NCBI GenBank assembly: GCA_016840385.1
Contig: JAEOSL010000001.1
Location: forward strand, 91,995-155,994
Length of the DNA stretch: 64,000 bases
Direction: 5' to 3'
Source of the DNA: Candidatus Thorarchaeota archaeon
GTDB taxonomy: Archaea > Asgardarchaeota > Thorarchaeia > Thorarchaeales > Thorarchaeaceae
The translations under genes and the position numbers were made by a program. The notes under the pieces are model-generated. The model saw only the letters and a list, made by a program, of their open reading frames with translations. It had not been told where the DNA came from and searched no databases. Below are positions 1 through 64,000 of the stretch, piece after piece. Numbering within the stretch: the first letter of the stretch is position 1; each line of letters starts with the position of its first letter.

Positions 1-884
1 GCTGCAAAATCGACTGTGTCTTTCTTAAAAGTTGGAGTGACAAAGGGGAATCCTGTCTTTGACCACTCTTCAACTTGATCAATGATTAGGGTCTGTGTTC
101 TCAGTCTATCTGGAGATTTGGTTTCCAATAGCTCACGGGTACTCTTTCTTCTCTCACCTTCTTCCAGTGGATTCTCTTCACGAACTTTGTTTCTCAATAC
201 ACGCCGTACTTGTCGACATGCTGAGAGGGCATAATGGTATGATCCATTAGATTTCTTCTGAATGGTATCCTTTACTTTTCGAATGAGGTCTGATGGAATC
301 CGTTTGTTAGTCATAAGTCGCAAAAGCTGCTTTTCATCAGAAGCTAGAATGTTCAAGAGGGAATTGACAAGACTCCGACGAGTATACGTTGCATAGATTA
401 TCCTAGCGGCAGTTTCAAGAGCGTTACGGTATAGTCGCTCATACACAAGCTGGCCAAATTCGTTATCATATTTCCACTTGAGCCGTGATTCTTTTCGGAG
501 AATGTTGTATAACATGCCTCTTGAGTCTTCCAAATCCTTTCCTAAAATATCGAAGTATGATGCATCAGAAAACACTCGTTCTAGAATCAAGTTCACTGCT
601 GCACGATATTTTCTGAAACTCTGAATGATAACAAAGAGATCCAAATTATTACATTTACGACCACTAAGTCTATGGAGCTTATCAAGTTGAAATATGGGAT
701 TTGATGGATTCCTACCCAGTCCTTTTCGAGCTACAGTTCTTGAATACGAATTCAAGGTGAACCTTTGGATAAGAGGTGTCGATGATGGGTAAAAGCGTTT
801 ATCGTCCATTGTTAGTTGCCCTGTTCTTACTGTAGTAAAATCCAGTTGCTCGCGGGGACGACGCCGCGAAGAATCATCCTTCAT
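1..884 (-). CDS. Long TnpB/Cas12-like protein, N-terminal 294 residues (cut by window edge)
   Basis: The frame is open from an ATG at 884 down to base 1, so only the N-terminal part is visible and the catalytic C-terminus lies outside. It can be aligned by eye along its length with residues 1-310 of the 719-aa TnpB-like protein at 14284-16443. Shared features are a basic N-terminus containing RRRPR, a helical region, and a block around GFPFVTP versus GYPFSIP followed by DFA/DFS. I therefore infer that the missing part holds a RuvC nuclease domain and zinc finger. It diverges from the giant RecB-like protein starting at 1092, with about 200 bp of shared upstream DNA containing a palindrome and a TATA-like run. 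Whether its RuvC residues are intact cannot be judged here. Confidence 0.7.
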   Translation of the reverse strand, partial: MKDDSSRRRPREQLDFTTVRTGQLTMDDKRFYPSSTPLIQRFTLNSYSRTVARKGLGRNPSNPIFQLDKLHRLSGRKCNNLDLFVIIQSFRKYRAAVNLILERVFSDASYFDILGKDLEDSRGMLYNILRKESRLKWKYDNEFGQLVYERLYRNALETAARIIYATYTRRSLVNSLLNILASDEKQLLRLMTNKRIPSDLIRKVKDTIQKKSNGSYHYALSACRQVRRVLRNKVREENPLEEGERRKSTRELLETKSPDRLRTQTLIIDQVEEWSKTGFPFVTPTFKKDTVDFA

Positions 885-925
885 CGACACTTCACCAAAT
901 TAGCTATTTCTTTTCAGGGTATATA

Positions 926-946
926 AGCCCATACTACGTATGGGCT
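926..946. promoter_or_regulatory. Palindrome in the divergent promoter region
   Basis: Two perfect 9-bp inverted arms, AGCCCATAC and GTATGGGCT, are separated by 3 bp. The element sits between the divergent TnpB-like gene (start 884) and the giant gene (start 1092), next to a TATATAA run at 920-925. It is a plausible operator or transcript hairpin. Its core CATAC-N3-GTATG recalls the TGTAC-N-GTACA palindromes found upstream of the other two TnpB-like loci, but it is not identical to them. Confidence 0.45.
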
Positions 947-1091
947 AAAGCGTTTACCAGATTTAAAATTTAGATGATTATTTGAAATTCTATTTCCATT
1001 CTATTCATCTAATTAACCTATTTTAGAAAGTAATAGGAAAATTTACACCCGTAAAATACAAAATTAAATATGGAGATGATATATCTAATGG

Positions 1092-4000
1092 GTGATGACT
1101 CGCTCGAGAGGACGACCTGTTATTCCGATTCCAGTACATCCAGAGCGAGTGCTATCAAGAGCGATAAAGGCGGGTCTCTCAGTAACGATAGAACTTCAAA
1201 GAAATATCAAGAACAAAACTTCACAGAAATACTATGAACGGTCTCGTGAACGTTGGAGTATAAGACAACAGGTCTATCAGCTCACCAAAGAGCGAGGTGC
1301 TCCTGATTTTTCTCATATAAGTAAAGCAGAACCTCCTACTAGAGATGACGTGAAACTGATGTTCTATGAGAAGGCTGCTGAGTATGGTTTTACAGAAACC
1401 CAGCGACAGAAGAAATTAGCTGATACTGTAGATCCAGTCAACCAGAGATTCAACGCCGGTGGTAGTGTTGTTCGAGAGAATTCCGAGATTATGTTTCCCC
1501 ATCCTGACCCTGAAGACTTTGGAACGTATTCCAGACGTGTAGGGAAGACAAGAAAAAAGTTCAGACGTGCGGGATATGAGGGGTCATCCTTTGGACCAAG
1601 AGTCATCTTAGCTCATCCTGACCTTCCTTCTCTGGATTTTGGAGATGCAATTCGAAGTCATAATGAGTATCTAGCAACCTTCTGTGCTATTCATGATGTT
1701 TCGGTAAGAGAAACTACTCGATATAGCCAGCTCTTCTTCTTGCTCGCACGTCCCTATCTCGAATATTTCTATTCAGAGTTCTCCTGTGGAAAATCTAACT
1801 TTCAGAAAGGAGTGAACTGGGCGCTTCGACAGGTCAAGGAATTGATCCGTGAAGCTGGGTATCAACCTACTATCTATGAGAAGAAGACTGTTACACGTCA
1901 ACTTGAGTTTGAAAAGGGAAACAAACAGAATCGGAACCATGAGAATTGGACTTTCTTCAAAAAAATGGAGGAGGACGCAAGGTCTCTCTATGGTGAGAAG
2001 AGCCCAGCAGTCATGAACATGATGCGGTTACGAGGAGAACTCGGAGAAGGAAAAATCCGACCTCGACAAGAAGTTAGTTCGCTATTTACTATAGATGATG
2101 TAGAACACATCAGGAACAAGATAGCAAGAAAGGCTCGAATTGCTGGGTCTACTATGCACAAGAGAATCGCAGACCTCTTTCCCAGTCCCTGGCACGTGAA
2201 TGACATCATCCTCTCGGGAGATAGGTATACTCGGACATCAGAATACCTTATTCTCACAGAAGTACCCATTGAAACTGAATACGGAGCTGGAAAGATAGAC
2301 CTTCTGCTCTGTGTACGCACAGTCAGTAAGGATGGAAAACAGGTCTTCTGGATGCCTGTCTTCATCCTTGAGATAAAGACTCGATTGGGACAGAGCATGT
2401 ACGTGGATGCAGACCACAAGGAGTCAGAGGTCAGGTCGGAGGCCAATCAGCGAGTTGTTTCAAACTTCCCACTGAGTGACCAGCCGCTCAGCGATGACCG
2501 TTGGAGTGAGATTGTCCAGTCAACGCCTACTAAATCAGCTCGGGAGCAGTTGACTGTCTACAGTCAAGCACTCATAGAGAACTATGCTACAGTAACAGAG
2601 GAGGAACTTGGTCCAATCCTAAGAGGTGTTGTTGCCATCGAGTCTTCTTCGGACATCAATGAGATTCGGTCGATTATTGAGCGGCTCGTCATTCACGGGT
2701 ATGAGAATGTGAAGGACCGAGTGCGAACTATCAAACGAACTGTCTTTACTCCATCACAGGATATCGATTCTCGTATCACGCTGGTCATTGATGAACAACC
2801 AGGACCGAAGAAACCAACAGATGAATCCATTGAGACTCCTTGGAGTCCACCATATTCCCCATTCAAGACCAATAAGAACACAGAGGGAGAGTTTCTCCTC
2901 TATCTTGCAGGTCATTCTCCTACATCTGCTGGACAGTCTGCTGCATGGAATGCTAGATACTACCATGGTCTCCAGATGGTCTATGAGATGAACAAGAAGC
3001 AGAAAGATACCAAGTTTGTCTGGATCGACTTGGCAAGTCAGTTCAATGAACCTCGCCTTGCAGAGGCACGTCTTCGCCTGCGACCTCGTGGATATTCCAA
3101 TGAAGAAACCGCTAAGGTCCAGCCAGATCACATTCGAGAGTTCTTTGAGAGTATTGGAGTCACCGGATATCTGGATGAAATCATGTCCTATCTGTACCAT
3201 GATGGGGCGCTACCGTCCTTCAATTTGAAGACAAGAAAGAGGAAACAGGTTATCATCATCAGTGGTGCAGACACCCTCCGTGATGCAACACCATCATCTC
3301 ATAGAGAGAAGTTCTCTGTGTTGATTGAACACCTGATAAGCAGCTTTCCAGTTGACAGCAAAACTACTATTGTATGGTTTGATTCACCTGTTCCCTCAGT
3401 TGAGAAGTCTATCCCCTACTCCACAAGAGCTCTACTCCCCTATTATGACACGTCACCTCTTGGGACAGTTGTGACTGAGATTATCTGGAATCTCCCAGTA
3501 GCACCAAAAGGTGTGATTCAACCTGACAAATGGAGTCTTCCAACCATTGCCGATGCACCCATGCATGATGACATCAGAGTCATTGTTCGTCATAGTCCAG
3601 ATGAGTTCCACACAGAACTTACCCATGTGCCCTTTCTACAAGGATGGTCAAAACGATTCCGGAATAAAGGGTCTGGACAAGTCGTTCACGAGTACGACAT
3701 AGATGACATAGTTCCTGAGAAGAAGACCCGAAACCGTATGAGGCTTCTCTCCCTGACTCTGCTTCCTTGGCTAGTACGCTTGTGGCCGCAGGAAACTTTG
3801 ACTGGTGATTCTGATGAAACCTTACACGCCCAAGTCAGGCAAGTTGATGAGCAGTACCGTGGTGGGTCTGAGTCACTACCTATTACGAAGACAGTACTAA
3901 CTACCCCACCATGCACCCCACCACGATTGCTAGACCTAGTTAGATTCAAGCTCCCTGCAACCATGAGTGGGTTATCCTATCAAACACTGTCTATGAGTAA

Positions 4001-6083
4001 GATTAACGCCCAGCGGCTCTACAGGTCCCCACGGAAATTGCAGACCAAGCTGCTTCAGAAGGTTTCAGAAGACATAGCTGTGCCGCAAGTAGAAGCACTT
4101 CCTACTGAAGTTGAGGAAGACCAAGACTGGGTGTTCGGTGTCACGTTCCGGAGTGAGGACCAAGACCTACGATCATGGTGGTTGGTGACTCAAGACCCAG
4201 CACATCCCGCAAGAATGCTGGTGGGCTGCTTCACTGGCCGGTCTCCCGACAAGGATGGCTTTCTCTGGGCTGAAACCAGGCACAAGTTAGTGACCCAGGC
4301 CAACTTGGAAGAGATTCTAGGATTTCCCCAGACCATGATGATCGGGAGAACAGCAGGGGATACAATGGAGTACTGGAGTTCTGAAAATGATGATGCACCA
4401 GTCTATTCGGGAACCCTCGAATTCAAGAGCTATGGGCGATTATCTAGAGGACATCTTCGTGCTCTGCGTTCAAGCCTGTCAGAAGAACCGCTTAATGGAC
4501 CTTCACATGACGTACGACCATCAGAGGACTTCTATAGGAGGACAGTAGATGCCCTGAAGAGGCATCTTGCAGCAGTTTCCAGTCCAACCCCAGTCAGTGT
4601 ACACTTGGATATGGACAAGAAAGAGGGAGTGTGCACAGTCCTCTTCAAGAATGAAGACGAGGTCATTCAGGAAGTCACAGTCATATATACTGCGGATCTT
4701 ATCTCAACTCTTAGAAGACCCATGACCAGTGCAGGACCACTATTCACTGATTCGGGAGAGTATGTGACATGGAGTGTCTTCGAGGATATTGAATATGGAG
4801 AGCTTGACTTCATCAGTAATTATATCACCTACACCGCAGCACGAAAGGCTCCAGAGGAACTCCCAAAGAAGCTTGCACAGTTCTTTGAGGAAGCCATAGA
4901 CCTCACTGTGAGTATCTCCCATGATGTATCAGTCTGCCCAATTGTTCAGAGTGAAGAGGAAACGGAACATGGAACCTGTTGGAAGATTGACCTTCCATCA
5001 GAATGTCCAGACCATATCAGGGAACAACTAGGTAGATCCATGACAGGAGAAGAAGTGAATGGTTTCCTTTCCCCCGGGAAGTACTACACTAGTGGAAGAC
5101 TCTATACCTTTGACTTCATTGTGCCCAAGGTCTCTGAACAGGACGAGAGTATTGTCTTTCACGAGGAACGGTATATTCGGATATTCTTACGTAGTCAGAA
5201 CCTGAACTTGAGAAAGCTACCATCGGGGACCTATTTGCTTGTTGAGGAGCAGCAATGGCTAGTGTCCATTGGTTGGGAGGACCAGTATTTCGAGTGGACT
5301 GCTCAGTCTCTTGTGTCAGGACTTCCCTTCAGAGGGAACAACCAGAAGGTTGAACTCACTCACGGAAGGGGAAAAGAAAAAGAGTGTGAGTACCTCATGG
5401 AGGTCATTACCTCCCAGATTCCCTGGAAGCAGATTCAGGACTATTCGAAGGTGCGAGAACAGGTTTTCTCAGGATTGGAGGATCGAGGGTATACTGAAAC
5501 AAGTCCAACGTGCGAGCTTAAGATTATCTCCCAGACAGAGAGTGAGTTTGTATATGGTATCTATCTTACTGCTGAGTTGCAGGATACACTCCTCAGTCAG
5601 TATAGCATTGTGGTAGATGAGCCGATAACAGCAGAAGGTATCATCGATGGTCTTTCACAGAGCTTGACTGAGGGAGATTTGAGGTCCTACAATATTGTGG
5701 GTGAGGAGCGGTTTCTTGCAGAGCTTGAAGCATGGTTACAGAAATACGCACTGGATCCTGAGGGAGGTGATGAATCCCCGGAAGCTTGGACCGTGACGCT
5801 CTCGGTAGAACAGGAGATAGAAGGGATCCAGTGGACAGCTCAACAGGGAAAGAGTGGACCATACAAGAGTGGCACTCTCTGGCTAACCCATGAAGAATTG
5901 TGTCAGCAAGGACAGGAGGCTGCCTGTGAAGAAGTAAGGAGCTTGGTTGAGATAGAGGTGGTCCCACATCTGGAAGAGATAGACGATCTGGATGAGGTGT
6001 TTGACGAACAGATCCCTACTGTGATAGCAGAGATATTTCAACGAACCCGCGAACCTACCGAGTCCGAAGAGCAGCAGCTCTGA
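1092..6083 (+). CDS. Giant RecB-like nuclease protein 1 (1663 aa)
   Basis: No named family is recognised, but it is clearly paralogous to the proteins at 20503-24780 and 38817-44150. Visible order: an N-terminal helical region with the family motif YGFTETQR; a block around LDFGDAIRS; a RecB/Cas4-type PD-(D/E)XK nuclease with GSTMH (H356), D403, E427-I-K429 and QLTVY (Q486, Y490); then a RecA-like segment with a degenerate P-loop (SPTSAGQSA, 609-617, glutamine in place of lysine) and a Walker-B-like strand VIIISGAD (720-727). The long C-terminal half has beta-rich repeats and a block HGTCWKIDL shared with giant 3. The start is GTG at 1092, or ATG at 1095, with purine-rich sequence upstream. 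It diverges from the TnpB-like gene at 884. A DNA-cutting or DNA-processing role is inferred from the motifs; the biological role is unknown. Confidence 0.85.
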   Translation: MMTRSRGRPVIPIPVHPERVLSRAIKAGLSVTIELQRNIKNKTSQKYYERSRERWSIRQQVYQLTKERGAPDFSHISKAEPPTRDDVKLMFYEKAAEYGFTETQRQKKLADTVDPVNQRFNAGGSVVRENSEIMFPHPDPEDFGTYSRRVGKTRKKFRRAGYEGSSFGPRVILAHPDLPSLDFGDAIRSHNEYLATFCAIHDVSVRETTRYSQLFFLLARPYLEYFYSEFSCGKSNFQKGVNWALRQVKELIREAGYQPTIYEKKTVTRQLEFEKGNKQNRNHENWTFFKKMEEDARSLYGEKSPAVMNMMRLRGELGEGKIRPRQEVSSLFTIDDVEHIRNKIARKARIAGSTMHKRIADLFPSPWHVNDIILSGDRYTRTSEYLILTEVPIETEYGAGKIDLLLCVRTVSKDGKQVFWMPVFILEIKTRLGQSMYVDADHKESEVRSEANQRVVSNFPLSDQPLSDDRWSEIVQSTPTKSAREQLTVYSQALIENYATVTEEELGPILRGVVAIESSSDINEIRSIIERLVIHGYENVKDRVRTIKRTVFTPSQDIDSRITLVIDEQPGPKKPTDESIETPWSPPYSPFKTNKNTEGEFLLYLAGHSPTSAGQSAAWNARYYHGLQMVYEMNKKQKDTKFVWIDLASQFNEPRLAEARLRLRPRGYSNEETAKVQPDHIREFFESIGVTGYLDEIMSYLYHDGALPSFNLKTRKRKQVIIISGADTLRDATPSSHREKFSVLIEHLISSFPVDSKTTIVWFDSPVPSVEKSIPYSTRALLPYYDTSPLGTVVTEIIWNLPVAPKGVIQPDKWSLPTIADAPMHDDIRVIVRHSPDEFHTELTHVPFLQGWSKRFRNKGSGQVVHEYDIDDIVPEKKTRNRMRLLSLTLLPWLVRLWPQETLTGDSDETLHAQVRQVDEQYRGGSESLPITKTVLTTPPCTPPRLLDLVRFKLPATMSGLSYQTLSMSKINAQRLYRSPRKLQTKLLQKVSEDIAVPQVEALPTEVEEDQDWVFGVTFRSEDQDLRSWWLVTQDPAHPARMLVGCFTGRSPDKDGFLWAETRHKLVTQANLEEILGFPQTMMIGRTAGDTMEYWSSENDDAPVYSGTLEFKSYGRLSRGHLRALRSSLSEEPLNGPSHDVRPSEDFYRRTVDALKRHLAAVSSPTPVSVHLDMDKKEGVCTVLFKNEDEVIQEVTVIYTADLISTLRRPMTSAGPLFTDSGEYVTWSVFEDIEYGELDFISNYITYTAARKAPEELPKKLAQFFEEAIDLTVSISHDVSVCPIVQSEEETEHGTCWKIDLPSECPDHIREQLGRSMTGEEVNGFLSPGKYYTSGRLYTFDFIVPKVSEQDESIVFHEERYIRIFLRSQNLNLRKLPSGTYLLVEEQQWLVSIGWEDQYFEWTAQSLVSGLPFRGNNQKVELTHGRGKEKECEYLMEVITSQIPWKQIQDYSKVREQVFSGLEDRGYTETSPTCELKIISQTESEFVYGIYLTAELQDTLLSQYSIVVDEPITAEGIIDGLSQSLTEGDLRSYNIVGEERFLAELEAWLQKYALDPEGGDESPEAWTVTLSVEQEIEGIQWTAQQGKSGPYKSGTLWLTHEELCQQGQEAACEEVRSLVEIEVVPHLEEIDDLDEVFDEQIPTVIAEIFQRTREPTESEEQQL

Positions 6084-6176
6084 AACCGTAGACTCTTCCC
6101 TTCGATTTTGTATTATTTTTTCCACTGTAGATATCCTGAAAAGGGTTTAACACTGATTTAATGATGGTCGAAGAGA

Positions 6177-7130
6177 TTGACAAAAGCAAGAACCCTACTC
6201 ACACAAGAACTCATCTCACAGTTAGATGAGGCTGGGTTTAGTCTATCTTCGCAGTGCGATGTGAGACCAAGTTGTTTTGATCTAGTTGCCCGAAAGGGAG
6301 AACAACTTCTCTTAGTCAAGGTACTATCGAACATTGATGCTCTAACAAAGGAAGATGCAGACGCACTCCAACTTGTAGCACATTTCTTTCATGCCACACC
6401 ATTGATTGTTGGACATAAAACACGAAAGGGAGAGCTTGACTCAGGTGTTGTCTACAAGCGACATGGTGTATCAACCATAGCACCACGAAGTTTTCAGAGC
6501 ATGATTATTGAAGAGAGAATGCCTCGAGAATTCGCACAGAGAGGTGGAAGACTCGTAGCAATAGATGGAGCTAAACTACGAGAGGCAAGATTAGAGCAAC
6601 AGATGTCAACAGGAGATCTGGCAGACTGTATCCAAGTATCGGCAAGGGCTGTTCTGGCCTATGAGAAGGATGAGATGGATGTCAGTGTTGATGTTGCTGA
6701 ACGTCTTGAGAAAGTGCTTGAAACTGATTTGATGATACCTATCGACCTTCTTCAGGAACGTGCTGAACTTCCTACTATGCAACATGGAACTCCAACTGAG
6801 GTTCTAGAAGTGCGGGTCGATGAGTTCTTTGCTCGGTTAGGCATGAAAGTTCTTTGGACAGATCGTGCACCATTTCATGTAGCTGCAAAGGAAAAGGATG
6901 CACCATTAATCTCAGGTGTTGGCTCACTCAAGAGCTGGAGCCTGAAGAAACGCATGGAGATCCTCAAGAGTGTATCCAAGGTTGCAGAGTCTGATGCGGT
7001 AATCATTGTAGAAGAAGGACAGAGTGAGGAAAATGTAGCTGACCTTCCTGTCATTAGACAACTTGAGTTAGATGAGATTGATAAACCACGAGAACTCAAG
7101 AAGATAATTGAGGAACGGTCTGGGGATTAG
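6177..7130 (+). CDS. Archaeal HTH-type transcriptional regulator (COG1395-like)
   Basis: A 317-aa protein. The N-terminal part resembles a nuclease-like sensor fold (CFDLVARKGEQLLLVKVL), followed near residues 135-180 by a Cro/CI-type helix-turn-helix (LREARLEQQMSTGDLADCIQVSARAVLAYE, quoted in parts: LREARLEQQMS, TGDLADCIQVSARAV). This layout matches the archaeal putative HTH regulators found across Euryarchaeota and Asgard genomes. The start is TTG at 6177 after a purine-rich stretch. It lies 93 bp after giant 1 and ends 2 bp from the convergent RNase HII gene. It is probably a host gene marking the right edge of accessory block 1. Confidence 0.75.
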   Translation: MTKARTLLTQELISQLDEAGFSLSSQCDVRPSCFDLVARKGEQLLLVKVLSNIDALTKEDADALQLVAHFFHATPLIVGHKTRKGELDSGVVYKRHGVSTIAPRSFQSMIIEERMPREFAQRGGRLVAIDGAKLREARLEQQMSTGDLADCIQVSARAVLAYEKDEMDVSVDVAERLEKVLETDLMIPIDLLQERAELPTMQHGTPTEVLEVRVDEFFARLGMKVLWTDRAPFHVAAKEKDAPLISGVGSLKSWSLKKRMEILKSVSKVAESDAVIIVEEGQSEENVADLPVIRQLELDEIDKPRELKKIIEERSGD

Positions 7131-7132
7131 TT

Positions 7133-7810
7133 TTAGAACGAGTCTAATTTTGTTTGGTCAGTTGATTCTTCGGCAACAATTCTTCTCACAGATTCCCAAC
7201 TTTTTCGGATGATTGGAGGTAGTTTCTCTCCATTTCTGACAAGGTTCTTCACAAACTTGACTGTTTTAGGATCGTTTGGATAACCAGACCCAAAATCACC
7301 ATACTTCTGGTGAAATCTCTCAATTGCCAAGTCACGTTCTACCTTAGCGATAATTGAGGCTGCGGAAACCACTGGATATTTTGCATCCGCCTTATGTTCT
7401 GACACTATTTTTGCACCTTTCGAAGCAATTCCACTTAATTCTCCAATCTTTGATCCGAATCGTTCTGCTATTACATCTGCAGCATCCAGATAGATTTCCT
7501 TTGGATTCAGTGCCTTTGCAATAGAAGCAAACTCAGTAACTTCAATCTCGTTCAGGGTAGTTCTCTTTCTTAATCGGTCAATGTCAGCAGCAGAAACAGT
7601 GCGAATCTCAATCTTTGCAGTAATCTTCTCTATCTGTGCCTTTAGTACCAGACGACGTTTGTGTGTGAGAGTTTTGGAATCCTTGGCTCCAATCTTAACT
7701 AGTTCCTGAAGTCTATCTGAATCAACCAAGATTCCACAAATTACCATAGGACCTATCATTGGACCTCTTCCAGCTTCGTCTACACCTGCTATACCACGAA
7801 GATTGGTCAT
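7133..7810 (-). CDS. rnhB: Ribonuclease HII
   Basis: A 225-aa protein with the RNase HII signature GVDEAGRGPMIGP at the N-terminus (the DEAGRG acid pair is catalytic) and later family blocks KDSKTL and YPVVSAASIIAKVERD. It removes RNA from RNA:DNA hybrids, including Okazaki primers and single ribonucleotides. The length is typical of archaeal RNase HII. It is convergent with the HTH regulator, with 2 bp between the stops, and its upstream side faces the tRNA-Trp gene. Confidence 0.97.
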   Translation of the reverse strand: MTNLRGIAGVDEAGRGPMIGPMVICGILVDSDRLQELVKIGAKDSKTLTHKRRLVLKAQIEKITAKIEIRTVSAADIDRLRKRTTLNEIEVTEFASIAKALNPKEIYLDAADVIAERFGSKIGELSGIASKGAKIVSEHKADAKYPVVSAASIIAKVERDLAIERFHQKYGDFGSGYPNDPKTVKFVKNLVRNGEKLPPIIRKSWESVRRIVAEESTDQTKLDSF

Positions 7811-7874
7811 ACATCATTAGGAATGGTTGGACCTTATTACAACTACGGATGAAACGATGATTGGTAAGAGAAAG

Positions 7875-8013
7875 TGGTGGGGACGGGGAGATTTGAACTC
7901 CCGATCGACGAGTGTCTTCGGTGACAACGGTCAGATTTTGACCCCGTGTCTTCTAGGCTCGAAATGAGCCCAGATCTGGAGCCCGTTACCATACCGGACT
8001 AGGCCACGTCCCC
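7875..8013 (-). tRNA. tRNA-Trp (CCA) with a 62-nt intron
   Basis: Read on the minus strand, the acceptor GGGGACG (8013-8007) pairs with CGTCCCC (7885-7879), followed by discriminator A and an encoded CCA (7877-7875). The anticodon loop is CTCCAGA with anticodon CCA at 7979-7977. The 3' exon resumes at A38 (7913) and the stem ACGGG/CTCGT closes. The T arm is GGGAG-TTCAAAT-CTCCC. This leaves an intron at 7914-7975, at the canonical position 37/38. Removing it gives a 77-nt tRNA including CCA. Confidence 0.93.
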
Positions 8014-8497
8014 ATGGCCAAGAGAAAATCATAGGAGTTGGGTTAAGAAGTTTTTGCAATTGCATCAAAAAACACGAGTGATGTAATCTCATGAACTTCC
8101 GTCTGCTCTAGTTTGTTTTGTACTTCTCAGTGCCTAATAAATAACCCAGCAATTTGTTGTTGATTTTACTGATTCTTGCAGGAATTTGATAATTCTAGCT
8201 ATTAGATATGCCACACTCCAAGAAGATGGCAACTACTATCCAGTTACTGAATGGTATGTTGAGTGTGATGAAAAAAATGTGTCCTGATGCAACCCCGGGT
8301 GTACCAACACCTTGGTAATTACCAAGGTAATGATGATTTTGAAAATTATCCTATCATATTGATCTTCGTAGAAATTGTCCCACCTTAGGGACAATACTGT
8401 TTCTTTTTCTATTCAAATAACTCGGTAGACTTGAATGAACAATTCTAAAAGGAAAACTCTCTTCATTGAAATATATCCCTCTGGGGTGCACACCTAA
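8014..8497. other. Gene-free gap with a perfect palindrome
   Basis: I see no convincing reading frame here. The only marked feature is the 20-bp perfect palindrome at 8309-8328. The rest is AT-rich and includes the presumed promoter region of the orphan gene starting at 8498. Confidence 0.6.
8309..8328. promoter_or_regulatory. 20-bp perfect palindrome
   Basis: The arms ACCTTGGTAA and TTACCAAGGT abut with no spacer. The site lies 170 bp upstream of the 673-aa gene and about 300 bp beyond the tRNA-Trp gene. A spacer-free palindrome fits a dimeric repressor site better than a transcript hairpin. The regulator is unknown. Confidence 0.5.
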
Positions 8498-10519
8498 TTG
8501 CCAATATTTGATAGTTTCAATGTTAGTTTTTGGACAAAGGATCATAACGGTAATGGATTACTTCGAATAACTAAGAATGGTATGCAAATAGAATTCGAAT
8601 CAGGTTGTATGCTTTCTGAAAATGACCGTCAAGATACCTACTATGAAATAGATACACAAATTCTTCCCGGAGTAAATGGAGATTGGTACAATATCCCCCT
8701 CGAGGAATCCGTAAGAATCCAGTTCAAACCTCTATTCACCATAAGTCGACCATATGCACATCAAGGAGGCCAGTATATCGAAGAGATTTTTCCACCATCA
8801 ACAGCCGGTTTTTATGGAAGACTTAGAAATGGTTATGAAAAGCACCAATATATTGTACAACAAATCATTGGTGACTCAAAGCTCTGGCTTACTATAGCTA
8901 ATTCAAAAACTGGCCAAATATATGAAGCACATAGTATATTCCCGTATGAGGCTGGAGCACTATCGATTATTAGTAGCCAGGAGTTTAGAAATATCTGGTA
9001 TGGAAAAATCTGGTCAACTGTTCCATCATCAGTCCGAGAAGAGATTCGTGGGATATTGAATCATCCTTCTATATCATGGAAGGAATTTTCCAAGATTCTA
9101 GAGAACATCTCAATACCTGACCAACCTCTTGGAGAAACGATGAGAGAAATGCTAACTCCACTAATTCCTGAATCGTTTCCCGAAACAGTTAGAGAACAAT
9201 TAATGATCTTTTTAGTATACGTTTTGAAAAATGACTTCAATGTAGAAGATCCAATTGATTATCTGTATAAATACTGGTCATTTCCTATCCTTGGAGCATT
9301 ACTTGAAGGACACCTAATGTGCGTAAAGGCTGCTGTTCCATATCCACCATATTTGAAACTAATGACTCTAGCAGGTAGAAGAGATTTAGGAACTCCTGAT
9401 GATGCAACACCTCAAGATATCATAGAATCCCCTTGGCTTCTGTTTTGGCAAAAAACATGGGAGCAATTTCCTAATTGGTATAACATTGCAGCTGAGATAG
9501 TAAAGGAACTGAATTCTAAAGGGAAGCTAGTTGACAAGATACCTATCACTAAATCTGCAGCGAAGAAGTCAACCCAATCTTGGAAGAAACGACTTGCTAT
9601 TTTGATATATGAACTACGAATTGTTGGTCGAATCTATCCAGAAGCACTAGGTCTTACTGAACTAGTGTACCTTGGGTCCGCTTACAGATGGCCACACAAG
9701 CATATGAAATTCATAACATGTCTTGGAAGAGCTGGAGAAAGTTCACCTTATCTGCAAGTGATGGTCATGCCACCATCAGCAGCGTTACAAGTGAAAAGAG
9801 TATTACCCAATATTATCGAAATAGGCTCCACAACACGCATATCGAACATTTCTCTTTTTAATACCAAGAAAATGATGTGGGATATTCCAACCCAGCGAAT
9901 TTTATCATCCGTTGAAGAACAACTCTCCCCAAAGAGATTGACGAGTAGATATCAAATTGGAAAGTATGTGGGGAACAGCCGAATTACTCCCGAGGAAGCC
10001 AAGATATCAGACTTAGCAGCAGAAGGCATTAGATTAGGTAGTATTGAACGGAAGGAATACCTTGATCCTTGGGGACTCGATATTAGGACGGTGAATAAAA
10101 CACTTGCATCATTGCAAGATCGGAAAATTATCCAGATATACTATGAAACATCAACTCAAAATCTAATCTCTTTGGCTACGGTAATGCATGGACCTCCAAA
10201 ATCTGTCGCATCAATATGTAGTGCATTTCTTGATACTACTCCTTCCACATTGATGATGCTCGGGAGTGAAGGAAATCAATCCATTCTCATCTCAAAATTA
10301 CCTGAAGAATCTGCTTACGAATTAGCTTCGAAACTCCCATCTTATGGCTTGGAACATGATGTCACTATAAGATGCCTACGACCTACATCTTTTCAAAGCT
10401 ATGCTCATAATCTCTACCAACGCCTCTTGAAAGAAGACGGAACTTGGGATGATGACGTAAGCGCATTTCTCTCTCAAGCAAGATCTAAGCGAAAGGAGCT
10501 GTCGGAGAGCAATGCTTAA
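8498..10519 (+). CDS. Orphan 673-aa protein, function unknown
   Basis: No family is recognised. The first 130 residues are rich in aromatics and beta-like; residues 160-380 look helical. Toward the C-terminus a segment resembles a winged helix (IRTVNKTLASLQDRKIIQIYY), followed by a compact alpha/beta stretch. No catalytic motif, signal peptide or membrane segment is visible. The start is TTG at 8498. It stands alone between tRNA-Trp and 5S rRNA, both common integration targets, and may be accessory. A DNA-binding role is only a guess from the winged-helix-like segment. Confidence 0.75.
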   Translation: MPIFDSFNVSFWTKDHNGNGLLRITKNGMQIEFESGCMLSENDRQDTYYEIDTQILPGVNGDWYNIPLEESVRIQFKPLFTISRPYAHQGGQYIEEIFPPSTAGFYGRLRNGYEKHQYIVQQIIGDSKLWLTIANSKTGQIYEAHSIFPYEAGALSIISSQEFRNIWYGKIWSTVPSSVREEIRGILNHPSISWKEFSKILENISIPDQPLGETMREMLTPLIPESFPETVREQLMIFLVYVLKNDFNVEDPIDYLYKYWSFPILGALLEGHLMCVKAAVPYPPYLKLMTLAGRRDLGTPDDATPQDIIESPWLLFWQKTWEQFPNWYNIAAEIVKELNSKGKLVDKIPITKSAAKKSTQSWKKRLAILIYELRIVGRIYPEALGLTELVYLGSAYRWPHKHMKFITCLGRAGESSPYLQVMVMPPSAALQVKRVLPNIIEIGSTTRISNISLFNTKKMMWDIPTQRILSSVEEQLSPKRLTSRYQIGKYVGNSRITPEEAKISDLAAEGIRLGSIERKEYLDPWGLDIRTVNKTLASLQDRKIIQIYYETSTQNLISLATVMHGPPKSVASICSAFLDTTPSTLMMLGSEGNQSILISKLPEESAYELASKLPSYGLEHDVTIRCLRPTSFQSYAHNLYQRLLKEDGTWDDDVSAFLSQARSKRKELSESNA

Positions 10520-10547
10520 AACCAAACGTGAAAAACGAACGACTTGA

Positions 10548-10662
10548 TGGCGGCCATAGAGGGTCGGGATACACCTGATCTCAGCCGAACTCAGAAGTTA
10601 AGACGATTCTCGTTATGGGAAATGTGCGGTGCGCGAGCCCGTGACAAGCCCATGAGCTGCCA
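10548..10662 (+). rRNA. rrf: 5S ribosomal RNA
   Basis: The terminal helix TGGCGGC (10548-10554) pairs with GCTGCCA (10656-10662). The conserved loop sequence CCGAACTCAGAAGTTAAG follows the expected spacing for 5S rRNA. It is isolated from 16S and 23S genes, as in some archaea. Its last 60 nt recur at 11660-11719. Confidence 0.85.
10603..10662 (+). repeat. 5S 3'-half direct repeat, copy 1
   Basis: The 3' half of the 5S gene, repeated at 11660-11719 with about 5 differences in 60 nt. The two copies bracket about 1 kb holding a gene fragment and a membrane protein gene. Confidence 0.85.
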
Positions 10663-10707
10663 CTATTTCTCCTTTTATTAATCAATCCACCAACGATATA
10701 CATTGAG

Positions 10708-10852
10708 TCATTGTGATTGAAGTTCTTTGAATACTCTTTCAGTCTCTTCTGCATTTTCTTGGAGCCATTTCTTAAGGATTGCCCGTTTTCGTACATCATT
10801 TGGTTGCTTCTCCTCTTGTAGGCATCTTGTAATGTTCTTTGCATATTGGAAA
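10708..10852 (-). pseudogene. Truncated gene fragment (about 45 codons)
   Basis: On the minus strand a frame ending with TGA at 10708-10710 gives a strongly charged, helix-like C-terminus (EEKQPNDVRKRAILKKWLQ, then ENAEETERVFKELQ). The frame is closed by a stop just before 10852 and has no ATG. I read it as the 3' remnant of a lost gene within the segment bracketed by 5S repeats. It may also be chance. Confidence 0.35.
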
Positions 10853-10947
10853 TGCTAAGACCTTTGGATTATGAAATAATTATTCAAAAGATTAAAGTAT
10901 TTCTTCACATAAATATAGGACTAAGGTTTATTGAGTGTGATATTGAA

Positions 10948-11550
10948 ATGAGTATACATACGGCTAAATCCTCTAGAAGTGCCAAGCTCTATATTATTGC
11001 AGCAGTCTTGATGTTCATACAGACCGGCATAATTGTTGTTGTTATTCAACTCCTACCCGATATGGGATTCGGGGACATCTGGGCTGTAATGGACACTCTT
11101 GGATCATTTCTTTGGGTATTTCCATTAATTGGAGTCCTCTTCATTGTTGGTAGTTTCTTTGCTAGAACCGGACTCGGTGTCACAGGGACAACAAAACGTC
11201 ATGTAGGGGGAGGTTATTATCAATCCACAGTTGAAACAGCTAATGGTATAACCTGTGGGTGCATGACAGGTATTGCTGTATTAGGAATTGCCATCACTTT
11301 TTCAATTCCACATATAGAATCGACTTCTGGATTGGTGATGGTAGCGGCTATTCCTGCGATTCTGGCTGGTTTTATCGCAATGGTAGCGGGATATACATCA
11401 CTAAGTGCAACAATGAAACGTGGATCTGTTGAAATGGGACAAGATACTTCGGTCGTTCGTACGGATTCGAGGACTTGCCCCTATTGCGATAGGACAGGGA
11501 TATCTCCACAAGCAACCTCATGTCCTAGTTGTGGGCAACCTATAGCATAG
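10948..11550 (+). CDS. Four-helix membrane protein with C-terminal zinc ribbon
   Basis: From the preferred start ATG 10948 (MSIHTAKSS) the protein has four hydrophobic segments arranged in two hairpins, a glycine-rich loop between them, and a C-terminal double CxxC ribbon (CPYCDRTG ... CPSCGQPIA). The frame also extends back to 10846, but that part is AT-rich and unlike a protein start. This zinc-ribbon-ended membrane type is common in Asgard genomes; its function is unknown. It lies inside the region flanked by repeats of the 5S 3' half. Confidence 0.7.
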   Translation: MSIHTAKSSRSAKLYIIAAVLMFIQTGIIVVVIQLLPDMGFGDIWAVMDTLGSFLWVFPLIGVLFIVGSFFARTGLGVTGTTKRHVGGGYYQSTVETANGITCGCMTGIAVLGIAITFSIPHIESTSGLVMVAAIPAILAGFIAMVAGYTSLSATMKRGSVEMGQDTSVVRTDSRTCPYCDRTGISPQATSCPSCGQPIA

Positions 11551-11659
11551 GTTGACTAGAATCCTAGAGAACCAAGTCGGCGTGGATTGGGTCGTCGTAT
11601 TCCAGGTGATTTTCTAGGTGGTGATATTGTAACATTTATTGATTGGTAGAGAAAACGAT

Positions 11660-11719
11660 ACGACTCTCGTTATGGGAAATGTGCACTGCGCGAGCGTGTG
11701 ACAAGCCCATGAGCTGCCA
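11660..11719 (+). repeat. 5S 3'-half direct repeat, copy 2 (5S fragment)
   Basis: It matches 10603-10662 at about 55 of 60 positions, including the terminal GAGCTGCCA, but there is no 5' half upstream. It is therefore a partial 5S gene left by duplication or by integration at the 5S 3' end. The differences cluster in two short groups that fall in the internal helix region. Confidence 0.85.
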
Positions 11720-11814
11720 TTTTTCCCCCTTCTCCTTGTCAATTTTTCATTAATACGAAAATGTAGAGATAGAAGCCATTAAAAGAATACAAACGGCAAT
11801 CGGATTTGATTTTC

Positions 11815-12933
11815 ATGCAAATAGGAGCAACAAACGATTTCAGCGGGATTATCCAGATCGCATTCTTTGCCTTTATGATGATATTCATGCTATATGGAGC
11901 AAAGTTCCAGATTTGGCAATATCTGAAACAGATTGAGATAGGATTGGTTGAGATGAAGCGAATGTTTGTCGAATCACGACAGACAGCAATTGAAACCTTC
12001 AAGGAATATGGACATTCAGAAGAAGAAGTTGCCAAGGAACTAGACCAGTTCATGGACTACTTCACAATTATGCCAGTAGACCTTGACCCAGCAGGAATCT
12101 TGAAGCGACTCGACCATCTTCTCGACGTGCGCAGAGATAGATTCCAGGAGTTCGTTGCAGAACTTGCACCTGAATCAACTGGTGGTATGAACCAGAATCT
12201 TGAGAACACACTTGAGGTAACACAGGTTCTAGGACTCATCTATAGAGTTGTCAGACACTTCTACATCCTTGGAAAGAAGACTGGTAGCCAAATCATGATT
12301 ATGCAGATTCACATGCAAATGCCTGATCTTCTGAGACTTGCAAAGGCCTACTTTGATGCTATTGGTGCATTTTCACAAGGAAAACCGATCGGAGACGGTG
12401 TTGGACCATTGGTCATCACCAAGTTCGCCCGAGAGTTCGGTGCAACCCCTGAAAGCTACACCCACGAGATCTCAAGAGAGGTCGGATACTATGTTGTAGA
12501 GGCTGAAGGGCGTACAGTCTACGCACTACGAGCTACTGGTCCTGGTGGAACTGTCGGAAAACCAGGTTTTGGTGTGAAGAATCTCATGGAAAAGTATGGG
12601 AATAAAATATCGAGAATCATCACAATTGATGCTGCACTCAAGTTCGAAGGTGAAACTCTTGGAAGAGTTGCTGAAGGTACTGGTGCTGCAATTGGAGACC
12701 CTGGTCCAGAGAAACATGCTATGGAACAGGCTGCAACTGAATATGGAATCGGAATAGAGGCCATAGTCATTAAAGAAGATGAGGCTGCAGCAGTAGGAAT
12801 AATGGATAAGAAAATACTCGATGCGGTTCCTGAAGTGATTGAACGTATTAAGACTGTAATCAAGAAGAGAACAAAACCTGGTGAGAGTATCATCTTAGCA
12901 GGAATTGGAAACACAATCGGAATTGGCCTATGA
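11815..12933 (+). CDS. DUF1512 archaeal conserved membrane-anchored protein
   Basis: A 372-aa protein with one N-terminal membrane helix (IIQIAFFAFMMIFMLYG) followed by a soluble domain. Family blocks include MPVDLDPAGIL, GKPIGDGVGPLV and a glycine-rich GPGGTVGKPG. DUF1512 is widespread in archaea and often sits beside methionine aminopeptidase, as here (13303). The start is ATG 11815 or TTG 11806. It is followed after 1 bp by the next gene, so they are probably cotranscribed. The biochemical role is not established. Confidence 0.85.
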   Translation: MQIGATNDFSGIIQIAFFAFMMIFMLYGAKFQIWQYLKQIEIGLVEMKRMFVESRQTAIETFKEYGHSEEEVAKELDQFMDYFTIMPVDLDPAGILKRLDHLLDVRRDRFQEFVAELAPESTGGMNQNLENTLEVTQVLGLIYRVVRHFYILGKKTGSQIMIMQIHMQMPDLLRLAKAYFDAIGAFSQGKPIGDGVGPLVITKFAREFGATPESYTHEISREVGYYVVEAEGRTVYALRATGPGGTVGKPGFGVKNLMEKYGNKISRIITIDAALKFEGETLGRVAEGTGAAIGDPGPEKHAMEQAATEYGIGIEAIVIKEDEAAAVGIMDKKILDAVPEVIERIKTVIKKRTKPGESIILAGIGNTIGIGL

Positions 12934-12934
12934 G

Positions 12935-13306
12935 GTGAAAAAAGTGGGAATGATATCAAAACTTATTGGAGTTGCATTGGCAGTAGGTGGATTCTTTATA
13001 CTATTCATAGGAATAAATGATCCAACAATAATGTCCTACGTGTATTCGTTCTTGGGCTTAATCGTAATGTCAATAGGATTTGCACTATTGACTGCAGGAA
13101 GATCAAAAGAAGTGAAACCTCCACCACCGACAGTAACAGAAATCAGATGCAAAGATTGTGATTTCAAGGAGATTCGTGATTTCAAGAAAGGAGATTACAT
13201 TCTCAAATCTGTCGAGGATGCATGCCCCAAATGTCAGACAACAGGAATGACAATTGAAGGTGTATACATCATTAGAGAAGAACCTGAAGAAAAATACAAT
13301 ATCTAA
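12935..13306 (+). CDS. Two-helix membrane protein with zinc ribbon
   Basis: The start is GTG at 12935, 1 bp after the DUF1512 stop (a longer overlapping frame from 12905 is unlikely). Two membrane helices near residues 5-50 precede a cytosolic ribbon with CKDCDF and CPKCQTTG. About 123 aa. The tight spacing suggests it works with DUF1512. The gene overlaps the end of the convergent map gene by 4 bp. Function unknown. Confidence 0.8.
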   Translation: MKKVGMISKLIGVALAVGGFFILFIGINDPTIMSYVYSFLGLIVMSIGFALLTAGRSKEVKPPPPTVTEIRCKDCDFKEIRDFKKGDYILKSVEDACPKCQTTGMTIEGVYIIREEPEEKYNI

Positions 13307-14202
13307 GTTCGTTCGGTTAGAACGACTGGACCATCTTCCGAGATGAAAATCGTGTGCTCGGCCTGACTAACAGGTCGAGTCTTCTTCTCTATCTGCATTG
13401 GAAAACCAAGAATTACCTTTTCATTTATGAGCTCTCTAATTTCACTAACTACATCAATATCCTTGTTTGCCGTACCAATCCATCGAGATGCGTAGGGTAA
13501 AGGACCATATTGCTCACGTAGGTATTTTCTCAATTTCTCAGTTGTTCCTTCTAGAGTCTTCTCCAGACCTGTATTTGCAAAAATATAGACATATTCACTA
13601 TCAATCACTGTTCCTATACCACTGGTGGCAAAGGGCTCAATTGCGTAGTATTCTCCAATCTCAACAATGGGAGTTCCTCGTTTCTTAACATTGGGAACTT
13701 GTTTTCCAGCATGTAGATTGTAGCGTTTGAGACTGTGACCTGATAAGTTAGAGATTGGTCGAAGACCATAATCTTTGATAACTCTCTCAATAGTTGCACC
13801 AATTTCTCCTAGACTGATACCTGGAGTAATAATACTGATAGCTTCAGAGAGTGCATCTTCTGTAGCTGCTACAAATCCCTCAAGAGTTCCGTCAATATCA
13901 ACAGTCAATGCAGTATCAGCTATGTAACCATCTACATGAACACCAATATCCAGTTTGACCAGTCCAAATTCAGGGACTTCACTCTTGTCACCTTTCGGAG
14001 ATGTGCTATGTGCAGCAATATGATTGATTGAAACATTACAGGGAAATGCAGGAATTCCTCCATACTCTCTAATTTTCTTCTCAGCTGTTGAACAGATCTT
14101 GATAATACTGGCTTCTGGTTCAATCATTTCACTGATTTCTTCGAGTATTTTCGCGGCTATTTTGCCGGATTTAATAGCTGCAGGATTAGGATTGGCAACC
14201 AC
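13303..14202 (-). CDS. map: Methionine aminopeptidase, type II (copy 1)
   Basis: A 299-aa protein with the pita-bread fold and metal ligands: KLDIGVHVDGYIADTA (two Asp), SGHSLKRYNLHAG (His), YAIEPFAT (Glu) and QAEHTIF (Glu). It removes the N-terminal methionine from nascent proteins. An equally well-conserved paralog lies at 25235-26152 in the same orientation, about 45% alike by eye. The 11-kb accessory block 2 lies between the two copies. Confidence 0.95.
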   Translation of the reverse strand: MVANPNPAAIKSGKIAAKILEEISEMIEPEASIIKICSTAEKKIREYGGIPAFPCNVSINHIAAHSTSPKGDKSEVPEFGLVKLDIGVHVDGYIADTALTVDIDGTLEGFVAATEDALSEAISIITPGISLGEIGATIERVIKDYGLRPISNLSGHSLKRYNLHAGKQVPNVKKRGTPIVEIGEYYAIEPFATSGIGTVIDSEYVYIFANTGLEKTLEGTTEKLRKYLREQYGPLPYASRWIGTANKDIDVVSEIRELINEKVILGFPMQIEKKTRPVSQAEHTIFISEDGPVVLTERT

Positions 14203-14283
14203 AGTAACACCTTACACGAGATGAATCTTAGTTGCTCTTAAGCGGTTCCATGCCGTTGATTGTAATATAGATAAACCTAGACA

Positions 14284-16443
14284 TTATGTCAAAGTTGTCT
14301 GCCCAACAACGACACTGGGCTTGAATGATTTTACATCAATAATGTTTCTTGCGGCATTGACATCCGCATGGAGTGAACTTCCACAGCTCTCACAGTGAAA
14401 ATACTCTCCTCCCTTCTTCTCGTCAGTAGATCCCTTCGACTCCACACGCACACCCTTTTCCCCACAGACATGACACTTCTGAGAGGTCCAAGCAGGGCTT
14501 ACGGTCCATACTCCTCCTCTCTTATGTCCAAGACTCTGACGCATGTAGACTACAGTGTCAAAGATCTTTGACCAGAGATTTGAGCTTAATCTCCAAGACA
14601 GCGTTCCCCAACCAGCTGGGGGCGTGTAGGCCTTCAGATTCTCAAAATTTAGAGTCTTGACCTCATACTCTTCACAGAACCACACAGTCTGACTTGCTAC
14701 CTGTCTGGCAATCTCTCTGTCCAGTCTACCGACCTTCCTCCATATCGCGGATAGATGTCTGTCTTTCTTGAGGAGATGCCCGGGATAACTTCTGTCTGTG
14801 TGCTTTCGTTCCCAGTTGTTGCGCATCCGCCTCACGTTGGAAGTAAGTCCTCGTGTTTGGTTTCTCAGGTAATCCCTCTTGGAAATCAACTTGTCAAAGG
14901 AGACCATCTCGTCTACAAATCCTCCATTACCATCACGTACAGAAAGGACGATTGGTACTCGAACTCCACGGTCAGCTCCTGCTCTCCTTTTATAGGTCCG
15001 AGGTCCAAGTTCTTCATCAGCCATTTCTTTCGTTGGTGGTAGGAATGGTATCTGTAGGGTTACTCTATTATCTCTTAAGAGAAGACGGGGTGGTCCACAC
15101 TTGCGGGATTTTCTAAGCTTGGCTATCTTCACTTGCAGTTCATTTACCTTATCAGTATCCTTCTCCTTTCGATTCTTAAGTCGGGAATACTGATAGGTTG
15201 CATGTTGTAGTTCAATCGTGTTCATGAGTTGGGTGTGCATATCCTCGAACTTGCGAGCTCTGAACTTCAGCTTCTTTGCTCGATGATACTTACCTTCTTT
15301 CTCCGCGACATCAGCTTTCACTCTGTCCTTCACGACAGATTTAGGCAACCAGTCTAGGAATCTAAAGGAAAGGGTCTTTGTCTTGTAGGGCGACCCTTCT
15401 ACTTCTTTTCCTTCAATGGGTTCAGGAAGTTTCAGGAAGAATAGGACCTCATCCTCCTTTTCCTTATCTACTGAGTACCAGTAACCTTGACCTGGGTCGT
15501 TCTCGTTGCTTGCTGAGAAATCCTCTGTATGGGACTGCATCTTAGGAATCGAAAATGGATATCCCACAGATACGAATCCATGAAGAAGGCCATCCACTGA
15601 AGCTAATACCTCAACAGACTCAGACGAATCCTTGAGATATCTACTTACTCTCTTTCTCTGATATTTTCTGAAACTAAGAGGTTCTCCACGTTCAGTGAGG
15701 ATGTGTTCGTCCAGTTTCTTTCTCAATTGCTTCAAGACCGAAATTGTATGGTAATAACCGGTCCCATTGTTCTTTGTGCTCTCGCAGTTGGCACGTACTT
15801 CCTTGATCAGCTTTGAGAAAATGTATTTGTTCTTCAGCAACCTAACAAGAGCTTCTCTATCCTCACTCACATACTCAATTGCACTCTTCATGAGTTGTCT
15901 TCGTAACCAATTTGAATGAATGACCCTGGCTACTTGTTCAAGCACATTCCTATACATTCTTTCAAAGCATTGGACTTGGATATCCTTATTGTCCTTATAG
16001 GATAGATATCCTTCCTTCATCAAGAGATGATATCCATGCCCCCTATAGGAATTCAATTCCTCTCCAAGATTCTCAACTCGTCCTTTGTCTGAATAAACTC
16101 TACTAAGAACAAGATTGACCAGCTCCACATATTTCTCAAAATACATTCCCATCAATGAGAGGTCTGTGTCAATGACCTTTCGGCCAGTCACAGTTTGAAT
16201 TCTTTCCTGCACGACCTCAGTATTTGCTCTTCTATATCGAGGGTCGGGTCGATAGCCTTTACCTTTCTTATTCACTTCTCTATCCAATGAGCAGAGTGTG
16301 AATGATTCGACAAGGTATTTCAGTCCTGTTTTCTGGGGCGTTGTTGATGAAATACTATAATAGTTGTCGACCATTTTCTGTTGTTCAGAGGCCTTTGGCT
16401 TCTTACACGAGCGGGGACGACGCCGCTTTTCCTTTTTCATCAA
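14284..16443 (-). CDS. tnpB: Long TnpB/Cas12-like RuvC nuclease (719 aa)
   Basis: The C-terminal part has all the RuvC features of TnpB: D491 (GADRGV), E601 (LNFENL), zinc finger C657/C660/C684/C687 and D694 (HADVNAARN). TnpB is an RNA-guided DNA nuclease, so activity is plausible. The protein is much longer than usual TnpB (about 400 aa): some 480 residues precede RuvC-I, approaching compact Cas12 size. The N-terminus matches the partial protein at 1-884. It is the last gene of block 2 on the minus strand, 81 bp upstream of map copy 1. No Y1 transposase is nearby; an IS607 recombinase fragment sits at the other end of the block. A guide RNA from the 3' end is possible but not seen. Confidence 0.9.
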   Translation of the reverse strand: MMKKEKRRRPRSCKKPKASEQQKMVDNYYSISSTTPQKTGLKYLVESFTLCSLDREVNKKGKGYRPDPRYRRANTEVVQERIQTVTGRKVIDTDLSLMGMYFEKYVELVNLVLSRVYSDKGRVENLGEELNSYRGHGYHLLMKEGYLSYKDNKDIQVQCFERMYRNVLEQVARVIHSNWLRRQLMKSAIEYVSEDREALVRLLKNKYIFSKLIKEVRANCESTKNNGTGYYHTISVLKQLRKKLDEHILTERGEPLSFRKYQRKRVSRYLKDSSESVEVLASVDGLLHGFVSVGYPFSIPKMQSHTEDFSASNENDPGQGYWYSVDKEKEDEVLFFLKLPEPIEGKEVEGSPYKTKTLSFRFLDWLPKSVVKDRVKADVAEKEGKYHRAKKLKFRARKFEDMHTQLMNTIELQHATYQYSRLKNRKEKDTDKVNELQVKIAKLRKSRKCGPPRLLLRDNRVTLQIPFLPPTKEMADEELGPRTYKRRAGADRGVRVPIVLSVRDGNGGFVDEMVSFDKLISKRDYLRNQTRGLTSNVRRMRNNWERKHTDRSYPGHLLKKDRHLSAIWRKVGRLDREIARQVASQTVWFCEEYEVKTLNFENLKAYTPPAGWGTLSWRLSSNLWSKIFDTVVYMRQSLGHKRGGVWTVSPAWTSQKCHVCGEKGVRVESKGSTDEKKGGEYFHCESCGSSLHADVNAARNIIDVKSFKPSVVVGQTTLT

Positions 16444-16830
16444 CTATAACCTCGAAACTTTGTCCCTAAAGTAGCATTTAAACTCATACAGATTTTATTC
16501 TATACTAGTTACCAACAGCGATATATAAACTCGTAAATTATGAGGAGAATTAGTGGTTTTGACCCACTATTCTATAATAACCTCTTTTATAAGTAACTTA
16601 CAAAATGAGCTCCATAGCAATCAATGGCGTGCGATTTTCATAAAATATGTGTACGGGGTACAAGAAAGTAACATTATGTGTACGGGCGTACAGATTCGAA
16701 AGAATTAAAGGATGCGAGTAGATATCAGAGCAGAATATCATTCTAATAAGAGGGGGTAGACAATATCACACAAGAAGGACTGACTTATGATATACTTCAA
16801 AACGATGAATTTGGTAATGAAATAATCCAA
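16444..16830. other. Promoter region between TnpB-like gene and 218-aa gene
   Basis: The gap is AT-rich. It holds a TATATAAA run near 16523, an inverted repeat AGTGG/CCACT near 16551, and the paired TGTAC palindromes at 16650-16692. The frame of the 218-aa gene stays open upstream to 16750 with protein-like codons, so that gene may begin earlier than its first good start. Confidence 0.55.
16646..16692. promoter_or_regulatory. Two TGTAC...GTACA palindromes, putative operator
   Basis: TGTAC-GGG-GTACA (16650-16662) and TGTACG-GG-CGTACA (16679-16692) each follow TATG. The direct repeat TATGTGTACGGG recurs after 29 bp, close to three helical turns. They lie between the divergent 719-aa TnpB-like gene and the 218-aa gene. 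A related site, TGTAC-TC-GTACA, precedes giant 3. This pattern suits cooperative binding by a dimeric repressor. Confidence 0.55.
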
Positions 16831-17487
16831 GTGAATTCCACCTTAATGAAAGGAAATCAAGAGAAGAAAGGAATTATGTTTGAGTCAGTCTGGGATCTCA
16901 AGCATGATCATAGGACAATAACTTTTGTGTCGGGATTTCTTGTCACGCGATTTGGAAAGGAACCACTGGTACCATCTGAGGTCCCTGATAGGCACAAACG
17001 GCTTATTCGCAATATGGGAGTAATGGTGTTTAGAACTAAACCGTTCAGGGGACTAAAGCTATACCCACCCTTATTTGACAATACTCTTGTAATTGCAGAA
17101 AGAAGAATTGGCGAGAAGGAATCCAGATTATTCACAAATGAACAGGACGCTGAATTATGGAAACTCCAAACAGACAATGCTGATTTTTCAACACGAAGAA
17201 TTACACCAAAAAAAGCGAAGTATTTGTTTGAATCAAAGGTAACAACCCCCCATGTCATTCGTTCAGCCCAAGAGAACAGTCTTTCGATTAGATATGAATA
17301 TGTCAGATTGATAGAACAGGTAATCACAGGACTTGCAGCCATAGAACAATTCTTAGCTATGAATGAACGGGGTTTGAATCAAAAGTTGCTTGATCATATC
17401 TGGAAAACTGCTATTGGAACTGAACCACCTTTGGATACCGATTCTGTAATGAATAAAATTAGTGAGTTATTGGATACCCGATCCTAG
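16831..17487 (+). CDS. Unknown 218-aa protein of block 2
   Basis: No family is recognised. It is mixed alpha/beta, soluble, with no catalytic motif visible. The listed start is GTG 16831; ATG 16846 is an alternative, and the frame remains open and protein-like upstream to 16750. It is the only plus-strand gene inside block 2 and faces the TGTAC palindromes, so a regulatory role is conceivable but unsupported. It is convergent with the 330-aa nuclease gene. Confidence 0.65.
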   Translation: MNSTLMKGNQEKKGIMFESVWDLKHDHRTITFVSGFLVTRFGKEPLVPSEVPDRHKRLIRNMGVMVFRTKPFRGLKLYPPLFDNTLVIAERRIGEKESRLFTNEQDAELWKLQTDNADFSTRRITPKKAKYLFESKVTTPHVIRSAQENSLSIRYEYVRLIEQVITGLAAIEQFLAMNERGLNQKLLDHIWKTAIGTEPPLDTDSVMNKISELLDTRS

Positions 17488-17566
17488 AGAGAATCGAAGT
17501 TTTCTTTCCATGGGTGACAATGAAGAGGGTATTTCTAAATCCATATGCTAGCCAATTGGGTTATCA

Positions 17567-18559
17567 TCAGAATATTGAAAATGCAGTCTGTAATCGTCCA
17601 TTTCTGTCATAACCAATGGTTTTATTCCTAAAGTATCTCATCATGATTTCCGTATCTCTCAATAATTCTCTTTCTGAAACAAATCTGTGAATATCTTCCC
17701 AAGTAACTCGAAGAAATTGCCTTCGTTGAGTTTCCCTAATATGTTTCTTGAAGATGGTTTCGATATCTAACTCTCGTTCAGACAACACCAGATTGATGAG
17801 ATAGAAATCCATGTCCTGTTGTTTTGCCATCCAAGTTCCAAGTAACCAGAAACGTAATAATTCGTATTTCTGCTCAGTAATTGCAACGGTTTTGTAATCC
17901 GAGGTGAAGACTTCTGAGAGCCAGTTATCTGCACCAGTTTCATATTTCTTAGAGTACCCCAAATTACTGGGTTTTGTTGTGTTTGGAGAAGTGAGTTTTG
18001 CTTCAATAAAGAATAGAGCTTTATCAGTTTTGATTATAATATCTGGTTCAGAACCTCTCTCTATCCGTTCACCAAACTCTCTTCTTGCTCTATCTAATAG
18101 GGACCAACCAGTATTTTCTTTTTGACTGTACGACCAATAGAGCACTTCAGATGATTTCAGTGAGCTGTCGGTAATCGAACCCAAGAATCCTTCAATCAGA
18201 TCATTCCTTTCTAAGAATCTAAAGACATTCCAGCTAACGGCATCTTCGCTATTATCTCGTGCTATTCGACTTTCTCTCTTTTTCGTTCTAATTCTTTCAA
18301 GAAGATCCAAATCTGATCTTTCTTTCCAAAGAAGATTATCCAATTCATTTGGGTATTCAAAGGTTGATGGAGAGATGACGATATCATGCTTTGGACACTT
18401 GAATCTATTCTCTTTCCTGAAATAACCACGCTGCCTTTCCACTTTTTCACTGCATCCTTTGACTGGACATTCAACTGTGGTTTTGGTAATTTCGATTTTT
18501 TCCTTCAATTCTTCTACGCCAAACATTTCAACTCTTCTCTTAACAATGGATGATTTCAA
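17567..18559 (-). CDS. Restriction-endonuclease-like protein with N-terminal zinc motif
   Basis: A 330-aa protein. Residues 173-188 give a textbook PD-(D/E)XK core: EPDIII (D173), then FFIEAK (E186, K188). N-terminal C31, C36 and C55 with H58 resemble a zinc ribbon. It is predicted to cut DNA, with metal bound by the acidic pair. It lies in block 2 on the same strand as the giant 2 and RadA genes, after a 250-aa unknown gene. It is distinct from the giant's own nuclease domain, so the block holds two PD-(D/E)XK enzymes plus RuvC. It could be an orphan restriction enzyme or part of the element's cutting machinery. Confidence 0.75.
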   Translation of the reverse strand: MKSSIVKRRVEMFGVEELKEKIEITKTTVECPVKGCSEKVERQRGYFRKENRFKCPKHDIVISPSTFEYPNELDNLLWKERSDLDLLERIRTKKRESRIARDNSEDAVSWNVFRFLERNDLIEGFLGSITDSSLKSSEVLYWSYSQKENTGWSLLDRARREFGERIERGSEPDIIIKTDKALFFIEAKLTSPNTTKPSNLGYSKKYETGADNWLSEVFTSDYKTVAITEQKYELLRFWLLGTWMAKQQDMDFYLINLVLSERELDIETIFKKHIRETQRRQFLRVTWEDIHRFVSERELLRDTEIMMRYFRNKTIGYDRNGRLQTAFSIF

Positions 18560-18630
18560 TTCTTAAGACATATACTATTCATGTCAAGAATTCAAATTTG
18601 GATGCTAACACATCTTTCCTCTGAAACCGA

Positions 18631-19383
18631 TTAGGGAGGCAGTAGTCTGACTGCATAGGGTTCTATGAGATTTGCTTTTCCTACTACCCATGCAGTTCTG
18701 TATGTTGTGCTTACAGGAATTGCAGATTTTGTACAAACCAATCCCTGAAACTGTTTTGGTATCTGTTTTTCTCCTGGAAAGGTAATACATCTTGTAAGAT
18801 CAAGTTCAACCATCTGTTCTCTGAGTTCTAATTCCTCGATAATTAAAGCATAGAATTTAACTGAAGGATTACGAAGGCAAACCCAGTAATGGTCCGGCAT
18901 TTCCACCTTCTTATCGTCCCTTCTCCATGAAGGTTCCATCTTCTTCCAAGAATCCACTCTGTTTTGTACAAGCTCTTGGTCATTCAGAAGTTCCTCAGGC
19001 GAGTACACTCGTTTCTTGAATCTTGGCCAATCCTCCTGCCCCGAATCATCTGCACAGAACAACAGATCAATCCTTTTGGGAAGACCTCCATACTGATTTC
19101 CCCATTTAGTAAGATTGTACCTCACAGAGTAATCAGCCGGTGTGATTCTGTAAGCGAATGGATACCATGGTTTCGGATCTGAGAGGCGTTCGAGTTCAAT
19201 TTCTCTCGTGATGCGATCCATTAGCTCAGAAAGGGTTTCCTCGTAATCTCCTACCTTGATTAGCACAAATGGATTCGATAAATCATCATTGATTTCTACC
19301 AAAGTTACAACTCCATACCAGCTCTTTTGATGTTGAACTAAATATATATCATTTCCGAGATGTGTGATTTTCCCCCTCTCCAT
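18631..19383 (-). CDS. Unknown 250-aa protein of block 2
   Basis: No family is recognised. The N-terminus is beta-rich and the middle contains YRITPADYSVRYNLTKWG. A highly charged linker around 170 is followed by a C-terminal alpha/beta stretch. No signal peptide or membrane segment is seen. It lies between the RadA-like gene (19522) and the nuclease gene (18559), all on the minus strand, so it is probably part of one transcription unit with them. Confidence 0.7.
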   Translation of the reverse strand: MERGKITHLGNDIYLVQHQKSWYGVVTLVEINDDLSNPFVLIKVGDYEETLSELMDRITREIELERLSDPKPWYPFAYRITPADYSVRYNLTKWGNQYGGLPKRIDLLFCADDSGQEDWPRFKKRVYSPEELLNDQELVQNRVDSWKKMEPSWRRDDKKVEMPDHYWVCLRNPSVKFYALIIEELELREQMVELDLTRCITFPGEKQIPKQFQGLVCTKSAIPVSTTYRTAWVVGKANLIEPYAVRLLPP

Positions 19384-19521
19384 GTAAGAAAGAAATCGTA
19401 CTATTCATTCTAGACTTTTCTGAGATAACCTCATGACTTTATGAAAAAGCATGCATTTGTGGTTTCTATCTACGTAGATACATAGCATATTTGATAAATG
19501 AGCAAAGGAGCTTGCCAAGAT

Positions 19522-20502
19522 CTAGAGAGATGATGAATTAAGATATCTTTGCACTCGTGTTGTTTCCTTATTTCGAGATGTACGATTTCCAAAGAACCCA
19601 CCATTGCCAATATACAGTTTACATTCTGTATGCAGACCATCATGGTAATCAGTTGAAACCACATTTCTCTCTCCCTCTTCTATGAGATGTAGATGAAGAA
19701 CATAATCGATCATCGAAGACTGAGAACCACTTCGCTTGTATTCATGGAACATACTCCTACTGAACCCATATCGCAACCTGTTAGTAAGTACGAAAATCGA
19801 ACCAGTTGGTCTACTTATCCGACTAATATTTTCAAGAACCCCTGAAGATGTAGAACGATTCTCTTGATGTTTCAATGCACCACCTAATGAATCTATAATA
19901 ACTAGAGAAACGTGGTGTTTTGCAAGAGCATTACGTACGGATTCAAAATTTGGCTCCAAAAATCCCCTCTTTTTCACATCTACCATAATGACATTCTTCA
20001 AAGCTACTTTGGAATCCATCCGATATCTGTAAGCAATTTCCATGATTCTCTTCTTTCTATAACTTTGGTCAGTATCGTACCAGATTACCTTTGGTACAGA
20101 ACCATTATCTGTTTCCACCAATTGAGCTTGTATCGCTAGATGGGCACACATAAGCGTTTTTCCAGCCCATTGTTGCCCTTGAATTTCTACGATACTCTCA
20201 GACCGAAAACCTCCACCAAGAGATTTATCGATACAATCGAAACCCGTTCCAAGAAGGGGGACATTCTTCTCCTTCATTTCAAAACTAGTCTTGAATCCAC
20301 TAATTCCAATTGCCTGTTTTGCAAGCCGGATAATCTTCAGTGACTGCTCTTTTGAAATTTCAATTCCGGACGATATAATTTCTGGAACACTATGTGCAAG
20401 TAGTTCCGCGGTTGTTATACCAATCTTCACAAGCTGTGACTGAACATTATCTGAGAGCGAGGGTATTTGATCAAGACGGGTCCGTTTCAGAATTCCTCCC
20501 AT
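19522..20502 (-). CDS. RadA/Rad51-like recombinase paralog
   Basis: A 326-aa protein. An N-terminal helix-hairpin-helix-like region (residues 10-70) is followed by a RecA core with the RadA-like entry GTGFDCIDKSLGGGF, Walker A GQQWAGKT (109-116) and Walker B LVIIDSLG (D204). The C-terminal part has the expected L2-like TNRLRYG region. The canonical RadA P-loop is GxFGSGKTQ, so this is a diverged paralog rather than the housekeeping gene. Its ATG follows the TAG stop of giant 2 with no gap, which implies translational coupling and shared function. It probably binds DNA or the giant's RecA-like domain. Confidence 0.85.
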   Translation of the reverse strand: MGGILKRTRLDQIPSLSDNVQSQLVKIGITTAELLAHSVPEIISSGIEISKEQSLKIIRLAKQAIGISGFKTSFEMKEKNVPLLGTGFDCIDKSLGGGFRSESIVEIQGQQWAGKTLMCAHLAIQAQLVETDNGSVPKVIWYDTDQSYRKKRIMEIAYRYRMDSKVALKNVIMVDVKKRGFLEPNFESVRNALAKHHVSLVIIDSLGGALKHQENRSTSSGVLENISRISRPTGSIFVLTNRLRYGFSRSMFHEYKRSGSQSSMIDYVLHLHLIEEGERNVVSTDYHDGLHTECKLYIGNGGFFGNRTSRNKETTRVQRYLNSSSL

Positions 20503-23500
20503 CTATACACCTTCCTCCTTATCAAGTTGGATTCTAGATACCACTTCTTTTCTAAGATCCTCTCCGCCAAATCGAAAATGAAAATCTGTTAATGGATCCC
20601 ATGACAATCTTCCTTGAATGGCAATTCCTGCATTGTAAGGCAAAAGGAGTGTTTGTACAGCTTGATTTCTATCCTTATGAGCAATATTTTGCCCGACCTT
20701 TTTCCAACGCTTTTCACCTCGCATTTTGAAAGAAATGCTTCCATAGTCAATTGTCCCTTCCAAGCGACACTTCACTCTAGTCACCCCTGACGTTTGTACA
20801 CCTATTGTCTTAATGTACTCGAATAGTTGCTCACCAAAATCTGCTTGTCGTTCTGGAAGCAACTGGTTTCGAATGGAAGGATACTGCATTCCTAAAGTGA
20901 GGACCTTGATGTACCTCAATCGCGCTGGCGAGTTTCGTGACCTTGTTCCAAAACGTATCATCCCAACAGGGTTCCAATTGAAAGAGGAGGGGTTTGTTAT
21001 TCCACGTAGTTCACTCTTGTCCTGTAGTGCTTTCTCTGTTTCGTAAAGGATATTGATACCTTGATGCTCAGCTATTAGAAAAGGCCGGATTATGCAATTC
21101 TTGGACTTGAAATCTGCAAGAGTAGCTATATCATCAAACGATGTCACAGCGTTAGCTCTTATTAGTGGCAACAGGCCTGGTCTTATTGCATCTTGCTCAA
21201 CACATCCAGCTATGAACCTATCACTATATGGTCCATCTTCAAAAACATACCAACGATATTTTCCAGGATTATTTTTGGATATATCCACACGTAGTCCATA
21301 TCGAACATTAGAGAGGGCAGTAGTTCTGGGATAGGGAGCTCTATTCCAATAGATGACTTTAGCTTTTAATTGTTCATAAACACTAGCAGTATCATATTCT
21401 GAATCCGAATGTAACCCTGTTCTGGACCGAGCCCCCATCTGTAAAGTGATCCATGGCAAAGCCATTTTCCAAAGAAACTGTATCTCTGTCTGATGAAGCG
21501 CATAATGTTCAGTCAAACTTGCTATCATTAAGATAAGATAATTACCATAATAATGAAGGATATCTTTTCTCTCGACCCGCAATTCAGTCAATTCTCTCTT
21601 CATTCTACTTGGCATAGGCCAGCCATCCAGCCAATCTCTTTCCCAGAGCAATCGGAACCATGTCTGACTGGAGTACCTATTATTCCTGAAAAATCCTGCA
21701 AACTTCTGCAACATATCCATTGATGGGAGTTTAACTGCTTTTGCAATAACCTTGACAAACTCTTTACAATGTTCCTTCAAATAAGATGAACTTGAATTGA
21801 GACTTAGCAGGAATTTACAGGCGTCCTGTAACCTTACTAATTCGATTCGTGCAGCTTCATTACTTGAGAACTCTGCATACACTAATTTAGAATGATTAGG
21901 TGGATGTGGTGTTGATTTATGCGGTTTGAGTACCAACTTTGTTTGTTCATACTCTCTCTTTGTGTTTATTGAGCTAGGGGAAGGTATGGACAAATTTGTA
22001 GAAAATGTCAAGCGAGAATTTGATCCCTTGGTCCCCAGTTTTTTACCTAACTTTTTCTTCTTTACTTTAAGGCTATCTAGATTTTTGTCTTCAGACTCGG
22101 AAGACTCTTTGGATCTTGAATCCCAAGACTCTAAGAACGGAAATAGCTCAATCGCCATATCCTTACTAAACATGGAAGTTCCTTCAGATTTCAACCAGCG
22201 AAATGTGCTTGGTGGTCGAGTGTGAATTCTATCCATTAACTTCTGCTCTTTATCAGATGGCTTCCGTGACCGGAATCGTTTGGACCATCCTATCAAAGGA
22301 GGAATTCCAATTGTTGTGCATCTGATTCCTTTTTCCATATCAGGAACAATTGACACTAATCCTCTTACATGGTCATGTATCGGAACTTTACTTCCGCCTT
22401 TTCTTGGTGGGAGCGGGATGTTCATTACGATCTCATTGATGTATGGTTGTAAAGGAGAATCGTGTCTGAACGGTCGCAGTTGCGAACGCTTGTACAACAC
22501 TGAAGTCGTAGCAAGGGGTTGAGGTGTTCCAAACCAAAGTGTACATGTTTCTGGTAATGATGTGGCATTCGCTATATGCACAGATAAAGTGTCGACTAAG
22601 CCTTCAAGTTCTTTTGGAGCAATTTTTCTAATGGTATCAATACCTGACACGATAACGAGATCATAATTCTTGACCCGCAATTTTATTGATTCGGTAGAAG
22701 GCAGTTCGTTTCCTGAAAACAATACATTTTCTATTTCTACGGAGAAATCTAGGAACTCGATACCTTTACAGAATTTAGCTACTCTATCATGATGGAAGTC
22801 CAATCGTAATGTAGCAGCTCTGATTATTTCATCCGTAAATTCTCCTGCAAGGTCAATCCAGACAACCTTCCTGAGATTACGTTCGCAAGCAAGATCATAT
22901 CCAAACTTTAGTCCATGCCAATGTTGTGCAATCCAACCTGCACTATCACCTGGGGAACTTACACCATCTGCAGAGAGATACAGTATAAAATGTCTTAATT
23001 CATCTCTACTACACTTGAATGGGTTGAGTTCACTGACTGCGTGTGGTGGAATAGGTGAAGGAAGGATTTCTTGAAGAGAAGCATCTTTTGGTAATGTGAA
23101 AGGAGAGAGCACAATTGCAATTCGGATATTTAATGCCCACCTAAATGTAGGTTCAAATAACGTCCGAGGATATTTCAATTCCCCCTCTGGTTTCTTTGAA
23201 CGCATTTCTACCAGGTCTTGATATACCTGTTTGTAAACAGTCTTGATGAACTTAGGTAGGATACGTCTTAGACGTGAAGAGCGCTCATGACCATCAACAA
23301 GAATTATCCCCTTTAGAATCGTTGAAGGTGGTGAAAGGTCATCTTTTGCAATTGCTTTATACTCTTGTAGTAATACTTCAGCATAAGATTCCACTTGTTT
23401 CTGTTCTTTTAGGGTTGGAGAGTTCTTGATGAGGAAATCCCATTCTGAATCGGTCAGAGGTCTTCTCTTAAACGGGAAGTCTACAACAAGGGACTTGTCC

Positions 23501-24780
23501 GAGTTATGGGTCTTAGCACTTACGCCCCAATTGAATGCAGATTTCGTCTTAAGATCCAGGACAAGTCTTGGGGGCCATAAACCAGAGGTAGAGTCAGACA
23601 GGGTTTCCATATACGTGGGTATTTTTCTAGCAAGGAGTGTGTAGTCTACCTTTCCACGTCCTGCATTCACAGGCATCTCTGCAGCTAGGATGTATCCAGT
23701 CTTGTCTTTTGCTAGATAGTCCCCGCCCAGCATTACACTCTTTGCTGAGAAAGGTTGAGTTATCCCCCAAGCTAACCGTTTATGAATCCGTGTCCCTAGT
23801 CGAGACCTAGCTGTGTTTATCTTACTGGTAAATTGCGTCACATCGTCTTCATCGACTAGGTGTTTGTCCTGACGTTTTGTAATAATTGTACGAATCCCCG
23901 AATCATCGATTCTTTCTATGAGGTCGGACAACCCAATAGGGATAGGTCCTGTGTCATATAGAACCCCGGTCATCCGCAATGGATATCCTGAAGTGATACC
24001 ATGTTGTCCTCTGACGCTCTTCAACACTGATTCTAAGATAGACAATGACTTCTTCGTGAATTCTAAGGTCCTTTTCTTCTTATCAAAACCAGCCAAATAG
24101 AACTTGTCTACCAATGGTTTCAATCGGAAGGTCAGGAGATTGATGTATCTAGAAGCGATACTAATCGGAACAGAGTGGATGAAACACTGTCGACAGAGTT
24201 CTACCAGATGTCCTCGAATTACATCTACAAAATCTAGTGATGGGAGCATGGGATGTGTGATAATGACTGATGGACGATTTATTGTACCACAATATACGTA
24301 ATCATTCTGGAAGTAGTACGTTCCAGCCTTGTTGGTTCTTCTAACCCTCCTCTTTCTAGGCAGAGGGAACGGATATCTTGTCATTGCAAGAAACCTGAGG
24401 TGTGCTCCTGCTATATTCAGTAAAATATTCAAGGGACCAATAGACCCTTCTTTCCACGAGTATACTCTCTTAGATTCCGTGTTCCCGTAAAGAGCTGTGG
24501 TATTGAAGACTACAGAGAGAAAATTCTTTCTTAGATATTTTTCAACATCACAGACAGGTACAAAGCGGTCTGGATCTTTTTCTTTACTTAGCTCAGCTCT
24601 TTTCCTTACAGTTTCTTCCCATACCACGAGCGATTTTTTATATTTCCCAAGGAGGATATCAGCTTCTTTTCTGATAAAATAAAGGAGCGTGTTCATTGCT
24701 GAATTCTTTGCCTGCATCATTGCCCTATCAGGATAACTAATCTGAGAAATTCTAGGACACACACTGCATTCTGGTTCCAA
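20503..24780 (-). CDS. Giant RecB-like nuclease protein 2 (1425 aa)
   Basis: Paralog of the giants at 1092 and 38817. Shared features in order: YGNTESKR, LDFVDVIRG, nuclease motifs GTRIH (H333), D379, D409-L-K411 and QVESY (Q462, Y466), then a RecA-like segment with degenerate P-loop GVSSPGDS (606-613, Asp in place of Lys) and Walker-B-like DLVIVSGID (707-715). A basic, Ser-rich linker around 880-940 separates the C-terminal half. It is about 240-350 aa shorter than its relatives and lacks their last domain (HGxCW block). The stop is joined to the RadA-like start, so the two are made together. Upstream lies an IS607 recombinase remnant. Confidence 0.87.
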   Translation of the reverse strand: MEPECSVCPRISQISYPDRAMMQAKNSAMNTLLYFIRKEADILLGKYKKSLVVWEETVRKRAELSKEKDPDRFVPVCDVEKYLRKNFLSVVFNTTALYGNTESKRVYSWKEGSIGPLNILLNIAGAHLRFLAMTRYPFPLPRKRRVRRTNKAGTYYFQNDYVYCGTINRPSVIITHPMLPSLDFVDVIRGHLVELCRQCFIHSVPISIASRYINLLTFRLKPLVDKFYLAGFDKKKRTLEFTKKSLSILESVLKSVRGQHGITSGYPLRMTGVLYDTGPIPIGLSDLIERIDDSGIRTIITKRQDKHLVDEDDVTQFTSKINTARSRLGTRIHKRLAWGITQPFSAKSVMLGGDYLAKDKTGYILAAEMPVNAGRGKVDYTLLARKIPTYMETLSDSTSGLWPPRLVLDLKTKSAFNWGVSAKTHNSDKSLVVDFPFKRRPLTDSEWDFLIKNSPTLKEQKQVESYAEVLLQEYKAIAKDDLSPPSTILKGIILVDGHERSSRLRRILPKFIKTVYKQVYQDLVEMRSKKPEGELKYPRTLFEPTFRWALNIRIAIVLSPFTLPKDASLQEILPSPIPPHAVSELNPFKCSRDELRHFILYLSADGVSSPGDSAGWIAQHWHGLKFGYDLACERNLRKVVWIDLAGEFTDEIIRAATLRLDFHHDRVAKFCKGIEFLDFSVEIENVLFSGNELPSTESIKLRVKNYDLVIVSGIDTIRKIAPKELEGLVDTLSVHIANATSLPETCTLWFGTPQPLATTSVLYKRSQLRPFRHDSPLQPYINEIVMNIPLPPRKGGSKVPIHDHVRGLVSIVPDMEKGIRCTTIGIPPLIGWSKRFRSRKPSDKEQKLMDRIHTRPPSTFRWLKSEGTSMFSKDMAIELFPFLESWDSRSKESSESEDKNLDSLKVKKKKLGKKLGTKGSNSRLTFSTNLSIPSPSSINTKREYEQTKLVLKPHKSTPHPPNHSKLVYAEFSSNEAARIELVRLQDACKFLLSLNSSSSYLKEHCKEFVKVIAKAVKLPSMDMLQKFAGFFRNNRYSSQTWFRLLWERDWLDGWPMPSRMKRELTELRVERKDILHYYGNYLILMIASLTEHYALHQTEIQFLWKMALPWITLQMGARSRTGLHSDSEYDTASVYEQLKAKVIYWNRAPYPRTTALSNVRYGLRVDISKNNPGKYRWYVFEDGPYSDRFIAGCVEQDAIRPGLLPLIRANAVTSFDDIATLADFKSKNCIIRPFLIAEHQGINILYETEKALQDKSELRGITNPSSFNWNPVGMIRFGTRSRNSPARLRYIKVLTLGMQYPSIRNQLLPERQADFGEQLFEYIKTIGVQTSGVTRVKCRLEGTIDYGSISFKMRGEKRWKKVGQNIAHKDRNQAVQTLLLPYNAGIAIQGRLSWDPLTDFHFRFGGEDLRKEVVSRIQLDKEEGV

Positions 24781-24948
24781 TTACTAATAAACGCATTTCA
24801 ACCATAAAAGGGACCAGCTATGTTCAGCAATATACAAATTCACATTCTTATTTTATTGCTGTTCTGATTCACACCCTCACCTAAGCGCAGCATGTGATAT
24901 TGAAGTGTTACAGAAACGACTACAGGATATCAAAAGGGCCCTAAAGAA

Positions 24949-25231
24949 TTACTTAGCCCTATGAGCAGCAGCTCGTAAGCCGTAGACCCGACCTGAAAAG
25001 GAAGATATCAATGACAGGAGGTCAGTGACAAGTTCTTCCTGGGGGCTCTGCTTCTCAGGTTGATAGAGTATCTCAAGTCTAATGACATAGTCATTGAGGA
25101 TGCGTTCCAGGAGCTCCAGACCAAAGCGTGCAAGTCTATCCTTGTGAGTGATGAGGAGTGTATGAATAGACCCGTTCTTTGCAAGAGTAAAGAGTTTGGC
25201 AAGCCCCCGTCGCCGCATATTGAGTCCATGC
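24949..25231 (-). pseudogene. tnpA: IS607-type serine recombinase (TnpA) fragment
   Basis: The frame gives the C-terminal part of an IS607-family resolvase: SGHGLNMRRRGL, then THKDRLARFG, then EELVTDLLSLISSFSGR and YGLRAA. These blocks are typical of the family. The N-terminal MerR-like DNA-binding domain and the catalytic serine region are missing, and the fragment begins within 5 bp of the map copy 2 stop codon. It is therefore a truncated, inactive remnant. IS607 elements carry tnpA upstream of tnpB on the same strand, as here, but with 8 kb of extra genes between. Confidence 0.8.
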
Positions 25232-25234
25232 CCG

Positions 25235-26152
25235 CTATACTATTTCGTTGTCACGGCGGGTGGAAACTATGGCTCCTTCTGGACCAACAAATATGCTATG
25301 TTCGAACTGAGATACCATACCATCTTTTCCCTCATATAGAACGGGATAGCCATGGATGACTCCAGCACGTTGCAAAGTCTTCATAGCCACGCCAACATCA
25401 ACACCTGTGATTTTACTGTGTAGCCAGCGCCCAGCCCATGGAAGTGTCTTGAACATCTGCCTGGCAGCATTTCGTACTCTGAGTGAATCTCGATCTATTT
25501 TCCTCTTGTTCTTCATACTGTTTGAAAATATATATGAGTATTGACCACTCTTGATTGTACCATTACCATCGGTTGCAAACGGTTCTATTGCATATGTTTC
25601 ACCCAAATTCATTGCAGAAGAAATCTTCATTCCAACATTTGGGACATTTTTGCCTGCATGAAGATTCCAAGGTTTTAGCTGATGTCCTGAGAGCTGATGG
25701 ATTGGTTTCAGACCCTGTTTTTTGATTGTGCGCTCAATTGACTTACCAACTTCTCCTAATCGAACATCAGGTCGAACAGTTTCTATCGCAGCCTCAAGTG
25801 CATCCTTAGCAGCAGCAATGAATTTCTCATATGACCCATCTAGATCGACGGTTATGGCAGTATCAGAGATGTATCCATTGACATGTGCCCCAATATCGAT
25901 TTTCACAAGTCCTTTGTCGGGGAAGACCTTGGTGTCACCATGTGGACTTGTATAATGGGCAGCCTCATTGTTTATTGAAACATTGCAGGGAAAGGCAATT
26001 CCGCTTGCTCCAAACTCCATTATCTTCTCTTCAGCAAGTTTGCATATTTTGAGTACTTTTACACCAGGTTTGACCTCACCTTCAATGAAACTGAGAACTT
26101 TTCCAGATACTTTGCCTGCTTTCATAAAATCTGGATGAGGTTTTTCTGCCAT
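25235..26152 (-). CDS. map: Methionine aminopeptidase, type II (copy 2)
   Basis: A 305-aa protein with the full ligand set: KIDIGAHVNGYISDTA, SGHQLKPWNLHAG, YAIEPFATDG and SQFEHSIF. It is paralogous to the copy at 13303-14202, with a slightly longer C-terminal region. The IS607 fragment begins almost at its stop codon, but the C-terminus aligns with copy 1 to the end, so the enzyme looks intact. Having two map genes is unusual for an archaeon. Confidence 0.95.
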   Translation of the reverse strand: MAEKPHPDFMKAGKVSGKVLSFIEGEVKPGVKVLKICKLAEEKIMEFGASGIAFPCNVSINNEAAHYTSPHGDTKVFPDKGLVKIDIGAHVNGYISDTAITVDLDGSYEKFIAAAKDALEAAIETVRPDVRLGEVGKSIERTIKKQGLKPIHQLSGHQLKPWNLHAGKNVPNVGMKISSAMNLGETYAIEPFATDGNGTIKSGQYSYIFSNSMKNKRKIDRDSLRVRNAARQMFKTLPWAGRWLHSKITGVDVGVAMKTLQRAGVIHGYPVLYEGKDGMVSQFEHSIFVGPEGAIVSTRRDNEIV

Positions 26153-26271
26153 TTTCAGTCACTACTACTAGGTCGACCTGATGGTGTATTTAAGTTTCAG
26201 ATTGGTCTGTTCTGTGTCGAAACATAGAAGTATTAGATTTGTTGAGAATATTCGTTAGGAGATTATTGACA

Positions 26272-26946
26272 ATGAAAGTCACATATCTTGGACATGCTTC
26301 ATTTAAAGTAGAATCAGATGAAAAAACGGTCTATGTAGATCCATGGCTTAATGGTCCCACTTCACCAATCAAAGTGAACGATGTAAAGAAAGCAGATATT
26401 GTGCTTGTAACGCATGATCATGGAGATCATGGGTATCAGGAGGCTATTGAGATATGCAAGAAAACAGGAGCATGTTTCATTGCAATTAACGAACTAGCAA
26501 TTCAAGCTAGAGATGAAGGATTTGAAAATGTTCATACTCTGAACATTGGAGGAAGTGTTAATGTTGGAGGGGTTGACGTTACACTTGTACAGGCGTTTCA
26601 TTCATGTGGAACTGGTGCACCGACTGGATTTATAGTCAAATTCCCCAGCGATTCATTCTACCATCCAGGAGATACAGGTCTCTTTGCCACTATGGAATTG
26701 TTTGGAGAATTATACGATATTGATGTCTTCTTTGCTCCAATTGGATCATACTACGTTATGGATATACATCAAGCAGCACTTGCAACGAAATTGATCAAAC
26801 CAAAAGTAGTCATTCCAATGCATTACAATACATTTCCAGCGATTGAAGCAGACCCTGAAAAATTCAGAGATGCTGTTGGTGAAACTGCACCAGGTGTAAA
26901 GGTTGAGATACTCGTACCGGGTTTGTCAAAAGAATTGGTATTCTAA
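26272..26946 (+). CDS. UPF0173 metal-dependent hydrolase (metallo-beta-lactamase fold)
   Basis: A 224-aa protein from ATG 26272 (MKVTYLGHASF), the usual start of this family; an upstream TTG at 26239 adds 11 unlikely residues. It has the zinc-binding signature THDHGDHG near residue 46, then HSCGTGAPTG, HPGDTG and PMHYNTFP. Family members are zinc hydrolases of uncertain substrate. Divergent from map copy 2. Confidence 0.9.
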   Translation: MKVTYLGHASFKVESDEKTVYVDPWLNGPTSPIKVNDVKKADIVLVTHDHGDHGYQEAIEICKKTGACFIAINELAIQARDEGFENVHTLNIGGSVNVGGVDVTLVQAFHSCGTGAPTGFIVKFPSDSFYHPGDTGLFATMELFGELYDIDVFFAPIGSYYVMDIHQAALATKLIKPKVVIPMHYNTFPAIEADPEKFRDAVGETAPGVKVEILVPGLSKELVF

Positions 26947-27660
26947 ACAAGAGATAGGGGTCAGCATCTGTAACCCTTCACACTAACTCCCAGCATCACA
27001 GCTTCGGAAATGCATCCGGCTCCACTGAGCTGTCTCGCGTCGGGACTAATGATACTGACCAACCTGACAATGTACGATACCGGGGTGACCCTCAGTTCAT
27101 CTGTGGGATAATCATCCCCATCATAAGAGTCCGTTATGGTTCGCCTTTTGGTATTTGTCAGGCATATGTCCAAGATGTAACCCACCCAATGCGCAACACT
27201 TCATAGGACGAGCCTCAGCGTGCCCTCGTGAGTGGGATAAGATACTCCCGGACATAGTAATCAAGGATTGAATTGTTATTAGCGTTCCCACATGGCGCGA
27301 ATTATCCTAATTTCATCAAATGAGTGTATATACCCTCGGTCAAGTTTTATGGTATAGCGACAGCTTCAAATACACTCGGGAAAGAGCCGAGCTTGTACAG
27401 CACCACTGAAACATATTCGGTCGTGCTTTGCAAATTATCATATCACATGCGCCATGGGTTCCCTTGACTCACAGTATTCGAGTCGGAAAGCGAACTCGCG
27501 CAAGTCTTAGGACTATTACCATTCACAGGATCATCACATCACGGTTATCATATCACATGTTCCAGACTCGGAATAGAATGAAAGGCGAGGTAGACTGATT
27601 CAAACAGTCATGAGGCATAGGCCCTAAGCCTAGTAAGACGCAGGTTAGTTTCCACTCGGT
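26947..27660. ncRNA. Gene-free, structured-looking region, possible ncRNA
   Basis: About 710 nt without a convincing gene, and less AT-rich than nearby gaps. Several clean hairpins are visible: CTCGG/CCGAG around GAAAGAG (27374-27390), AGCAC/GTGCT (about 27400-27433), CGAGT/ACTCG around 27480, GACTG/CAGTC with a 7-nt loop (about 27593-27609) and TAGGC/GCCTA. CCCTCG near 27349 can pair with CGAGGG near 27667, closing a domain of about 320 nt. A motif GTAACCC occurs twice (26970 and 27177), recalling the CTGTAACC loop of archaeal SRP RNA, but I cannot fit the SRP or RNase P consensus. The class and strand are undecided. Confidence 0.35.
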
Positions 27661-27663
27661 CGA

Positions 27664-29004
27664 ATGACGAGGGCTCGTGGTAGTACAGCACAGGAGACGT
27701 GCATTAAAATAGGAACAGATTTCGACCAAAGTACAGCTAAATACGTAATTAGAGCTAGAATCGAGATAGATGGCGTGGTCGACAAACCAGACGTTGTAGG
27801 AGCAGTTTTTGGACAGACAGAAGGACTGCTTGGAGAAGACCTTGATTTACGAGAACTTCAGCGCACAGGGCGTATAGGAAGAATCCAGATTGCGATTAGA
27901 ACAAAGGGTGGAAATAGTACAGGGGAAGTTGTTATTCCTGTATCATTGAACAAAACTGCCACTGCGATACTTGCAGCAGCATTGGAGACCGTAGATAGAG
28001 TAGGCCCATGTACTGCAAAAGTGATTCTCGAAAAGCTTGAGGACATACGAGGAGCTAAGAGAAGGAAAGTCGTGAGCAGGGCAATAAGCATCCTGAAGGG
28101 TTGGGAAGAAGATATAGCCCCAGGAACCGAAGAGATAACCACCGCTGTCACAAAAGGTCGCAAGGTTACAGTTGCAAAATACGGACCCGATAAACTTCCT
28201 GCTGGACCCGATCTAATGGGAAGCAAGGAAATAATCATTGTCGAGGGCCGTGCCGATGTCATCAATCTCATGAAATGTGGAATAACGAATACCGTCGCTG
28301 TTGAAGGGACTCATATTCCAAAATCAATTGTTGAACTTACTAAGAAAAGAGGAAAGAATATCGTCGCATTCCTTGACGGGGATAGAGGCGGAGATTTAAT
28401 TCTTCGAGAACTAATGCAAGTTGCTAAAGTTCACTACATTGCAAGAGCTCCAAAAGGAAAAGAAGTGGAAGATCTTCCACGACGTGAGGTCATTAAAGCA
28501 CTTCAATCACAGGTTCCTGCAGCTAGAGCCTTAGCATTGGTCAAGTCAAGAAAAACCACATCTGGTAAGAAGCAACGTGCTACAAAGAAGGAAGCTCCAA
28601 CGAGGACTCCTCGACCCCGTCGAGAGAGCAAGAGAGCTGATGACTTCCCATCAAGACGAGATTCATCAGCCCCTACCAGCGCACGTAAACCTACGCGGCG
28701 ACAACCGGTTGCTGTGGATAAGGTTTATGTTTCAAAAATTGGAGATATCAAAGAATCTTTCAAAGCTGTTCTCTTCGATGCTAAGAAGAAAGTTATCGTC
28801 GAGTGCGGAGTAGCGGAACTTGCAAAGAAACTCGAGGAACAGGAAACAGTTCCAGTAGTTGTTTTTGATGGAGTAATAACACAACGGTTAGTGGATATTG
28901 CAATCAAAAAGAAGACTGAGCTTCTCATAGGAGCCGCAGTAGCAGACATTGATGTCAAACAAAACGGTCTCAAGATAGTCACCTTCGATGACGTGGGTCA
29001 ATGA
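27664..29004 (+). CDS. dnaG: Archaeal DnaG primase-like protein
   Basis: A 446-aa protein. The N-terminus TAKYVIRARIEIDGVV and DKPDVVGAVFGQTEG is the archaeal DnaG signature. A TOPRIM domain follows with IIIVEGRADV (Glu) and FLDGDRGGD (Asp pair). A basic, Pro/Arg-rich linker at 290-350 leads to a C-terminal alpha/beta domain. Archaeal DnaG associates with the exosome and has weak primase activity. The start at 27664 overlaps the end of the structured region. Confidence 0.95.
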   Translation: MTRARGSTAQETCIKIGTDFDQSTAKYVIRARIEIDGVVDKPDVVGAVFGQTEGLLGEDLDLRELQRTGRIGRIQIAIRTKGGNSTGEVVIPVSLNKTATAILAAALETVDRVGPCTAKVILEKLEDIRGAKRRKVVSRAISILKGWEEDIAPGTEEITTAVTKGRKVTVAKYGPDKLPAGPDLMGSKEIIIVEGRADVINLMKCGITNTVAVEGTHIPKSIVELTKKRGKNIVAFLDGDRGGDLILRELMQVAKVHYIARAPKGKEVEDLPRREVIKALQSQVPAARALALVKSRKTTSGKKQRATKKEAPTRTPRPRRESKRADDFPSRRDSSAPTSARKPTRRQPVAVDKVYVSKIGDIKESFKAVLFDAKKKVIVECGVAELAKKLEEQETVPVVVFDGVITQRLVDIAIKKKTELLIGAAVADIDVKQNGLKIVTFDDVGQ

Positions 29005-29117
29005 ATAATAATGGATGTGGAGTTCCTATGGAGCTTCGCACATTCTTTTTTTTAATTTTTGTCAAGTAATACTCACAATTATCTCGTTGTGTCAGAGAAA
29101 CATGAGATGGAGCATAT

Positions 29118-30566
29118 GTGAGGCTCTTGATCGTGACATCACTTCTAGATACTCTGGAAACAACTGAACAGGTACATACTCCTAAAGATCCATTCCAGAG
29201 AATAATAGGTCAAGAGCATGCTGTAACTATTGTTCAATCTGCTGTGAAACAACGAAGACATGTTTTACTATGTGGAGTGCCTGGTATTGGAAAATCCATG
29301 CTAGCAAAGGCTGCGTATTCTCTACTAGATCCACCAACTGAAGAGATACAACTCAAGCATAACAAAGCATTGCCTGATAGACCCATTGTTGTTATTTCTC
29401 AAGTCAACAATGAACAACTACCTGAGCTTACAAAATCAGCTCCTGGTGATGTATTCTATTCAACTCCAGATAGACTACCAATAGATATCGCAATCAAAAT
29501 GGGGTACAGGTGTCCAAACTGTAGTAGTATATCAGTGCCCTCAGAACCAACTTGCACTACATGTGGTACCGATAAGCGATGTGATTGGTCAGATAGTGAT
29601 TCGTACCATGGTCTCTTTAGAATGCTGGATGTTGTTAGAGAGCCTGCACTCAGAACTGTTACCGACCTCGAAGATATAGGAAATGAGTCCTATCATACAA
29701 TCTATGAAAGAATGAGCGACTCCGAGATTACAATTACTCGTGAGAAACTTGGTGAAAATTCGGTCGTTAGAGAAGTGCAAAGGAACGATACTGAACGCAT
29801 TCTCGTAGGTAGAGATGTAAGTAGATTCGTCCGAGTGAGTGGGGCAAGCCATGTTGAACTCCTAGGTGACGTAAAGCATGATCCCTATGGAAGTGCAGAA
29901 GCGCTTGGAATGGCAGCATACCAAAGAGTGATTCCTGGAGCAATACATGAGGCACATGAAGGAATTCTCTACATCGATGAGATATCTGCTCTTGGACAAC
30001 ATCAGAGTCATCTACTTACAGCAATGCAGGAACGAATTTACCCCATTTCAGGACATAACCCTCTGAGTTCTGGAGCATCTGTTAGGGTAGATGATGTTCC
30101 TTGTAACTTCATTCTCTTTGCTTCTTGCAACACTGAAAATATTGTAGGAATTCTACCTGCGCTCAGATCTAGGATACGTGGTTATGGTTACGAGATTATG
30201 CTGGCATCCTGTACTGAGAAAAATCAAAAGAATCTCGATGACTTTGTGCGATTCATTGCTCAGACAATCGAGGAAGATGGAAAGGTTCCTCATTTCGCAG
30301 CAAAATCGGTTACAGAGGTTCTCAGAGTTGCTGAGAAAATGGCTCTCCAATTTGATGGGAAAAGAGATGCTCTAACTTTGCGACTTAGAGAATTAGGTGG
30401 GCTAATCAGAATTGCTGGGGATCTAGCAGTACAAGATGGTGAGCATCTGGTGCAACCCAATCATGTTACGAGTGCAGAAGTGCTGAGTAGGGGTATTGAT
30501 ATGGGAAACATCTATCCTGCAACATACACGTCCCCTGAACAAGCGAACAGAGACTATTTCTTCTGA
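29118..30566 (+). CDS. Lon-like AAA ATPase without protease domain, with zinc ribbon
   Basis: A 482-aa protein. Walker A GVPGIGKS lies near residues 56-63 in the setting IGQEHAV, which is typical of archaeal LonB and MoxR/Mg-chelatase ATPases. An inserted zinc ribbon (CPNCSS ... CTTCGT) is near 135-155. Walker B is EGILYIDEISALG and the sensor region is FILFASCN. The C-terminus ends in the AAA lid, with no Ser-Lys protease domain and no clear membrane anchors, unlike LonB. The start is GTG 29118. The pelota gene begins immediately after its stop, so the two are coupled. A remodelling ATPase role is inferred. Confidence 0.85.
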   Translation: MRLLIVTSLLDTLETTEQVHTPKDPFQRIIGQEHAVTIVQSAVKQRRHVLLCGVPGIGKSMLAKAAYSLLDPPTEEIQLKHNKALPDRPIVVISQVNNEQLPELTKSAPGDVFYSTPDRLPIDIAIKMGYRCPNCSSISVPSEPTCTTCGTDKRCDWSDSDSYHGLFRMLDVVREPALRTVTDLEDIGNESYHTIYERMSDSEITITREKLGENSVVREVQRNDTERILVGRDVSRFVRVSGASHVELLGDVKHDPYGSAEALGMAAYQRVIPGAIHEAHEGILYIDEISALGQHQSHLLTAMQERIYPISGHNPLSSGASVRVDDVPCNFILFASCNTENIVGILPALRSRIRGYGYEIMLASCTEKNQKNLDDFVRFIAQTIEEDGKVPHFAAKSVTEVLRVAEKMALQFDGKRDALTLRLRELGGLIRIAGDLAVQDGEHLVQPNHVTSAEVLSRGIDMGNIYPATYTSPEQANRDYFF

Positions 30567-31682
30567 TTGCTGGACCCGTCGGATGGTGACAGATTGAAGA
30601 TATTGAAACGCTATCTCAAAGAAGGTACTATTGTGCTCAAGATTGAAACCTTAGATGATCTTTGGCACCTCTACAACACAGTTGGACCTGAAGATGTAGT
30701 GGTATCTAGGACTACACGTCGTGTTCGTGTAGGGGATGAAGATGGGAGAAAGCAAGATAGTGTCAGAAAACCAATGGTACTCAAACTCAAAGTGGATGAT
30801 GTAGCATTCCATACATTTTCAAATCGTGTTAGAATCAAGGGGAAGATTTTGGAAGGACCAGGTGACCTTGTCAGTATTGGTTCATATCATACCATCAATA
30901 TCGAACCCGGTGACACACTAACCATCATTAAGGAACACTGGCCAAAGTATATTCTTGATCGATTGAAGGAGGCTACCAAAGCTCAACTTAATCCAGTCAG
31001 TCTTATAGTTACAATCGAGGATGGAGATGCAGAACTCTTCCTAGCAGCTGATTTTGGTATCAAAGCAGCCGTACATATACGTGCTAGCATTTCACGAAAA
31101 AGAGGAGATCAAAAGACCCACGATTCTACAATGCGGGACTTTTTTGCCGATGTTGCCCTGGCTATCAGGTCTCAACTCGAGCAAGCTGAGATTGGGCTTA
31201 TTTTAATTGCGGGTCCCGGTTTTGTCAAAGACCATTTTAGAGAGCATTTGAGTAAGGCAGGTATCAAGAACCTACCTCCAGTAGTTGTAGAGAGTACAAA
31301 CTCTATAGGAATCCCAGGAGCAAAAGAGATTCTCTTTCGAGGAGTCATTGGAAAGGCTGCAAGCACACTCAAAGTTGAAACTGAAACCAAATTGATTGAA
31401 GATCTTATTGAACACATATCTAAAGATGATGGGCTGGGCGCTTATGGTGATGCTGAGGTTAAGAAAGCAGTTGAATTTGGAGCTGTTGAAGATCTACTCA
31501 TCACGGATAAGAAATTGAGGGAAGGTACGGAGCAGGTTCGGAGAAAAATGGATAATCTGATTCGGAATACAGAGAAGACTCGAGGGGCATTCCATATTGT
31601 ATCCACAGAGCATCCAACTGGAGAACAACTTCATCGATTAGGTGGTCTTGCTGCGATTCTTCGTTTTCGTATTGGTCAGTAA
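30567..31682 (+). CDS. pelA: mRNA surveillance protein pelota (Dom34)
   Basis: A 371-aa protein of the expected length. The start ERLKEGTIVLKIETLDDLWHLYN region (seen as LKIETLDDLWHLYN) is the pelota N-terminal signature, with VKMKLKVDDVAFH-type central strands and the C-terminal eRF1_3-like domain (GAVEDLLITDK, HPTGEQLHRLGGLAAILRF). Pelota with aEF1A rescues stalled ribosomes. The start is TTG 30567, the first codon after the ATPase stop, so expression is coupled. Confidence 0.96.
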   Translation: MLDPSDGDRLKILKRYLKEGTIVLKIETLDDLWHLYNTVGPEDVVVSRTTRRVRVGDEDGRKQDSVRKPMVLKLKVDDVAFHTFSNRVRIKGKILEGPGDLVSIGSYHTINIEPGDTLTIIKEHWPKYILDRLKEATKAQLNPVSLIVTIEDGDAELFLAADFGIKAAVHIRASISRKRGDQKTHDSTMRDFFADVALAIRSQLEQAEIGLILIAGPGFVKDHFREHLSKAGIKNLPPVVVESTNSIGIPGAKEILFRGVIGKAASTLKVETETKLIEDLIEHISKDDGLGAYGDAEVKKAVEFGAVEDLLITDKKLREGTEQVRRKMDNLIRNTEKTRGAFHIVSTEHPTGEQLHRLGGLAAILRFRIGQ

Positions 31683-32798
31683 TCATACTGGTTCAAACAT
31701 TGTCTGAAGACGATCCCATGTAGGATATTCGTATGCGATACCAATCTCTAAAGGTCCCAAGTCTTCAAGACTAGTTTTTACGGCATCAGAGATGTCATCT
31801 AAAATCCAAGGAGCTATCTCAATTCTCATTCTAAGTGTATCAATGTTTAACATATCCGAAGGAACACCTAATTGTTGATGGAGAATCTGGTAAATTGTCT
31901 GTAACTGCTTCTCAACTAACTGAAACCCATGAACTGCTCTGATGATTCCCAATACGAGTAATGAGTCGTCTTCATCTCGTTCCTCAAATTCACGCATGGT
32001 CTGTTCAAGTCGACGTTCAAGTCTATTTCGCATTTGTATACCATCTTTGAAACTTGCAGAACAGAAATGAACTGAGAGTTTAGAGAGATTCTTTGTTGCC
32101 CACTGAAGGACATCTCTTGCAACCTCTGCGCTTCCTTCAATACTTGCACTTCCTAAATCAGTTAATCGCATTCCTTGGGCTTTTAGATTCTCAAAATTAG
32201 TTTCACTTGCCTCAAGCTCGTTCATGTTAAGAAATGAGAGTCCAAGTTTTTCAGCGCGTATCGCAGTCTGTTTCAATTTTTCAAATTGACCAGGTATTGC
32301 AGGTACTTCTAATCCAACATGTAATCCCACATCTATTGCATGTTCAATTCCAGACCAATCCTTTGTCTGGGGATGGAATCTAATCTCATCCAAACCAGCC
32401 TCTTTCAACTTCTCTAGATCTTCTCGATTGACGGTGGTCTTGCTTGTATAGAGATGAATGTGGAATTTTCTGCCATATTTGGTTTTTAGAAGACGAATGT
32501 AATCTAATGTTCTTTCAACAGTGCATAGAGGGTCTCCACCACTCACTCCCGCTCCCTCACCACGAATAGCATCTGTTTCGTAAATGATATCCTGCTCATT
32601 CGAAACTGGCATTTCATCTGCGAAGACAGCATCTTTACCCGTTTTCTCTTCAGAGAGGGGGCAGTAATAGCATGAGCTATCACATAGACCAGTGACAAAG
32701 AGGACCATCTTTGAACCCTTAGCACATAATTTACACCCCTTCGGAAGATTTCCTACCAAAAGGGATCCTCCCTGAAGTTCGTTGATTTTCCGTGCCAA
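31683..32798 (-). CDS. Radical SAM protein (COG2108-like)
   Basis: A 371-aa protein. The iron-sulfur motif C39-x3-C43-x2-C46 (GLCDSSCYYCPL) is followed by GAGVSGGDPL, which matches the GGE-like SAM-binding strand. An extra CKLC pair sits at 22-25. It resembles the uncharacterised archaeal radical SAM group near COG2108. The substrate is unknown. The stop abuts the end of convergent pelota. It follows the nucleotidyltransferase gene by 3 bp on the same strand, implying an operon with it and the Ncs6-like gene. Confidence 0.88.
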   Translation of the reverse strand: MARKINELQGGSLLVGNLPKGCKLCAKGSKMVLFVTGLCDSSCYYCPLSEEKTGKDAVFADEMPVSNEQDIIYETDAIRGEGAGVSGGDPLCTVERTLDYIRLLKTKYGRKFHIHLYTSKTTVNREDLEKLKEAGLDEIRFHPQTKDWSGIEHAIDVGLHVGLEVPAIPGQFEKLKQTAIRAEKLGLSFLNMNELEASETNFENLKAQGMRLTDLGSASIEGSAEVARDVLQWATKNLSKLSVHFCSASFKDGIQMRNRLERRLEQTMREFEERDEDDSLLVLGIIRAVHGFQLVEKQLQTIYQILHQQLGVPSDMLNIDTLRMRIEIAPWILDDISDAVKTSLEDLGPLEIGIAYEYPTWDRLQTMFEPV

Positions 32799-32801
32799 AG
32801 G

Positions 32802-33512
32802 TTATCGTCTCCTTCCTTCGCGTCGTAATATGGTCCTGCGAAGAGCAGGGTCACTATCATGTAATCTTTTTGTGACCTCCTCAAAACTCTCTGCATCTTT
32901 GAGTTCATGGGTCTGATAGACGCCTGTCCTACCAACAGCTTCACGTCTCGTGAGTACGCGAACTCGTTCCCGTGCTATATCAATAGATACACCAAGTTTC
33001 TTGGCCACATTATATTCATCACCGATGACCCCGGATTCAATATGGCCATTAGTGGTGGGTTCAATCAGAATCAATCTTTTGTCTACACCTGGAACTCTGT
33101 GTTCTGCAAGTACTGCGTTCGAGTCCAGAGCACCACCCCATCTATAGAATTCTTCTTCTCTTGACATGAGTTTGAACATGGGAAAACTCACGACCACATC
33201 ACCTTCTAGATGAATATGACCCTTTAGAACCATTGAGGGCGTTGCTTGTACAAGTTCCCTGTGAAGAGGGGTACCCAGAACCAGTTCCAACCTATAACTA
33301 GAAACTGTATGGGGGATGATAATATCAATATCCGAAGAGTCTGTAACATCACCTCGGGCAGAAGAACCATGAACCAATGGTTTAGATCCAGTTGTTTCTA
33401 TTTGTTGCATAACTTCAAAGGTTCGTTTTCTAAGTCGTTGAAGAGTATTCCACCTTAATTCATCATAGGAGACCTCTCTACTATCATGTAGAACTTCAGG
33501 TCTCTTTGTCAT
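32802..33512 (-). CDS. Predicted nucleotidyltransferase
   Basis: A 236-aa protein with the pol-beta-type signature GSSARGDVTDSSDIDI (residues 49-64; Asp61 and Asp63 bind metal). The C-terminal half carries a helix-turn-helix-like region (AKKLGVSIDIARERVRVLTR). It belongs to an archaeal family of uncharacterised nucleotidyltransferases. It lies 3 bp upstream of the radical SAM gene and 6 bp downstream of the Ncs6-like gene, so these three are almost certainly one operon. Confidence 0.88.
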   Translation of the reverse strand: MTKRPEVLHDSREVSYDELRWNTLQRLRKRTFEVMQQIETTGSKPLVHGSSARGDVTDSSDIDIIIPHTVSSYRLELVLGTPLHRELVQATPSMVLKGHIHLEGDVVVSFPMFKLMSREEEFYRWGGALDSNAVLAEHRVPGVDKRLILIEPTTNGHIESGVIGDEYNVAKKLGVSIDIARERVRVLTRREAVGRTGVYQTHELKDAESFEEVTKRLHDSDPALRRTILRREGRRR

Positions 33513-33518
33513 CTGGTT

Positions 33519-34472
33519 TCAACTCCCAATAGACTCTAACATTTCACATACTTTGCACAATTTAGAGGGAGATGGAGCATTACACTTTTCGCAATGGGTA
33601 AATTCCCATTTGGTAGGATTCTGTCTGAAGACTCTAGTCATAGCCTCTGATGATCGCAAAGTCGCTAATAGAGTGCCAGGTCGTTTATACTCCATATCAT
33701 TCAAGAAAGAGCGTACATCATTGCGATAGGCCTCTTCTGCGTATGGGCACGGTACATCATGATAGGGAAGTTTGAGATGATGTGCATATGCAACAACATC
33801 ACGTTCAGTAATCTCAATTATTGGTTTTATACGAGGTACAAATCCTTCAACAGCCATATCTCTGGGAACATTGGTTCTGGCAATTCGAGCGCTATCACCT
33901 CGTAGAATATTCATGAGTACAGTTTGCATTTCATCATCGAGATTATGACCTGTGGCAATGACGTCAGCTTCCAGATTTTGAGCTGCAGTATTGAGGGCTC
34001 GCCGACGAAAAACTCCACAATATGAACATGCACCAAGTGAATTGCTTGTTCTTCTTTTCACAACCTCATCAAGGCTATAGCCTATCAGATCTTCAAATGA
34101 TAATATTTCAAGATTGAGATCCAGAGAACGAGAAAGTTCTCGAGCCGATTCAAGAGCTTCATTTCGATAACCTTGAATTCCTTCATCGATAGTTATTGGA
34201 ACTATCTCAGAACTGGGATACGCACTCTCAATCTTATGGAGAATATGCAAGAGAACTGCGCTATCCTTTCCTCCAGAAATTGCAACGGCAATTCTATCTT
34301 TATCATTCAGCATCTTGTGCTTGTTGATGGTCTTTCGGACCCTATCAATCGTAGTTTGAACTAGGCAGTCACCACAGAGGTGTTCGGATGTATATCTACG
34401 TAGGTAGAACGCAGGTTTTCCACATTTGGAACATCCGGATTGCATAGACATGACTACTCCGAGTCGTTCCAC
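33519..34472 (-). CDS. ncs6: tRNA 2-thiolation protein, Ncs6/CTU1-like PP-loop ATPase
   Basis: A 317-aa protein. The PP-loop SGGKDS is at 66-71. An N-terminal zinc pair (CSKC, CGDC), a central CSYCGVFRRRAL and a C-terminal CEKC/CKVC pair match the TIGR00269/Ncs6 family, which adenylates and thiolates wobble U34 in tRNA. The probable start is one of the internal methionines (MSMQSGCSKCG); the listed start is the longest. First gene of a three-gene operon. Confidence 0.92.
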   Translation of the reverse strand: MERLGVVMSMQSGCSKCGKPAFYLRRYTSEHLCGDCLVQTTIDRVRKTINKHKMLNDKDRIAVAISGGKDSAVLLHILHKIESAYPSSEIVPITIDEGIQGYRNEALESARELSRSLDLNLEILSFEDLIGYSLDEVVKRRTSNSLGACSYCGVFRRRALNTAAQNLEADVIATGHNLDDEMQTVLMNILRGDSARIARTNVPRDMAVEGFVPRIKPIIEITERDVVAYAHHLKLPYHDVPCPYAEEAYRNDVRSFLNDMEYKRPGTLLATLRSSEAMTRVFRQNPTKWEFTHCEKCNAPSPSKLCKVCEMLESIGS

Positions 34473-34519
34473 TGTGATTTATCAAGTTAAAGATATTCAA
34501 AGGGTTGGCAGTGCTGGAA

Positions 34520-34942
34520 TTATGTCTTGATCTTTCCGATTTTGGTTTCTTTGAGCTTTAAATCATCAACAATTTTAGAACGTCTGAGCTCCAATGCTGC
34601 TTTTGAAGCTCTGAAATTGGCTGCTTGAATTATATCTTCAATTGTTCGATGCCACTCGGCTGGAGATAGTTTAGTGTAAATCTCTCTGAAAGAATCACTC
34701 AATCGTTCAATACGTGCTAAGCATTCAACACGATCTTCAGGGAGTCGTTTCTCATCAAAATACATGAGCGTATGACCTTTCAGTGCTTCCCAGTCAATAT
34801 CATTATTCGACTGAAGGATTATTCGTAATTTTTCCATGGGATCTTTCCAGGAGTCTGGAATGAACATAGTAAGATAATCTGTGAGAGCCTTTCGTGCCTT
34901 CTCTCGAACATCTTGGGTAGGACTTATCTGATGTGATATCAT
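34520..34942 (-). CDS. Small helical protein, function unknown
   Basis: A 140-aa protein, fully soluble and helical, rich in charged residues with no cysteines. No family is recognised. It lies 47 bp upstream of the ncs6-like gene and 60 bp downstream of the site-2 protease gene on the same strand. Codon use is like its neighbours, supporting a real gene. Confidence 0.75.
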   Translation of the reverse strand: MISHQISPTQDVREKARKALTDYLTMFIPDSWKDPMEKLRIILQSNNDIDWEALKGHTLMYFDEKRLPEDRVECLARIERLSDSFREIYTKLSPAEWHRTIEDIIQAANFRASKAALELRRSKIVDDLKLKETKIGKIKT

Positions 34943-35001
34943 CTTGCATCGGGAAATAGTCTAAGTGGTGCCTTTTTAGGTCCCACAAATTCGATTTTTG
35001 G

Positions 35002-36186
35002 TTAGAATAGCCCCTTCCCCATGATTAGACTCAATACAATACTGAGAACAACGATGAGAAATGCTGCAATTCTGAGAGGATACATGATATACTTGATTTT
35101 CTTCTCATCTTTTATGAATAAGCTAAGTCCATTTGATAGGAGCTTGTCACCATCAAGTGCTGGAATTGGTAATAGATTGAACAGGGCCAGTGATATGAGG
35201 ATGATGTAACACCAGAGAACTATCTGCTGTGCATGAAATACAAACATGGAATCAAGGAATAAGTTCCAACCGGACTTAGCTTCCCAATAATCCGCACCAT
35301 AGATCCCAATATACCCCCGCGTTTCATTCACTTCATTTGGAGCCAATATTAAGACAATGGTGGAACCATTCAACAGATGGATCGTTACTTGAGATTCCGC
35401 AAGTGCATCAGCCATAAAGATGCTTACATCATTCCAAGCATCAATATCTGTATCATTTAATCCAATAATCACATCACCAACTGAGAGTGCTGCAGCTCCG
35501 GGGCTTTCCGGACTAGTATCATAAATGAAAGCACCACTTGGGGGATTATATGCAATTGATGCTATTGCACCAAAATTGAGTAAAATTGCTAGGAAGACAA
35601 AGCTCCAAGCTACGTTTGCGTAAGATCCTGCTGCAAGTAGACGCATGCGTGCTCTTGGTGTGGCTTCTTTCTCAAACGCCTCTTCGTCAGGTTCAACAAA
35701 TGCTCCAAACAACACAAAGAATCCGAGTAAGCCCGAACTCTTGATTGGGATGTTGTCCTTGGATGATGCGAATCCATGACCAAACTCGTGAGTAAGGATT
35801 GCTACTGCAAGAGCGATTAACATGTAAACGAGTGGGAGTCCTGTAATTGTCACTCCAGGAATTATCGGTACGACACCACCTGCAGCTGCAGGTTCAATGA
35901 AGAACTTGATGAGATTTTCACCAAACATCCAGAAGGCAAAGATCATACCACCGAATCCAACTACAATTCCGATATTGAAGAAAACCACAGGAAACTTCTT
36001 TCCCATCTTGGTCAAGAAGGCATTGAGTCTCTCAGTCTTCCACATGAAGAAGAAGGGTGTTCCTGCTTCAACTCCTTTCTCTTGAAGCCTTTCGACGCCA
36101 AGATATTGAGCAATGAAATAGATAACTAGCCAAATGATGGCAATAAGTCCTAGCGCGGTCAAAGCATCCATGAATCTATACCCCAT
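35002..36186 (-). CDS. Site-2 protease family membrane metalloprotease (M50)
   Basis: A 394-aa protein with several membrane helices. The zinc motif HEFGH is at 133-137 inside a helix. A PDZ-like domain (PGAAALSVGDVIIGLNDTDI) sits between membrane parts, and the third ligand region is LFNLLPIPALDGDKLL near 345. Such enzymes cut substrates inside the membrane, often in regulated proteolysis; the substrate is unknown. Divergent from the eS6 gene. Confidence 0.92.
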   Translation of the reverse strand: MGYRFMDALTALGLIAIIWLVIYFIAQYLGVERLQEKGVEAGTPFFFMWKTERLNAFLTKMGKKFPVVFFNIGIVVGFGGMIFAFWMFGENLIKFFIEPAAAGGVVPIIPGVTITGLPLVYMLIALAVAILTHEFGHGFASSKDNIPIKSSGLLGFFVLFGAFVEPDEEAFEKEATPRARMRLLAAGSYANVAWSFVFLAILLNFGAIASIAYNPPSGAFIYDTSPESPGAAALSVGDVIIGLNDTDIDAWNDVSIFMADALAESQVTIHLLNGSTIVLILAPNEVNETRGYIGIYGADYWEAKSGWNLFLDSMFVFHAQQIVLWCYIILISLALFNLLPIPALDGDKLLSNGLSLFIKDEKKIKYIMYPLRIAAFLIVVLSIVLSLIMGKGLF

Positions 36187-36359
36187 TGAGAGATATTGAG
36201 GCAGAATTCTAGCGGGTTATAATGATTGTGTAGCAGGTAAAGAGGAAAATCTATCAACTAGAACTCGACCCGACCGCAATCCTCATAAAGTGACTTCTTT
36301 AGCCTTCGCTGGAGTGTTCAGTAGGATACTCACCACATATCTAGGTAGGCGATTATATC

Positions 36360-36743
36360 TTGCCATTCAAACTTGTCATTTCAGACCCCGAAACTGGAAA
36401 AGCCATCCAGTACGAACTAGACGATGTTAAGACCAACGCACTTGTTGGTAAGCAAGTTGGGGAAATTGTTGAAGGAGATGCTTTAGGCCTACCAGGATAC
36501 AAGCTTAAGATTACTGGTGGAAGTGACGCATCTGGTTTTCCAATTCGCCCAGATGTGCACGGTAGCGGAAAGAAACGCATTCTAATCCGTGGACCCCCAG
36601 GATTCAGATCCGACAGAAAAGGTACTGCCAGACGTAAAACTGTCCGTGGAAGAGAACTTGACTCAGCCATATCGCAAGTTAACATGCGAGTGGAAGAGAA
36701 AGGTGGTACACCTCTCGAAGAACTTGTTATGAAGGCTGCATAA
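36360..36743 (+). CDS. rps6e: Ribosomal protein eS6
   Basis: A 127-aa protein of archaeal eS6 length. It has the opening FKLVISDPETGKA, a central GGSDASGFP, and RGPPGFRSDRKG followed by basic RRKTVRGREL. Small-subunit protein. The start is TTG 36360. It lies directly before block 3, whose TnpB gene is convergent 135 bp away. In many archaea eS6 sits next to aIF2-gamma, which here is 11 kb further on, so block 3 and the metalloprotease group separate the usual pair. Confidence 0.96.
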   Translation: MPFKLVISDPETGKAIQYELDDVKTNALVGKQVGEIVEGDALGLPGYKLKITGGSDASGFPIRPDVHGSGKKRILIRGPPGFRSDRKGTARRKTVRGRELDSAISQVNMRVEEKGGTPLEELVMKAA

Positions 36744-36877
36744 TAACCTAAATCCTACACTTTGGTGAGTGAACCTCAACTGTAAGAAATTTCTATGTTC
36801 CACCCTTCCCCTGCCAGTGTCACCACCATCCAGCATTTTCTCGAAAATGCTAAACTTAGCAAGAGCTTTGTCAACGT

Positions 36878-38566
36878 TCATTGGGATGGAATCCCTCCTG
36901 AAGACCTGGCTTCCTTCTCCTGTTTTGATACTAGAACATCACTTCCAGCAACAGCGAGCGTTTCCACAGTTCTTTCCACGGCGGGGTCATTATCACTCTC
37001 ACTAGTTGCATCACTGAAACTAGCAAGGTCCGATTGGACAAAGTGAACAGCCGCGGACTCTCCAGAACCTGATGTTAGTTCCTTCTTGGAGAGTAAGGAC
37101 TTCCCTTTGGAAGAAGACTTCTTCTTTCGGGCTTTCAGTCGCGCACGTCGTTTGGTTGTTCCACGAACAACCGCTCTAGTCCACAAACCTAGTCCTCTCA
37201 CAGAGTGCAGTGACTTTGTGAGCGTAAGCATGCGTGCTGCGATGTTGGCACTACCATTTAGATCAGCATTGATACTGTAGCCACAGGATGGGCAGTGGAA
37301 GTAGTTCTGTTTAGGCCTTGTACCCTTGCTTCCACACTTCCAACATATGATTGAGGTCCATCCTTCAGGAACAGCTCGGAATCGAGTGTTTTTTCCCTCG
37401 ACCTTCCAACCTAGCTGAGCAAGTCCATGTTTCAGACTGTCAGTTATTCGAGCAAAGGCCCAAGAATGTATCATTCCTCGAAACCTTCGCCCCTGGTAGT
37501 TTCCTTTCTTCGCACGCATTCGTATATTTTTCAGGCGACCAATGGCAATATAGAGTGTGAATTTCTTGGATAATTCGGAGATGTAATCGAGAAGTTGACG
37601 GACAAGGACTCTATCGTACTCCTTAGCTACATTCTCTCGCTTGGAACGCATTCGACGGAGTTTCTCTGCAACCCTGTCAGATGGTAGTCCATTATTTCTC
37701 CGGGTGTACGTTTCTCTCTGGAGATCAGCAACAAGTCTATCGTACTTCTTGATGGCTCTGACCTTCTCTCTCTGGACAAAGTAACAGGTTTCTCTTGTCT
37801 TCTCAGGAGTGAGAAGAGTAGAACAAGCTGCCTTCTCTATCCCAAGGTCAATTCCAAGAATAGCAACAGGAAGATTCTCCTCCGGAGATTCATCAATTGA
37901 AACCCTGACAGCAATGGTCATCCACCACTTCGTCTTTTTGTCTGTGAAGAGCTGCACTGCCTTCACTTCACCCTTCCTGATTTGATTCAGATGATATGGA
38001 GATATTTTGAGAGGAATGGTCAATCGATCATGACGGGTTCTCCCATCTCTTACTGTGTCAAGAGCATCTCTGATATCTAGCCACCAGTGAGATATAGAGG
38101 TCACTTTCTCCACGAGTTTGAATCTCTGAGAGAAGACCCATCGGGGTATCCTTCGGCTGCCATTGATTGATGTGGGACGTGATGCATTCCACCCTCTCTT
38201 ATTCTTCAACTTGAGATAGCTTTCATAGAGTGCAACAGCTGTTTTTCGACACTCTGTCATTTCATTTTGAGAGATACGAGAAAATCTGACCTTGAAATCA
38301 TGAGGGACAGTCAATCTCTGACTACACCCTGATTTGACCTTGAGTGCTGTCATAGTCAGTTGGTCTAGATTTCCATCATCAATTCTATCTCTGTTCTTAC
38401 CTGTTAGCAACTTATTCTCATGTTGTTCAATTATTCCAAGAAATGCACGGATTACTCTAGTGTCTCGTCCGACAGTTTGCCTAAGCCGCTGCTTAGTTCT
38501 CTCGGTCATAGCATCCCAATTGATTGGGACCTTTACCGAGATTGTCACACCCTTGGAACGAGCCAT
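36878..38566 (-). CDS. tnpB: TnpB-family RuvC nuclease with relocated catalytic Glu (562 aa)
   Basis: RuvC-I D240 (GIDLGIE), zinc finger C408/C411/C425/C428 and RuvC-III D435 (NADLNGSAN) are present. The usual RuvC-II Glu is replaced by Gly343 (AIGRLKN), but a Glu lies just before the zinc finger (PEGWTSIICWKCG, E401). This matches the rearranged active site known in Fanzor and some TnpB proteins, so it may still be active. A Ser/Lys-rich tail of about 120 aa follows. It diverges from giant 3 (start 38817) across 250 bp. It is less similar to the 719-aa protein than that is to the partial one at 1-884. Confidence 0.9.
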   Translation of the reverse strand: MARSKGVTISVKVPINWDAMTERTKQRLRQTVGRDTRVIRAFLGIIEQHENKLLTGKNRDRIDDGNLDQLTMTALKVKSGCSQRLTVPHDFKVRFSRISQNEMTECRKTAVALYESYLKLKNKRGWNASRPTSINGSRRIPRWVFSQRFKLVEKVTSISHWWLDIRDALDTVRDGRTRHDRLTIPLKISPYHLNQIRKGEVKAVQLFTDKKTKWWMTIAVRVSIDESPEENLPVAILGIDLGIEKAACSTLLTPEKTRETCYFVQREKVRAIKKYDRLVADLQRETYTRRNNGLPSDRVAEKLRRMRSKRENVAKEYDRVLVRQLLDYISELSKKFTLYIAIGRLKNIRMRAKKGNYQGRRFRGMIHSWAFARITDSLKHGLAQLGWKVEGKNTRFRAVPEGWTSIICWKCGSKGTRPKQNYFHCPSCGYSINADLNGSANIAARMLTLTKSLHSVRGLGLWTRAVVRGTTKRRARLKARKKKSSSKGKSLLSKKELTSGSGESAAVHFVQSDLASFSDATSESDNDPAVERTVETLAVAGSDVLVSKQEKEARSSGGIPSQ

Positions 38567-38816
38567 TATCTTTCGCCTTCAGTATATAAATCTCTGACCC
38601 ATTTCTTATGGTCAGTTGAGTTCACTCCCATCATTGTTTCCAAGGTTGGTTATGTACTCGTACAATATCTCTGTAAAATAGTATATAAATCTATTAAGAC
38701 TGCAAAGTAAAAATAGTACAAAATTGCAGTTTACTTGATTATATACTGATAAATGATGTATTTCATAATGTCGAATTACCCGAAGAATTTATTATATTAA
38801 TTACCGATATCATGAT
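38567..38816. promoter_or_regulatory. Divergent promoter region of tnpB and giant 3
   Basis: AT-rich, with two TATATAAAT boxes (near 38583 and 38692) suited to the two directions. The palindrome TGTAC-TC-GTACA at 38653-38664 lies between them and follows TATG, as the palindromes at 16650-16692 do. This suggests that one regulator controls both loci. Confidence 0.55.
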
Positions 38817-41800
38817 GTGACAAATATCCTGTATCCAAGAAATCCTGCTAGAATCCTTACAACTGCCTTCAAAATGGGAATGGCAATCACTCTAGCACTA
38901 GCACGGGATAGGGCCACAGGTAAGGCAAGACCACTATACTTTGGACAGGGAAATAGGATCAAAGGGATGGCAAGAGTCTGGAGTTCCGCAAAAGAAGAAT
39001 ATCATCAGACAGTAGAGGAGGGTCGTCCTGATGCATCAAAACTACTCAAGGCGGAAACCAATGTTCGACGTAGTTTTACTAGGATTCAGTTAAAGACATC
39101 TGTAAAATATGGCAACACGGAAACAAAACGAGTGAAACGAGAAGAGGGAAACAAAAAGTATCTCAATAATCTCTGGGACTATTCTGGAAGCAGATTACGT
39201 GATATCACAAAAAGCAGATTCAACTTTCCAAAGCCTGTATCGGTTGAGATGGATGATGGAACAGAGATTGATGGATATCATGGATCCTCGAAGATACCGT
39301 TCTATCCTGTCCGGCACAATCACATTCCAGAACTTGATTTTGCAGATATGATTAGAAGCCCACTGATGGAGCTTGCAAGACAGTGTCTGAAGTATGGAGT
39401 ACCATTAAAGGATGCCAAGAAGTATATCGATGCGCTACTCCTTAGACTCATCCCCTTCATGGATTATGTCTACACAGGGAAAAGGTCAGGTCGACCTAAC
39501 TATGTCCGAGATGGACTCAAAGAATTAAGAATCGTTGTAGACCAATTAAAGAACGAGTATGGAACAAGGAATGGCCAACGTCAGTCAATTACATCAGAGG
39601 TCATTGAATCTGTTACGTATGAAACTCCTTCAGAGGTTGACTGGATTCCTGAGGAAGTTGTTGAAGTCCCAGAAGAGAAATCGGGAAAGGAAACAGAGGA
39701 TGATCATATATTACAAGAGGTTATCACTAAGGCTAAGAAGGACGGGGCAGTTCTAGATGACCCTCTTCAGTATCTAGAAACTTTGCTGAAGAATGGAACT
39801 CTAGACATTGAAGACTCACTGGAACTCTTGAGAGAGTATCAGGAGCAAAGCAGAAGATTGGGTGTTAAAGTTCATAGATTTGTAAGCAAGAACTTTCAGA
39901 GTCCCTTCAGCTTCAATGGAGTTGTCTATCACGGGACTGAGATGGCATATGATAATAGTGGGCTCGTCCTACTCTCAGAGGTTCCGGTTGATAGTGGGAG
40001 AGGACGTATCGATTTCGTTCTTGCTCGTGCAAGGCAACTGGCGCGAGTTGATGGTGCACCTTCAGTCGTATTATGTGAACCCTTCATGATTGTTGATTTG
40101 AAGACAAAGAACGCCTTCGACTTTGATATGTACGGGACTGAGTCACGCACTACAGATAAAAAGAAAATAGTTCGAGAGTTTGTCTTAGAACACAGGGAAT
40201 TAACTCCCGATGAGTGGGAGTGTGTCCTCTCAAACACTCCAGAGGATTATGAAAAAGAGCAGCTGGATGCATATGAGAAGGAGACTCTCGCAGACTACAA
40301 GAATATAATGTGGAAAGATGATGATTCTCAGAAGAGCCTTGTAAAAGCTGTGTTAGTCGTTGACTCACACCAGAGCTGGAAAGACATTAGTGAAGCAATA
40401 CTTCCTCTGGTCTTGAAGGCATACAACAAATGTATTGATGGTACAATATCCGAGGGGGATTTTCTCATCCCTTCTGATGGGGATAAGGACCTCAAAATTG
40501 CCATGAAACTGCTCTCAGTCACCAGACCTACCACTGAAACTGAAGAATTGGATATTCCTATTCCTCTGAAACCATTTGAGAAACGGGTTGAGGATGAGAA
40601 AGAGTTTGTTCTCTATCTCACTGTTCCAGGAAGAGGTTCTCCCTCTCAGTCTGCAGCATCCATCGCAGAAAGATGGTACGGTCTAGAATATGTACATAGT
40701 CTTGCACGAAGACGACATCGTGATGTGTTCTGGCTTGATCTAGTTGGTGAATACGTCGACCCCGTTCTGAGAAAGAAGCAGTTCAGGTCGAAGTTCCAAA
40801 AGAACTCTATCAAACGGTTCTTCAGAGATAGGGTTCAGATGAGGAACCTCTCTGACCAAGTGCGTGAATATATCTATGAAGGAGCACCCATTAGCTCTCT
40901 TAGAATATGGATACAGAATTTGCTCAGAGATTGTCAGAACCCTATCATTGTGGTTTCAGGATGGGAATCTCTCCGGAGAAGTACACCAAATTCACATCAA
41001 ATGTATCTTGATGAGATTGTGGCAACCATCTTACAAACAATCCCGGTCAAGAGTACAACTATGTGGTTCGCGCGACCTGTGCCTATTGCACAGAGCAGTA
41101 TTACCTATTCGACAAGGTGTGTTGCTCCTTTCTATCAAGGGTCACTGTGGCAGAACATTGTAGACACAATAATCTGGAACGTCACCATGCCACCTAACCG
41201 GTCCGGAGCAAGAATATCTACGAATTACCATGAACGTGGTATTCTCATAGAGCAACCTGATAAACCACTTGAATGGAAGATAGTTGAGATTGAGCCATTG
41301 CGAGGTTGGGGACAGGACTTTCAATCAGGTGGGCGAAAGATACCTGAGGCCTATTACAGAGGTGGGAGAGCAGTTATTCAACAGAGCAGTTGGCATATGG
41401 AGAAACAACTGAAAAGAACATTGGAGATCATCCCGCATTTGCTACCTCATCACGAGTACAATCCAGAACCAAAATCGAACTTTGATCTTGATATTGAGAA
41501 AGTACCAGCAGAGTACGGTGAGTCACAAGAGTCAAGACCAAGACTGACGTTCATGCCTACTCAGGTCCGTACAGAGAAGGAGGATGAAGATGGGCGGGTC
41601 AAGCCTCTGCAACCGATAGCTGACATCAATCGAAGAAGAGAATGTAGACAGATGAAGCTTAGTGTTCCATCACAACAACGGACCACGCGCCCTCCCTCAG
41701 AGTATTATCTATCCCCAAAGGAGATAGACTACCACAAGCTCGCCCTCACTGAGATTCGACACCTGAAAAGCACAATCATGTTCTTGAAGCGAGCGGAAAA

Positions 41801-44150
41801 AAGTCACTTGAAGGAACTCCTTAGTCAGATATCAGAGGTACTCGAAATAATCGATGAATCAAACTATGCAGGGGATACGAAATCCCTCATGAATCGGCTT
41901 CGACTCATTCGTCAGATCTTGGAAACCAACGCTTTGAGCAAGCAGGTCTGGGCCCAGTTACTTCCTTCTCGCTCTACTATTTCAGGAAACCTTTCGAGAA
42001 CCCAGAGAAACCATATCACTGCTATTCAGAACCGGCACCCAGACATTCTCTTGATTACAGGAAATCACCTCTTCTTCCTGATTCTTGCAGCTCTTGGTCC
42101 TAATCCTGTGGTAGCATATACAGGGTCGCTGGCTGCATTGTGGGACTATGTGTTGCCATGGCACCTCATTGGTCTAGGATTAAAACCAGTATATCCTAAG
42201 AGCCACATTACTGGGAGATCAGTATTTGATAGACACAGGCTCTTGAAGCGATTGCATCATCGGATAGTAGAACGAAACAAGTCTATTGACCTGCAGGCAT
42301 CTTTGACCAATGTTCGATTTGGACGACTGATAGATCTGCCCTCTTCGGGAGCTGCTAACTCTACCTATCTCTGGTTGCTATTCCAACGAACTCCAGGGAC
42401 CAATGACATGAATGCAGCTCTCTTGAATCCAAGGGGTATCGATCCATTACTCCCGATTGTTGATACTCTCCGCGAGATGATCTCGAAGGGGACCTATTGG
42501 AGTGAGAGTGACCTGAACCTTCTGAGTTGGTACGCTAGATTACAGGGTGATGAAATCAAATTACGAATAATGGTTGCAGACCAGCACGGAGAGCAGGTCC
42601 TCTGGATAGATGACAAGAAACGTAGAAGATGGATGCCCATTGGGAACATCCACTATACGACTAGACGATTTGAGGATGTGACTCTGGTGCGCACTATAAC
42701 CCTCTCTGCAAATCCGCATCTTCAGTCCATTGAATATGATGATGTTCGGCGTCCAATTCATAGATTAGAGGACATGGTCACTAGAGCGACGTTCATTCTA
42801 AACAAGGGACTAGAGGGAAGCATATCTGTTACCTGTAGGGTAACGCTTGATACTAAAAATGAGATGTACAGGGTCATCTTTACTGACAAGAGATCTGAGG
42901 AGATGATAGGGGAGCTTCTGATCAAAAAAACAGCTGATCTATTGGAAGTCCTCAGACGCCCTGACAGCGAATGTGAATCGGTTTTGGTCAATGGACACAA
43001 ATTGATCTGGAACAGGTTCAAAGATATCTCATACGATGATGATGTTGCAATACTCAGACCGTGGGTAAATAGGCATAATCCCTTTCCAAAGATGAGCCTG
43101 AAGATACCGCCTACAGCAAGGGACCTGCTACATGCTACCAAGGAGTTTGATATTACCATAGAGATGTATCACGATTCATGGACCTGCCCCTTGAAACATA
43201 TCTCACTAGAGGATATACAGAAGAGTCATCGCTCAGCCCAAACCAATAAGCATCACTTCCTCTTTGGATTTAGGAGTTCACTTGGAGAGCCCATACACGT
43301 CAGTAATGAGCCGGGATTGCACCATGGGTCATGTTGGAGGGCTCATGTTGATTCTCCACACACCCTCACACCTGAACTTAGGGAGCTCATGGAGGTCCGA
43401 CTCACTGATTCCCAAGCACGATCTCTCTTGGGTTCTCAGGAACTAGCCTATTGGTCAAAGGAAGGGCAAAAATGGGTGACCCACACTTTCAATCTAGTGG
43501 TCAGAAAGGACTGCATTGAAGAAGTGAAGGAGTCCTGGCAGCTCCGCACGATGCTGGCGGAGTTAGGGCAAAAGTTTGACCCAAGACTTCCCGGATTGTA
43601 TCTACAAAGCCCTGACAGGTGGACCCCGTACATCACTATCGAGCCAGAATGTGTGATAATCGGACTGAGAGAGAAGGACACCAGACAGATTAGAGAAAAG
43701 AAAGTTTCTAAGCGAAATGTTGCATTGTTGTACAGATATGAAGTACAAGAGATTCTAGAGCAAGAGATGAAGAGGTTTCTGAAAGAGAGAGGAATAGTGA
43801 CAAACAGGAGATTGACAGCAGAGATCCAGAGAGAGATAACAGACTCGATTAAGATGTCTGGAGTGGAGGAGGACAAGGCATCCGTAGAGTTTGATGGTGC
43901 AACTGTTGAGCAAGACTCAACAGGTGGACAAATCGTCTATATGGTTTTGACCTCAGAGATTGAAATCCATAAGATTCCTGTTACTGGGCACCTGCATGAT
44001 ATCAGGCAATTTGGACGTGTTAAGAGGGAGGATTTTGTGAGTAATGTTAGAAACCTCCTTGATGTGTTCAATCTCAGCGATGAGGACAGGGATAGGGCTG
44101 TAAAAGAGTGTGTCAGAGTAATGAGAGAAGAGAAACTCATCACAAGATGA
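38817..44150 (+). CDS. Giant RecB-like nuclease protein 3 (1777 aa)
   Basis: The largest of the three paralogs. Family motifs in order: YGNTETKR; LDFADMIRS; nuclease motifs LGVKVH (H353), D399, D427-L-K429 and QLDAY (Q482, Y486); a RecA-like segment with degenerate P-loop GRGSPSQS (605-612, Gln in place of Lys) and Walker-B-like IIVVSGWES (710-718); then a long C-terminal half with the VRFG strand shared with giant 2 and the HGSCWRAHV block shared with giant 1. An acidic insert around 265-310 is specific to this copy. The start is GTG 38817. No RadA-like gene adjoins it. A nuclease is predicted; the role is unknown. Confidence 0.87.
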   Translation: MTNILYPRNPARILTTAFKMGMAITLALARDRATGKARPLYFGQGNRIKGMARVWSSAKEEYHQTVEEGRPDASKLLKAETNVRRSFTRIQLKTSVKYGNTETKRVKREEGNKKYLNNLWDYSGSRLRDITKSRFNFPKPVSVEMDDGTEIDGYHGSSKIPFYPVRHNHIPELDFADMIRSPLMELARQCLKYGVPLKDAKKYIDALLLRLIPFMDYVYTGKRSGRPNYVRDGLKELRIVVDQLKNEYGTRNGQRQSITSEVIESVTYETPSEVDWIPEEVVEVPEEKSGKETEDDHILQEVITKAKKDGAVLDDPLQYLETLLKNGTLDIEDSLELLREYQEQSRRLGVKVHRFVSKNFQSPFSFNGVVYHGTEMAYDNSGLVLLSEVPVDSGRGRIDFVLARARQLARVDGAPSVVLCEPFMIVDLKTKNAFDFDMYGTESRTTDKKKIVREFVLEHRELTPDEWECVLSNTPEDYEKEQLDAYEKETLADYKNIMWKDDDSQKSLVKAVLVVDSHQSWKDISEAILPLVLKAYNKCIDGTISEGDFLIPSDGDKDLKIAMKLLSVTRPTTETEELDIPIPLKPFEKRVEDEKEFVLYLTVPGRGSPSQSAASIAERWYGLEYVHSLARRRHRDVFWLDLVGEYVDPVLRKKQFRSKFQKNSIKRFFRDRVQMRNLSDQVREYIYEGAPISSLRIWIQNLLRDCQNPIIVVSGWESLRRSTPNSHQMYLDEIVATILQTIPVKSTTMWFARPVPIAQSSITYSTRCVAPFYQGSLWQNIVDTIIWNVTMPPNRSGARISTNYHERGILIEQPDKPLEWKIVEIEPLRGWGQDFQSGGRKIPEAYYRGGRAVIQQSSWHMEKQLKRTLEIIPHLLPHHEYNPEPKSNFDLDIEKVPAEYGESQESRPRLTFMPTQVRTEKEDEDGRVKPLQPIADINRRRECRQMKLSVPSQQRTTRPPSEYYLSPKEIDYHKLALTEIRHLKSTIMFLKRAEKSHLKELLSQISEVLEIIDESNYAGDTKSLMNRLRLIRQILETNALSKQVWAQLLPSRSTISGNLSRTQRNHITAIQNRHPDILLITGNHLFFLILAALGPNPVVAYTGSLAALWDYVLPWHLIGLGLKPVYPKSHITGRSVFDRHRLLKRLHHRIVERNKSIDLQASLTNVRFGRLIDLPSSGAANSTYLWLLFQRTPGTNDMNAALLNPRGIDPLLPIVDTLREMISKGTYWSESDLNLLSWYARLQGDEIKLRIMVADQHGEQVLWIDDKKRRRWMPIGNIHYTTRRFEDVTLVRTITLSANPHLQSIEYDDVRRPIHRLEDMVTRATFILNKGLEGSISVTCRVTLDTKNEMYRVIFTDKRSEEMIGELLIKKTADLLEVLRRPDSECESVLVNGHKLIWNRFKDISYDDDVAILRPWVNRHNPFPKMSLKIPPTARDLLHATKEFDITIEMYHDSWTCPLKHISLEDIQKSHRSAQTNKHHFLFGFRSSLGEPIHVSNEPGLHHGSCWRAHVDSPHTLTPELRELMEVRLTDSQARSLLGSQELAYWSKEGQKWVTHTFNLVVRKDCIEEVKESWQLRTMLAELGQKFDPRLPGLYLQSPDRWTPYITIEPECVIIGLREKDTRQIREKKVSKRNVALLYRYEVQEILEQEMKRFLKERGIVTNRRLTAEIQREITDSIKMSGVEEDKASVEFDGATVEQDSTGGQIVYMVLTSEIEIHKIPVTGHLHDIRQFGRVKREDFVSNVRNLLDVFNLSDEDRDRAVKECVRVMREEKLITR

Positions 44151-44233
44151 ACAACATTTTCTCCACTCTATAGGAACAAGAGCAGATTCATCCCGAAGAA
44201 CATAGTTCTTTCCCTGTGGATGATGGGGAATCA

Positions 44234-44370
44234 TTATAGACTACAATGCTTCATGTTCCAGCCAGAAACAATGTCCATAAGCCTTACATTCATGTGCATA
44301 AGTTCACGTAAGAGTATCTGTGGTGGTTGAGCATTTGTAAAGTTAAGCTCTGCACTATTCACTGATGACA
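44234..44370 (-). pseudogene. Possible coding remnant after giant 3
   Basis: A minus-strand frame ending at 44234 gives a plausible protein tail (PPQILLRELMHMNVRLMDIV, then SGWNMKHCSL) but runs backwards into the 120-aa gene in another frame. It has no start of its own. I read it as a gene remnant or chance. Confidence 0.25.
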
Positions 44371-44717
44371 ACAGTCGTTTCACTATCTGTCTTGGGTACT
44401 CCACGATGCATCTCAATGAATATCAGAAGGATACAAAATCCTAGATATGACATGATGTTAAGAATATCCACAATTGTAGGTTTAACCTCTACTGGCAAAC
44501 TGATGTGTGTAAACACAGCTGCATTAGTCATAAGAGCTAGAAACAACCACGATACCGCAACCACAGTTATTTTAATTATCGATATCACCCAATACCTCAG
44601 ATTGGTCGAATCTTTCCTATAACCAATAATCAACATCAATATTGTCAAAATTGCAATTGCAATTAGAAACTCAAATGAGTTCACAGGAAATGTGTCAATA
44701 GTTGGAATTCCTTGCAT
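44355..44717 (-). CDS. Small membrane protein, four helices (copy A)
   Basis: A 120-aa protein with four hydrophobic segments. It is clearly homologous to the 123-aa protein at 44888-45259: both begin MQGIPT, share GYRK near residue 50 and a tail FCILL/LCILL followed by IE. Downstream of a truncated copy of the metalloprotease C-terminus. Function unknown, perhaps a membrane partner of the secreted protease. Confidence 0.75.
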   Translation of the reverse strand: MQGIPTIDTFPVNSFEFLIAIAILTILMLIIGYRKDSTNLRYWVISIIKITVVAVSWLFLALMTNAAVFTHISLPVEVKPTIVDILNIMSYLGFCILLIFIEMHRGVPKTDSETTVVISE

Positions 44718-44741
44718 TTACTCACCTCTCTTCATCTTCTC

Positions 44742-44870
44742 CTACCACCCTGGCCAACGATGCTCTGACCAGTGATGTGCACAGTAGAATGGATAATCCC
44801 TAACACTGAAAAGTTGTACTGTTGCCATTGCGCACTGGAAATTCACACAATATCTTTCCTGAAATATCTA
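44742..44870 (-). pseudogene. Duplicated metalloprotease C-terminal fragment
   Basis: The frame ending with TAG at 44742-44744 encodes about 38 residues that match the end of the 762-aa metalloprotease: RYCVNFQCAM versus QYCANFQCAM, then YPFYCAHHWSEHRWPGW in both. Upstream it meets stop codons, and the protease catalytic motif is absent. It is a remnant of a tandem duplication of protease end plus membrane gene. Confidence 0.85.
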
Positions 44871-44887
44871 CTACACTATTATCACGA

Positions 44888-45259
44888 TTATTCTTCAGAA
44901 AAAACATGTACACTACTTTCCATATTGGAAGTTCCTCGATATCTCTCAATCACTGTCAAAAGAATACACAATCCCAGAAATATCAGTGCAATTAGAATAT
45001 TAATGATGATCAAAGATATCTCTAATGGATACCCAGTATATGTTATAATGGCTAAAGATGCCATTTCAGATAGAAACCACCATGAAAATACAAATACTGA
45101 AACTTCGATTGCAGCAATAATCCAATACTTGAGTGCCCTAGCACGCTTTCTATAGCCTAGAGTGGCAACAAGTAGCACCAGCATTACAGCTACAATAAAT
45201 AGCATAGATGCATTCACAGTGGGTCCAATATCACCAGTTGGAATTCCTTGCATTATCAT
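44888..45259 (-). CDS. Small membrane protein, four helices (copy B)
   Basis: A 123-aa paralog of the 120-aa protein at 44355-44717. It follows the complete metalloprotease gene by 18 bp on the same strand and is probably cotranscribed. Four hydrophobic segments, short loops, and a polar C-terminus. The pair of copies arose with the protease-end duplication. Confidence 0.78.
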   Translation of the reverse strand: MIMQGIPTGDIGPTVNASMLFIVAVMLVLLVATLGYRKRARALKYWIIAAIEVSVFVFSWWFLSEMASLAIITYTGYPLEISLIIINILIALIFLGLCILLTVIERYRGTSNMESSVHVFSEE

Positions 45260-45277
45260 ATACCTCCTAATTATTTG

Positions 45278-47566
45278 TTACCATCCAGGCCAGCGATGTT
45301 CCGACCAGTGATGAGCACAGTAGAATGGATAATACAGAATATTGAAAAATTGCGCGCTTGCCATTGCACACTGGAAGTTAGCACAGTATTGTTCCTCTCC
45401 GTTAGGTTTCCAATCAATGATATTAATGTGATGACCGTATTCGTGTAAAATGATAGTCCTTCTACACGCTGAAATCGGATACAATCCATTGTCTATCATC
45501 AATTGATCGTGTATAAATATTCCATAACCTCCCCAGTGGCCTCCCCAATATGATTCGCGGATTCCATTTGAGATTAAATAGTTTGCACAGACCAACCATT
45601 CCCACTTAGAATCCCCAATATGATCACGATAAGCATTTGAGTAGGTCCAATATGTCGAACTTGGCCAGATTCCATCAGTACTTAGGTCAAATTCGTACAG
45701 ATACGGAATCTCATCATCCAAATGGAACTCCGCTCGATCATACCCAAGAAGTATATAATATGCTTCTAGAACATCAAGATCTTCTTGGGAAGGTGCATGC
45801 CCTGACATGTAATCCACCTCAACTCCACCCTTGAAATGATGAACTCGATTTATCGACAACCTCTTACCCCACTGAGCATATCCACCAAACTGTAGCTCAA
45901 CGACAACTTCATGAACTGAATCCTCAGGATAGTTGCCAAGTGACCACTCCCATGCATCATCTCCAGTATCTGAGTGTTTCAGCTGTCCATCTACATAGAC
46001 CCTAGTAGTTCTGGAATATGTATCTTGATCTGCTTCAAGTTTCAGATTGATTCGAGAATCTGTGCCCAATCGTGCAAGATATGTGAGTCGTGCTATATTC
46101 GCTACTGGGAAATACTCACCCACAATCTCAAGGGGCTCTCCATTTGCGCGCTCTGGATAGAAATGGACAAGTTTCCATCCCTTTTCTACATGTGCCCCCC
46201 AATTGATTTTCAATTCTACTTTTCTTGTACCATATCCCCACACTGGAACTCTTGCGTCGAATCCGTTTTCGTTAGTAATTACTCCAGTATAATGAACTAC
46301 ACCTTCTACAGTTACAGTTAGAGTCCGGTCATAGGTGTCTTGATCCGCCTCAATCTTAATTCGAAGGTAAAATGATGTATCAATATATGGCTGGTTCACT
46401 TGGAAATATAGACGAGAATAGCTTTCCCGAGGAAACCAGTGACCATCCATTGCTGGTGTTAGGGGATATGCCTCAAAAGCTGTGTCGGGGTCAGTATCCA
46501 CACCTAAGTAGATGGAGTCAATGAATTTCGATTCATATGCAAAGTTTAGCTTATTTGTAAAGTAGATAGATACACTCTTGGCAAAACGACCCAATTCAGC
46601 TTCTGATGGATCTGTAACAAGAGTGTATGAGGTTCCCAAAATCGAAGCTTTTATTGCGTCTGCAGTTCTATCATACCAGATTCTAAGAGTACCACTCCAA
46701 CTGTAACTTTTCTGAATAGCTTGAGTGAAGGTATCTGTACCTAAGGCGTAATAACCCACGAATGCATCACTTCTTGATCCATACCATGCATCCGTGATAT
46801 GAACTCTGAACATGATTTCATCATTCATATCGAATACTGCAACACCAGCATGTCCTGCCTTGTTCCAGTTGAAGACGTGTTCAAAATCGACCTCTAGGTC
46901 AAGTCCTTCACCTAGACTTGCTGGATATGTTAAAGTCTTGAGCCACATCCCACCATGTGAATATGCACTAGAGGAAGGAATGCTACTACTCATAAAACGG
47001 TCATTGCTAACTAAGAGACTGATACCACTCTGAACCTCACTCATTAGCGCCTCTCCAGTCCACGAATTCTGTACAATCCATCCAGATGTGGAGCTGCAAC
47101 TATCACTGAGAAGAGTGGTTCCTGAGCTGTCCCCACGTAATGATTCTATTCCCGCCTCTTTTGAGGTTGAAGAATTTAGATCCTTTGCAACAGTTGAGAT
47201 TATATCACTATCTTCAGACGATCTTGGTTCTGGCCAATCGATTGTACCGTTATTCGCCTCAAGGCGAAGGCTCTCTTCAGATTTTATGTTCCAACTTGTA
47301 TTGACGAATCTTTCTATTGTGGATTGAAGACCTAAAGATGTAGTTGTGTTGTCCTCTTGATAACTAGACGACAATACCGAAGCATCAAAAACTTCGGGAG
47401 AATTTATTGATTGGTTCTCTATTGAATATAAATCATCATTGAATTCTGGCTTTGAGCTGTCTATTGCTCCGAAGGGTGTTCCTGAAATTGAAACTACCAA
47501 TAGAAAAACTAACAAAACCTTTGTTGTCCACCTTAATCCAAATGTAAGTATTCTACCATAACTCAT
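45278..47566 (-). CDS. Secreted zinc metalloprotease-like protein
   Basis: A 762-aa protein. An N-terminal signal-like helix (LLVFLLVVSISGTPFG) indicates export. A Ser/Thr-rich region to residue 150 is followed by beta-sandwich-like domains with two LEADQDTY/IEADQDTY repeats near 405 and 510. Near the C-terminus HEYGH (708-712) is a HExxH zinc site. It ends YCAHHWSEHRWPGW. It probably acts outside the cell or in the envelope. No known peptidase family can be named safely. Confidence 0.8.
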   Translation of the reverse strand: MSYGRILTFGLRWTTKVLLVFLLVVSISGTPFGAIDSSKPEFNDDLYSIENQSINSPEVFDASVLSSSYQEDNTTTSLGLQSTIERFVNTSWNIKSEESLRLEANNGTIDWPEPRSSEDSDIISTVAKDLNSSTSKEAGIESLRGDSSGTTLLSDSCSSTSGWIVQNSWTGEALMSEVQSGISLLVSNDRFMSSSIPSSSAYSHGGMWLKTLTYPASLGEGLDLEVDFEHVFNWNKAGHAGVAVFDMNDEIMFRVHITDAWYGSRSDAFVGYYALGTDTFTQAIQKSYSWSGTLRIWYDRTADAIKASILGTSYTLVTDPSEAELGRFAKSVSIYFTNKLNFAYESKFIDSIYLGVDTDPDTAFEAYPLTPAMDGHWFPRESYSRLYFQVNQPYIDTSFYLRIKIEADQDTYDRTLTVTVEGVVHYTGVITNENGFDARVPVWGYGTRKVELKINWGAHVEKGWKLVHFYPERANGEPLEIVGEYFPVANIARLTYLARLGTDSRINLKLEADQDTYSRTTRVYVDGQLKHSDTGDDAWEWSLGNYPEDSVHEVVVELQFGGYAQWGKRLSINRVHHFKGGVEVDYMSGHAPSQEDLDVLEAYYILLGYDRAEFHLDDEIPYLYEFDLSTDGIWPSSTYWTYSNAYRDHIGDSKWEWLVCANYLISNGIRESYWGGHWGGYGIFIHDQLMIDNGLYPISACRRTIILHEYGHHINIIDWKPNGEEQYCANFQCAMASAQFFNILYYPFYCAHHWSEHRWPGW

Positions 47567-47698
47567 CGAATATCCACCACGATTTTCAGTTTGAGAAGAG
47601 GAAGTAATTCCTCTTTACTTAATAGAATATCTTCCTTATTAAATCCATATTATAGCAAATGGGCAATCAACAATATGGATTCCCTAAATAATACAGAT

Positions 47699-47880
47699 TA
47701 GCCCCCTTCCTCATATGATACCATTCGGACCCCCTCATAGAACTCCTCAATATTCTCAACATCATAGTATGAGAGAGGACCTCCATCTACCGTCATCAAT
47801 TCCATGAGATTCTCAAGGTTGTCTATCTCAACTGGAAATGAACCGATCTCTTTCAGTTCAGTATCATGTTTAATCCTACT
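47699..47880 (-). pseudogene. C-terminal remnant of an unknown gene
   Basis: A minus-strand frame ending at 47699-47701 gives a protein-like acidic stretch (IGSFPVEIDNLENLMELM, then YYDVENIEEFYEGVRMVS) of about 60 residues. It is closed upstream by a stop and lacks a start codon. It lies in the 430-bp gap between the metalloprotease and aIF2-gamma genes. Confidence 0.4.
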
Positions 47881-47998
47881 GCATAAGCCTTACATCCTTG
47901 ACCAGAAGTCATTGTCCTTGGTGTCAACCATAGACTTCATATGGGCAACAGGAAAATGTGACTACGCCCTAACAGCCGTTGGCGGAAGTGATTATTAA

Positions 47999-49240
47999 GT
48001 GACCAGAAAATACGAGGGACAATCAGAGATTAGCATTGGTACATTGGGCCACGTAGACCATGGGAAAACAACACTGGTTTCCTATCTAACTGGAGAGTGG
48101 ACTGACCGCCATTCGGATGAAATTAGACGTGGAATTTCAATACGACTTGGTTATGCTGCAACTACTCTGATGAAATGTAAGAAATGTCCAGAGCCAGATA
48201 TGTACACTACGTCACACTTGGCTGAAGATGGTAAATGTAAGAAATGTGGTGGCGCTCTTGATGTCTTGCGTGAGATATCATTCGTTGATAGTCCCGGTCA
48301 CGAATCTTTGATGGCAACGTGTCTTAGTGGAGCAAGTCTGATGGATGGAGCAATTCTTGTAATTGCTGCAGACGAACCTTGTCCCATGCCACAGACTGCA
48401 GAACATCTACACGCTCTTGAAATCGTAGGTGTTGAGAAAATCATTATTGTTCAGAATAAAATCGAACTTGTTTCAAAAGAAGATGCAAAGAAGCACTACC
48501 AGCAAATCCTGGACTTCGTTAAAGGCACAATTGCAGAAGGAGCTCCAATTGTACCAGTATCAGCCGTTTTCGGAGCTAACACTGATCTTCTAATCAAGAC
48601 CATAGAAGAAGTAATCCCCACTCCCGATCGTGATGATGAAGCACTCCCAAAGATGTTTGTTGCGCGTTCCTTTGATATTAACCGACCCGGTACTTCACCT
48701 GAAAAAATGCAGGGCGGAGTTGTTGGTGGGTCAATTGTTCAAGGTAAGCTGAAAATTGGTGATGAAATCGAAATTGCACCGGGCTCAAAGGCTGAGAAAG
48801 GGTTCAAACCAATAAAAGCCAAGATTGTCAGTCTTCTCTCTGGCAGTGGAAATTCTATAGAAGAGGCATTTCCTGGTGGACTAATAGGTGTGGGAACTGC
48901 GTTAGATCCAGCCTCGACCAGAGCGGACCGTCTTGTTGGTAATGTAGTTGGTAGAGTTGGCAAGATGCCTAAGATTTTCGATAAATTGATGCTTACACCG
49001 ATACTCATGCAGCGAGTTGTAGGGATGGAGAGCAAAAAAGAGGTAGAAAATCTCAGACTCAATGAACCAATGATGCTTGTAGTTGGAACCGCCCCAACAG
49101 TGGGTGTGATTACCAGATTGCATGGTGATGAGATTGAATTAGCACTCAAACGCCCTGTAGTCGCTGAAAAGGGTCAACGTATAGCAATTGGTCGACGAGT
49201 AGAAAACAAGTGGCGACTGATTGGATATGCTGAGATTTAG
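47999..49240 (+). CDS. eif2g: Translation initiation factor aIF2 gamma subunit
   Basis: A 413-aa GTPase. G1 is GHVDHGKT (17-24), G3 is DSPGHE, and the G4 region has the family form NKIEL. A zinc knuckle (CKKC ... CKKCGG) and EF-Tu-like beta barrels follow. It delivers initiator tRNA to the small subunit. The start is GTG 47999. It heads a conserved archaeal cluster with the PIN protein, Rpo7, Spt4, eS24 and eS27. Confidence 0.98.
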   Translation: MTRKYEGQSEISIGTLGHVDHGKTTLVSYLTGEWTDRHSDEIRRGISIRLGYAATTLMKCKKCPEPDMYTTSHLAEDGKCKKCGGALDVLREISFVDSPGHESLMATCLSGASLMDGAILVIAADEPCPMPQTAEHLHALEIVGVEKIIIVQNKIELVSKEDAKKHYQQILDFVKGTIAEGAPIVPVSAVFGANTDLLIKTIEEVIPTPDRDDEALPKMFVARSFDINRPGTSPEKMQGGVVGGSIVQGKLKIGDEIEIAPGSKAEKGFKPIKAKIVSLLSGSGNSIEEAFPGGLIGVGTALDPASTRADRLVGNVVGRVGKMPKIFDKLMLTPILMQRVVGMESKKEVENLRLNEPMMLVVGTAPTVGVITRLHGDEIELALKRPVVAEKGQRIAIGRRVENKWRLIGYAEI

Positions 49241-49276
49241 ACTCCAACCAATACGACAATCAGAGCACATCAACAG

Positions 49277-49690
49277 GTGTTGAATTTGCCTATAATCGTG
49301 GTACTTGATACAAACATTCTAACAGTACCTGCTCAGTTTAGTGTGGATATATTTGCTGAATCTGAAAGAGTTGTGGAAAGAAGAATAGAATTTGTCGTTT
49401 TAAAATCAGTAATTGAAGAACTTGAAACAAAACTTGAGGTTGCAGTAAGAACTGAGAAGTTCAAGTTCAGAATAGCCTTGGATTTTGTTGAAAGATGCAC
49501 CATTATTGGCTTAGATGAAGTGACTAGTGCCAAACCAGTAGATGATCAGGTCCTAGAATATGCCCTATCAGTAAATGGTGTTATTGCAACAAATGACAAG
49601 GAACTTCGTGAAAAATCTCTGAAACGAGGAGTTCCTGTTCTCTTCATGAGGGGAAAGAAACGACTAGAACTCCAAGGCACTATAAGATGA
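49277..49690 (+). CDS. PIN-domain ribonuclease-like protein (Fcf1/Utp24-type)
   Basis: A 137-aa protein with the PIN acids: LDTNIL at the N-terminus (first Asp), EEL in the second helix and ATNDKELR (Asp) near the C-terminus. Its conserved position between aIF2-gamma and rpoE in archaea suggests an rRNA-processing nuclease rather than a toxin, and no antitoxin gene is present. Confidence 0.9.
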   Translation: MLNLPIIVVLDTNILTVPAQFSVDIFAESERVVERRIEFVVLKSVIEELETKLEVAVRTEKFKFRIALDFVERCTIIGLDEVTSAKPVDDQVLEYALSVNGVIATNDKELREKSLKRGVPVLFMRGKKRLELQGTIR

Positions 49691-49729
49691 GAACATGTCA
49701 CAATGTTTTTATGGTTTCCAAAGCGATGC

Positions 49730-49780
49730 TGCCGCTGAGCCCGTCGGGTTCAGATACCAGGGCATGCCCTAGGTTCTGAT
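49730..49780. ncRNA. Tandem hairpins upstream of rpoE
   Basis: Between the PIN and rpoE genes, GAGCCC/GGGTTC with a 3-nt loop is followed by the palindrome AGGGC-AT-GCCCT. GATG and CTGA boxes nearby loosely resemble a kink-turn sRNA. It could be a small guide RNA, a leader structure or a terminator. Confidence 0.3.
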
Positions 49781-49823
49781 TATTCTGAGAAGAATTGTCC
49801 TGTCAGGTAAGGAGCGTCTTGAA

Positions 49824-50423
49824 TTGTACAGTATAGTCACGGTAAAGGATGTCGTTCGTATTCCACCTTCACAGTTTGGGTCACCAATCGAGGATGCAGC
49901 GATGATCCACCTGCGAAAGCAACATGAAAATGTTCTAGATAGAGACATAGGTCTCATGATTGCTGTTATAGGGATAGATGATATTGGTCAAGGTCGCCTG
50001 ATGCCAGGTGATGGTGCAACATACCATGCTGTTGCCTATCGTGTTCTCGTTTTCAAACCACTACGAGGAGAACTTGTTGAGGGCAATGTTGTAGAACTCA
50101 TGGACTTTGGAGCATTCATTCGAATGGGGCCTCTTGACGGTCTTTGTCACGTGAGCCAAATTTGTGATGACTTCATCACTCAAGACGCTAAAGGTAGTTC
50201 ACTTCTTGGAAAAGAAACTGGAAGAACACTCTCTGAAGGTGACATGGTTCGTGCCAGGGTCACATCAATTAGCTTCGAATCTGGCAATAAATCCGGAAAG
50301 CTTGGTCTTACTATGAGACAACCATTCCTCGGAAAGATTGGACCAGAAGCTTCATGGATTGAAGATGATGTGAAGGCAGCCCGTGGAGAAACCAAGAAGG
50401 ACAAGAAGAAGAAAAAGGAATAG
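49824..50423 (+). CDS. rpoE1: RNA polymerase subunit Rpo7 (E')
   Basis: A 199-aa protein: N-terminal RNP-like domain (YSIVTVKDVVRIPPSQFG) and an S1/OB domain (FGAFIRMGPLDGLCHVSQI). With Rpo4 it forms the stalk of archaeal RNA polymerase. The Lys-rich tail ends at 50423 and the Spt4 gene follows with no gap. Confidence 0.97.
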   Translation: MYSIVTVKDVVRIPPSQFGSPIEDAAMIHLRKQHENVLDRDIGLMIAVIGIDDIGQGRLMPGDGATYHAVAYRVLVFKPLRGELVEGNVVELMDFGAFIRMGPLDGLCHVSQICDDFITQDAKGSSLLGKETGRTLSEGDMVRARVTSISFESGNKSGKLGLTMRQPFLGKIGPEASWIEDDVKAARGETKKDKKKKKE

Positions 50424-50645
50424 GTGGGAATAGAAATAGCAAAATTAAAAGCTTGCAAAGCCTGTCACTATCTCACACCTGAGAATGTGTGTCCCAACTG
50501 CAAGGGAACAAACCTCTCAACATCCTACACAGGGATTGTTGTAATCCTCCCAGGTAAAGAACACGAGGACCCAAGAAAGGGCTCCTATGTTGCCTCCCGC
50601 CTTAACATCGACAAGCCAGGTAAGTACGCACTGAAGGTCCGGTAA
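50424..50645 (+). CDS. spt4: Transcription elongation factor Spt4 (RpoE'')
   Basis: A 73-aa zinc protein with CKACHYL and CPNCKGTNLS pairs and the family strand YTGIVVILPG. It binds Spt5 and aids elongation. The GTG start directly follows the rpoE stop, so translation is coupled. Confidence 0.95.
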   Translation: MGIEIAKLKACKACHYLTPENVCPNCKGTNLSTSYTGIVVILPGKEHEDPRKGSYVASRLNIDKPGKYALKVR

Positions 50646-50736
50646 GACCTCAAAACTGTGTCACTGGTGAAAGCTTTATTAGACAACCAAAAAACGAATG
50701 CCTGACCCACAACAGATGCGGTCCGATTCTCAGTAA

Positions 50737-51042
50737 GTGATGCCAATGAATATCGAGATTCTAAACGAAAGGGAGAACAAACCCCTCGGAAGGAAAGAAA
50801 TTGCCTTCAAGATAGATCATGCAGGTGCGAGTACTCCCAGCAGAGCAGACATTCGTTCAAAGATTGTAGCACAATTCAATGCAGACTCCTCATCTGTAGC
50901 AATTAGCACTCTCGATACCCACTTTGGGATTGGCATAACAAAGGGTTCTGCACACATTTACACTGATGCTGCGCAGATGAAGAGAATCGAACTTGACCAC
51001 ATGGTCAAGAGAAATGAGCCCAAGAAGGAGGGCGAAAAATAA
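50737..51042 (+). CDS. rps24e: Ribosomal protein eS24
   Basis: A 101-aa protein with [13 protein letters not shown] and the central [11 protein letters not shown] of eS24. The start is ATG 50740 (or GTG 50737). The stop TAA overlaps the eS27 ATG by one base. Confidence 0.96.
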
Positions 51043-51212
51043 TGCCCAAATCACACAACATGTACAAAGTCGATAAGTCTGGAAAGGTAAGCACTGCCAA
51101 AAGATCCTGCCCCAGATGTGAAAAGGGCACATTCATGGCTGAACATTTTGATAGGTTCGCCTGTGGTCGTTGCGGTTATACTGAATTCAAACGCAAAGAC
51201 AAGAAGAAATAG
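51042..51212 (+). CDS. rps27ae: Ribosomal protein eS27-type zinc protein (S27ae)
   Basis: A 56-aa protein starting at ATG 51042 in the TAATG overlap with eS24. The zinc motif CPRCEKG ... CGRCGYTEF and the basic KRKDKKK tail match archaeal S27ae. Small-subunit protein; the order eS24-eS27 after spt4 is conserved in archaea. Confidence 0.95.
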
Positions 51213-51256
51213 AAACTGAAAGTTTCTTTTGCATTTTTACAGTCTTAGAGAACAGT

Positions 51257-51514
51257 CTATTCACCGATTATAGCCATTATCCATCTGATGAATAGGAGCA
51301 CTCCAACTATCATTGTAATTAGAATATCTGCCAGAAAGACCCCTGGAACAGTCACTTCAAGAATAGCTGATACGAGGAGCGCTAATGGAAAGGTCACAAT
51401 GAAGGGGAGTGTTGCAATGGTGAGTGAAACCTCCTCACTGGAAACCATCACATTCACAAGAAGCACTATCCAGATAGCATAGATTGCGATGAGAATTGAT
51501 GCTTCAACTATCAT
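51257..51514 (-). CDS. Small three-helix membrane protein
   Basis: An 85-aa protein that is almost wholly hydrophobic with three membrane segments, ending RWIMAIIGE. No family is recognised. It is convergent with the eS27 gene. Small membrane proteins are easily predicted by chance in AT-rich DNA, so moderate confidence. Confidence 0.55.
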   Translation of the reverse strand: MIVEASILIAIYAIWIVLLVNVMVSSEEVSLTIATLPFIVTFPLALLVSAILEVTVPGVFLADILITMIVGVLLFIRWIMAIIGE

Positions 51515-52043
51515 TTACACTGGCTCCTGATGAGATGCTTGCTATTTTGATAGAACAATGTGTGTATCACAATGGAAACTCTAGCAATCCCTTATCATGT
51601 CATATCATAGGAAAATGCAGTAACTTCTAGTAAAATCATTCGCCTTTCTGGTTTCATGAGAGAGTGAGTTGCTGATAAACATAAGCAATTACAGGTCACT
51701 GTGGTTAGTTCTAGTTGCACCTCACCATACCATGGTTTTCGGTATAATGGGGGACGGGCTGACAAGTACGGTACACTATCGTGAAGTGTCAATAATTCCG
51801 CCAATTCTCTCGAGAATCCCAATCGCAGATTTTAGAAACTCCGATTTTTTAATACATTAATTATACAAAAGATGAAACAATTTTTATAGAAGTACATCTT
51901 AGGATAATATGACAGTAGGGACCGTTTGAAGACGTGTGGGAACAATAGTACAATCTCTGAGATGGAATCTGAAATTCCTCTTCTAGACTATCAAAGAAGA
52001 CAACTCCCATTTGAGAAGGTACTAAGATTATCGACTGGTCTCT
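51515..52043. other. Gap with no clear gene
   Basis: AT-rich, with short frames only. A TATA-like run lies near 51885 (TTTTTATAG) before the YEATS-associated pair. A frame at 51926-52183 overlaps the next gene in another register and looks like a shadow. Confidence 0.5.
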
Positions 52044-52619
52044 TTGAAATTACTAGGAGGGACAAATCTGAGTCCAGAAAGTTCAGAATCAGGAAAAAGA
52101 GTTTCAATTATCGAATCGGTGCAAACACCATTAGGCTTTTTCACATTGGCAATACTCGTTCTCGAAGCGATTCTCCTTGGTGAATCACTAACCACTGGTC
52201 GAATAGAGCCATGGATGCCAATTCTACTTATAGCTGTTGTAATTGTGTTCGTATTTGTACTAGTACTAGTAAAACCCTCAGCTGTGGGAGTTTTACAGAA
52301 AACAGAACGATCTGAAATAACTGTAACAATGATGTTCCCGAAGGAACATTCCAATGTCAACTTTAATATCGGATGTGGAGAGCTGTCAATAAAACCAAAA
52401 GGAAAGAAGAGAACCACGGAAACCTTCACACCAACTGCCAAATACGAAGGAGGGTGGTATCACACACTTCCATCCCATGTAACTCTAGAAGACCAAATCA
52501 GAATCAGTCTCAAAGATACTACTGGAAAGACATGGAAAACTAAACCCTTCATTCCACGTGCAATAGCACAAAATTTGGAACTAGATCCAGCACCTGTTCC
52601 TGCTGATGGAGGCGGATGA
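52044..52619 (+). CDS. Membrane-anchored beta-domain protein paired with YEATS-like gene
   Basis: A 191-aa protein: two adjacent membrane helices (residues 28-80), then a soluble beta-rich domain of about 100 aa with CGELSIKPKGK. The start is TTG 52044. It ends 3 bp before the YEATS-like gene, so the two probably form a membrane-tethered unit. No family is recognised. Confidence 0.7.
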   Translation: MKLLGGTNLSPESSESGKRVSIIESVQTPLGFFTLAILVLEAILLGESLTTGRIEPWMPILLIAVVIVFVFVLVLVKPSAVGVLQKTERSEITVTMMFPKEHSNVNFNIGCGELSIKPKGKKRTTETFTPTAKYEGGWYHTLPSHVTLEDQIRISLKDTTGKTWKTKPFIPRAIAQNLELDPAPVPADGGG

Positions 52620-52622
52620 TCA

Positions 52623-52940
52623 ATGAATCCTGATACATTAGAGTTCAAATTTGAAAATGAGAAGGAGAAAGATGGGAAGCGAACTTTTGGGAAGAAGGAA
52701 ACTCCTTGGTATAAGTGGACAGTATACATGAACGAAGATGGCGAAAAACTAGCATCGGTTAAATATGTGGAATATAGACTTCATGACACCTTTCCTAATC
52801 CTATTCGATTCTCCAGGGATGTAAAATCTAAATTCGCATTGTCTTCAGCAGGTTGGGGAGAGTTTACAATCTTCATCACAGTCTATCTTAATGATGGTCA
52901 AGAAGTCGAAACGACTCATCGTCTAAATCTATCCATGTGA
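52623..52940 (+). CDS. Prokaryotic YEATS-like domain protein (pYEATS)
   Basis: A 105-aa protein. WTVYMNEDGEKL, then VEYRLHDTFPNPIRF and AGWGEFTIFITVYL match the YEATS fold, with the LH-TFP and GWGEF blocks. In eukaryotes YEATS domains read acyl-lysines on histones; bacterial and archaeal pYEATS proteins are usually linked to membrane or signalling modules, and their ligands are poorly known. Here a membrane protein gene lies 3 bp upstream. Confidence 0.75.
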   Translation: MNPDTLEFKFENEKEKDGKRTFGKKETPWYKWTVYMNEDGEKLASVKYVEYRLHDTFPNPIRFSRDVKSKFALSSAGWGEFTIFITVYLNDGQEVETTHRLNLSM

Positions 52941-52952
52941 TTTCCTCCGTTC

Positions 52953-53010
52953 CTACGAATAACTTTAGAACTCGGTCCAGCAAACCTAGCTCTGCAATAG
53001 CGCGTTGGGA
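52953..53010 (+). repeat. Initiator-tRNA promoter repeat, copy A
   Basis: CTACGAATAACTTTA followed 30 nt later by ATAGCGCGTTGGG. The same promoter and tRNA 5' end occur at 54140 and 56113. Downstream, AATGGTTCGA near 53052 recalls the T arm of the initiator tRNA, but no full cloverleaf forms. It is a degenerate copy. Confidence 0.75.
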
Positions 53011-53160
53011 TTTGGGAAAGAGCGCTCTACTTGACCACAGGACAAGCACGAATGGTTCGAGCATCCGGCATTATACGTCTATCTCTACCCACCTATCACA
53101 GGAATTTCATGCAAGATTTTTATAGCATCAATGATTTCAAATACAATTGAGGAATTTAGA

Positions 53161-54051
53161 ATGAAGATTACAGCAGTGAAAGTGATCAGTTTCTCCCCAA
53201 CTGGGGGGTCAAAGAAAGTAGCCGAAGTCATCGCCAAAGGAACCAAAGCCCCCATTGATCACGTAGACTTAACACCGCCCAGCGCACGAACCCAGCAATT
53301 TACGGAATTCAAGGATGAGCTCGCCATCGTCTCAGTTCCCGTCTATGCAGGACGGGTACCCACTGAAGCTGCCTATAGGATACGGAGGCTGACAAGTAAT
53401 AGAGCGCCGTGGGAAGTCAAACGCCCAACCAAAATCCCTGCAGTCATTGTCGTAACCTACGGCAATCGAGCATACGAAGACGCACTCCGCGAACTAGGCG
53501 ACATCATTTTTGAGGTGGGATTCCAACCCATCGCAGCCGGTGTCTTCCTCTGCGAACACTCCTTTAGTGTCCCAGAAACGCCTACAGCGCATGGACGACC
53601 AGACGCAGAGGATCTAGCCAAAGCTGAAAAGTTTGGCAAACAGATACGGGAAAAGTTTGAAGGTGTCGATTCCATCGAGAACCTTTCCCCAGTCAATCCT
53701 CCTGGCACAACTCCATACACGTTATCGATGCGTGCCAATCTCACTTGGTACGACTATGGTGAATTAGCTACTCCTTACACCAATGAGGAACAATGTACCA
53801 AATGTGGGACGTGTGTAGATGTATGTCCAACTGCTGCGATTCGGATACAGCATGTTGCATCAAATCCATCGCCTATGATTGGATACAACCTTCGTCTAAT
53901 TTCTACAAATCATAATTCCTGTATCTGGTGTTGTGCCTGTGTCAAAAACTGTCCAACCGGCGCTCGGGCCATGAGCCAGCGTATACTTCAGTCACAAGAA
54001 AGCCTGAACAAGAAATACCCAGAAAGAAAGGAACCTGAAACATACCTCTAA
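53161..54051 (+). CDS. Ferredoxin-flavodoxin fusion (EFR1-type)
   Basis: A 296-aa protein from ATG 53161. The N-terminal flavodoxin-like domain has an FMN loop SFSPTGGSKK and PVYAGRVP. The C-terminus carries two 4Fe-4S clusters: CTKCGTCVDVCP and CIWCCACVKNCP. It is a soluble electron carrier or reductase. It stands alone between tRNA-promoter repeat copies A and B. Confidence 0.9.
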   Translation: MKITAVKVISFSPTGGSKKVAEVIAKGTKAPIDHVDLTPPSARTQQFTEFKDELAIVSVPVYAGRVPTEAAYRIRRLTSNRAPWEVKRPTKIPAVIVVTYGNRAYEDALRELGDIIFEVGFQPIAAGVFLCEHSFSVPETPTAHGRPDAEDLAKAEKFGKQIREKFEGVDSIENLSPVNPPGTTPYTLSMRANLTWYDYGELATPYTNEEQCTKCGTCVDVCPTAAIRIQHVASNPSPMIGYNLRLISTNHNSCIWCCACVKNCPTGARAMSQRILQSQESLNKKYPERKEPETYL

Positions 54052-54139
54052 TCCCATGTACGAGTTATCAATTTCTACTGATTCATGTGGTTAATTTCTG
54101 TTCACTATAATTCATACTTTTACGGTCTACACTCACCCC

Positions 54140-54198
54140 CTACGAATAACTTTAAAACTCCCGCAGCCAAAACCCAGTCTAGCATAGCGGGTTAGGAA
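54140..54198 (+). repeat. Initiator-tRNA promoter repeat, copy B
   Basis: CTACGAATAACTTTA, then ATAGCGGGTTAGG, as in copy C which heads the real tRNA. Only the first dozen tRNA bases are present before the sequence changes. It is a truncated copy. Confidence 0.78.
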
Positions 54199-54225
54199 CC
54201 GTTTATGTATGTTATTTAGGACGGG

Positions 54226-54810
54226 GTGATTTTCGTGAAACGAGAGATTATTGGTCTTTTCATCATAGGTTCTTTTGGTTTTCCAGCTCTACTCTATATC
54301 TCTGATGCAGCTTCTGGTGGACAATATTGGACATCTTATCCAGCACTTCTAGAATATTTACCTGCATATATTGCAACAGTACTCGGTGTTTTCATTGGTT
54401 TATCATCAGAGGGGATATTTCGAGATAGACAAACAAGTAAAAGACTGGACGAAATGAAGATCGTACTTAAAGACGAGCTTGAGAGAACTGTTTCTTATCT
54501 TGCTCCACAGAAGGGCAATTATCTTCAGGTGCAGGCATGGGATTCGTTCATTAATTCTGGTGATTCAGCATTACTCGAACCTAAACTTCAGAGAGAACTC
54601 TTCAAGATATATGACCAAATAAAAAATCTGAATATTGATGTGCAAAGCGAGGCGGCTGCAGAGCAAGCATCTCAAATGGACCCAGCAAACATAGATAAAT
54701 TTCAACATCATGCTGAGTTAGACAGAAGAAACAGATTGAAAGAGCATAACCTCTCAGAGGTTATCAAGAAATTAATCGCCTCAAAGGTTCTTGATTCAAC
54801 TGAGGGTTGA
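54226..54810 (+). CDS. Membrane protein upstream of AlbA_2 protein
   Basis: A 194-aa protein: two membrane segments in the first 65 residues, then a helical, coiled-coil-like cytosolic part (DRQTSKRLDEMKIVLKDEL). The start is GTG 54226 or GTG 54235. It overlaps the next gene by 4 bp, so the two are translationally coupled. No family is recognised. Confidence 0.75.
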   Translation: MIFVKREIIGLFIIGSFGFPALLYISDAASGGQYWTSYPALLEYLPAYIATVLGVFIGLSSEGIFRDRQTSKRLDEMKIVLKDELERTVSYLAPQKGNYLQVQAWDSFINSGDSALLEPKLQRELFKIYDQIKNLNIDVQSEAAAEQASQMDPANIDKFQHHAELDRRNRLKEHNLSEVIKKLIASKVLDSTEG

Positions 54811-56057
54811 AATTGAAAGAAGAAAAGAGTAGTTTCATTAGGGACTTGATAGCAAAAGGTGAGAGTCGAACCGTAGAATTTCTAAAAACCTTGGACTTGT
54901 CTGATTCTAAAGACCAAGAGAAACTCATCAAAAGTATAGTTGCATTTGCAAATTCAACTGGAGGATACATAATCATAGGCATTGATGATTCTGGAGAAAT
55001 ATGTGGCATCCCTCGTGATGCATTCAATCCTGATGATCTGAATATGTTCATTATTGATTCTACGACTCCAGATCCACATTTCGAATCCTACATGGTTCCC
55101 TTTGATGACAGATACCTTGGTTTGATTACCATTCATAAATCTCAAGTACCAATCGTGACAAAACGGGGTAAGTTCTTTGTACGAAGAGGAGGAGCTCCAG
55201 TATCAATTGATATTTCATCATTTTTCAAGCAGAAGAAACTGGAAAGTGAAAGTAGGACCTTACTTGTGCTGACTTTTATAGCAGTGATTATGGGTTTTGT
55301 TATAAATTTTCTATCAGCTTTTCTTAGTACAATAATCCCCACCGAAGCTGTTATACTGACAATCTTTGTAATTGGTGTTACTGCTATTATTACATCATTG
55401 TCATTTCTTTCATCACAATCTACCCTAATGGTTGAAACAATCACTAGGAGAGCTGTCACATATTTCCGCAGAGCTTTTCCCCTCATTATTGGAATTGTCA
55501 TTTTCTTAGAGTTTTGTATTGCATTCTTCTGGGTCTCTTTTAATTTGGGGATGTTATTGTTATTGGCAATGTTCCATTTCGTCATCTATCTACTCTTAGG
55601 TGCTGTTGATTTCATTTCAACAACTAAACTTCGGCAATGGATTGGTTTATTGACAGTCGCTGTTTTACTGGGACTTGGACTTATCTTTATCCCTGAAACA
55701 TTGGGTCTATCGAACATAGCGGTTGAAATCACGGGCGTTCTCATAGGCATCGTTGCAGGTATTTCAATATCCGAATCTTGGAAAGAGATGGATTCTAGAC
55801 GATCAATAAGAGAGTTAGATTTGCGTATCATAAATGAATTATCAATGATACAGGAACAGGTTCTTGCTTATGATGAAGTTCCTCGACCTTGGCCTGTCTG
55901 GGAATCTGCAATTTCGAGTGGTGCAGTTCTTCAGATATCTAGAGAAAGATATGAATTGCTTTCAAATGCATATCGTGCAGCCGAAACCTATGACCAAACT
56001 AAAAGTAGCTCAAACAAAGTAGCAGTTCTTTCAGCAATAAGTGCAGTTTTTGAGTAA
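54807..56057 (+). CDS. Schlafen AlbA_2-domain protein with membrane helices
   Basis: A 416-aa protein. Residues 15-130 form an AlbA_2 (Schlafen) domain: ESRTVEFLKTLD, then AFANSTGGYIIIGIDDSGEI and GKFFVRRGG. Six to seven membrane segments follow (150-330), then a helical tail resembling that of the upstream 194-aa protein. AlbA_2 domains bind nucleic acid and some have RNase activity; they occur in defence and regulatory genes. Coupled to the 194-aa gene, between tRNA-repeat copies B and C. Confidence 0.82.
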   Translation: MKLKEEKSSFIRDLIAKGESRTVEFLKTLDLSDSKDQEKLIKSIVAFANSTGGYIIIGIDDSGEICGIPRDAFNPDDLNMFIIDSTTPDPHFESYMVPFDDRYLGLITIHKSQVPIVTKRGKFFVRRGGAPVSIDISSFFKQKKLESESRTLLVLTFIAVIMGFVINFLSAFLSTIIPTEAVILTIFVIGVTAIITSLSFLSSQSTLMVETITRRAVTYFRRAFPLIIGIVIFLEFCIAFFWVSFNLGMLLLLAMFHFVIYLLLGAVDFISTTKLRQWIGLLTVAVLLGLGLIFIPETLGLSNIAVEITGVLIGIVAGISISESWKEMDSRRSIRELDLRIINELSMIQEQVLAYDEVPRPWPVWESAISSGAVLQISRERYELLSNAYRAAETYDQTKSSSNKVAVLSAISAVFE

Positions 56058-56112
56058 ATCATCGAGAAAACACAATTGAACTGTGATATTCATCAAGCAA
56101 CAATCTTACCCT

Positions 56113-56156
56113 CTACGAATAACTTTAAAACTCGCCCAGACAAAATCCACTACCAT
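56113..56156 (+). promoter_or_regulatory. Promoter of initiator tRNA (repeat copy C)
   Basis: CTACGAATAACTTTA followed by AAACTC gives an A/T-rich box at 56119-56130, about 33 bp before the tRNA 5' end: the expected position of an archaeal TATA element. Copies A and B share it. Confidence 0.75.
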
Positions 56157-56328
56157 AGCGGGTTGGGGAAGCCAGTCCTGCTCGGATTCGTCCGTGCATG
56201 GGCAAAGCCTATCCCGCGGGGCTCATAATGCGGCGACGCTTCGAGCTCCCGCATCGGAAACCCCGAGATCAATGGTTCGACGATTCATGATTTCCATGAA
56301 TCGGGCCAAAATCCATTACCCGCTACCA
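56157..56328 (+). tRNA. Initiator tRNA-Met (CAT) with three introns
   Basis: Acceptor AGCGGGT (56157-56163) pairs with ACCCGCT (56318-56324), followed by discriminator A and encoded CCA. The A1-T72 pair is an initiator hallmark. D stem GGGA/TCCC, anticodon stem CGGGG/CCCCG around loop CTCATAA, and T stem AATGG/CCATT all form, but each loop carries about 30 extra nt. Each insert has its own hairpin: TGC-T-CGGA/TCCG-T-GCA in the D loop, ATGCGG/CCGCAT at the 37/38 site, and CGATTCATG/CATGAATCG in the T loop. Removing them leaves about 77 nt. Confidence 0.9.
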
Positions 56329-56395
56329 TTTCTTCTTCCTCACCATCGTTTCTAGGGAACTTGAAGTATCTTTATCACTTCGATTGTGAAATCTT

Positions 56396-58681
56396 TCATT
56401 TAAGATACTCATCCCAAAGTGAGTCAACAGATAATCCATCACTTTCAATCTGTCGTGCAATTTTCCAACTACGTTCTTCATCACTAGTAATCAAACTAAT
56501 TGCTGCTTTCATCTTACTAGGATGATTTGGTGGAGCAACAAGTACCCAACGAATTGCATCATCCCTTCCACTTGTTCCTCCATGTGATGATAATGCAAGT
56601 CTCTTCGAATCACTATAATATTGAACAAAGACTTCACTAACATTCATTTCAATTCCTAAAGGTTCCATAATGTAGTGTACTTCATCATGAAGTAATCTAT
56701 GCTTATTTTCACTAATTATCTGTAATAACTCGTTAGCAATTTCATAATGAGTATTTGATTCATCATTCGCAATCCCATCTATCGCTGAAAGATTCAGCTT
56801 GATTACATCTCCATCTTCATAGCATAATGTTTCTTTCAAGGGTGTTCCTTTATCTATGACGAATTGGATGTGTTCCTGAGTAACAACAGGTTCTATCCCA
56901 TACTTTTCCCTGTATTCTTCCACTTTCTTTCCCGCATGAAGTACATTGTGTCGTGTGACCGTTACACATGTACCTGTGATACACCCATCTTCTGGTACCA
57001 TCTCTTTAGGATAGTACGGTTTATCCTCTAGAGGTGCATTCTTGACAGTTTCGTGCAATCCTATGTTATGGACTGCTTTATCGCCCCTAGGAATTCCCCA
57101 CTTCTCTGCCATGGCACCATACAACCGCGGTAGATCAAGCCGCTTCTTATCAGTACGATGAATCTTCACCTCAAAATCGCCAAACTCTTGATAGAACTCT
57201 ATTGCAAGTTTCATACGTTCCTTGTTCTTCTCATAGTAGGTAAGACGTCCATCCTCAGCAAGATGAGCATCACTCTCTGCGATGCCCACGAAGCGCATAC
57301 GAAACTTTCTGAGTTCGGGAAAATGCAGATTGGACACCTGCGCAGCTTCCTTGGTCCCCATATGGGTGATCACATCTCTATAATCCTCCAACCGCTTTCC
57401 CTGCAGGTCACCAATGATATGCATCATCTCCCCATCAAAGGAGTAGACACTGTCGTACTTTCGAATCCTGTTTGCTGCAGGGTCCTCCAACTGCGTGAGC
57501 TGACCCATGAGGTCATTGAGATAGTATTCCGAGGTCTGCCCACCACCACGGATGTGTAGATGGTCTCGTATTCCATCGATAAGGCGTGCCTTATCCTCCT
57601 TATTCATGTAGAATTTCTGGTCCTCCAGCACATTCACCCATTCGTCGGGACTGGTATTGATGTGCCAGTAGTAGAGCCTGCTGTCGGTGACTGCGACACG
57701 GACCTCTTGGTGGGGGATCTCATCTAGACCCAGACGGGTATTCAACTCAGCCTGAATGGTTTCCCTGTTTCTGTAGATGTCACCAGAAATCTCCCGCAGA
57801 CGGTCTTCATCTAGGGGTTTCTTAGTATCGTAGAGTTCTGCATAGCGAACCGTGTTTTGTTCAGGATTCTCAATCCTCTGGTGAATATCGTATACAATAT
57901 CTGAGAGTTCCTTCACCGACAGACTCTCCTTCTCAAGTGAATCAGATGCAACCTCGTGGACATCTTCTGGGGAAATCCGATGCTCAAGAGCCTCCTTGGA
58001 GACCTCGCTTTCATGCTCTAACCGTTTCATCTCATGAATCTCGATAGACTCAACTGGTTTTGGTCGCACTCCCTCTCGCCAATTCTCCACTACTTCTTCA
58101 CCAAGTTCCTCTCGTTCAGCAATCTCCCTACTGGAAACCTCCTCCCCATCTGAGATGACTCGGATGTACTGTTCACAAATATCATAGCTTTCAGGCGAGA
58201 GTCCATTCTTCACATGGGGATGCTGTTCTACTGCTAGGTCAATCTCTTCCATGGACCTCAACCTAACCTCGCAATCCGACAGTCTATCCGTACTTGACCC
58301 TCTTTCTAACTCTGGTTCCGTATCGCCACCAGTTTCATCCAGCTCATCAATGACTTCCTTCAGCCTACTCTCGGTATCTCGTGGAACCTTCTCTGGTTCC
58401 TCAAGATCCCCCAGCGCACGCTCCATCCGTTGTGAGACCGTTTCCTCGCTGCGCTCCTGTACCTCCATATCTTCAAGCGCCTTACGAAGACGACTTTCGA
58501 CCTCACTATCTCCACTGGGTTCCTGTGGTCGTCTGGGCTCTTTGGGGTCTAACTCCTCTACCTCTGGTGGAACTACCTCAACGGTCTCTTCCTTCTTTGG
58601 ACTATCTTCTACCTCACCCCTGCGCCTGCGAGACCGTTCAGAGGCATGCCCGACCATGGGATTACCCTCAAGCACTCTCAC
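56396..58681 (-). CDS. 761-aa partner of HerA-like ATPase, LAGLIDADG-like region
   Basis: An acidic, disordered N-terminus of about 150 aa (rich in Glu and Arg) is followed by helical regions. A stretch near 470-560 resembles the second half of a LAGLIDADG endonuclease: GIAESDAHLAEDGRL, LAIEFYQEFG, and KWGIPRGDKAV. No intein splice motifs are seen. The start overlaps the HerA-like stop by 14 bp, so the two are coupled. A DNA-binding or nuclease partner of the translocase is inferred. It ends 68 bp from the initiator tRNA. The 3' third is more AT-rich than the rest. Confidence 0.7.
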   Translation of the reverse strand: MRVLEGNPMVGHASERSRRRRGEVEDSPKKEETVEVVPPEVEELDPKEPRRPQEPSGDSEVESRLRKALEDMEVQERSEETVSQRMERALGDLEEPEKVPRDTESRLKEVIDELDETGGDTEPELERGSSTDRLSDCEVRLRSMEEIDLAVEQHPHVKNGLSPESYDICEQYIRVISDGEEVSSREIAEREELGEEVVENWREGVRPKPVESIEIHEMKRLEHESEVSKEALEHRISPEDVHEVASDSLEKESLSVKELSDIVYDIHQRIENPEQNTVRYAELYDTKKPLDEDRLREISGDIYRNRETIQAELNTRLGLDEIPHQEVRVAVTDSRLYYWHINTSPDEWVNVLEDQKFYMNKEDKARLIDGIRDHLHIRGGGQTSEYYLNDLMGQLTQLEDPAANRIRKYDSVYSFDGEMMHIIGDLQGKRLEDYRDVITHMGTKEAAQVSNLHFPELRKFRMRFVGIAESDAHLAEDGRLTYYEKNKERMKLAIEFYQEFGDFEVKIHRTDKKRLDLPRLYGAMAEKWGIPRGDKAVHNIGLHETVKNAPLEDKPYYPKEMVPEDGCITGTCVTVTRHNVLHAGKKVEEYREKYGIEPVVTQEHIQFVIDKGTPLKETLCYEDGDVIKLNLSAIDGIANDESNTHYEIANELLQIISENKHRLLHDEVHYIMEPLGIEMNVSEVFVQYYSDSKRLALSSHGGTSGRDDAIRWVLVAPPNHPSKMKAAISLITSDEERSWKIARQIESDGLSVDSLWDEYLK

Positions 58682-61406
58682 TCCTGATGGCTACGAGGAT
58701 GTCCGAGAGGACAGTGACATCCTTTGGCTCATGAAGTACCCCTGCAGCATGAAGAAGCAGACGTTCAGTGAAGGGGATGAGCGTGCTATCTGAAGGACAG
58801 AACTCCTTGGCCACCACACGGAGCATCTTTACCACTGGAAGGGCGTTTCCAGTCTTGGCAGACCTAATGCGGTCCAGATACTTCTCTACAAAGAGTGGTT
58901 CGCTGACGATTTCGGATATGTCGGTTTCAGAGTTCTTTGAAAGGGACACGACTTGCGGTAGGGTGGGGGTACCTTGGATTGTAGTTGGTGCTGGTTGACG
59001 GACTCCTTTAAGCAAATCCTTCATCTCATCAGAGAGAGGATGACTCTGCTTGAGCTCAGGGTGAGCGTTGAAGACATCTGCCATGGTAGTCCTGACCAAG
59101 GCATCATTCCATACTCGGCGTGGGAGGGAAATATTGACCAGTTCCGAAAGTGGCTGTACTTGAAAATTGGCTGGAACGTTCCTGGTCATGATGCGAATGA
59201 CCGCCTCTCCTACACCCATCCCACCGATGTGGTTGATCTGGGCATCGGTGCACAGAGCCTGCCTACCCACCAGTAGACGTTCCTCTAAGTCGGTGAGAGT
59301 GTGAATGATGACATTCCCCGGAAGTTTCACAGCCTCTGGAACCATGCTACCAGGGAGCTGGTCAATAAGGAGGAGACCGAGACCGTTTCCTCGCTGGGTT
59401 CGGAGCATCTCGACGATGTTGTCGATGGCCTTCTGTTTGGAGGTTGGTTCTGCATATCCTGTGGGTCCTGATACACGCTTGAGTAGGTGATGGGCCTCTT
59501 CCAGCACAAGCAAGTGACTCACCTCCTGCTTCGGGTTAGCAATGAGGTATTCCCCGATTCCTGCGGTGAGTGCTCCAGTGAGAAGGGCTCTATCCTCAGG
59601 GGAGAGGTCTCGGGTTTCGATGATAGTTGGATGGGCTAGGAGTTCAGGAATCGATAGACCTGCGGGAGTGTTGAGCATGTCCACCAGTATATCGTTTCTG
59701 AACATGCTGCGAAGACGGGCATCAAGAGCCCCGTAGAAGTCTTTACTCATCTCTTCCCCATATGAGATGTGACTTGTAGCTACCTGTTGGAACGCCTGAT
59801 AGAGGTCTGCAAGAACTATAGGGCGACCCCTAACGTTCCCCATACGTCCCCAGCCGCAGTTCTCGTACATGGTATTGAAGATGTCATCAAAGTGCATGGA
59901 GATGACACCGTCATTCGGGAGCGCTGCAGTGTGAACGTCTGTGAGTCGATCAATGTATTTACCCACAGGGACTCCAGGTGGGACATCCCACATATTGTAA
60001 CGGAGTGGTGCAATGTCGGGATTTCCCGCAGTAAAGATACGGAACTCAGGGAAGAGGTCTTTGAGTAAGCGCCAGTCCTTGACATTTCCAGGAGTAATGA
60101 TGATAGGAATTACCTGATTACGATAGGCCTGCGCCACAAGACTCACCGCAGTGGTTGTCTTTCCGGATCCAGTATTCCCGTAAATTCCAACATGGGATGC
60201 CAGCATTTCTGGTACAAAACCCTGAGGTTGTGTCTTCTGTATTTCACCATTTCTAAGAGTATAACCTAAGAGAATGAGCCGCTCCAAAGGAAGACTCCAG
60301 AGACCTTCCCCCTGCTTTTTCTTCTTCTTAGATATAGGTGGGGGGCTAGGTTTCTTTTGTTCATCCAGCTTCTCTCGAACAAATGTTTGCATGGGGGTTT
60401 CTTTGGCGGCTAGTATCTCGGAAATATCCGTACTACCCGATGCAAAATCCTCTCGTCGGGAAACCCTCAGTCCAATATCGCATTGTGGAAGGGTGAAATA
60501 GGTTATAGCCTCTTCAGGTGTGAGAATTGTATGGTTTCCTACAGGTCTGCCTGCAAGAGCCTTTTCAAAATCCTTCTTTCCCTTCTTGATCTTGATTTTC
60601 ATGTCTTCCTCCGCGTCAGCTGGAGTTATCCCACTCATGAGCATGGATATCACACGTTTTGCCTGTGATTCGGCATACTTCTTGTCCTGATGCCAGTGGG
60701 TGGCAATCACTGAAACCTTTCCAAGATACTGACTACTCATTCGCTGAATCTGTCTGTTCAGACGTTCAGCTTCACGTGTTGCTCTAGCGTTGACCTTGGT
60801 TGTTGATTGTTGAGAGGATTGAGAGAACATTCCTGGAGCAGAAACCACCTTCTGGGAACGAGTCATAGCATACTCGTATTCTCGTTCAAGACCCTTTACT
60901 TTCCGTTTGCTGCTCTTTGAAGGGGTGATGAATACCTGAAAGATGATGTTGTCAATACCCTGAATTACTTCACCTACTGCATCCATGGGGTCAATTTGAG
61001 GGAGCCCTAGGTTTTTATCTTCAGTGATCAGTGGTTCTCCAGTTATGCAGGCAGATACTCCTTCCATGTTGATATCAACGGTGAGTCCAGAGAAGTGTGA
61101 TTGAATATTCGATTTGAACTTCGGTAGATGTACATTGATTGTGGATGAGAGGGAGTCGATTCTACTCTTCAGACGGTCCTCATCATTGCCCCAAGTGAGG
61201 AAGAACACTCGGGTCGTTCCATCGATACGCTCAAGTCGAAGTCCTACAGGAGTTTCTATGACCATCATACCGCGGAGGATGTTTCTAAAAGCCTGACGAT
61301 AGTTTGGATTTCTCTTTCCAGTTGCTGTGATTGATAGATAATTCTCTGGAATCTCAACTAACTCTACTGCTCCAACGAGCATTGGTCCTTTCCATGATTC
61401 AAACAT
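58668..61406 (-). CDS. HerA/VirB4-like DNA-translocating ATPase
   Basis: A 912-aa protein. Walker A GNTGSGKT (410-417) is followed by PIIITPGNVKDWRLL, a Walker B strand HLLVLEEAHHLL (E636-E637) and the sensor region LGLLLIDQLPGS, all typical of HerA/FtsK-type hexameric pumps. The first 390 residues are an unrecognised accessory domain. Such ATPases act in DNA end resection (HerA-NurA) or transfer of mobile DNA. The 761-aa gene is coupled downstream and no NurA is recognised. Confidence 0.88.
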   Translation of the reverse strand: MFESWKGPMLVGAVELVEIPENYLSITATGKRNPNYRQAFRNILRGMMVIETPVGLRLERIDGTTRVFFLTWGNDEDRLKSRIDSLSSTINVHLPKFKSNIQSHFSGLTVDINMEGVSACITGEPLITEDKNLGLPQIDPMDAVGEVIQGIDNIIFQVFITPSKSSKRKVKGLEREYEYAMTRSQKVVSAPGMFSQSSQQSTTKVNARATREAERLNRQIQRMSSQYLGKVSVIATHWHQDKKYAESQAKRVISMLMSGITPADAEEDMKIKIKKGKKDFEKALAGRPVGNHTILTPEEAITYFTLPQCDIGLRVSRREDFASGSTDISEILAAKETPMQTFVREKLDEQKKPSPPPISKKKKKQGEGLWSLPLERLILLGYTLRNGEIQKTQPQGFVPEMLASHVGIYGNTGSGKTTTAVSLVAQAYRNQVIPIIITPGNVKDWRLLKDLFPEFRIFTAGNPDIAPLRYNMWDVPPGVPVGKYIDRLTDVHTAALPNDGVISMHFDDIFNTMYENCGWGRMGNVRGRPIVLADLYQAFQQVATSHISYGEEMSKDFYGALDARLRSMFRNDILVDMLNTPAGLSIPELLAHPTIIETRDLSPEDRALLTGALTAGIGEYLIANPKQEVSHLLVLEEAHHLLKRVSGPTGYAEPTSKQKAIDNIVEMLRTQRGNGLGLLLIDQLPGSMVPEAVKLPGNVIIHTLTDLEERLLVGRQALCTDAQINHIGGMGVGEAVIRIMTRNVPANFQVQPLSELVNISLPRRVWNDALVRTTMADVFNAHPELKQSHPLSDEMKDLLKGVRQPAPTTIQGTPTLPQVVSLSKNSETDISEIVSEPLFVEKYLDRIRSAKTGNALPVVKMLRVVAKEFCPSDSTLIPFTERLLLHAAGVLHEPKDVTVLSDILVAIRSESA

Positions 61407-61542
61407 AATTTACCACCTATTACATGGTGAAAATAGATGAGTCGAGTAATCATATGCCTTTGCTAAATGTTAGAAGTCCAACATGGACCAGTTAATCGTG
61501 TGGAGAAAGAAGTAGGCTCTTTCGAGTAGCTAAATCCATTCT

Positions 61543-61606
61543 ATGAGTCCTTTATTGATGATTAGAAGGCACAATGTTAGACTTCTGATACTCATGAAGG
61601 ACTCAT
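61543..61606. terminator. Inverted repeat between HEPN and HerA-like genes
   Basis: ATGAGTCCTT (61543-61552) and AAGGACTCAT (61597-61606) are perfect 10-bp arms 44 bp apart. The site lies after the minus-strand HEPN gene (ends 61632) and before the HerA-like start (61406). It could be a transcript hairpin or a protein site. Confidence 0.35.
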
Positions 61607-61631
61607 TTTGCAGGATTGTGATATTCTATAC

Positions 61632-62912
61632 TCATGATTGAATATAATTGAAATCAAGCCAAATCTTGAGTATATCATCCAATTTTTCACGTTCATCCAA
61701 ATCCGATTTCATACTTTTAATATATTCAGAGAAACCCCCATGAACATCCATTAGAACAAGATATACTCTGAGTGCATTAGACGTTACTGAGAATAGAAAG
61801 TCAACATAGGGTAAGTTTTCAGAATCAAAAGTTCCACCATGAAAAATCGGATTTCGTATGTTGAGATAAATATTATCAAGTTTTTTCTTGACTGCTTGTT
61901 GGTCTTTGGTTGTGATTGCTATTATCTCTGAAATGAATGAAGCTGCATCTCTTCCAGTTTTCTTCGAGATAGTTTCTAAGATAATCCAGAGATCTATGAC
62001 CTCATCTTCAATAAACTCACTGCAAATAGCTCGATTATATCTACGTAGTACTCTAAGCAATCTGGGAACTTCTTCATGCTCTGAAACTGCGATTTCCTTT
62101 ATTCTATCAAGTATCTGTGAAACACGTTTCCAATCAACTGCATCAAAAATACATCTCTGCCTCCATCTTCTGCTAAATGTTGCAGGATAGAGATCTGATC
62201 GTATATTGTATCCACCGCTGATTGTAAAGCTTTCATACCGGTTGCAACTAATTATCCAATTGACACCAACTGAACTTGGGTTTAGAAGACGAAGACTAGT
62301 CAATAGATACTCTATTTCAGTAATTGGCTCATCTCGCATCATTCGTTCAATCTTTTCAGATTCGCTCTTAATTCGTGGGTAGGAGGGATTAGGTATTATT
62401 TCGAGAATATTATCATGAGTGCCTTTCCATCCTTGATCTAGATCTCGACTAACGAAGTATGTCTTTTCAAACAAAGTTGCTTTCCTAATCCTCATTGTTT
62501 TAGAAATAACATGGATTTCTTGTTCCATGTCAAAATTGTACAGGAAACACCAGTATCTTCTTGGAGGTATTTTGAGCTCTACACATCGATCTAGTTCCTT
62601 ACGTGCATATTCAGAAATCATATTTCCATCTTCTGAATTACTATCTGAAGGATCCCAGAATATCAATCCTCCAATAAGTCCTGAGAGCACCCTATTAAAA
62701 CTCATATCCTTCAGAAGCATGAGATGGGGAGAAGCTTCAGCTATATCTTGCATGAAGGTTACCAGATTTTTCATCTCTTCCATATCGTGAAAGAAATCAT
62801 CAGGTTCCATAGTCCTTGAGTCAAAAGAAGTATCTGTTCTTTCGATGATTCTTTTGAACATTCCATAGATTTTTTCTTTATTGCTCTCGTCGGTCATCAT
62901 TTCACGCTTCAA
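61632..62912 (-). CDS. HEPN (Apea-like) domain protein
   Basis: A 426-aa protein. The C-terminal third carries DLWIILETISKKTG and the HEPN Rx4H motif RNPIFHG (R353, H358), as in Apea-like abortive-infection proteins, which are often RNases. The N-terminal 280 residues are helical and unrecognised. No nucleotidyltransferase partner adjoins it. It is followed (on its strand) by the HerA-like operon and preceded by a zinc-ribbon protein gene. A defence role is an inference from the family. Confidence 0.72.
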   Translation of the reverse strand: MKREMMTDESNKEKIYGMFKRIIERTDTSFDSRTMEPDDFFHDMEEMKNLVTFMQDIAEASPHLMLLKDMSFNRVLSGLIGGLIFWDPSDSNSEDGNMISEYARKELDRCVELKIPPRRYWCFLYNFDMEQEIHVISKTMRIRKATLFEKTYFVSRDLDQGWKGTHDNILEIIPNPSYPRIKSESEKIERMMRDEPITEIEYLLTSLRLLNPSSVGVNWIISCNRYESFTISGGYNIRSDLYPATFSRRWRQRCIFDAVDWKRVSQILDRIKEIAVSEHEEVPRLLRVLRRYNRAICSEFIEDEVIDLWIILETISKKTGRDAASFISEIIAITTKDQQAVKKKLDNIYLNIRNPIFHGGTFDSENLPYVDFLFSVTSNALRVYLVLMDVHGGFSEYIKSMKSDLDEREKLDDILKIWLDFNYIQS

Positions 62913-62933
62913 TTACTCGTCTGCCTAATCCGA

Positions 62934-63719
62934 CTATTGTTTTCCTCCACAATGAGGACAGAAAGGTAGTCCATCCTCAATCTTTGCAGAACAGAATCGG
63001 CATACTCCGGGAGTTGCCGCTGGTTGATCTGCACCCCGAATTACCTGTACTGTGATATCAACGGTCTTTCCAGTCATCATGGAATAACTGTTGTCAAAAA
63101 CAATCAGCAGAGGTTCAGTCTTCTGACAGTGATACTCTATCTCAATCTCATCTACCTTTTCTCGTGTGAAGTATGCCTTGTCAACGTGAAATGATTCTGG
63201 AGTTTCATACATCTTACTTAGAACATGAACCGAGATATCATTGCCTTTTGTTACCCTTCCAAAAACTCGGATTGTATCACCGGAGCTAGCATTCACATCA
63301 ATGGATTCAAGATAGCGAGCATCAATCACGATACTCTCTCTGAGCGGCTCATCTTCAACTGACAATGGGGGATGTTCAGCTGCAACACTGATATCGAGAT
63401 GATTATATTTCCTTGAATGAGGGTTTTCAAAGACAACGTATAGAACATCATGAACTTCCGAAGTAAATTCGGTCTTGGTCTTGCCACCCTTCCCCTTTTT
63501 CCAGAGGGCTCTCTTCTCATCATACCCATCAAGTATCCCGATTAGCGGTTTCTTCTTCATATCGCCTGATCTGATGATATATACACCAAAATTTTCTCCT
63601 CTATCATCACTGGCAGCTACTGAAAGAGTTGTTCCAACTCTACATGGCACTTGCACAAAGTCCCATTCCCCATTCTCTAATTCTATACTCTTACTTAGTT
63701 TACCACCTTTTAGCTTCAA
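62934..63719 (-). CDS. Beta-domain protein with C-terminal zinc ribbon
   Basis: A 261-aa protein: two beta-sandwich-like repeats (residues 1-105 and 120-225), then a short linker and a ribbon CRFCSAKIEDGLPFCPHCG. No signal peptide or membrane helix is seen. It lies 21 bp upstream of the HEPN gene on the same strand and may be cotranscribed. Function unknown. Confidence 0.72.
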   Translation of the reverse strand: MKLKGGKLSKSIELENGEWDFVQVPCRVGTTLSVAASDDRGENFGVYIIRSGDMKKKPLIGILDGYDEKRALWKKGKGGKTKTEFTSEVHDVLYVVFENPHSRKYNHLDISVAAEHPPLSVEDEPLRESIVIDARYLESIDVNASSGDTIRVFGRVTKGNDISVHVLSKMYETPESFHVDKAYFTREKVDEIEIEYHCQKTEPLLIVFDNSYSMMTGKTVDITVQVIRGADQPAATPGVCRFCSAKIEDGLPFCPHCGGKQ

Positions 63720-64000
63720 TCTAATCCCTTCCTAATATAAGATAAACCACACAAATCTTGTAAGCTGAGGGTTCGAATACATCTTTCGGTTCACTAACAC
63801 ACCACTACCACTTCTTCTAACAAACTACTAGAAACAGACTTATTCCCGTTCTTCAATGGTAATTAGTGGGACTATTCGATCTGGGGATAACCTATGGTAC
63901 AAAAAGAACATCCCTGTATTGCACTACCATGTGTATTCATTCTATCAATGAGTGTAGGTGTGGCTCTAACTATAGTGTGTACACCCTTTTTATCAACAGG
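63720..64000. other. Window end, no gene seen
   Basis: AT-rich, presumably the upstream region of the zinc-ribbon gene. No frame or repeat stands out. Confidence 0.5.

Follow-up and report, generated by a model that had tools for sequence, protein, structure and literature searches.

Giant proteins near-constantly partnered with two families of TnpB in Thorarchaeota: a likely new kind of RNA-guided mobile element

The window analysed here is a stretch of 64,000 nucleotides from a Candidatus Thorarchaeota archaeon (assembly GCA_016840385.1, contig JAEOSL010000001.1). It carries genes for eIF2-gamma, RPB7, S24e, an eRF1-like protein and RNase HII, among others, and is chromosomal DNA from a Thorarchaeote; the M50 peptidase encoded in it shares 83 to 90% identity with the counterparts in genomes G001, G004, G212 and G206. 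Thorarchaeota are Asgard archaea related to eukaryotes. At three loci in the window (blocks 1 to 3), the gene for a giant protein lies with a gene for the Cas12-related protein TnpB; in the elements known so far, TnpB is accompanied by a small transposase or occurs by itself.

In block 1, the gene for giant protein 1 (1663 aa; positions 1092..6083, plus strand; recognised as an open reading frame and by blastp homology) is divergent from a T1-family TnpB-like gene (3..890, minus strand), of which the N-terminal part lies in the window and the rest past its edge. The latter gene was assigned by identity to its relatives (70 to 72% to those of loci L052 and L017, and 31% over 307 aligned positions to the TnpB of block 2 at 14284-16443), and it has no Pfam TNB match because the window edge cuts it. 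Block 2 is flanked by two host genes for M24 peptidases, b (13303..14202) and a (25235..26152), both on the minus strand and identified by domain match and by empty sites in relatives. Between them are the predicted guide of an omegaRNA (the first 20 nt past the scaffold end, 14233..14252, minus strand), its predicted 3' scaffold (14253..14352, minus strand; recognised by conservation), which ends in ACAATCAACGG, and a T1-family TnpB of 719 aa (14284..16443, minus strand; Pfam TNB, 1.3e-13) with intact RuvC residues D491/E601/D694 and zinc ribbon. These are followed by a conserved small gene of unassigned function (16831..17487, plus strand), common to L064 and L066 by locus comparison, a restriction-endonuclease-like gene (17567..18559, minus strand; PF22558), an open reading frame without assigned function (18631..19383, minus strand) and the gene for a RadA/Rad51-like ATPase (19522..20502, minus strand; domain match), which directly follows that for giant protein 2 (1425 aa; 20503..24780, minus strand; open reading frame and blastp homology). 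The ATPase gene is conserved after the giant gene in L064, L065, L066 and L067. At the end opposite the scaffold, block 2 has a decayed TnpA of the IS607 type (24955..25233, minus strand; 84% identity over 93 aa to the intact TnpA of L064), the IS607-type TnpA being a serine recombinase with a MerR-type HTH. The original prediction placed the TnpB and the giant of this block 8 kb apart, which is correct from the giant start; from the giant 3' end, the TnpB gene is about 4 kb downstream on the same strand.

Block 3 is bounded by two copies of the 8-bp direct repeat CTGCATAA (36736..36743 and 47879..47886, positions counted from the sequence). Next to the left copy are a predicted T3-type omegaRNA scaffold (36744..36877, minus strand), which has a covarying structure and ends in GGTTA, and a T3-family TnpB of 562 aa (36878..38566, minus strand; Pfam TNB, 1.1e-12) with D240, the relocated E401 (ExxxxxxC) and D435. 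A divergent intergenic region (38567..38816, from the open reading frame positions) separates it from the gene for giant protein 3 (1777 aa; 38817..44150, plus strand; open reading frame, blastp homology and profile). The remaining inserted DNA (44151..47878), delimited by empty-site comparison, contains a gene for a 762-aa protein (45278-47566) and, on the strand opposite to giant 3, a relic of a giant gene (47716-47881, minus strand; sequence match); the insertion is composite.

The three giants are homologous (pairwise blastp E-values of 1.35e-75, 2.87e-70 and 6.2e-105), with a pairwise identity of about 25% over about 900 to 1300 residues; the original observation is confirmed, in a stronger form than first stated. 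A profile of the three giants gave 66 protein matches, among which all 12 bearing an organism name were from Thorarchaeota, as were the 18 of 18 loci matched in the GTDB genome collection. Giant matches were present in 35 of 227 genomes of the phylum when up to two candidates were scored in each genome; fully scored genomes had 1 to 29 giant-matching stretches each. The open frames of the family reach up to 1964 aa, and the giants here are of about 1.4-2.0 kaa.

Comparison of giants 1-3 with Pfam, NCBIfam and PADLOC gave no credible family, and the earlier description of the giants as RecB-like holds by the nuclease motif but not by these databases. RecB/Cas4-family nucleases have the motifs GxxD, (D/E)xK and QxxxY. 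In giant 3, residues from about 325 to 560 (39789..40496, plus strand) contain a PD-(D/E)XK motif of this type (D399, D427-x-K429, Q482-xxx-Y486); D399, D/E427, K429, Q482 and Y486 are kept in 121 of 121 giant rows, near-copies included, and as read from the sequence the motif is complete. The N-terminal domain (residues 4-224; 38826..39488, plus strand) is tentatively Cas1-like, from fold comparison and conserved residues, with E80, N117, H167, D174, D177 and R180 (giant 3 numbering) invariant or nearly so; its fold and catalytic pattern are suggestive of Cas1, and the sequence statistics are weak and not significant. Residues 591-871 (40587..41429, plus strand) have, by fold comparison, a RecA/Rad51/KaiC fold without the Walker A lysine, the two best matches of which come from RAD51-paralog complexes.

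A TnpB-like gene is indeed present at each of the three loci, as originally predicted, but the genes belong to two families, T1 (~720 aa) and T3 (~560 aa), both with a complete RuvC nuclease motif and all four Cys of the zinc ribbon (CxxC...CxxC). T1 has the usual RuvC triad D491/E601/D694 in all 13 full rows (the 14th row is cut). T3 has D240/E401/D435 in 28 of 28 rows; Gly replaces Glu at the usual position in all 28, and the relocated Glu (E401, ExxxxxxC), which sits seven residues ahead of the zinc ribbon's first Cys, is invariant. According to PMC10711439, such a relocated Glu (Ealt) is known from Fanzors and one TnpB clade. T3 resembles these proteins in its active site, whereas its RuvC1 motif is DLG in the 28 rows versus DPG in Fanzor and pro-Fanzor, and T3 is archaeal and partnered with a giant.

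The association was counted by placing giant and TNB-domain matches on the contigs of 35 Asgard genomes, with the 102 merged giant loci having an N-terminus as the denominator. A divergent TnpB was found within 3 kb of the giant at 73 of the 102 loci, versus about 0.4 expected by chance (265 TNB matches in about 106 Mb). The original prediction proposed the giant as a constant partner and would have counted a TnpB within 10 kb of more than half of the giants as support; such a TnpB was present at 74 of 102 loci, and the giant is a near-constant partner of TnpB. It is therefore very improbable that the giants are ordinary host genes near which TnpB elements inserted by chance, although giant orthologs of about 80% identity found in several MAGs would fit such genes. 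The TNB domain is about 1.4 to 1.8 kb upstream of the giant for the smaller T3 partner (2.35 to 2.55 kb in a few exceptions) and about 2.1 to 2.3 kb upstream for the T1 partner (~720 aa). Among the 29 giants without a divergent TnpB within 3 kb, 19 were re-examined: eight had the 5' part of a TnpB that the contig end truncates, seven were relatives of giant 2, two were at contig ends, one was a fragment, and one was a degenerate copy with 9.4 kb of upstream sequence and no TnpB. In a quick tree of 56 giants, the giant 2 relatives form a clade of five rows in which the T1 TnpB, where seen (the window, L064 and L118), is downstream on the same strand, about 2 kb from the giant in L064 and 3 kb in L118.

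TnpB-like genes of 500-800 aa were within 5 kb of a giant in 72 of 121 cases and canonical TnpBs in 1 of 60; several solo T1 and T3 TnpBs without a giant were also found in mid-contig positions. On the same quick tree, well-supported branches force at least eight switches between T1 and T3 partners. Consistent with this, T3 TnpBs 74 to 81% identical to that of the window adjoin giants whose identity to giant 3 is just 25 to 27% (L011/L050, L012, L013 and L016). The pairing thus persists as one kind of TnpB is exchanged for the other, which argues for a shared function.

Few flanking genes are common to different copies, and empty sites were found for four copies. The tandem M24 peptidase genes, 11 kb apart in the window, are about 70 bp apart in relatives. 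For block 3, the insert (36744-47878) has CTGCATAA at each side, and window positions 36743 and about 47904 adjoin in ten other genomes and are 110 bp apart in G189. In L057 (genome G002), a T3 TnpB and a giant are inserted between genes read from the sequence as ftsZ and uL2; these two genes are direct neighbours in all 11 relatives fetched. In L055 (G001), a T1 TnpB and a giant follow the 3' end of a gene read as a DNA glycosylase. Its terminal stretch of about 60 bp is duplicated, with one copy on each side of the element; this gene and its downstream sequence are contiguous in all 11 relatives fetched for it. The giant is within the inserted DNA at all four sites, which also contradicts a chance association with host genes. 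Because of these empty sites, blocks 2 and 3, L057 and L055 are mobile elements, and since the four copies sit in DNA missing from related genomes, the pair itself is likely mobile. Of the two roles first suggested, mobile element or defence device, mobility was borne out and defence was without support (no PADLOC match). It seems improbable that the giant is cargo of TnpB elements which benefits the host through defence or through competition between elements: purifying selection on the giants, the many copies in some genomes and the restriction-endonuclease-like neighbour in block 2 are in favour of this, but PADLOC matched none of the three giants, and cargo would be expected to vary, whereas the giant is nearly constant and head-to-head with TnpB.

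Direct repeats, the shortest of 8 bp and the longest of about 60 bp, flank six copies. The repeats were above the cross-locus level (p below 0.01) in 4 of 21 T3 loci (L078, L072, L082 and L075) and in 1 of 14 T1 loci (L055); three of those four T3 repeats read as tRNA sequence, with a tRNA-Gly beside L078 and L082. The view that TnpB normally travels with TnpA or alone needs refining: some T1 elements also have a TnpA of the IS607 type, either intact or in decay. Frames of 204-230 aa were found in L052, L064, L070 and L084 (NF033518, E 8.8e-54, in L084), a shortened frame of 177 aa in L061, and remnants in the window (24955-25233), L066, L073, L083 and L055; a search of the other T1 loci found none. 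The search of the T3 loci gave no match at 1e-4, a level at which a divergent TnpA could escape.

The T1 elements were classed as IS607-derived, and some of them are IS607-like. IS607 transposons insert at a GG core without target duplication, as PMC10711439 describes, and the GG that terminates both the scaffold end and the left flank of block 2, the opposite end of which is decayed, is as this rule would have it. The present elements differ from IS607 transposons in having a giant between TnpA and TnpB, in that the other T1 loci have a TnpA in decay or yielded none and the T3 loci yielded none, and in the about 60-bp duplication at L055, which breaks the no-duplication rule.

A conserved RNA-like scaffold is located 3' of the T3 TnpB stop codon. 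In its predicted structure, 93.0% of cells were paired, versus 76.3 plus or minus 1.0 when shuffled and under 50% when slid, and both sides had changed in 15 of 21 pairs (11.0 on average in shuffles, of which 1 in 500 reached this count). The equivalent T1 scaffold terminates in ACAATNAACGG; the evidence for its structure is weaker than for T3, with double changes in 6 of 12 pairs, a count without shuffled control. Rfam names no such RNA within the window. In both families the scaffold stops abruptly and the sequence beyond is unrelated between most loci, a layout that would be that of an omegaRNA with the flank as guide. The 20-nt guide sequence of block 2 occurs uninterrupted where G206, G001, G004 and G212 have the empty site.

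We give an about even chance to the reading that, of the three loci, at least blocks 2 and 3 are insertions pairing a predicted omegaRNA-guided TnpB with a giant that likely integrates or copies the element at the TnpB-cut site. The guide would be the flank at the insertion site, TnpB with its omegaRNA would cleave the element-free site, and the giant would process the DNA ends and join or copy the element there, tentatively with its Cas1-like domain, RecB/Cas4-type nuclease and Rad51-like domain. In T1, the initial mover was presumably an IS607-type TnpA, which often decays although the giant is retained; in T3, the giant would replace TnpA as the mover. An integrase role is favoured by the direct repeats, by the retention of the giant after TnpA decay and by the absence of a detected TnpA in T3. 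The Rad51-like domain, together with the additional RadA gene of block 2, speaks for a recombination (homing) role.

Homing by itself is less likely than this reading. Another enzyme, an IS607 TnpA in cis or in trans, would move the element, TnpB would cut the empty allele, and the giant, as a RecBCD/Rad51-paralog-like factor, would resect the break and channel it into copying from the occupied allele. The fusion of a RecB-type nuclease motif to a Rad51-paralog-like fold recalls RecBCD/AddAB and Rad51 paralogs, except that here the domains are fused in one protein within a mobile element; the separate RadA-like gene in giant 2 group loci, the block 2 guide identical to its target at the empty site, the pairing that outlasts a change of TnpB family and the existence of solo TnpBs are also as homing would have them. 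However, homing alone leaves the spread of T3 to new sites without TnpA and the direct repeats unexplained, and it gives no role to the invariant E/H/D domain of the giant.

Returning to the integrase role, we tentatively consider that the giant combines a Cas1-like integrase, a Cas4-like nuclease and a Rad51-like protein in one fusion and has replaced the transposase of TnpB elements, in which case the element would be a CRISPR-less transposon and a living counterpart of the casposon-plus-TnpB event. That event is a proposed origin of type V CRISPR-Cas. The tentative Cas1-like domain and Cas4-type nuclease motif are like casposons, as are the insertions of some copies at tRNA genes with direct repeats (cf. 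PMC9939771); unlike casposons, the elements carry TnpB and a guide-RNA scaffold, their repeats vary in length, and the relation of the giant to Cas1 is not significant by sequence. The scanned open reading frames of the window's blocks had no PolB domain of the family B DNA polymerase, a casposon feature. The aloposons of Heimdallarchaea are also Asgard mobile elements with unusually large proteins and tRNA-site integration, as seen for some copies here. PMC8813620 describes them as having giants of 3,000 to 6,000 aa in tandem, together with a MinD/ParA-like gene. Set against this description, the relation raised in the original prediction is not supported: the giants here are single, smaller (about 1.4-2.0 kaa) and with TnpB, and the scanned open reading frames of the window had no ParA domain.

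Among the titles and abstract openings listed in searches of an open-access library, none describes the giant-TnpB pair, which is probably an RNA-guided mobile element of a new kind and which we filed as a new variety of TnpB elements. That a partner reaching about 2,000 residues, without a credible family in Pfam, NCBIfam or PADLOC, is kept through at least eight TnpB switches suggests that RNA-guided transposition or homing includes a step not recognised so far. Relocated-glutamate TnpBs, with the active-site type of Fanzors, are present in many Thorarchaeotal loci. If the giant is a Cas1/Cas4-type integrase, the assumed meeting of casposon-type integrases and TnpB becomes testable, and if the fused-integrase reading is true, these elements would bring adaptation-type enzymes (Cas1 and Cas4) together with a nuclease of the type ancestral to Cas12 and with the guide RNA of that nuclease.

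In two Asgard-phylum genomes, G001 (locus L098) and G224 (locus L106), the ends of elements carrying T3, the TnpB family with the relocated Glu, also border the M50 peptidase gene known from the window, but on its opposite flank, and this neighbourhood was therefore hit repeatedly. Within the block 3 insertion of the window, which carries a T3 TnpB and a giant, lies a minus-strand gene (45278-47566) for a 762-aa protein, which we read from its sequence as secreted and as bearing a metalloprotease-like motif, HEYGHH; the Pfam scan of this protein gave no match.

Elsewhere in the window, a HerA-like ATPase gene (58668-61406, minus strand) overlaps a 761-aa gene without assigned function (pair at 56396-61406, minus strand), and the two products are possibly a DNA-processing or defence pair. 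Rfam matches indicated a 5S rRNA (10546-10665, plus strand) and a 136-nt tRNA (7878-8013, minus strand), which probably contains an intron; ARAGORN, run on the whole window, predicted no tRNA. CRISPR Cas1 is rare in the 19 genomes scanned (match above the Pfam cut-off in four).

The profile built from the three giants was matched solely in its C-terminal part (about 1150-1720) by open frames of approximately 400-600 aa in G188, G189, G190, G191, G201, G202, G217, G219 and G220, which either form a separate family of their own or are giants that have decayed. At two loci (L112 and L113), an IS607 TnpA frame immediately adjoins a TnpB of the longer T1 family and no giant is present, an arrangement that is presumably the ancestral form of T1 elements.
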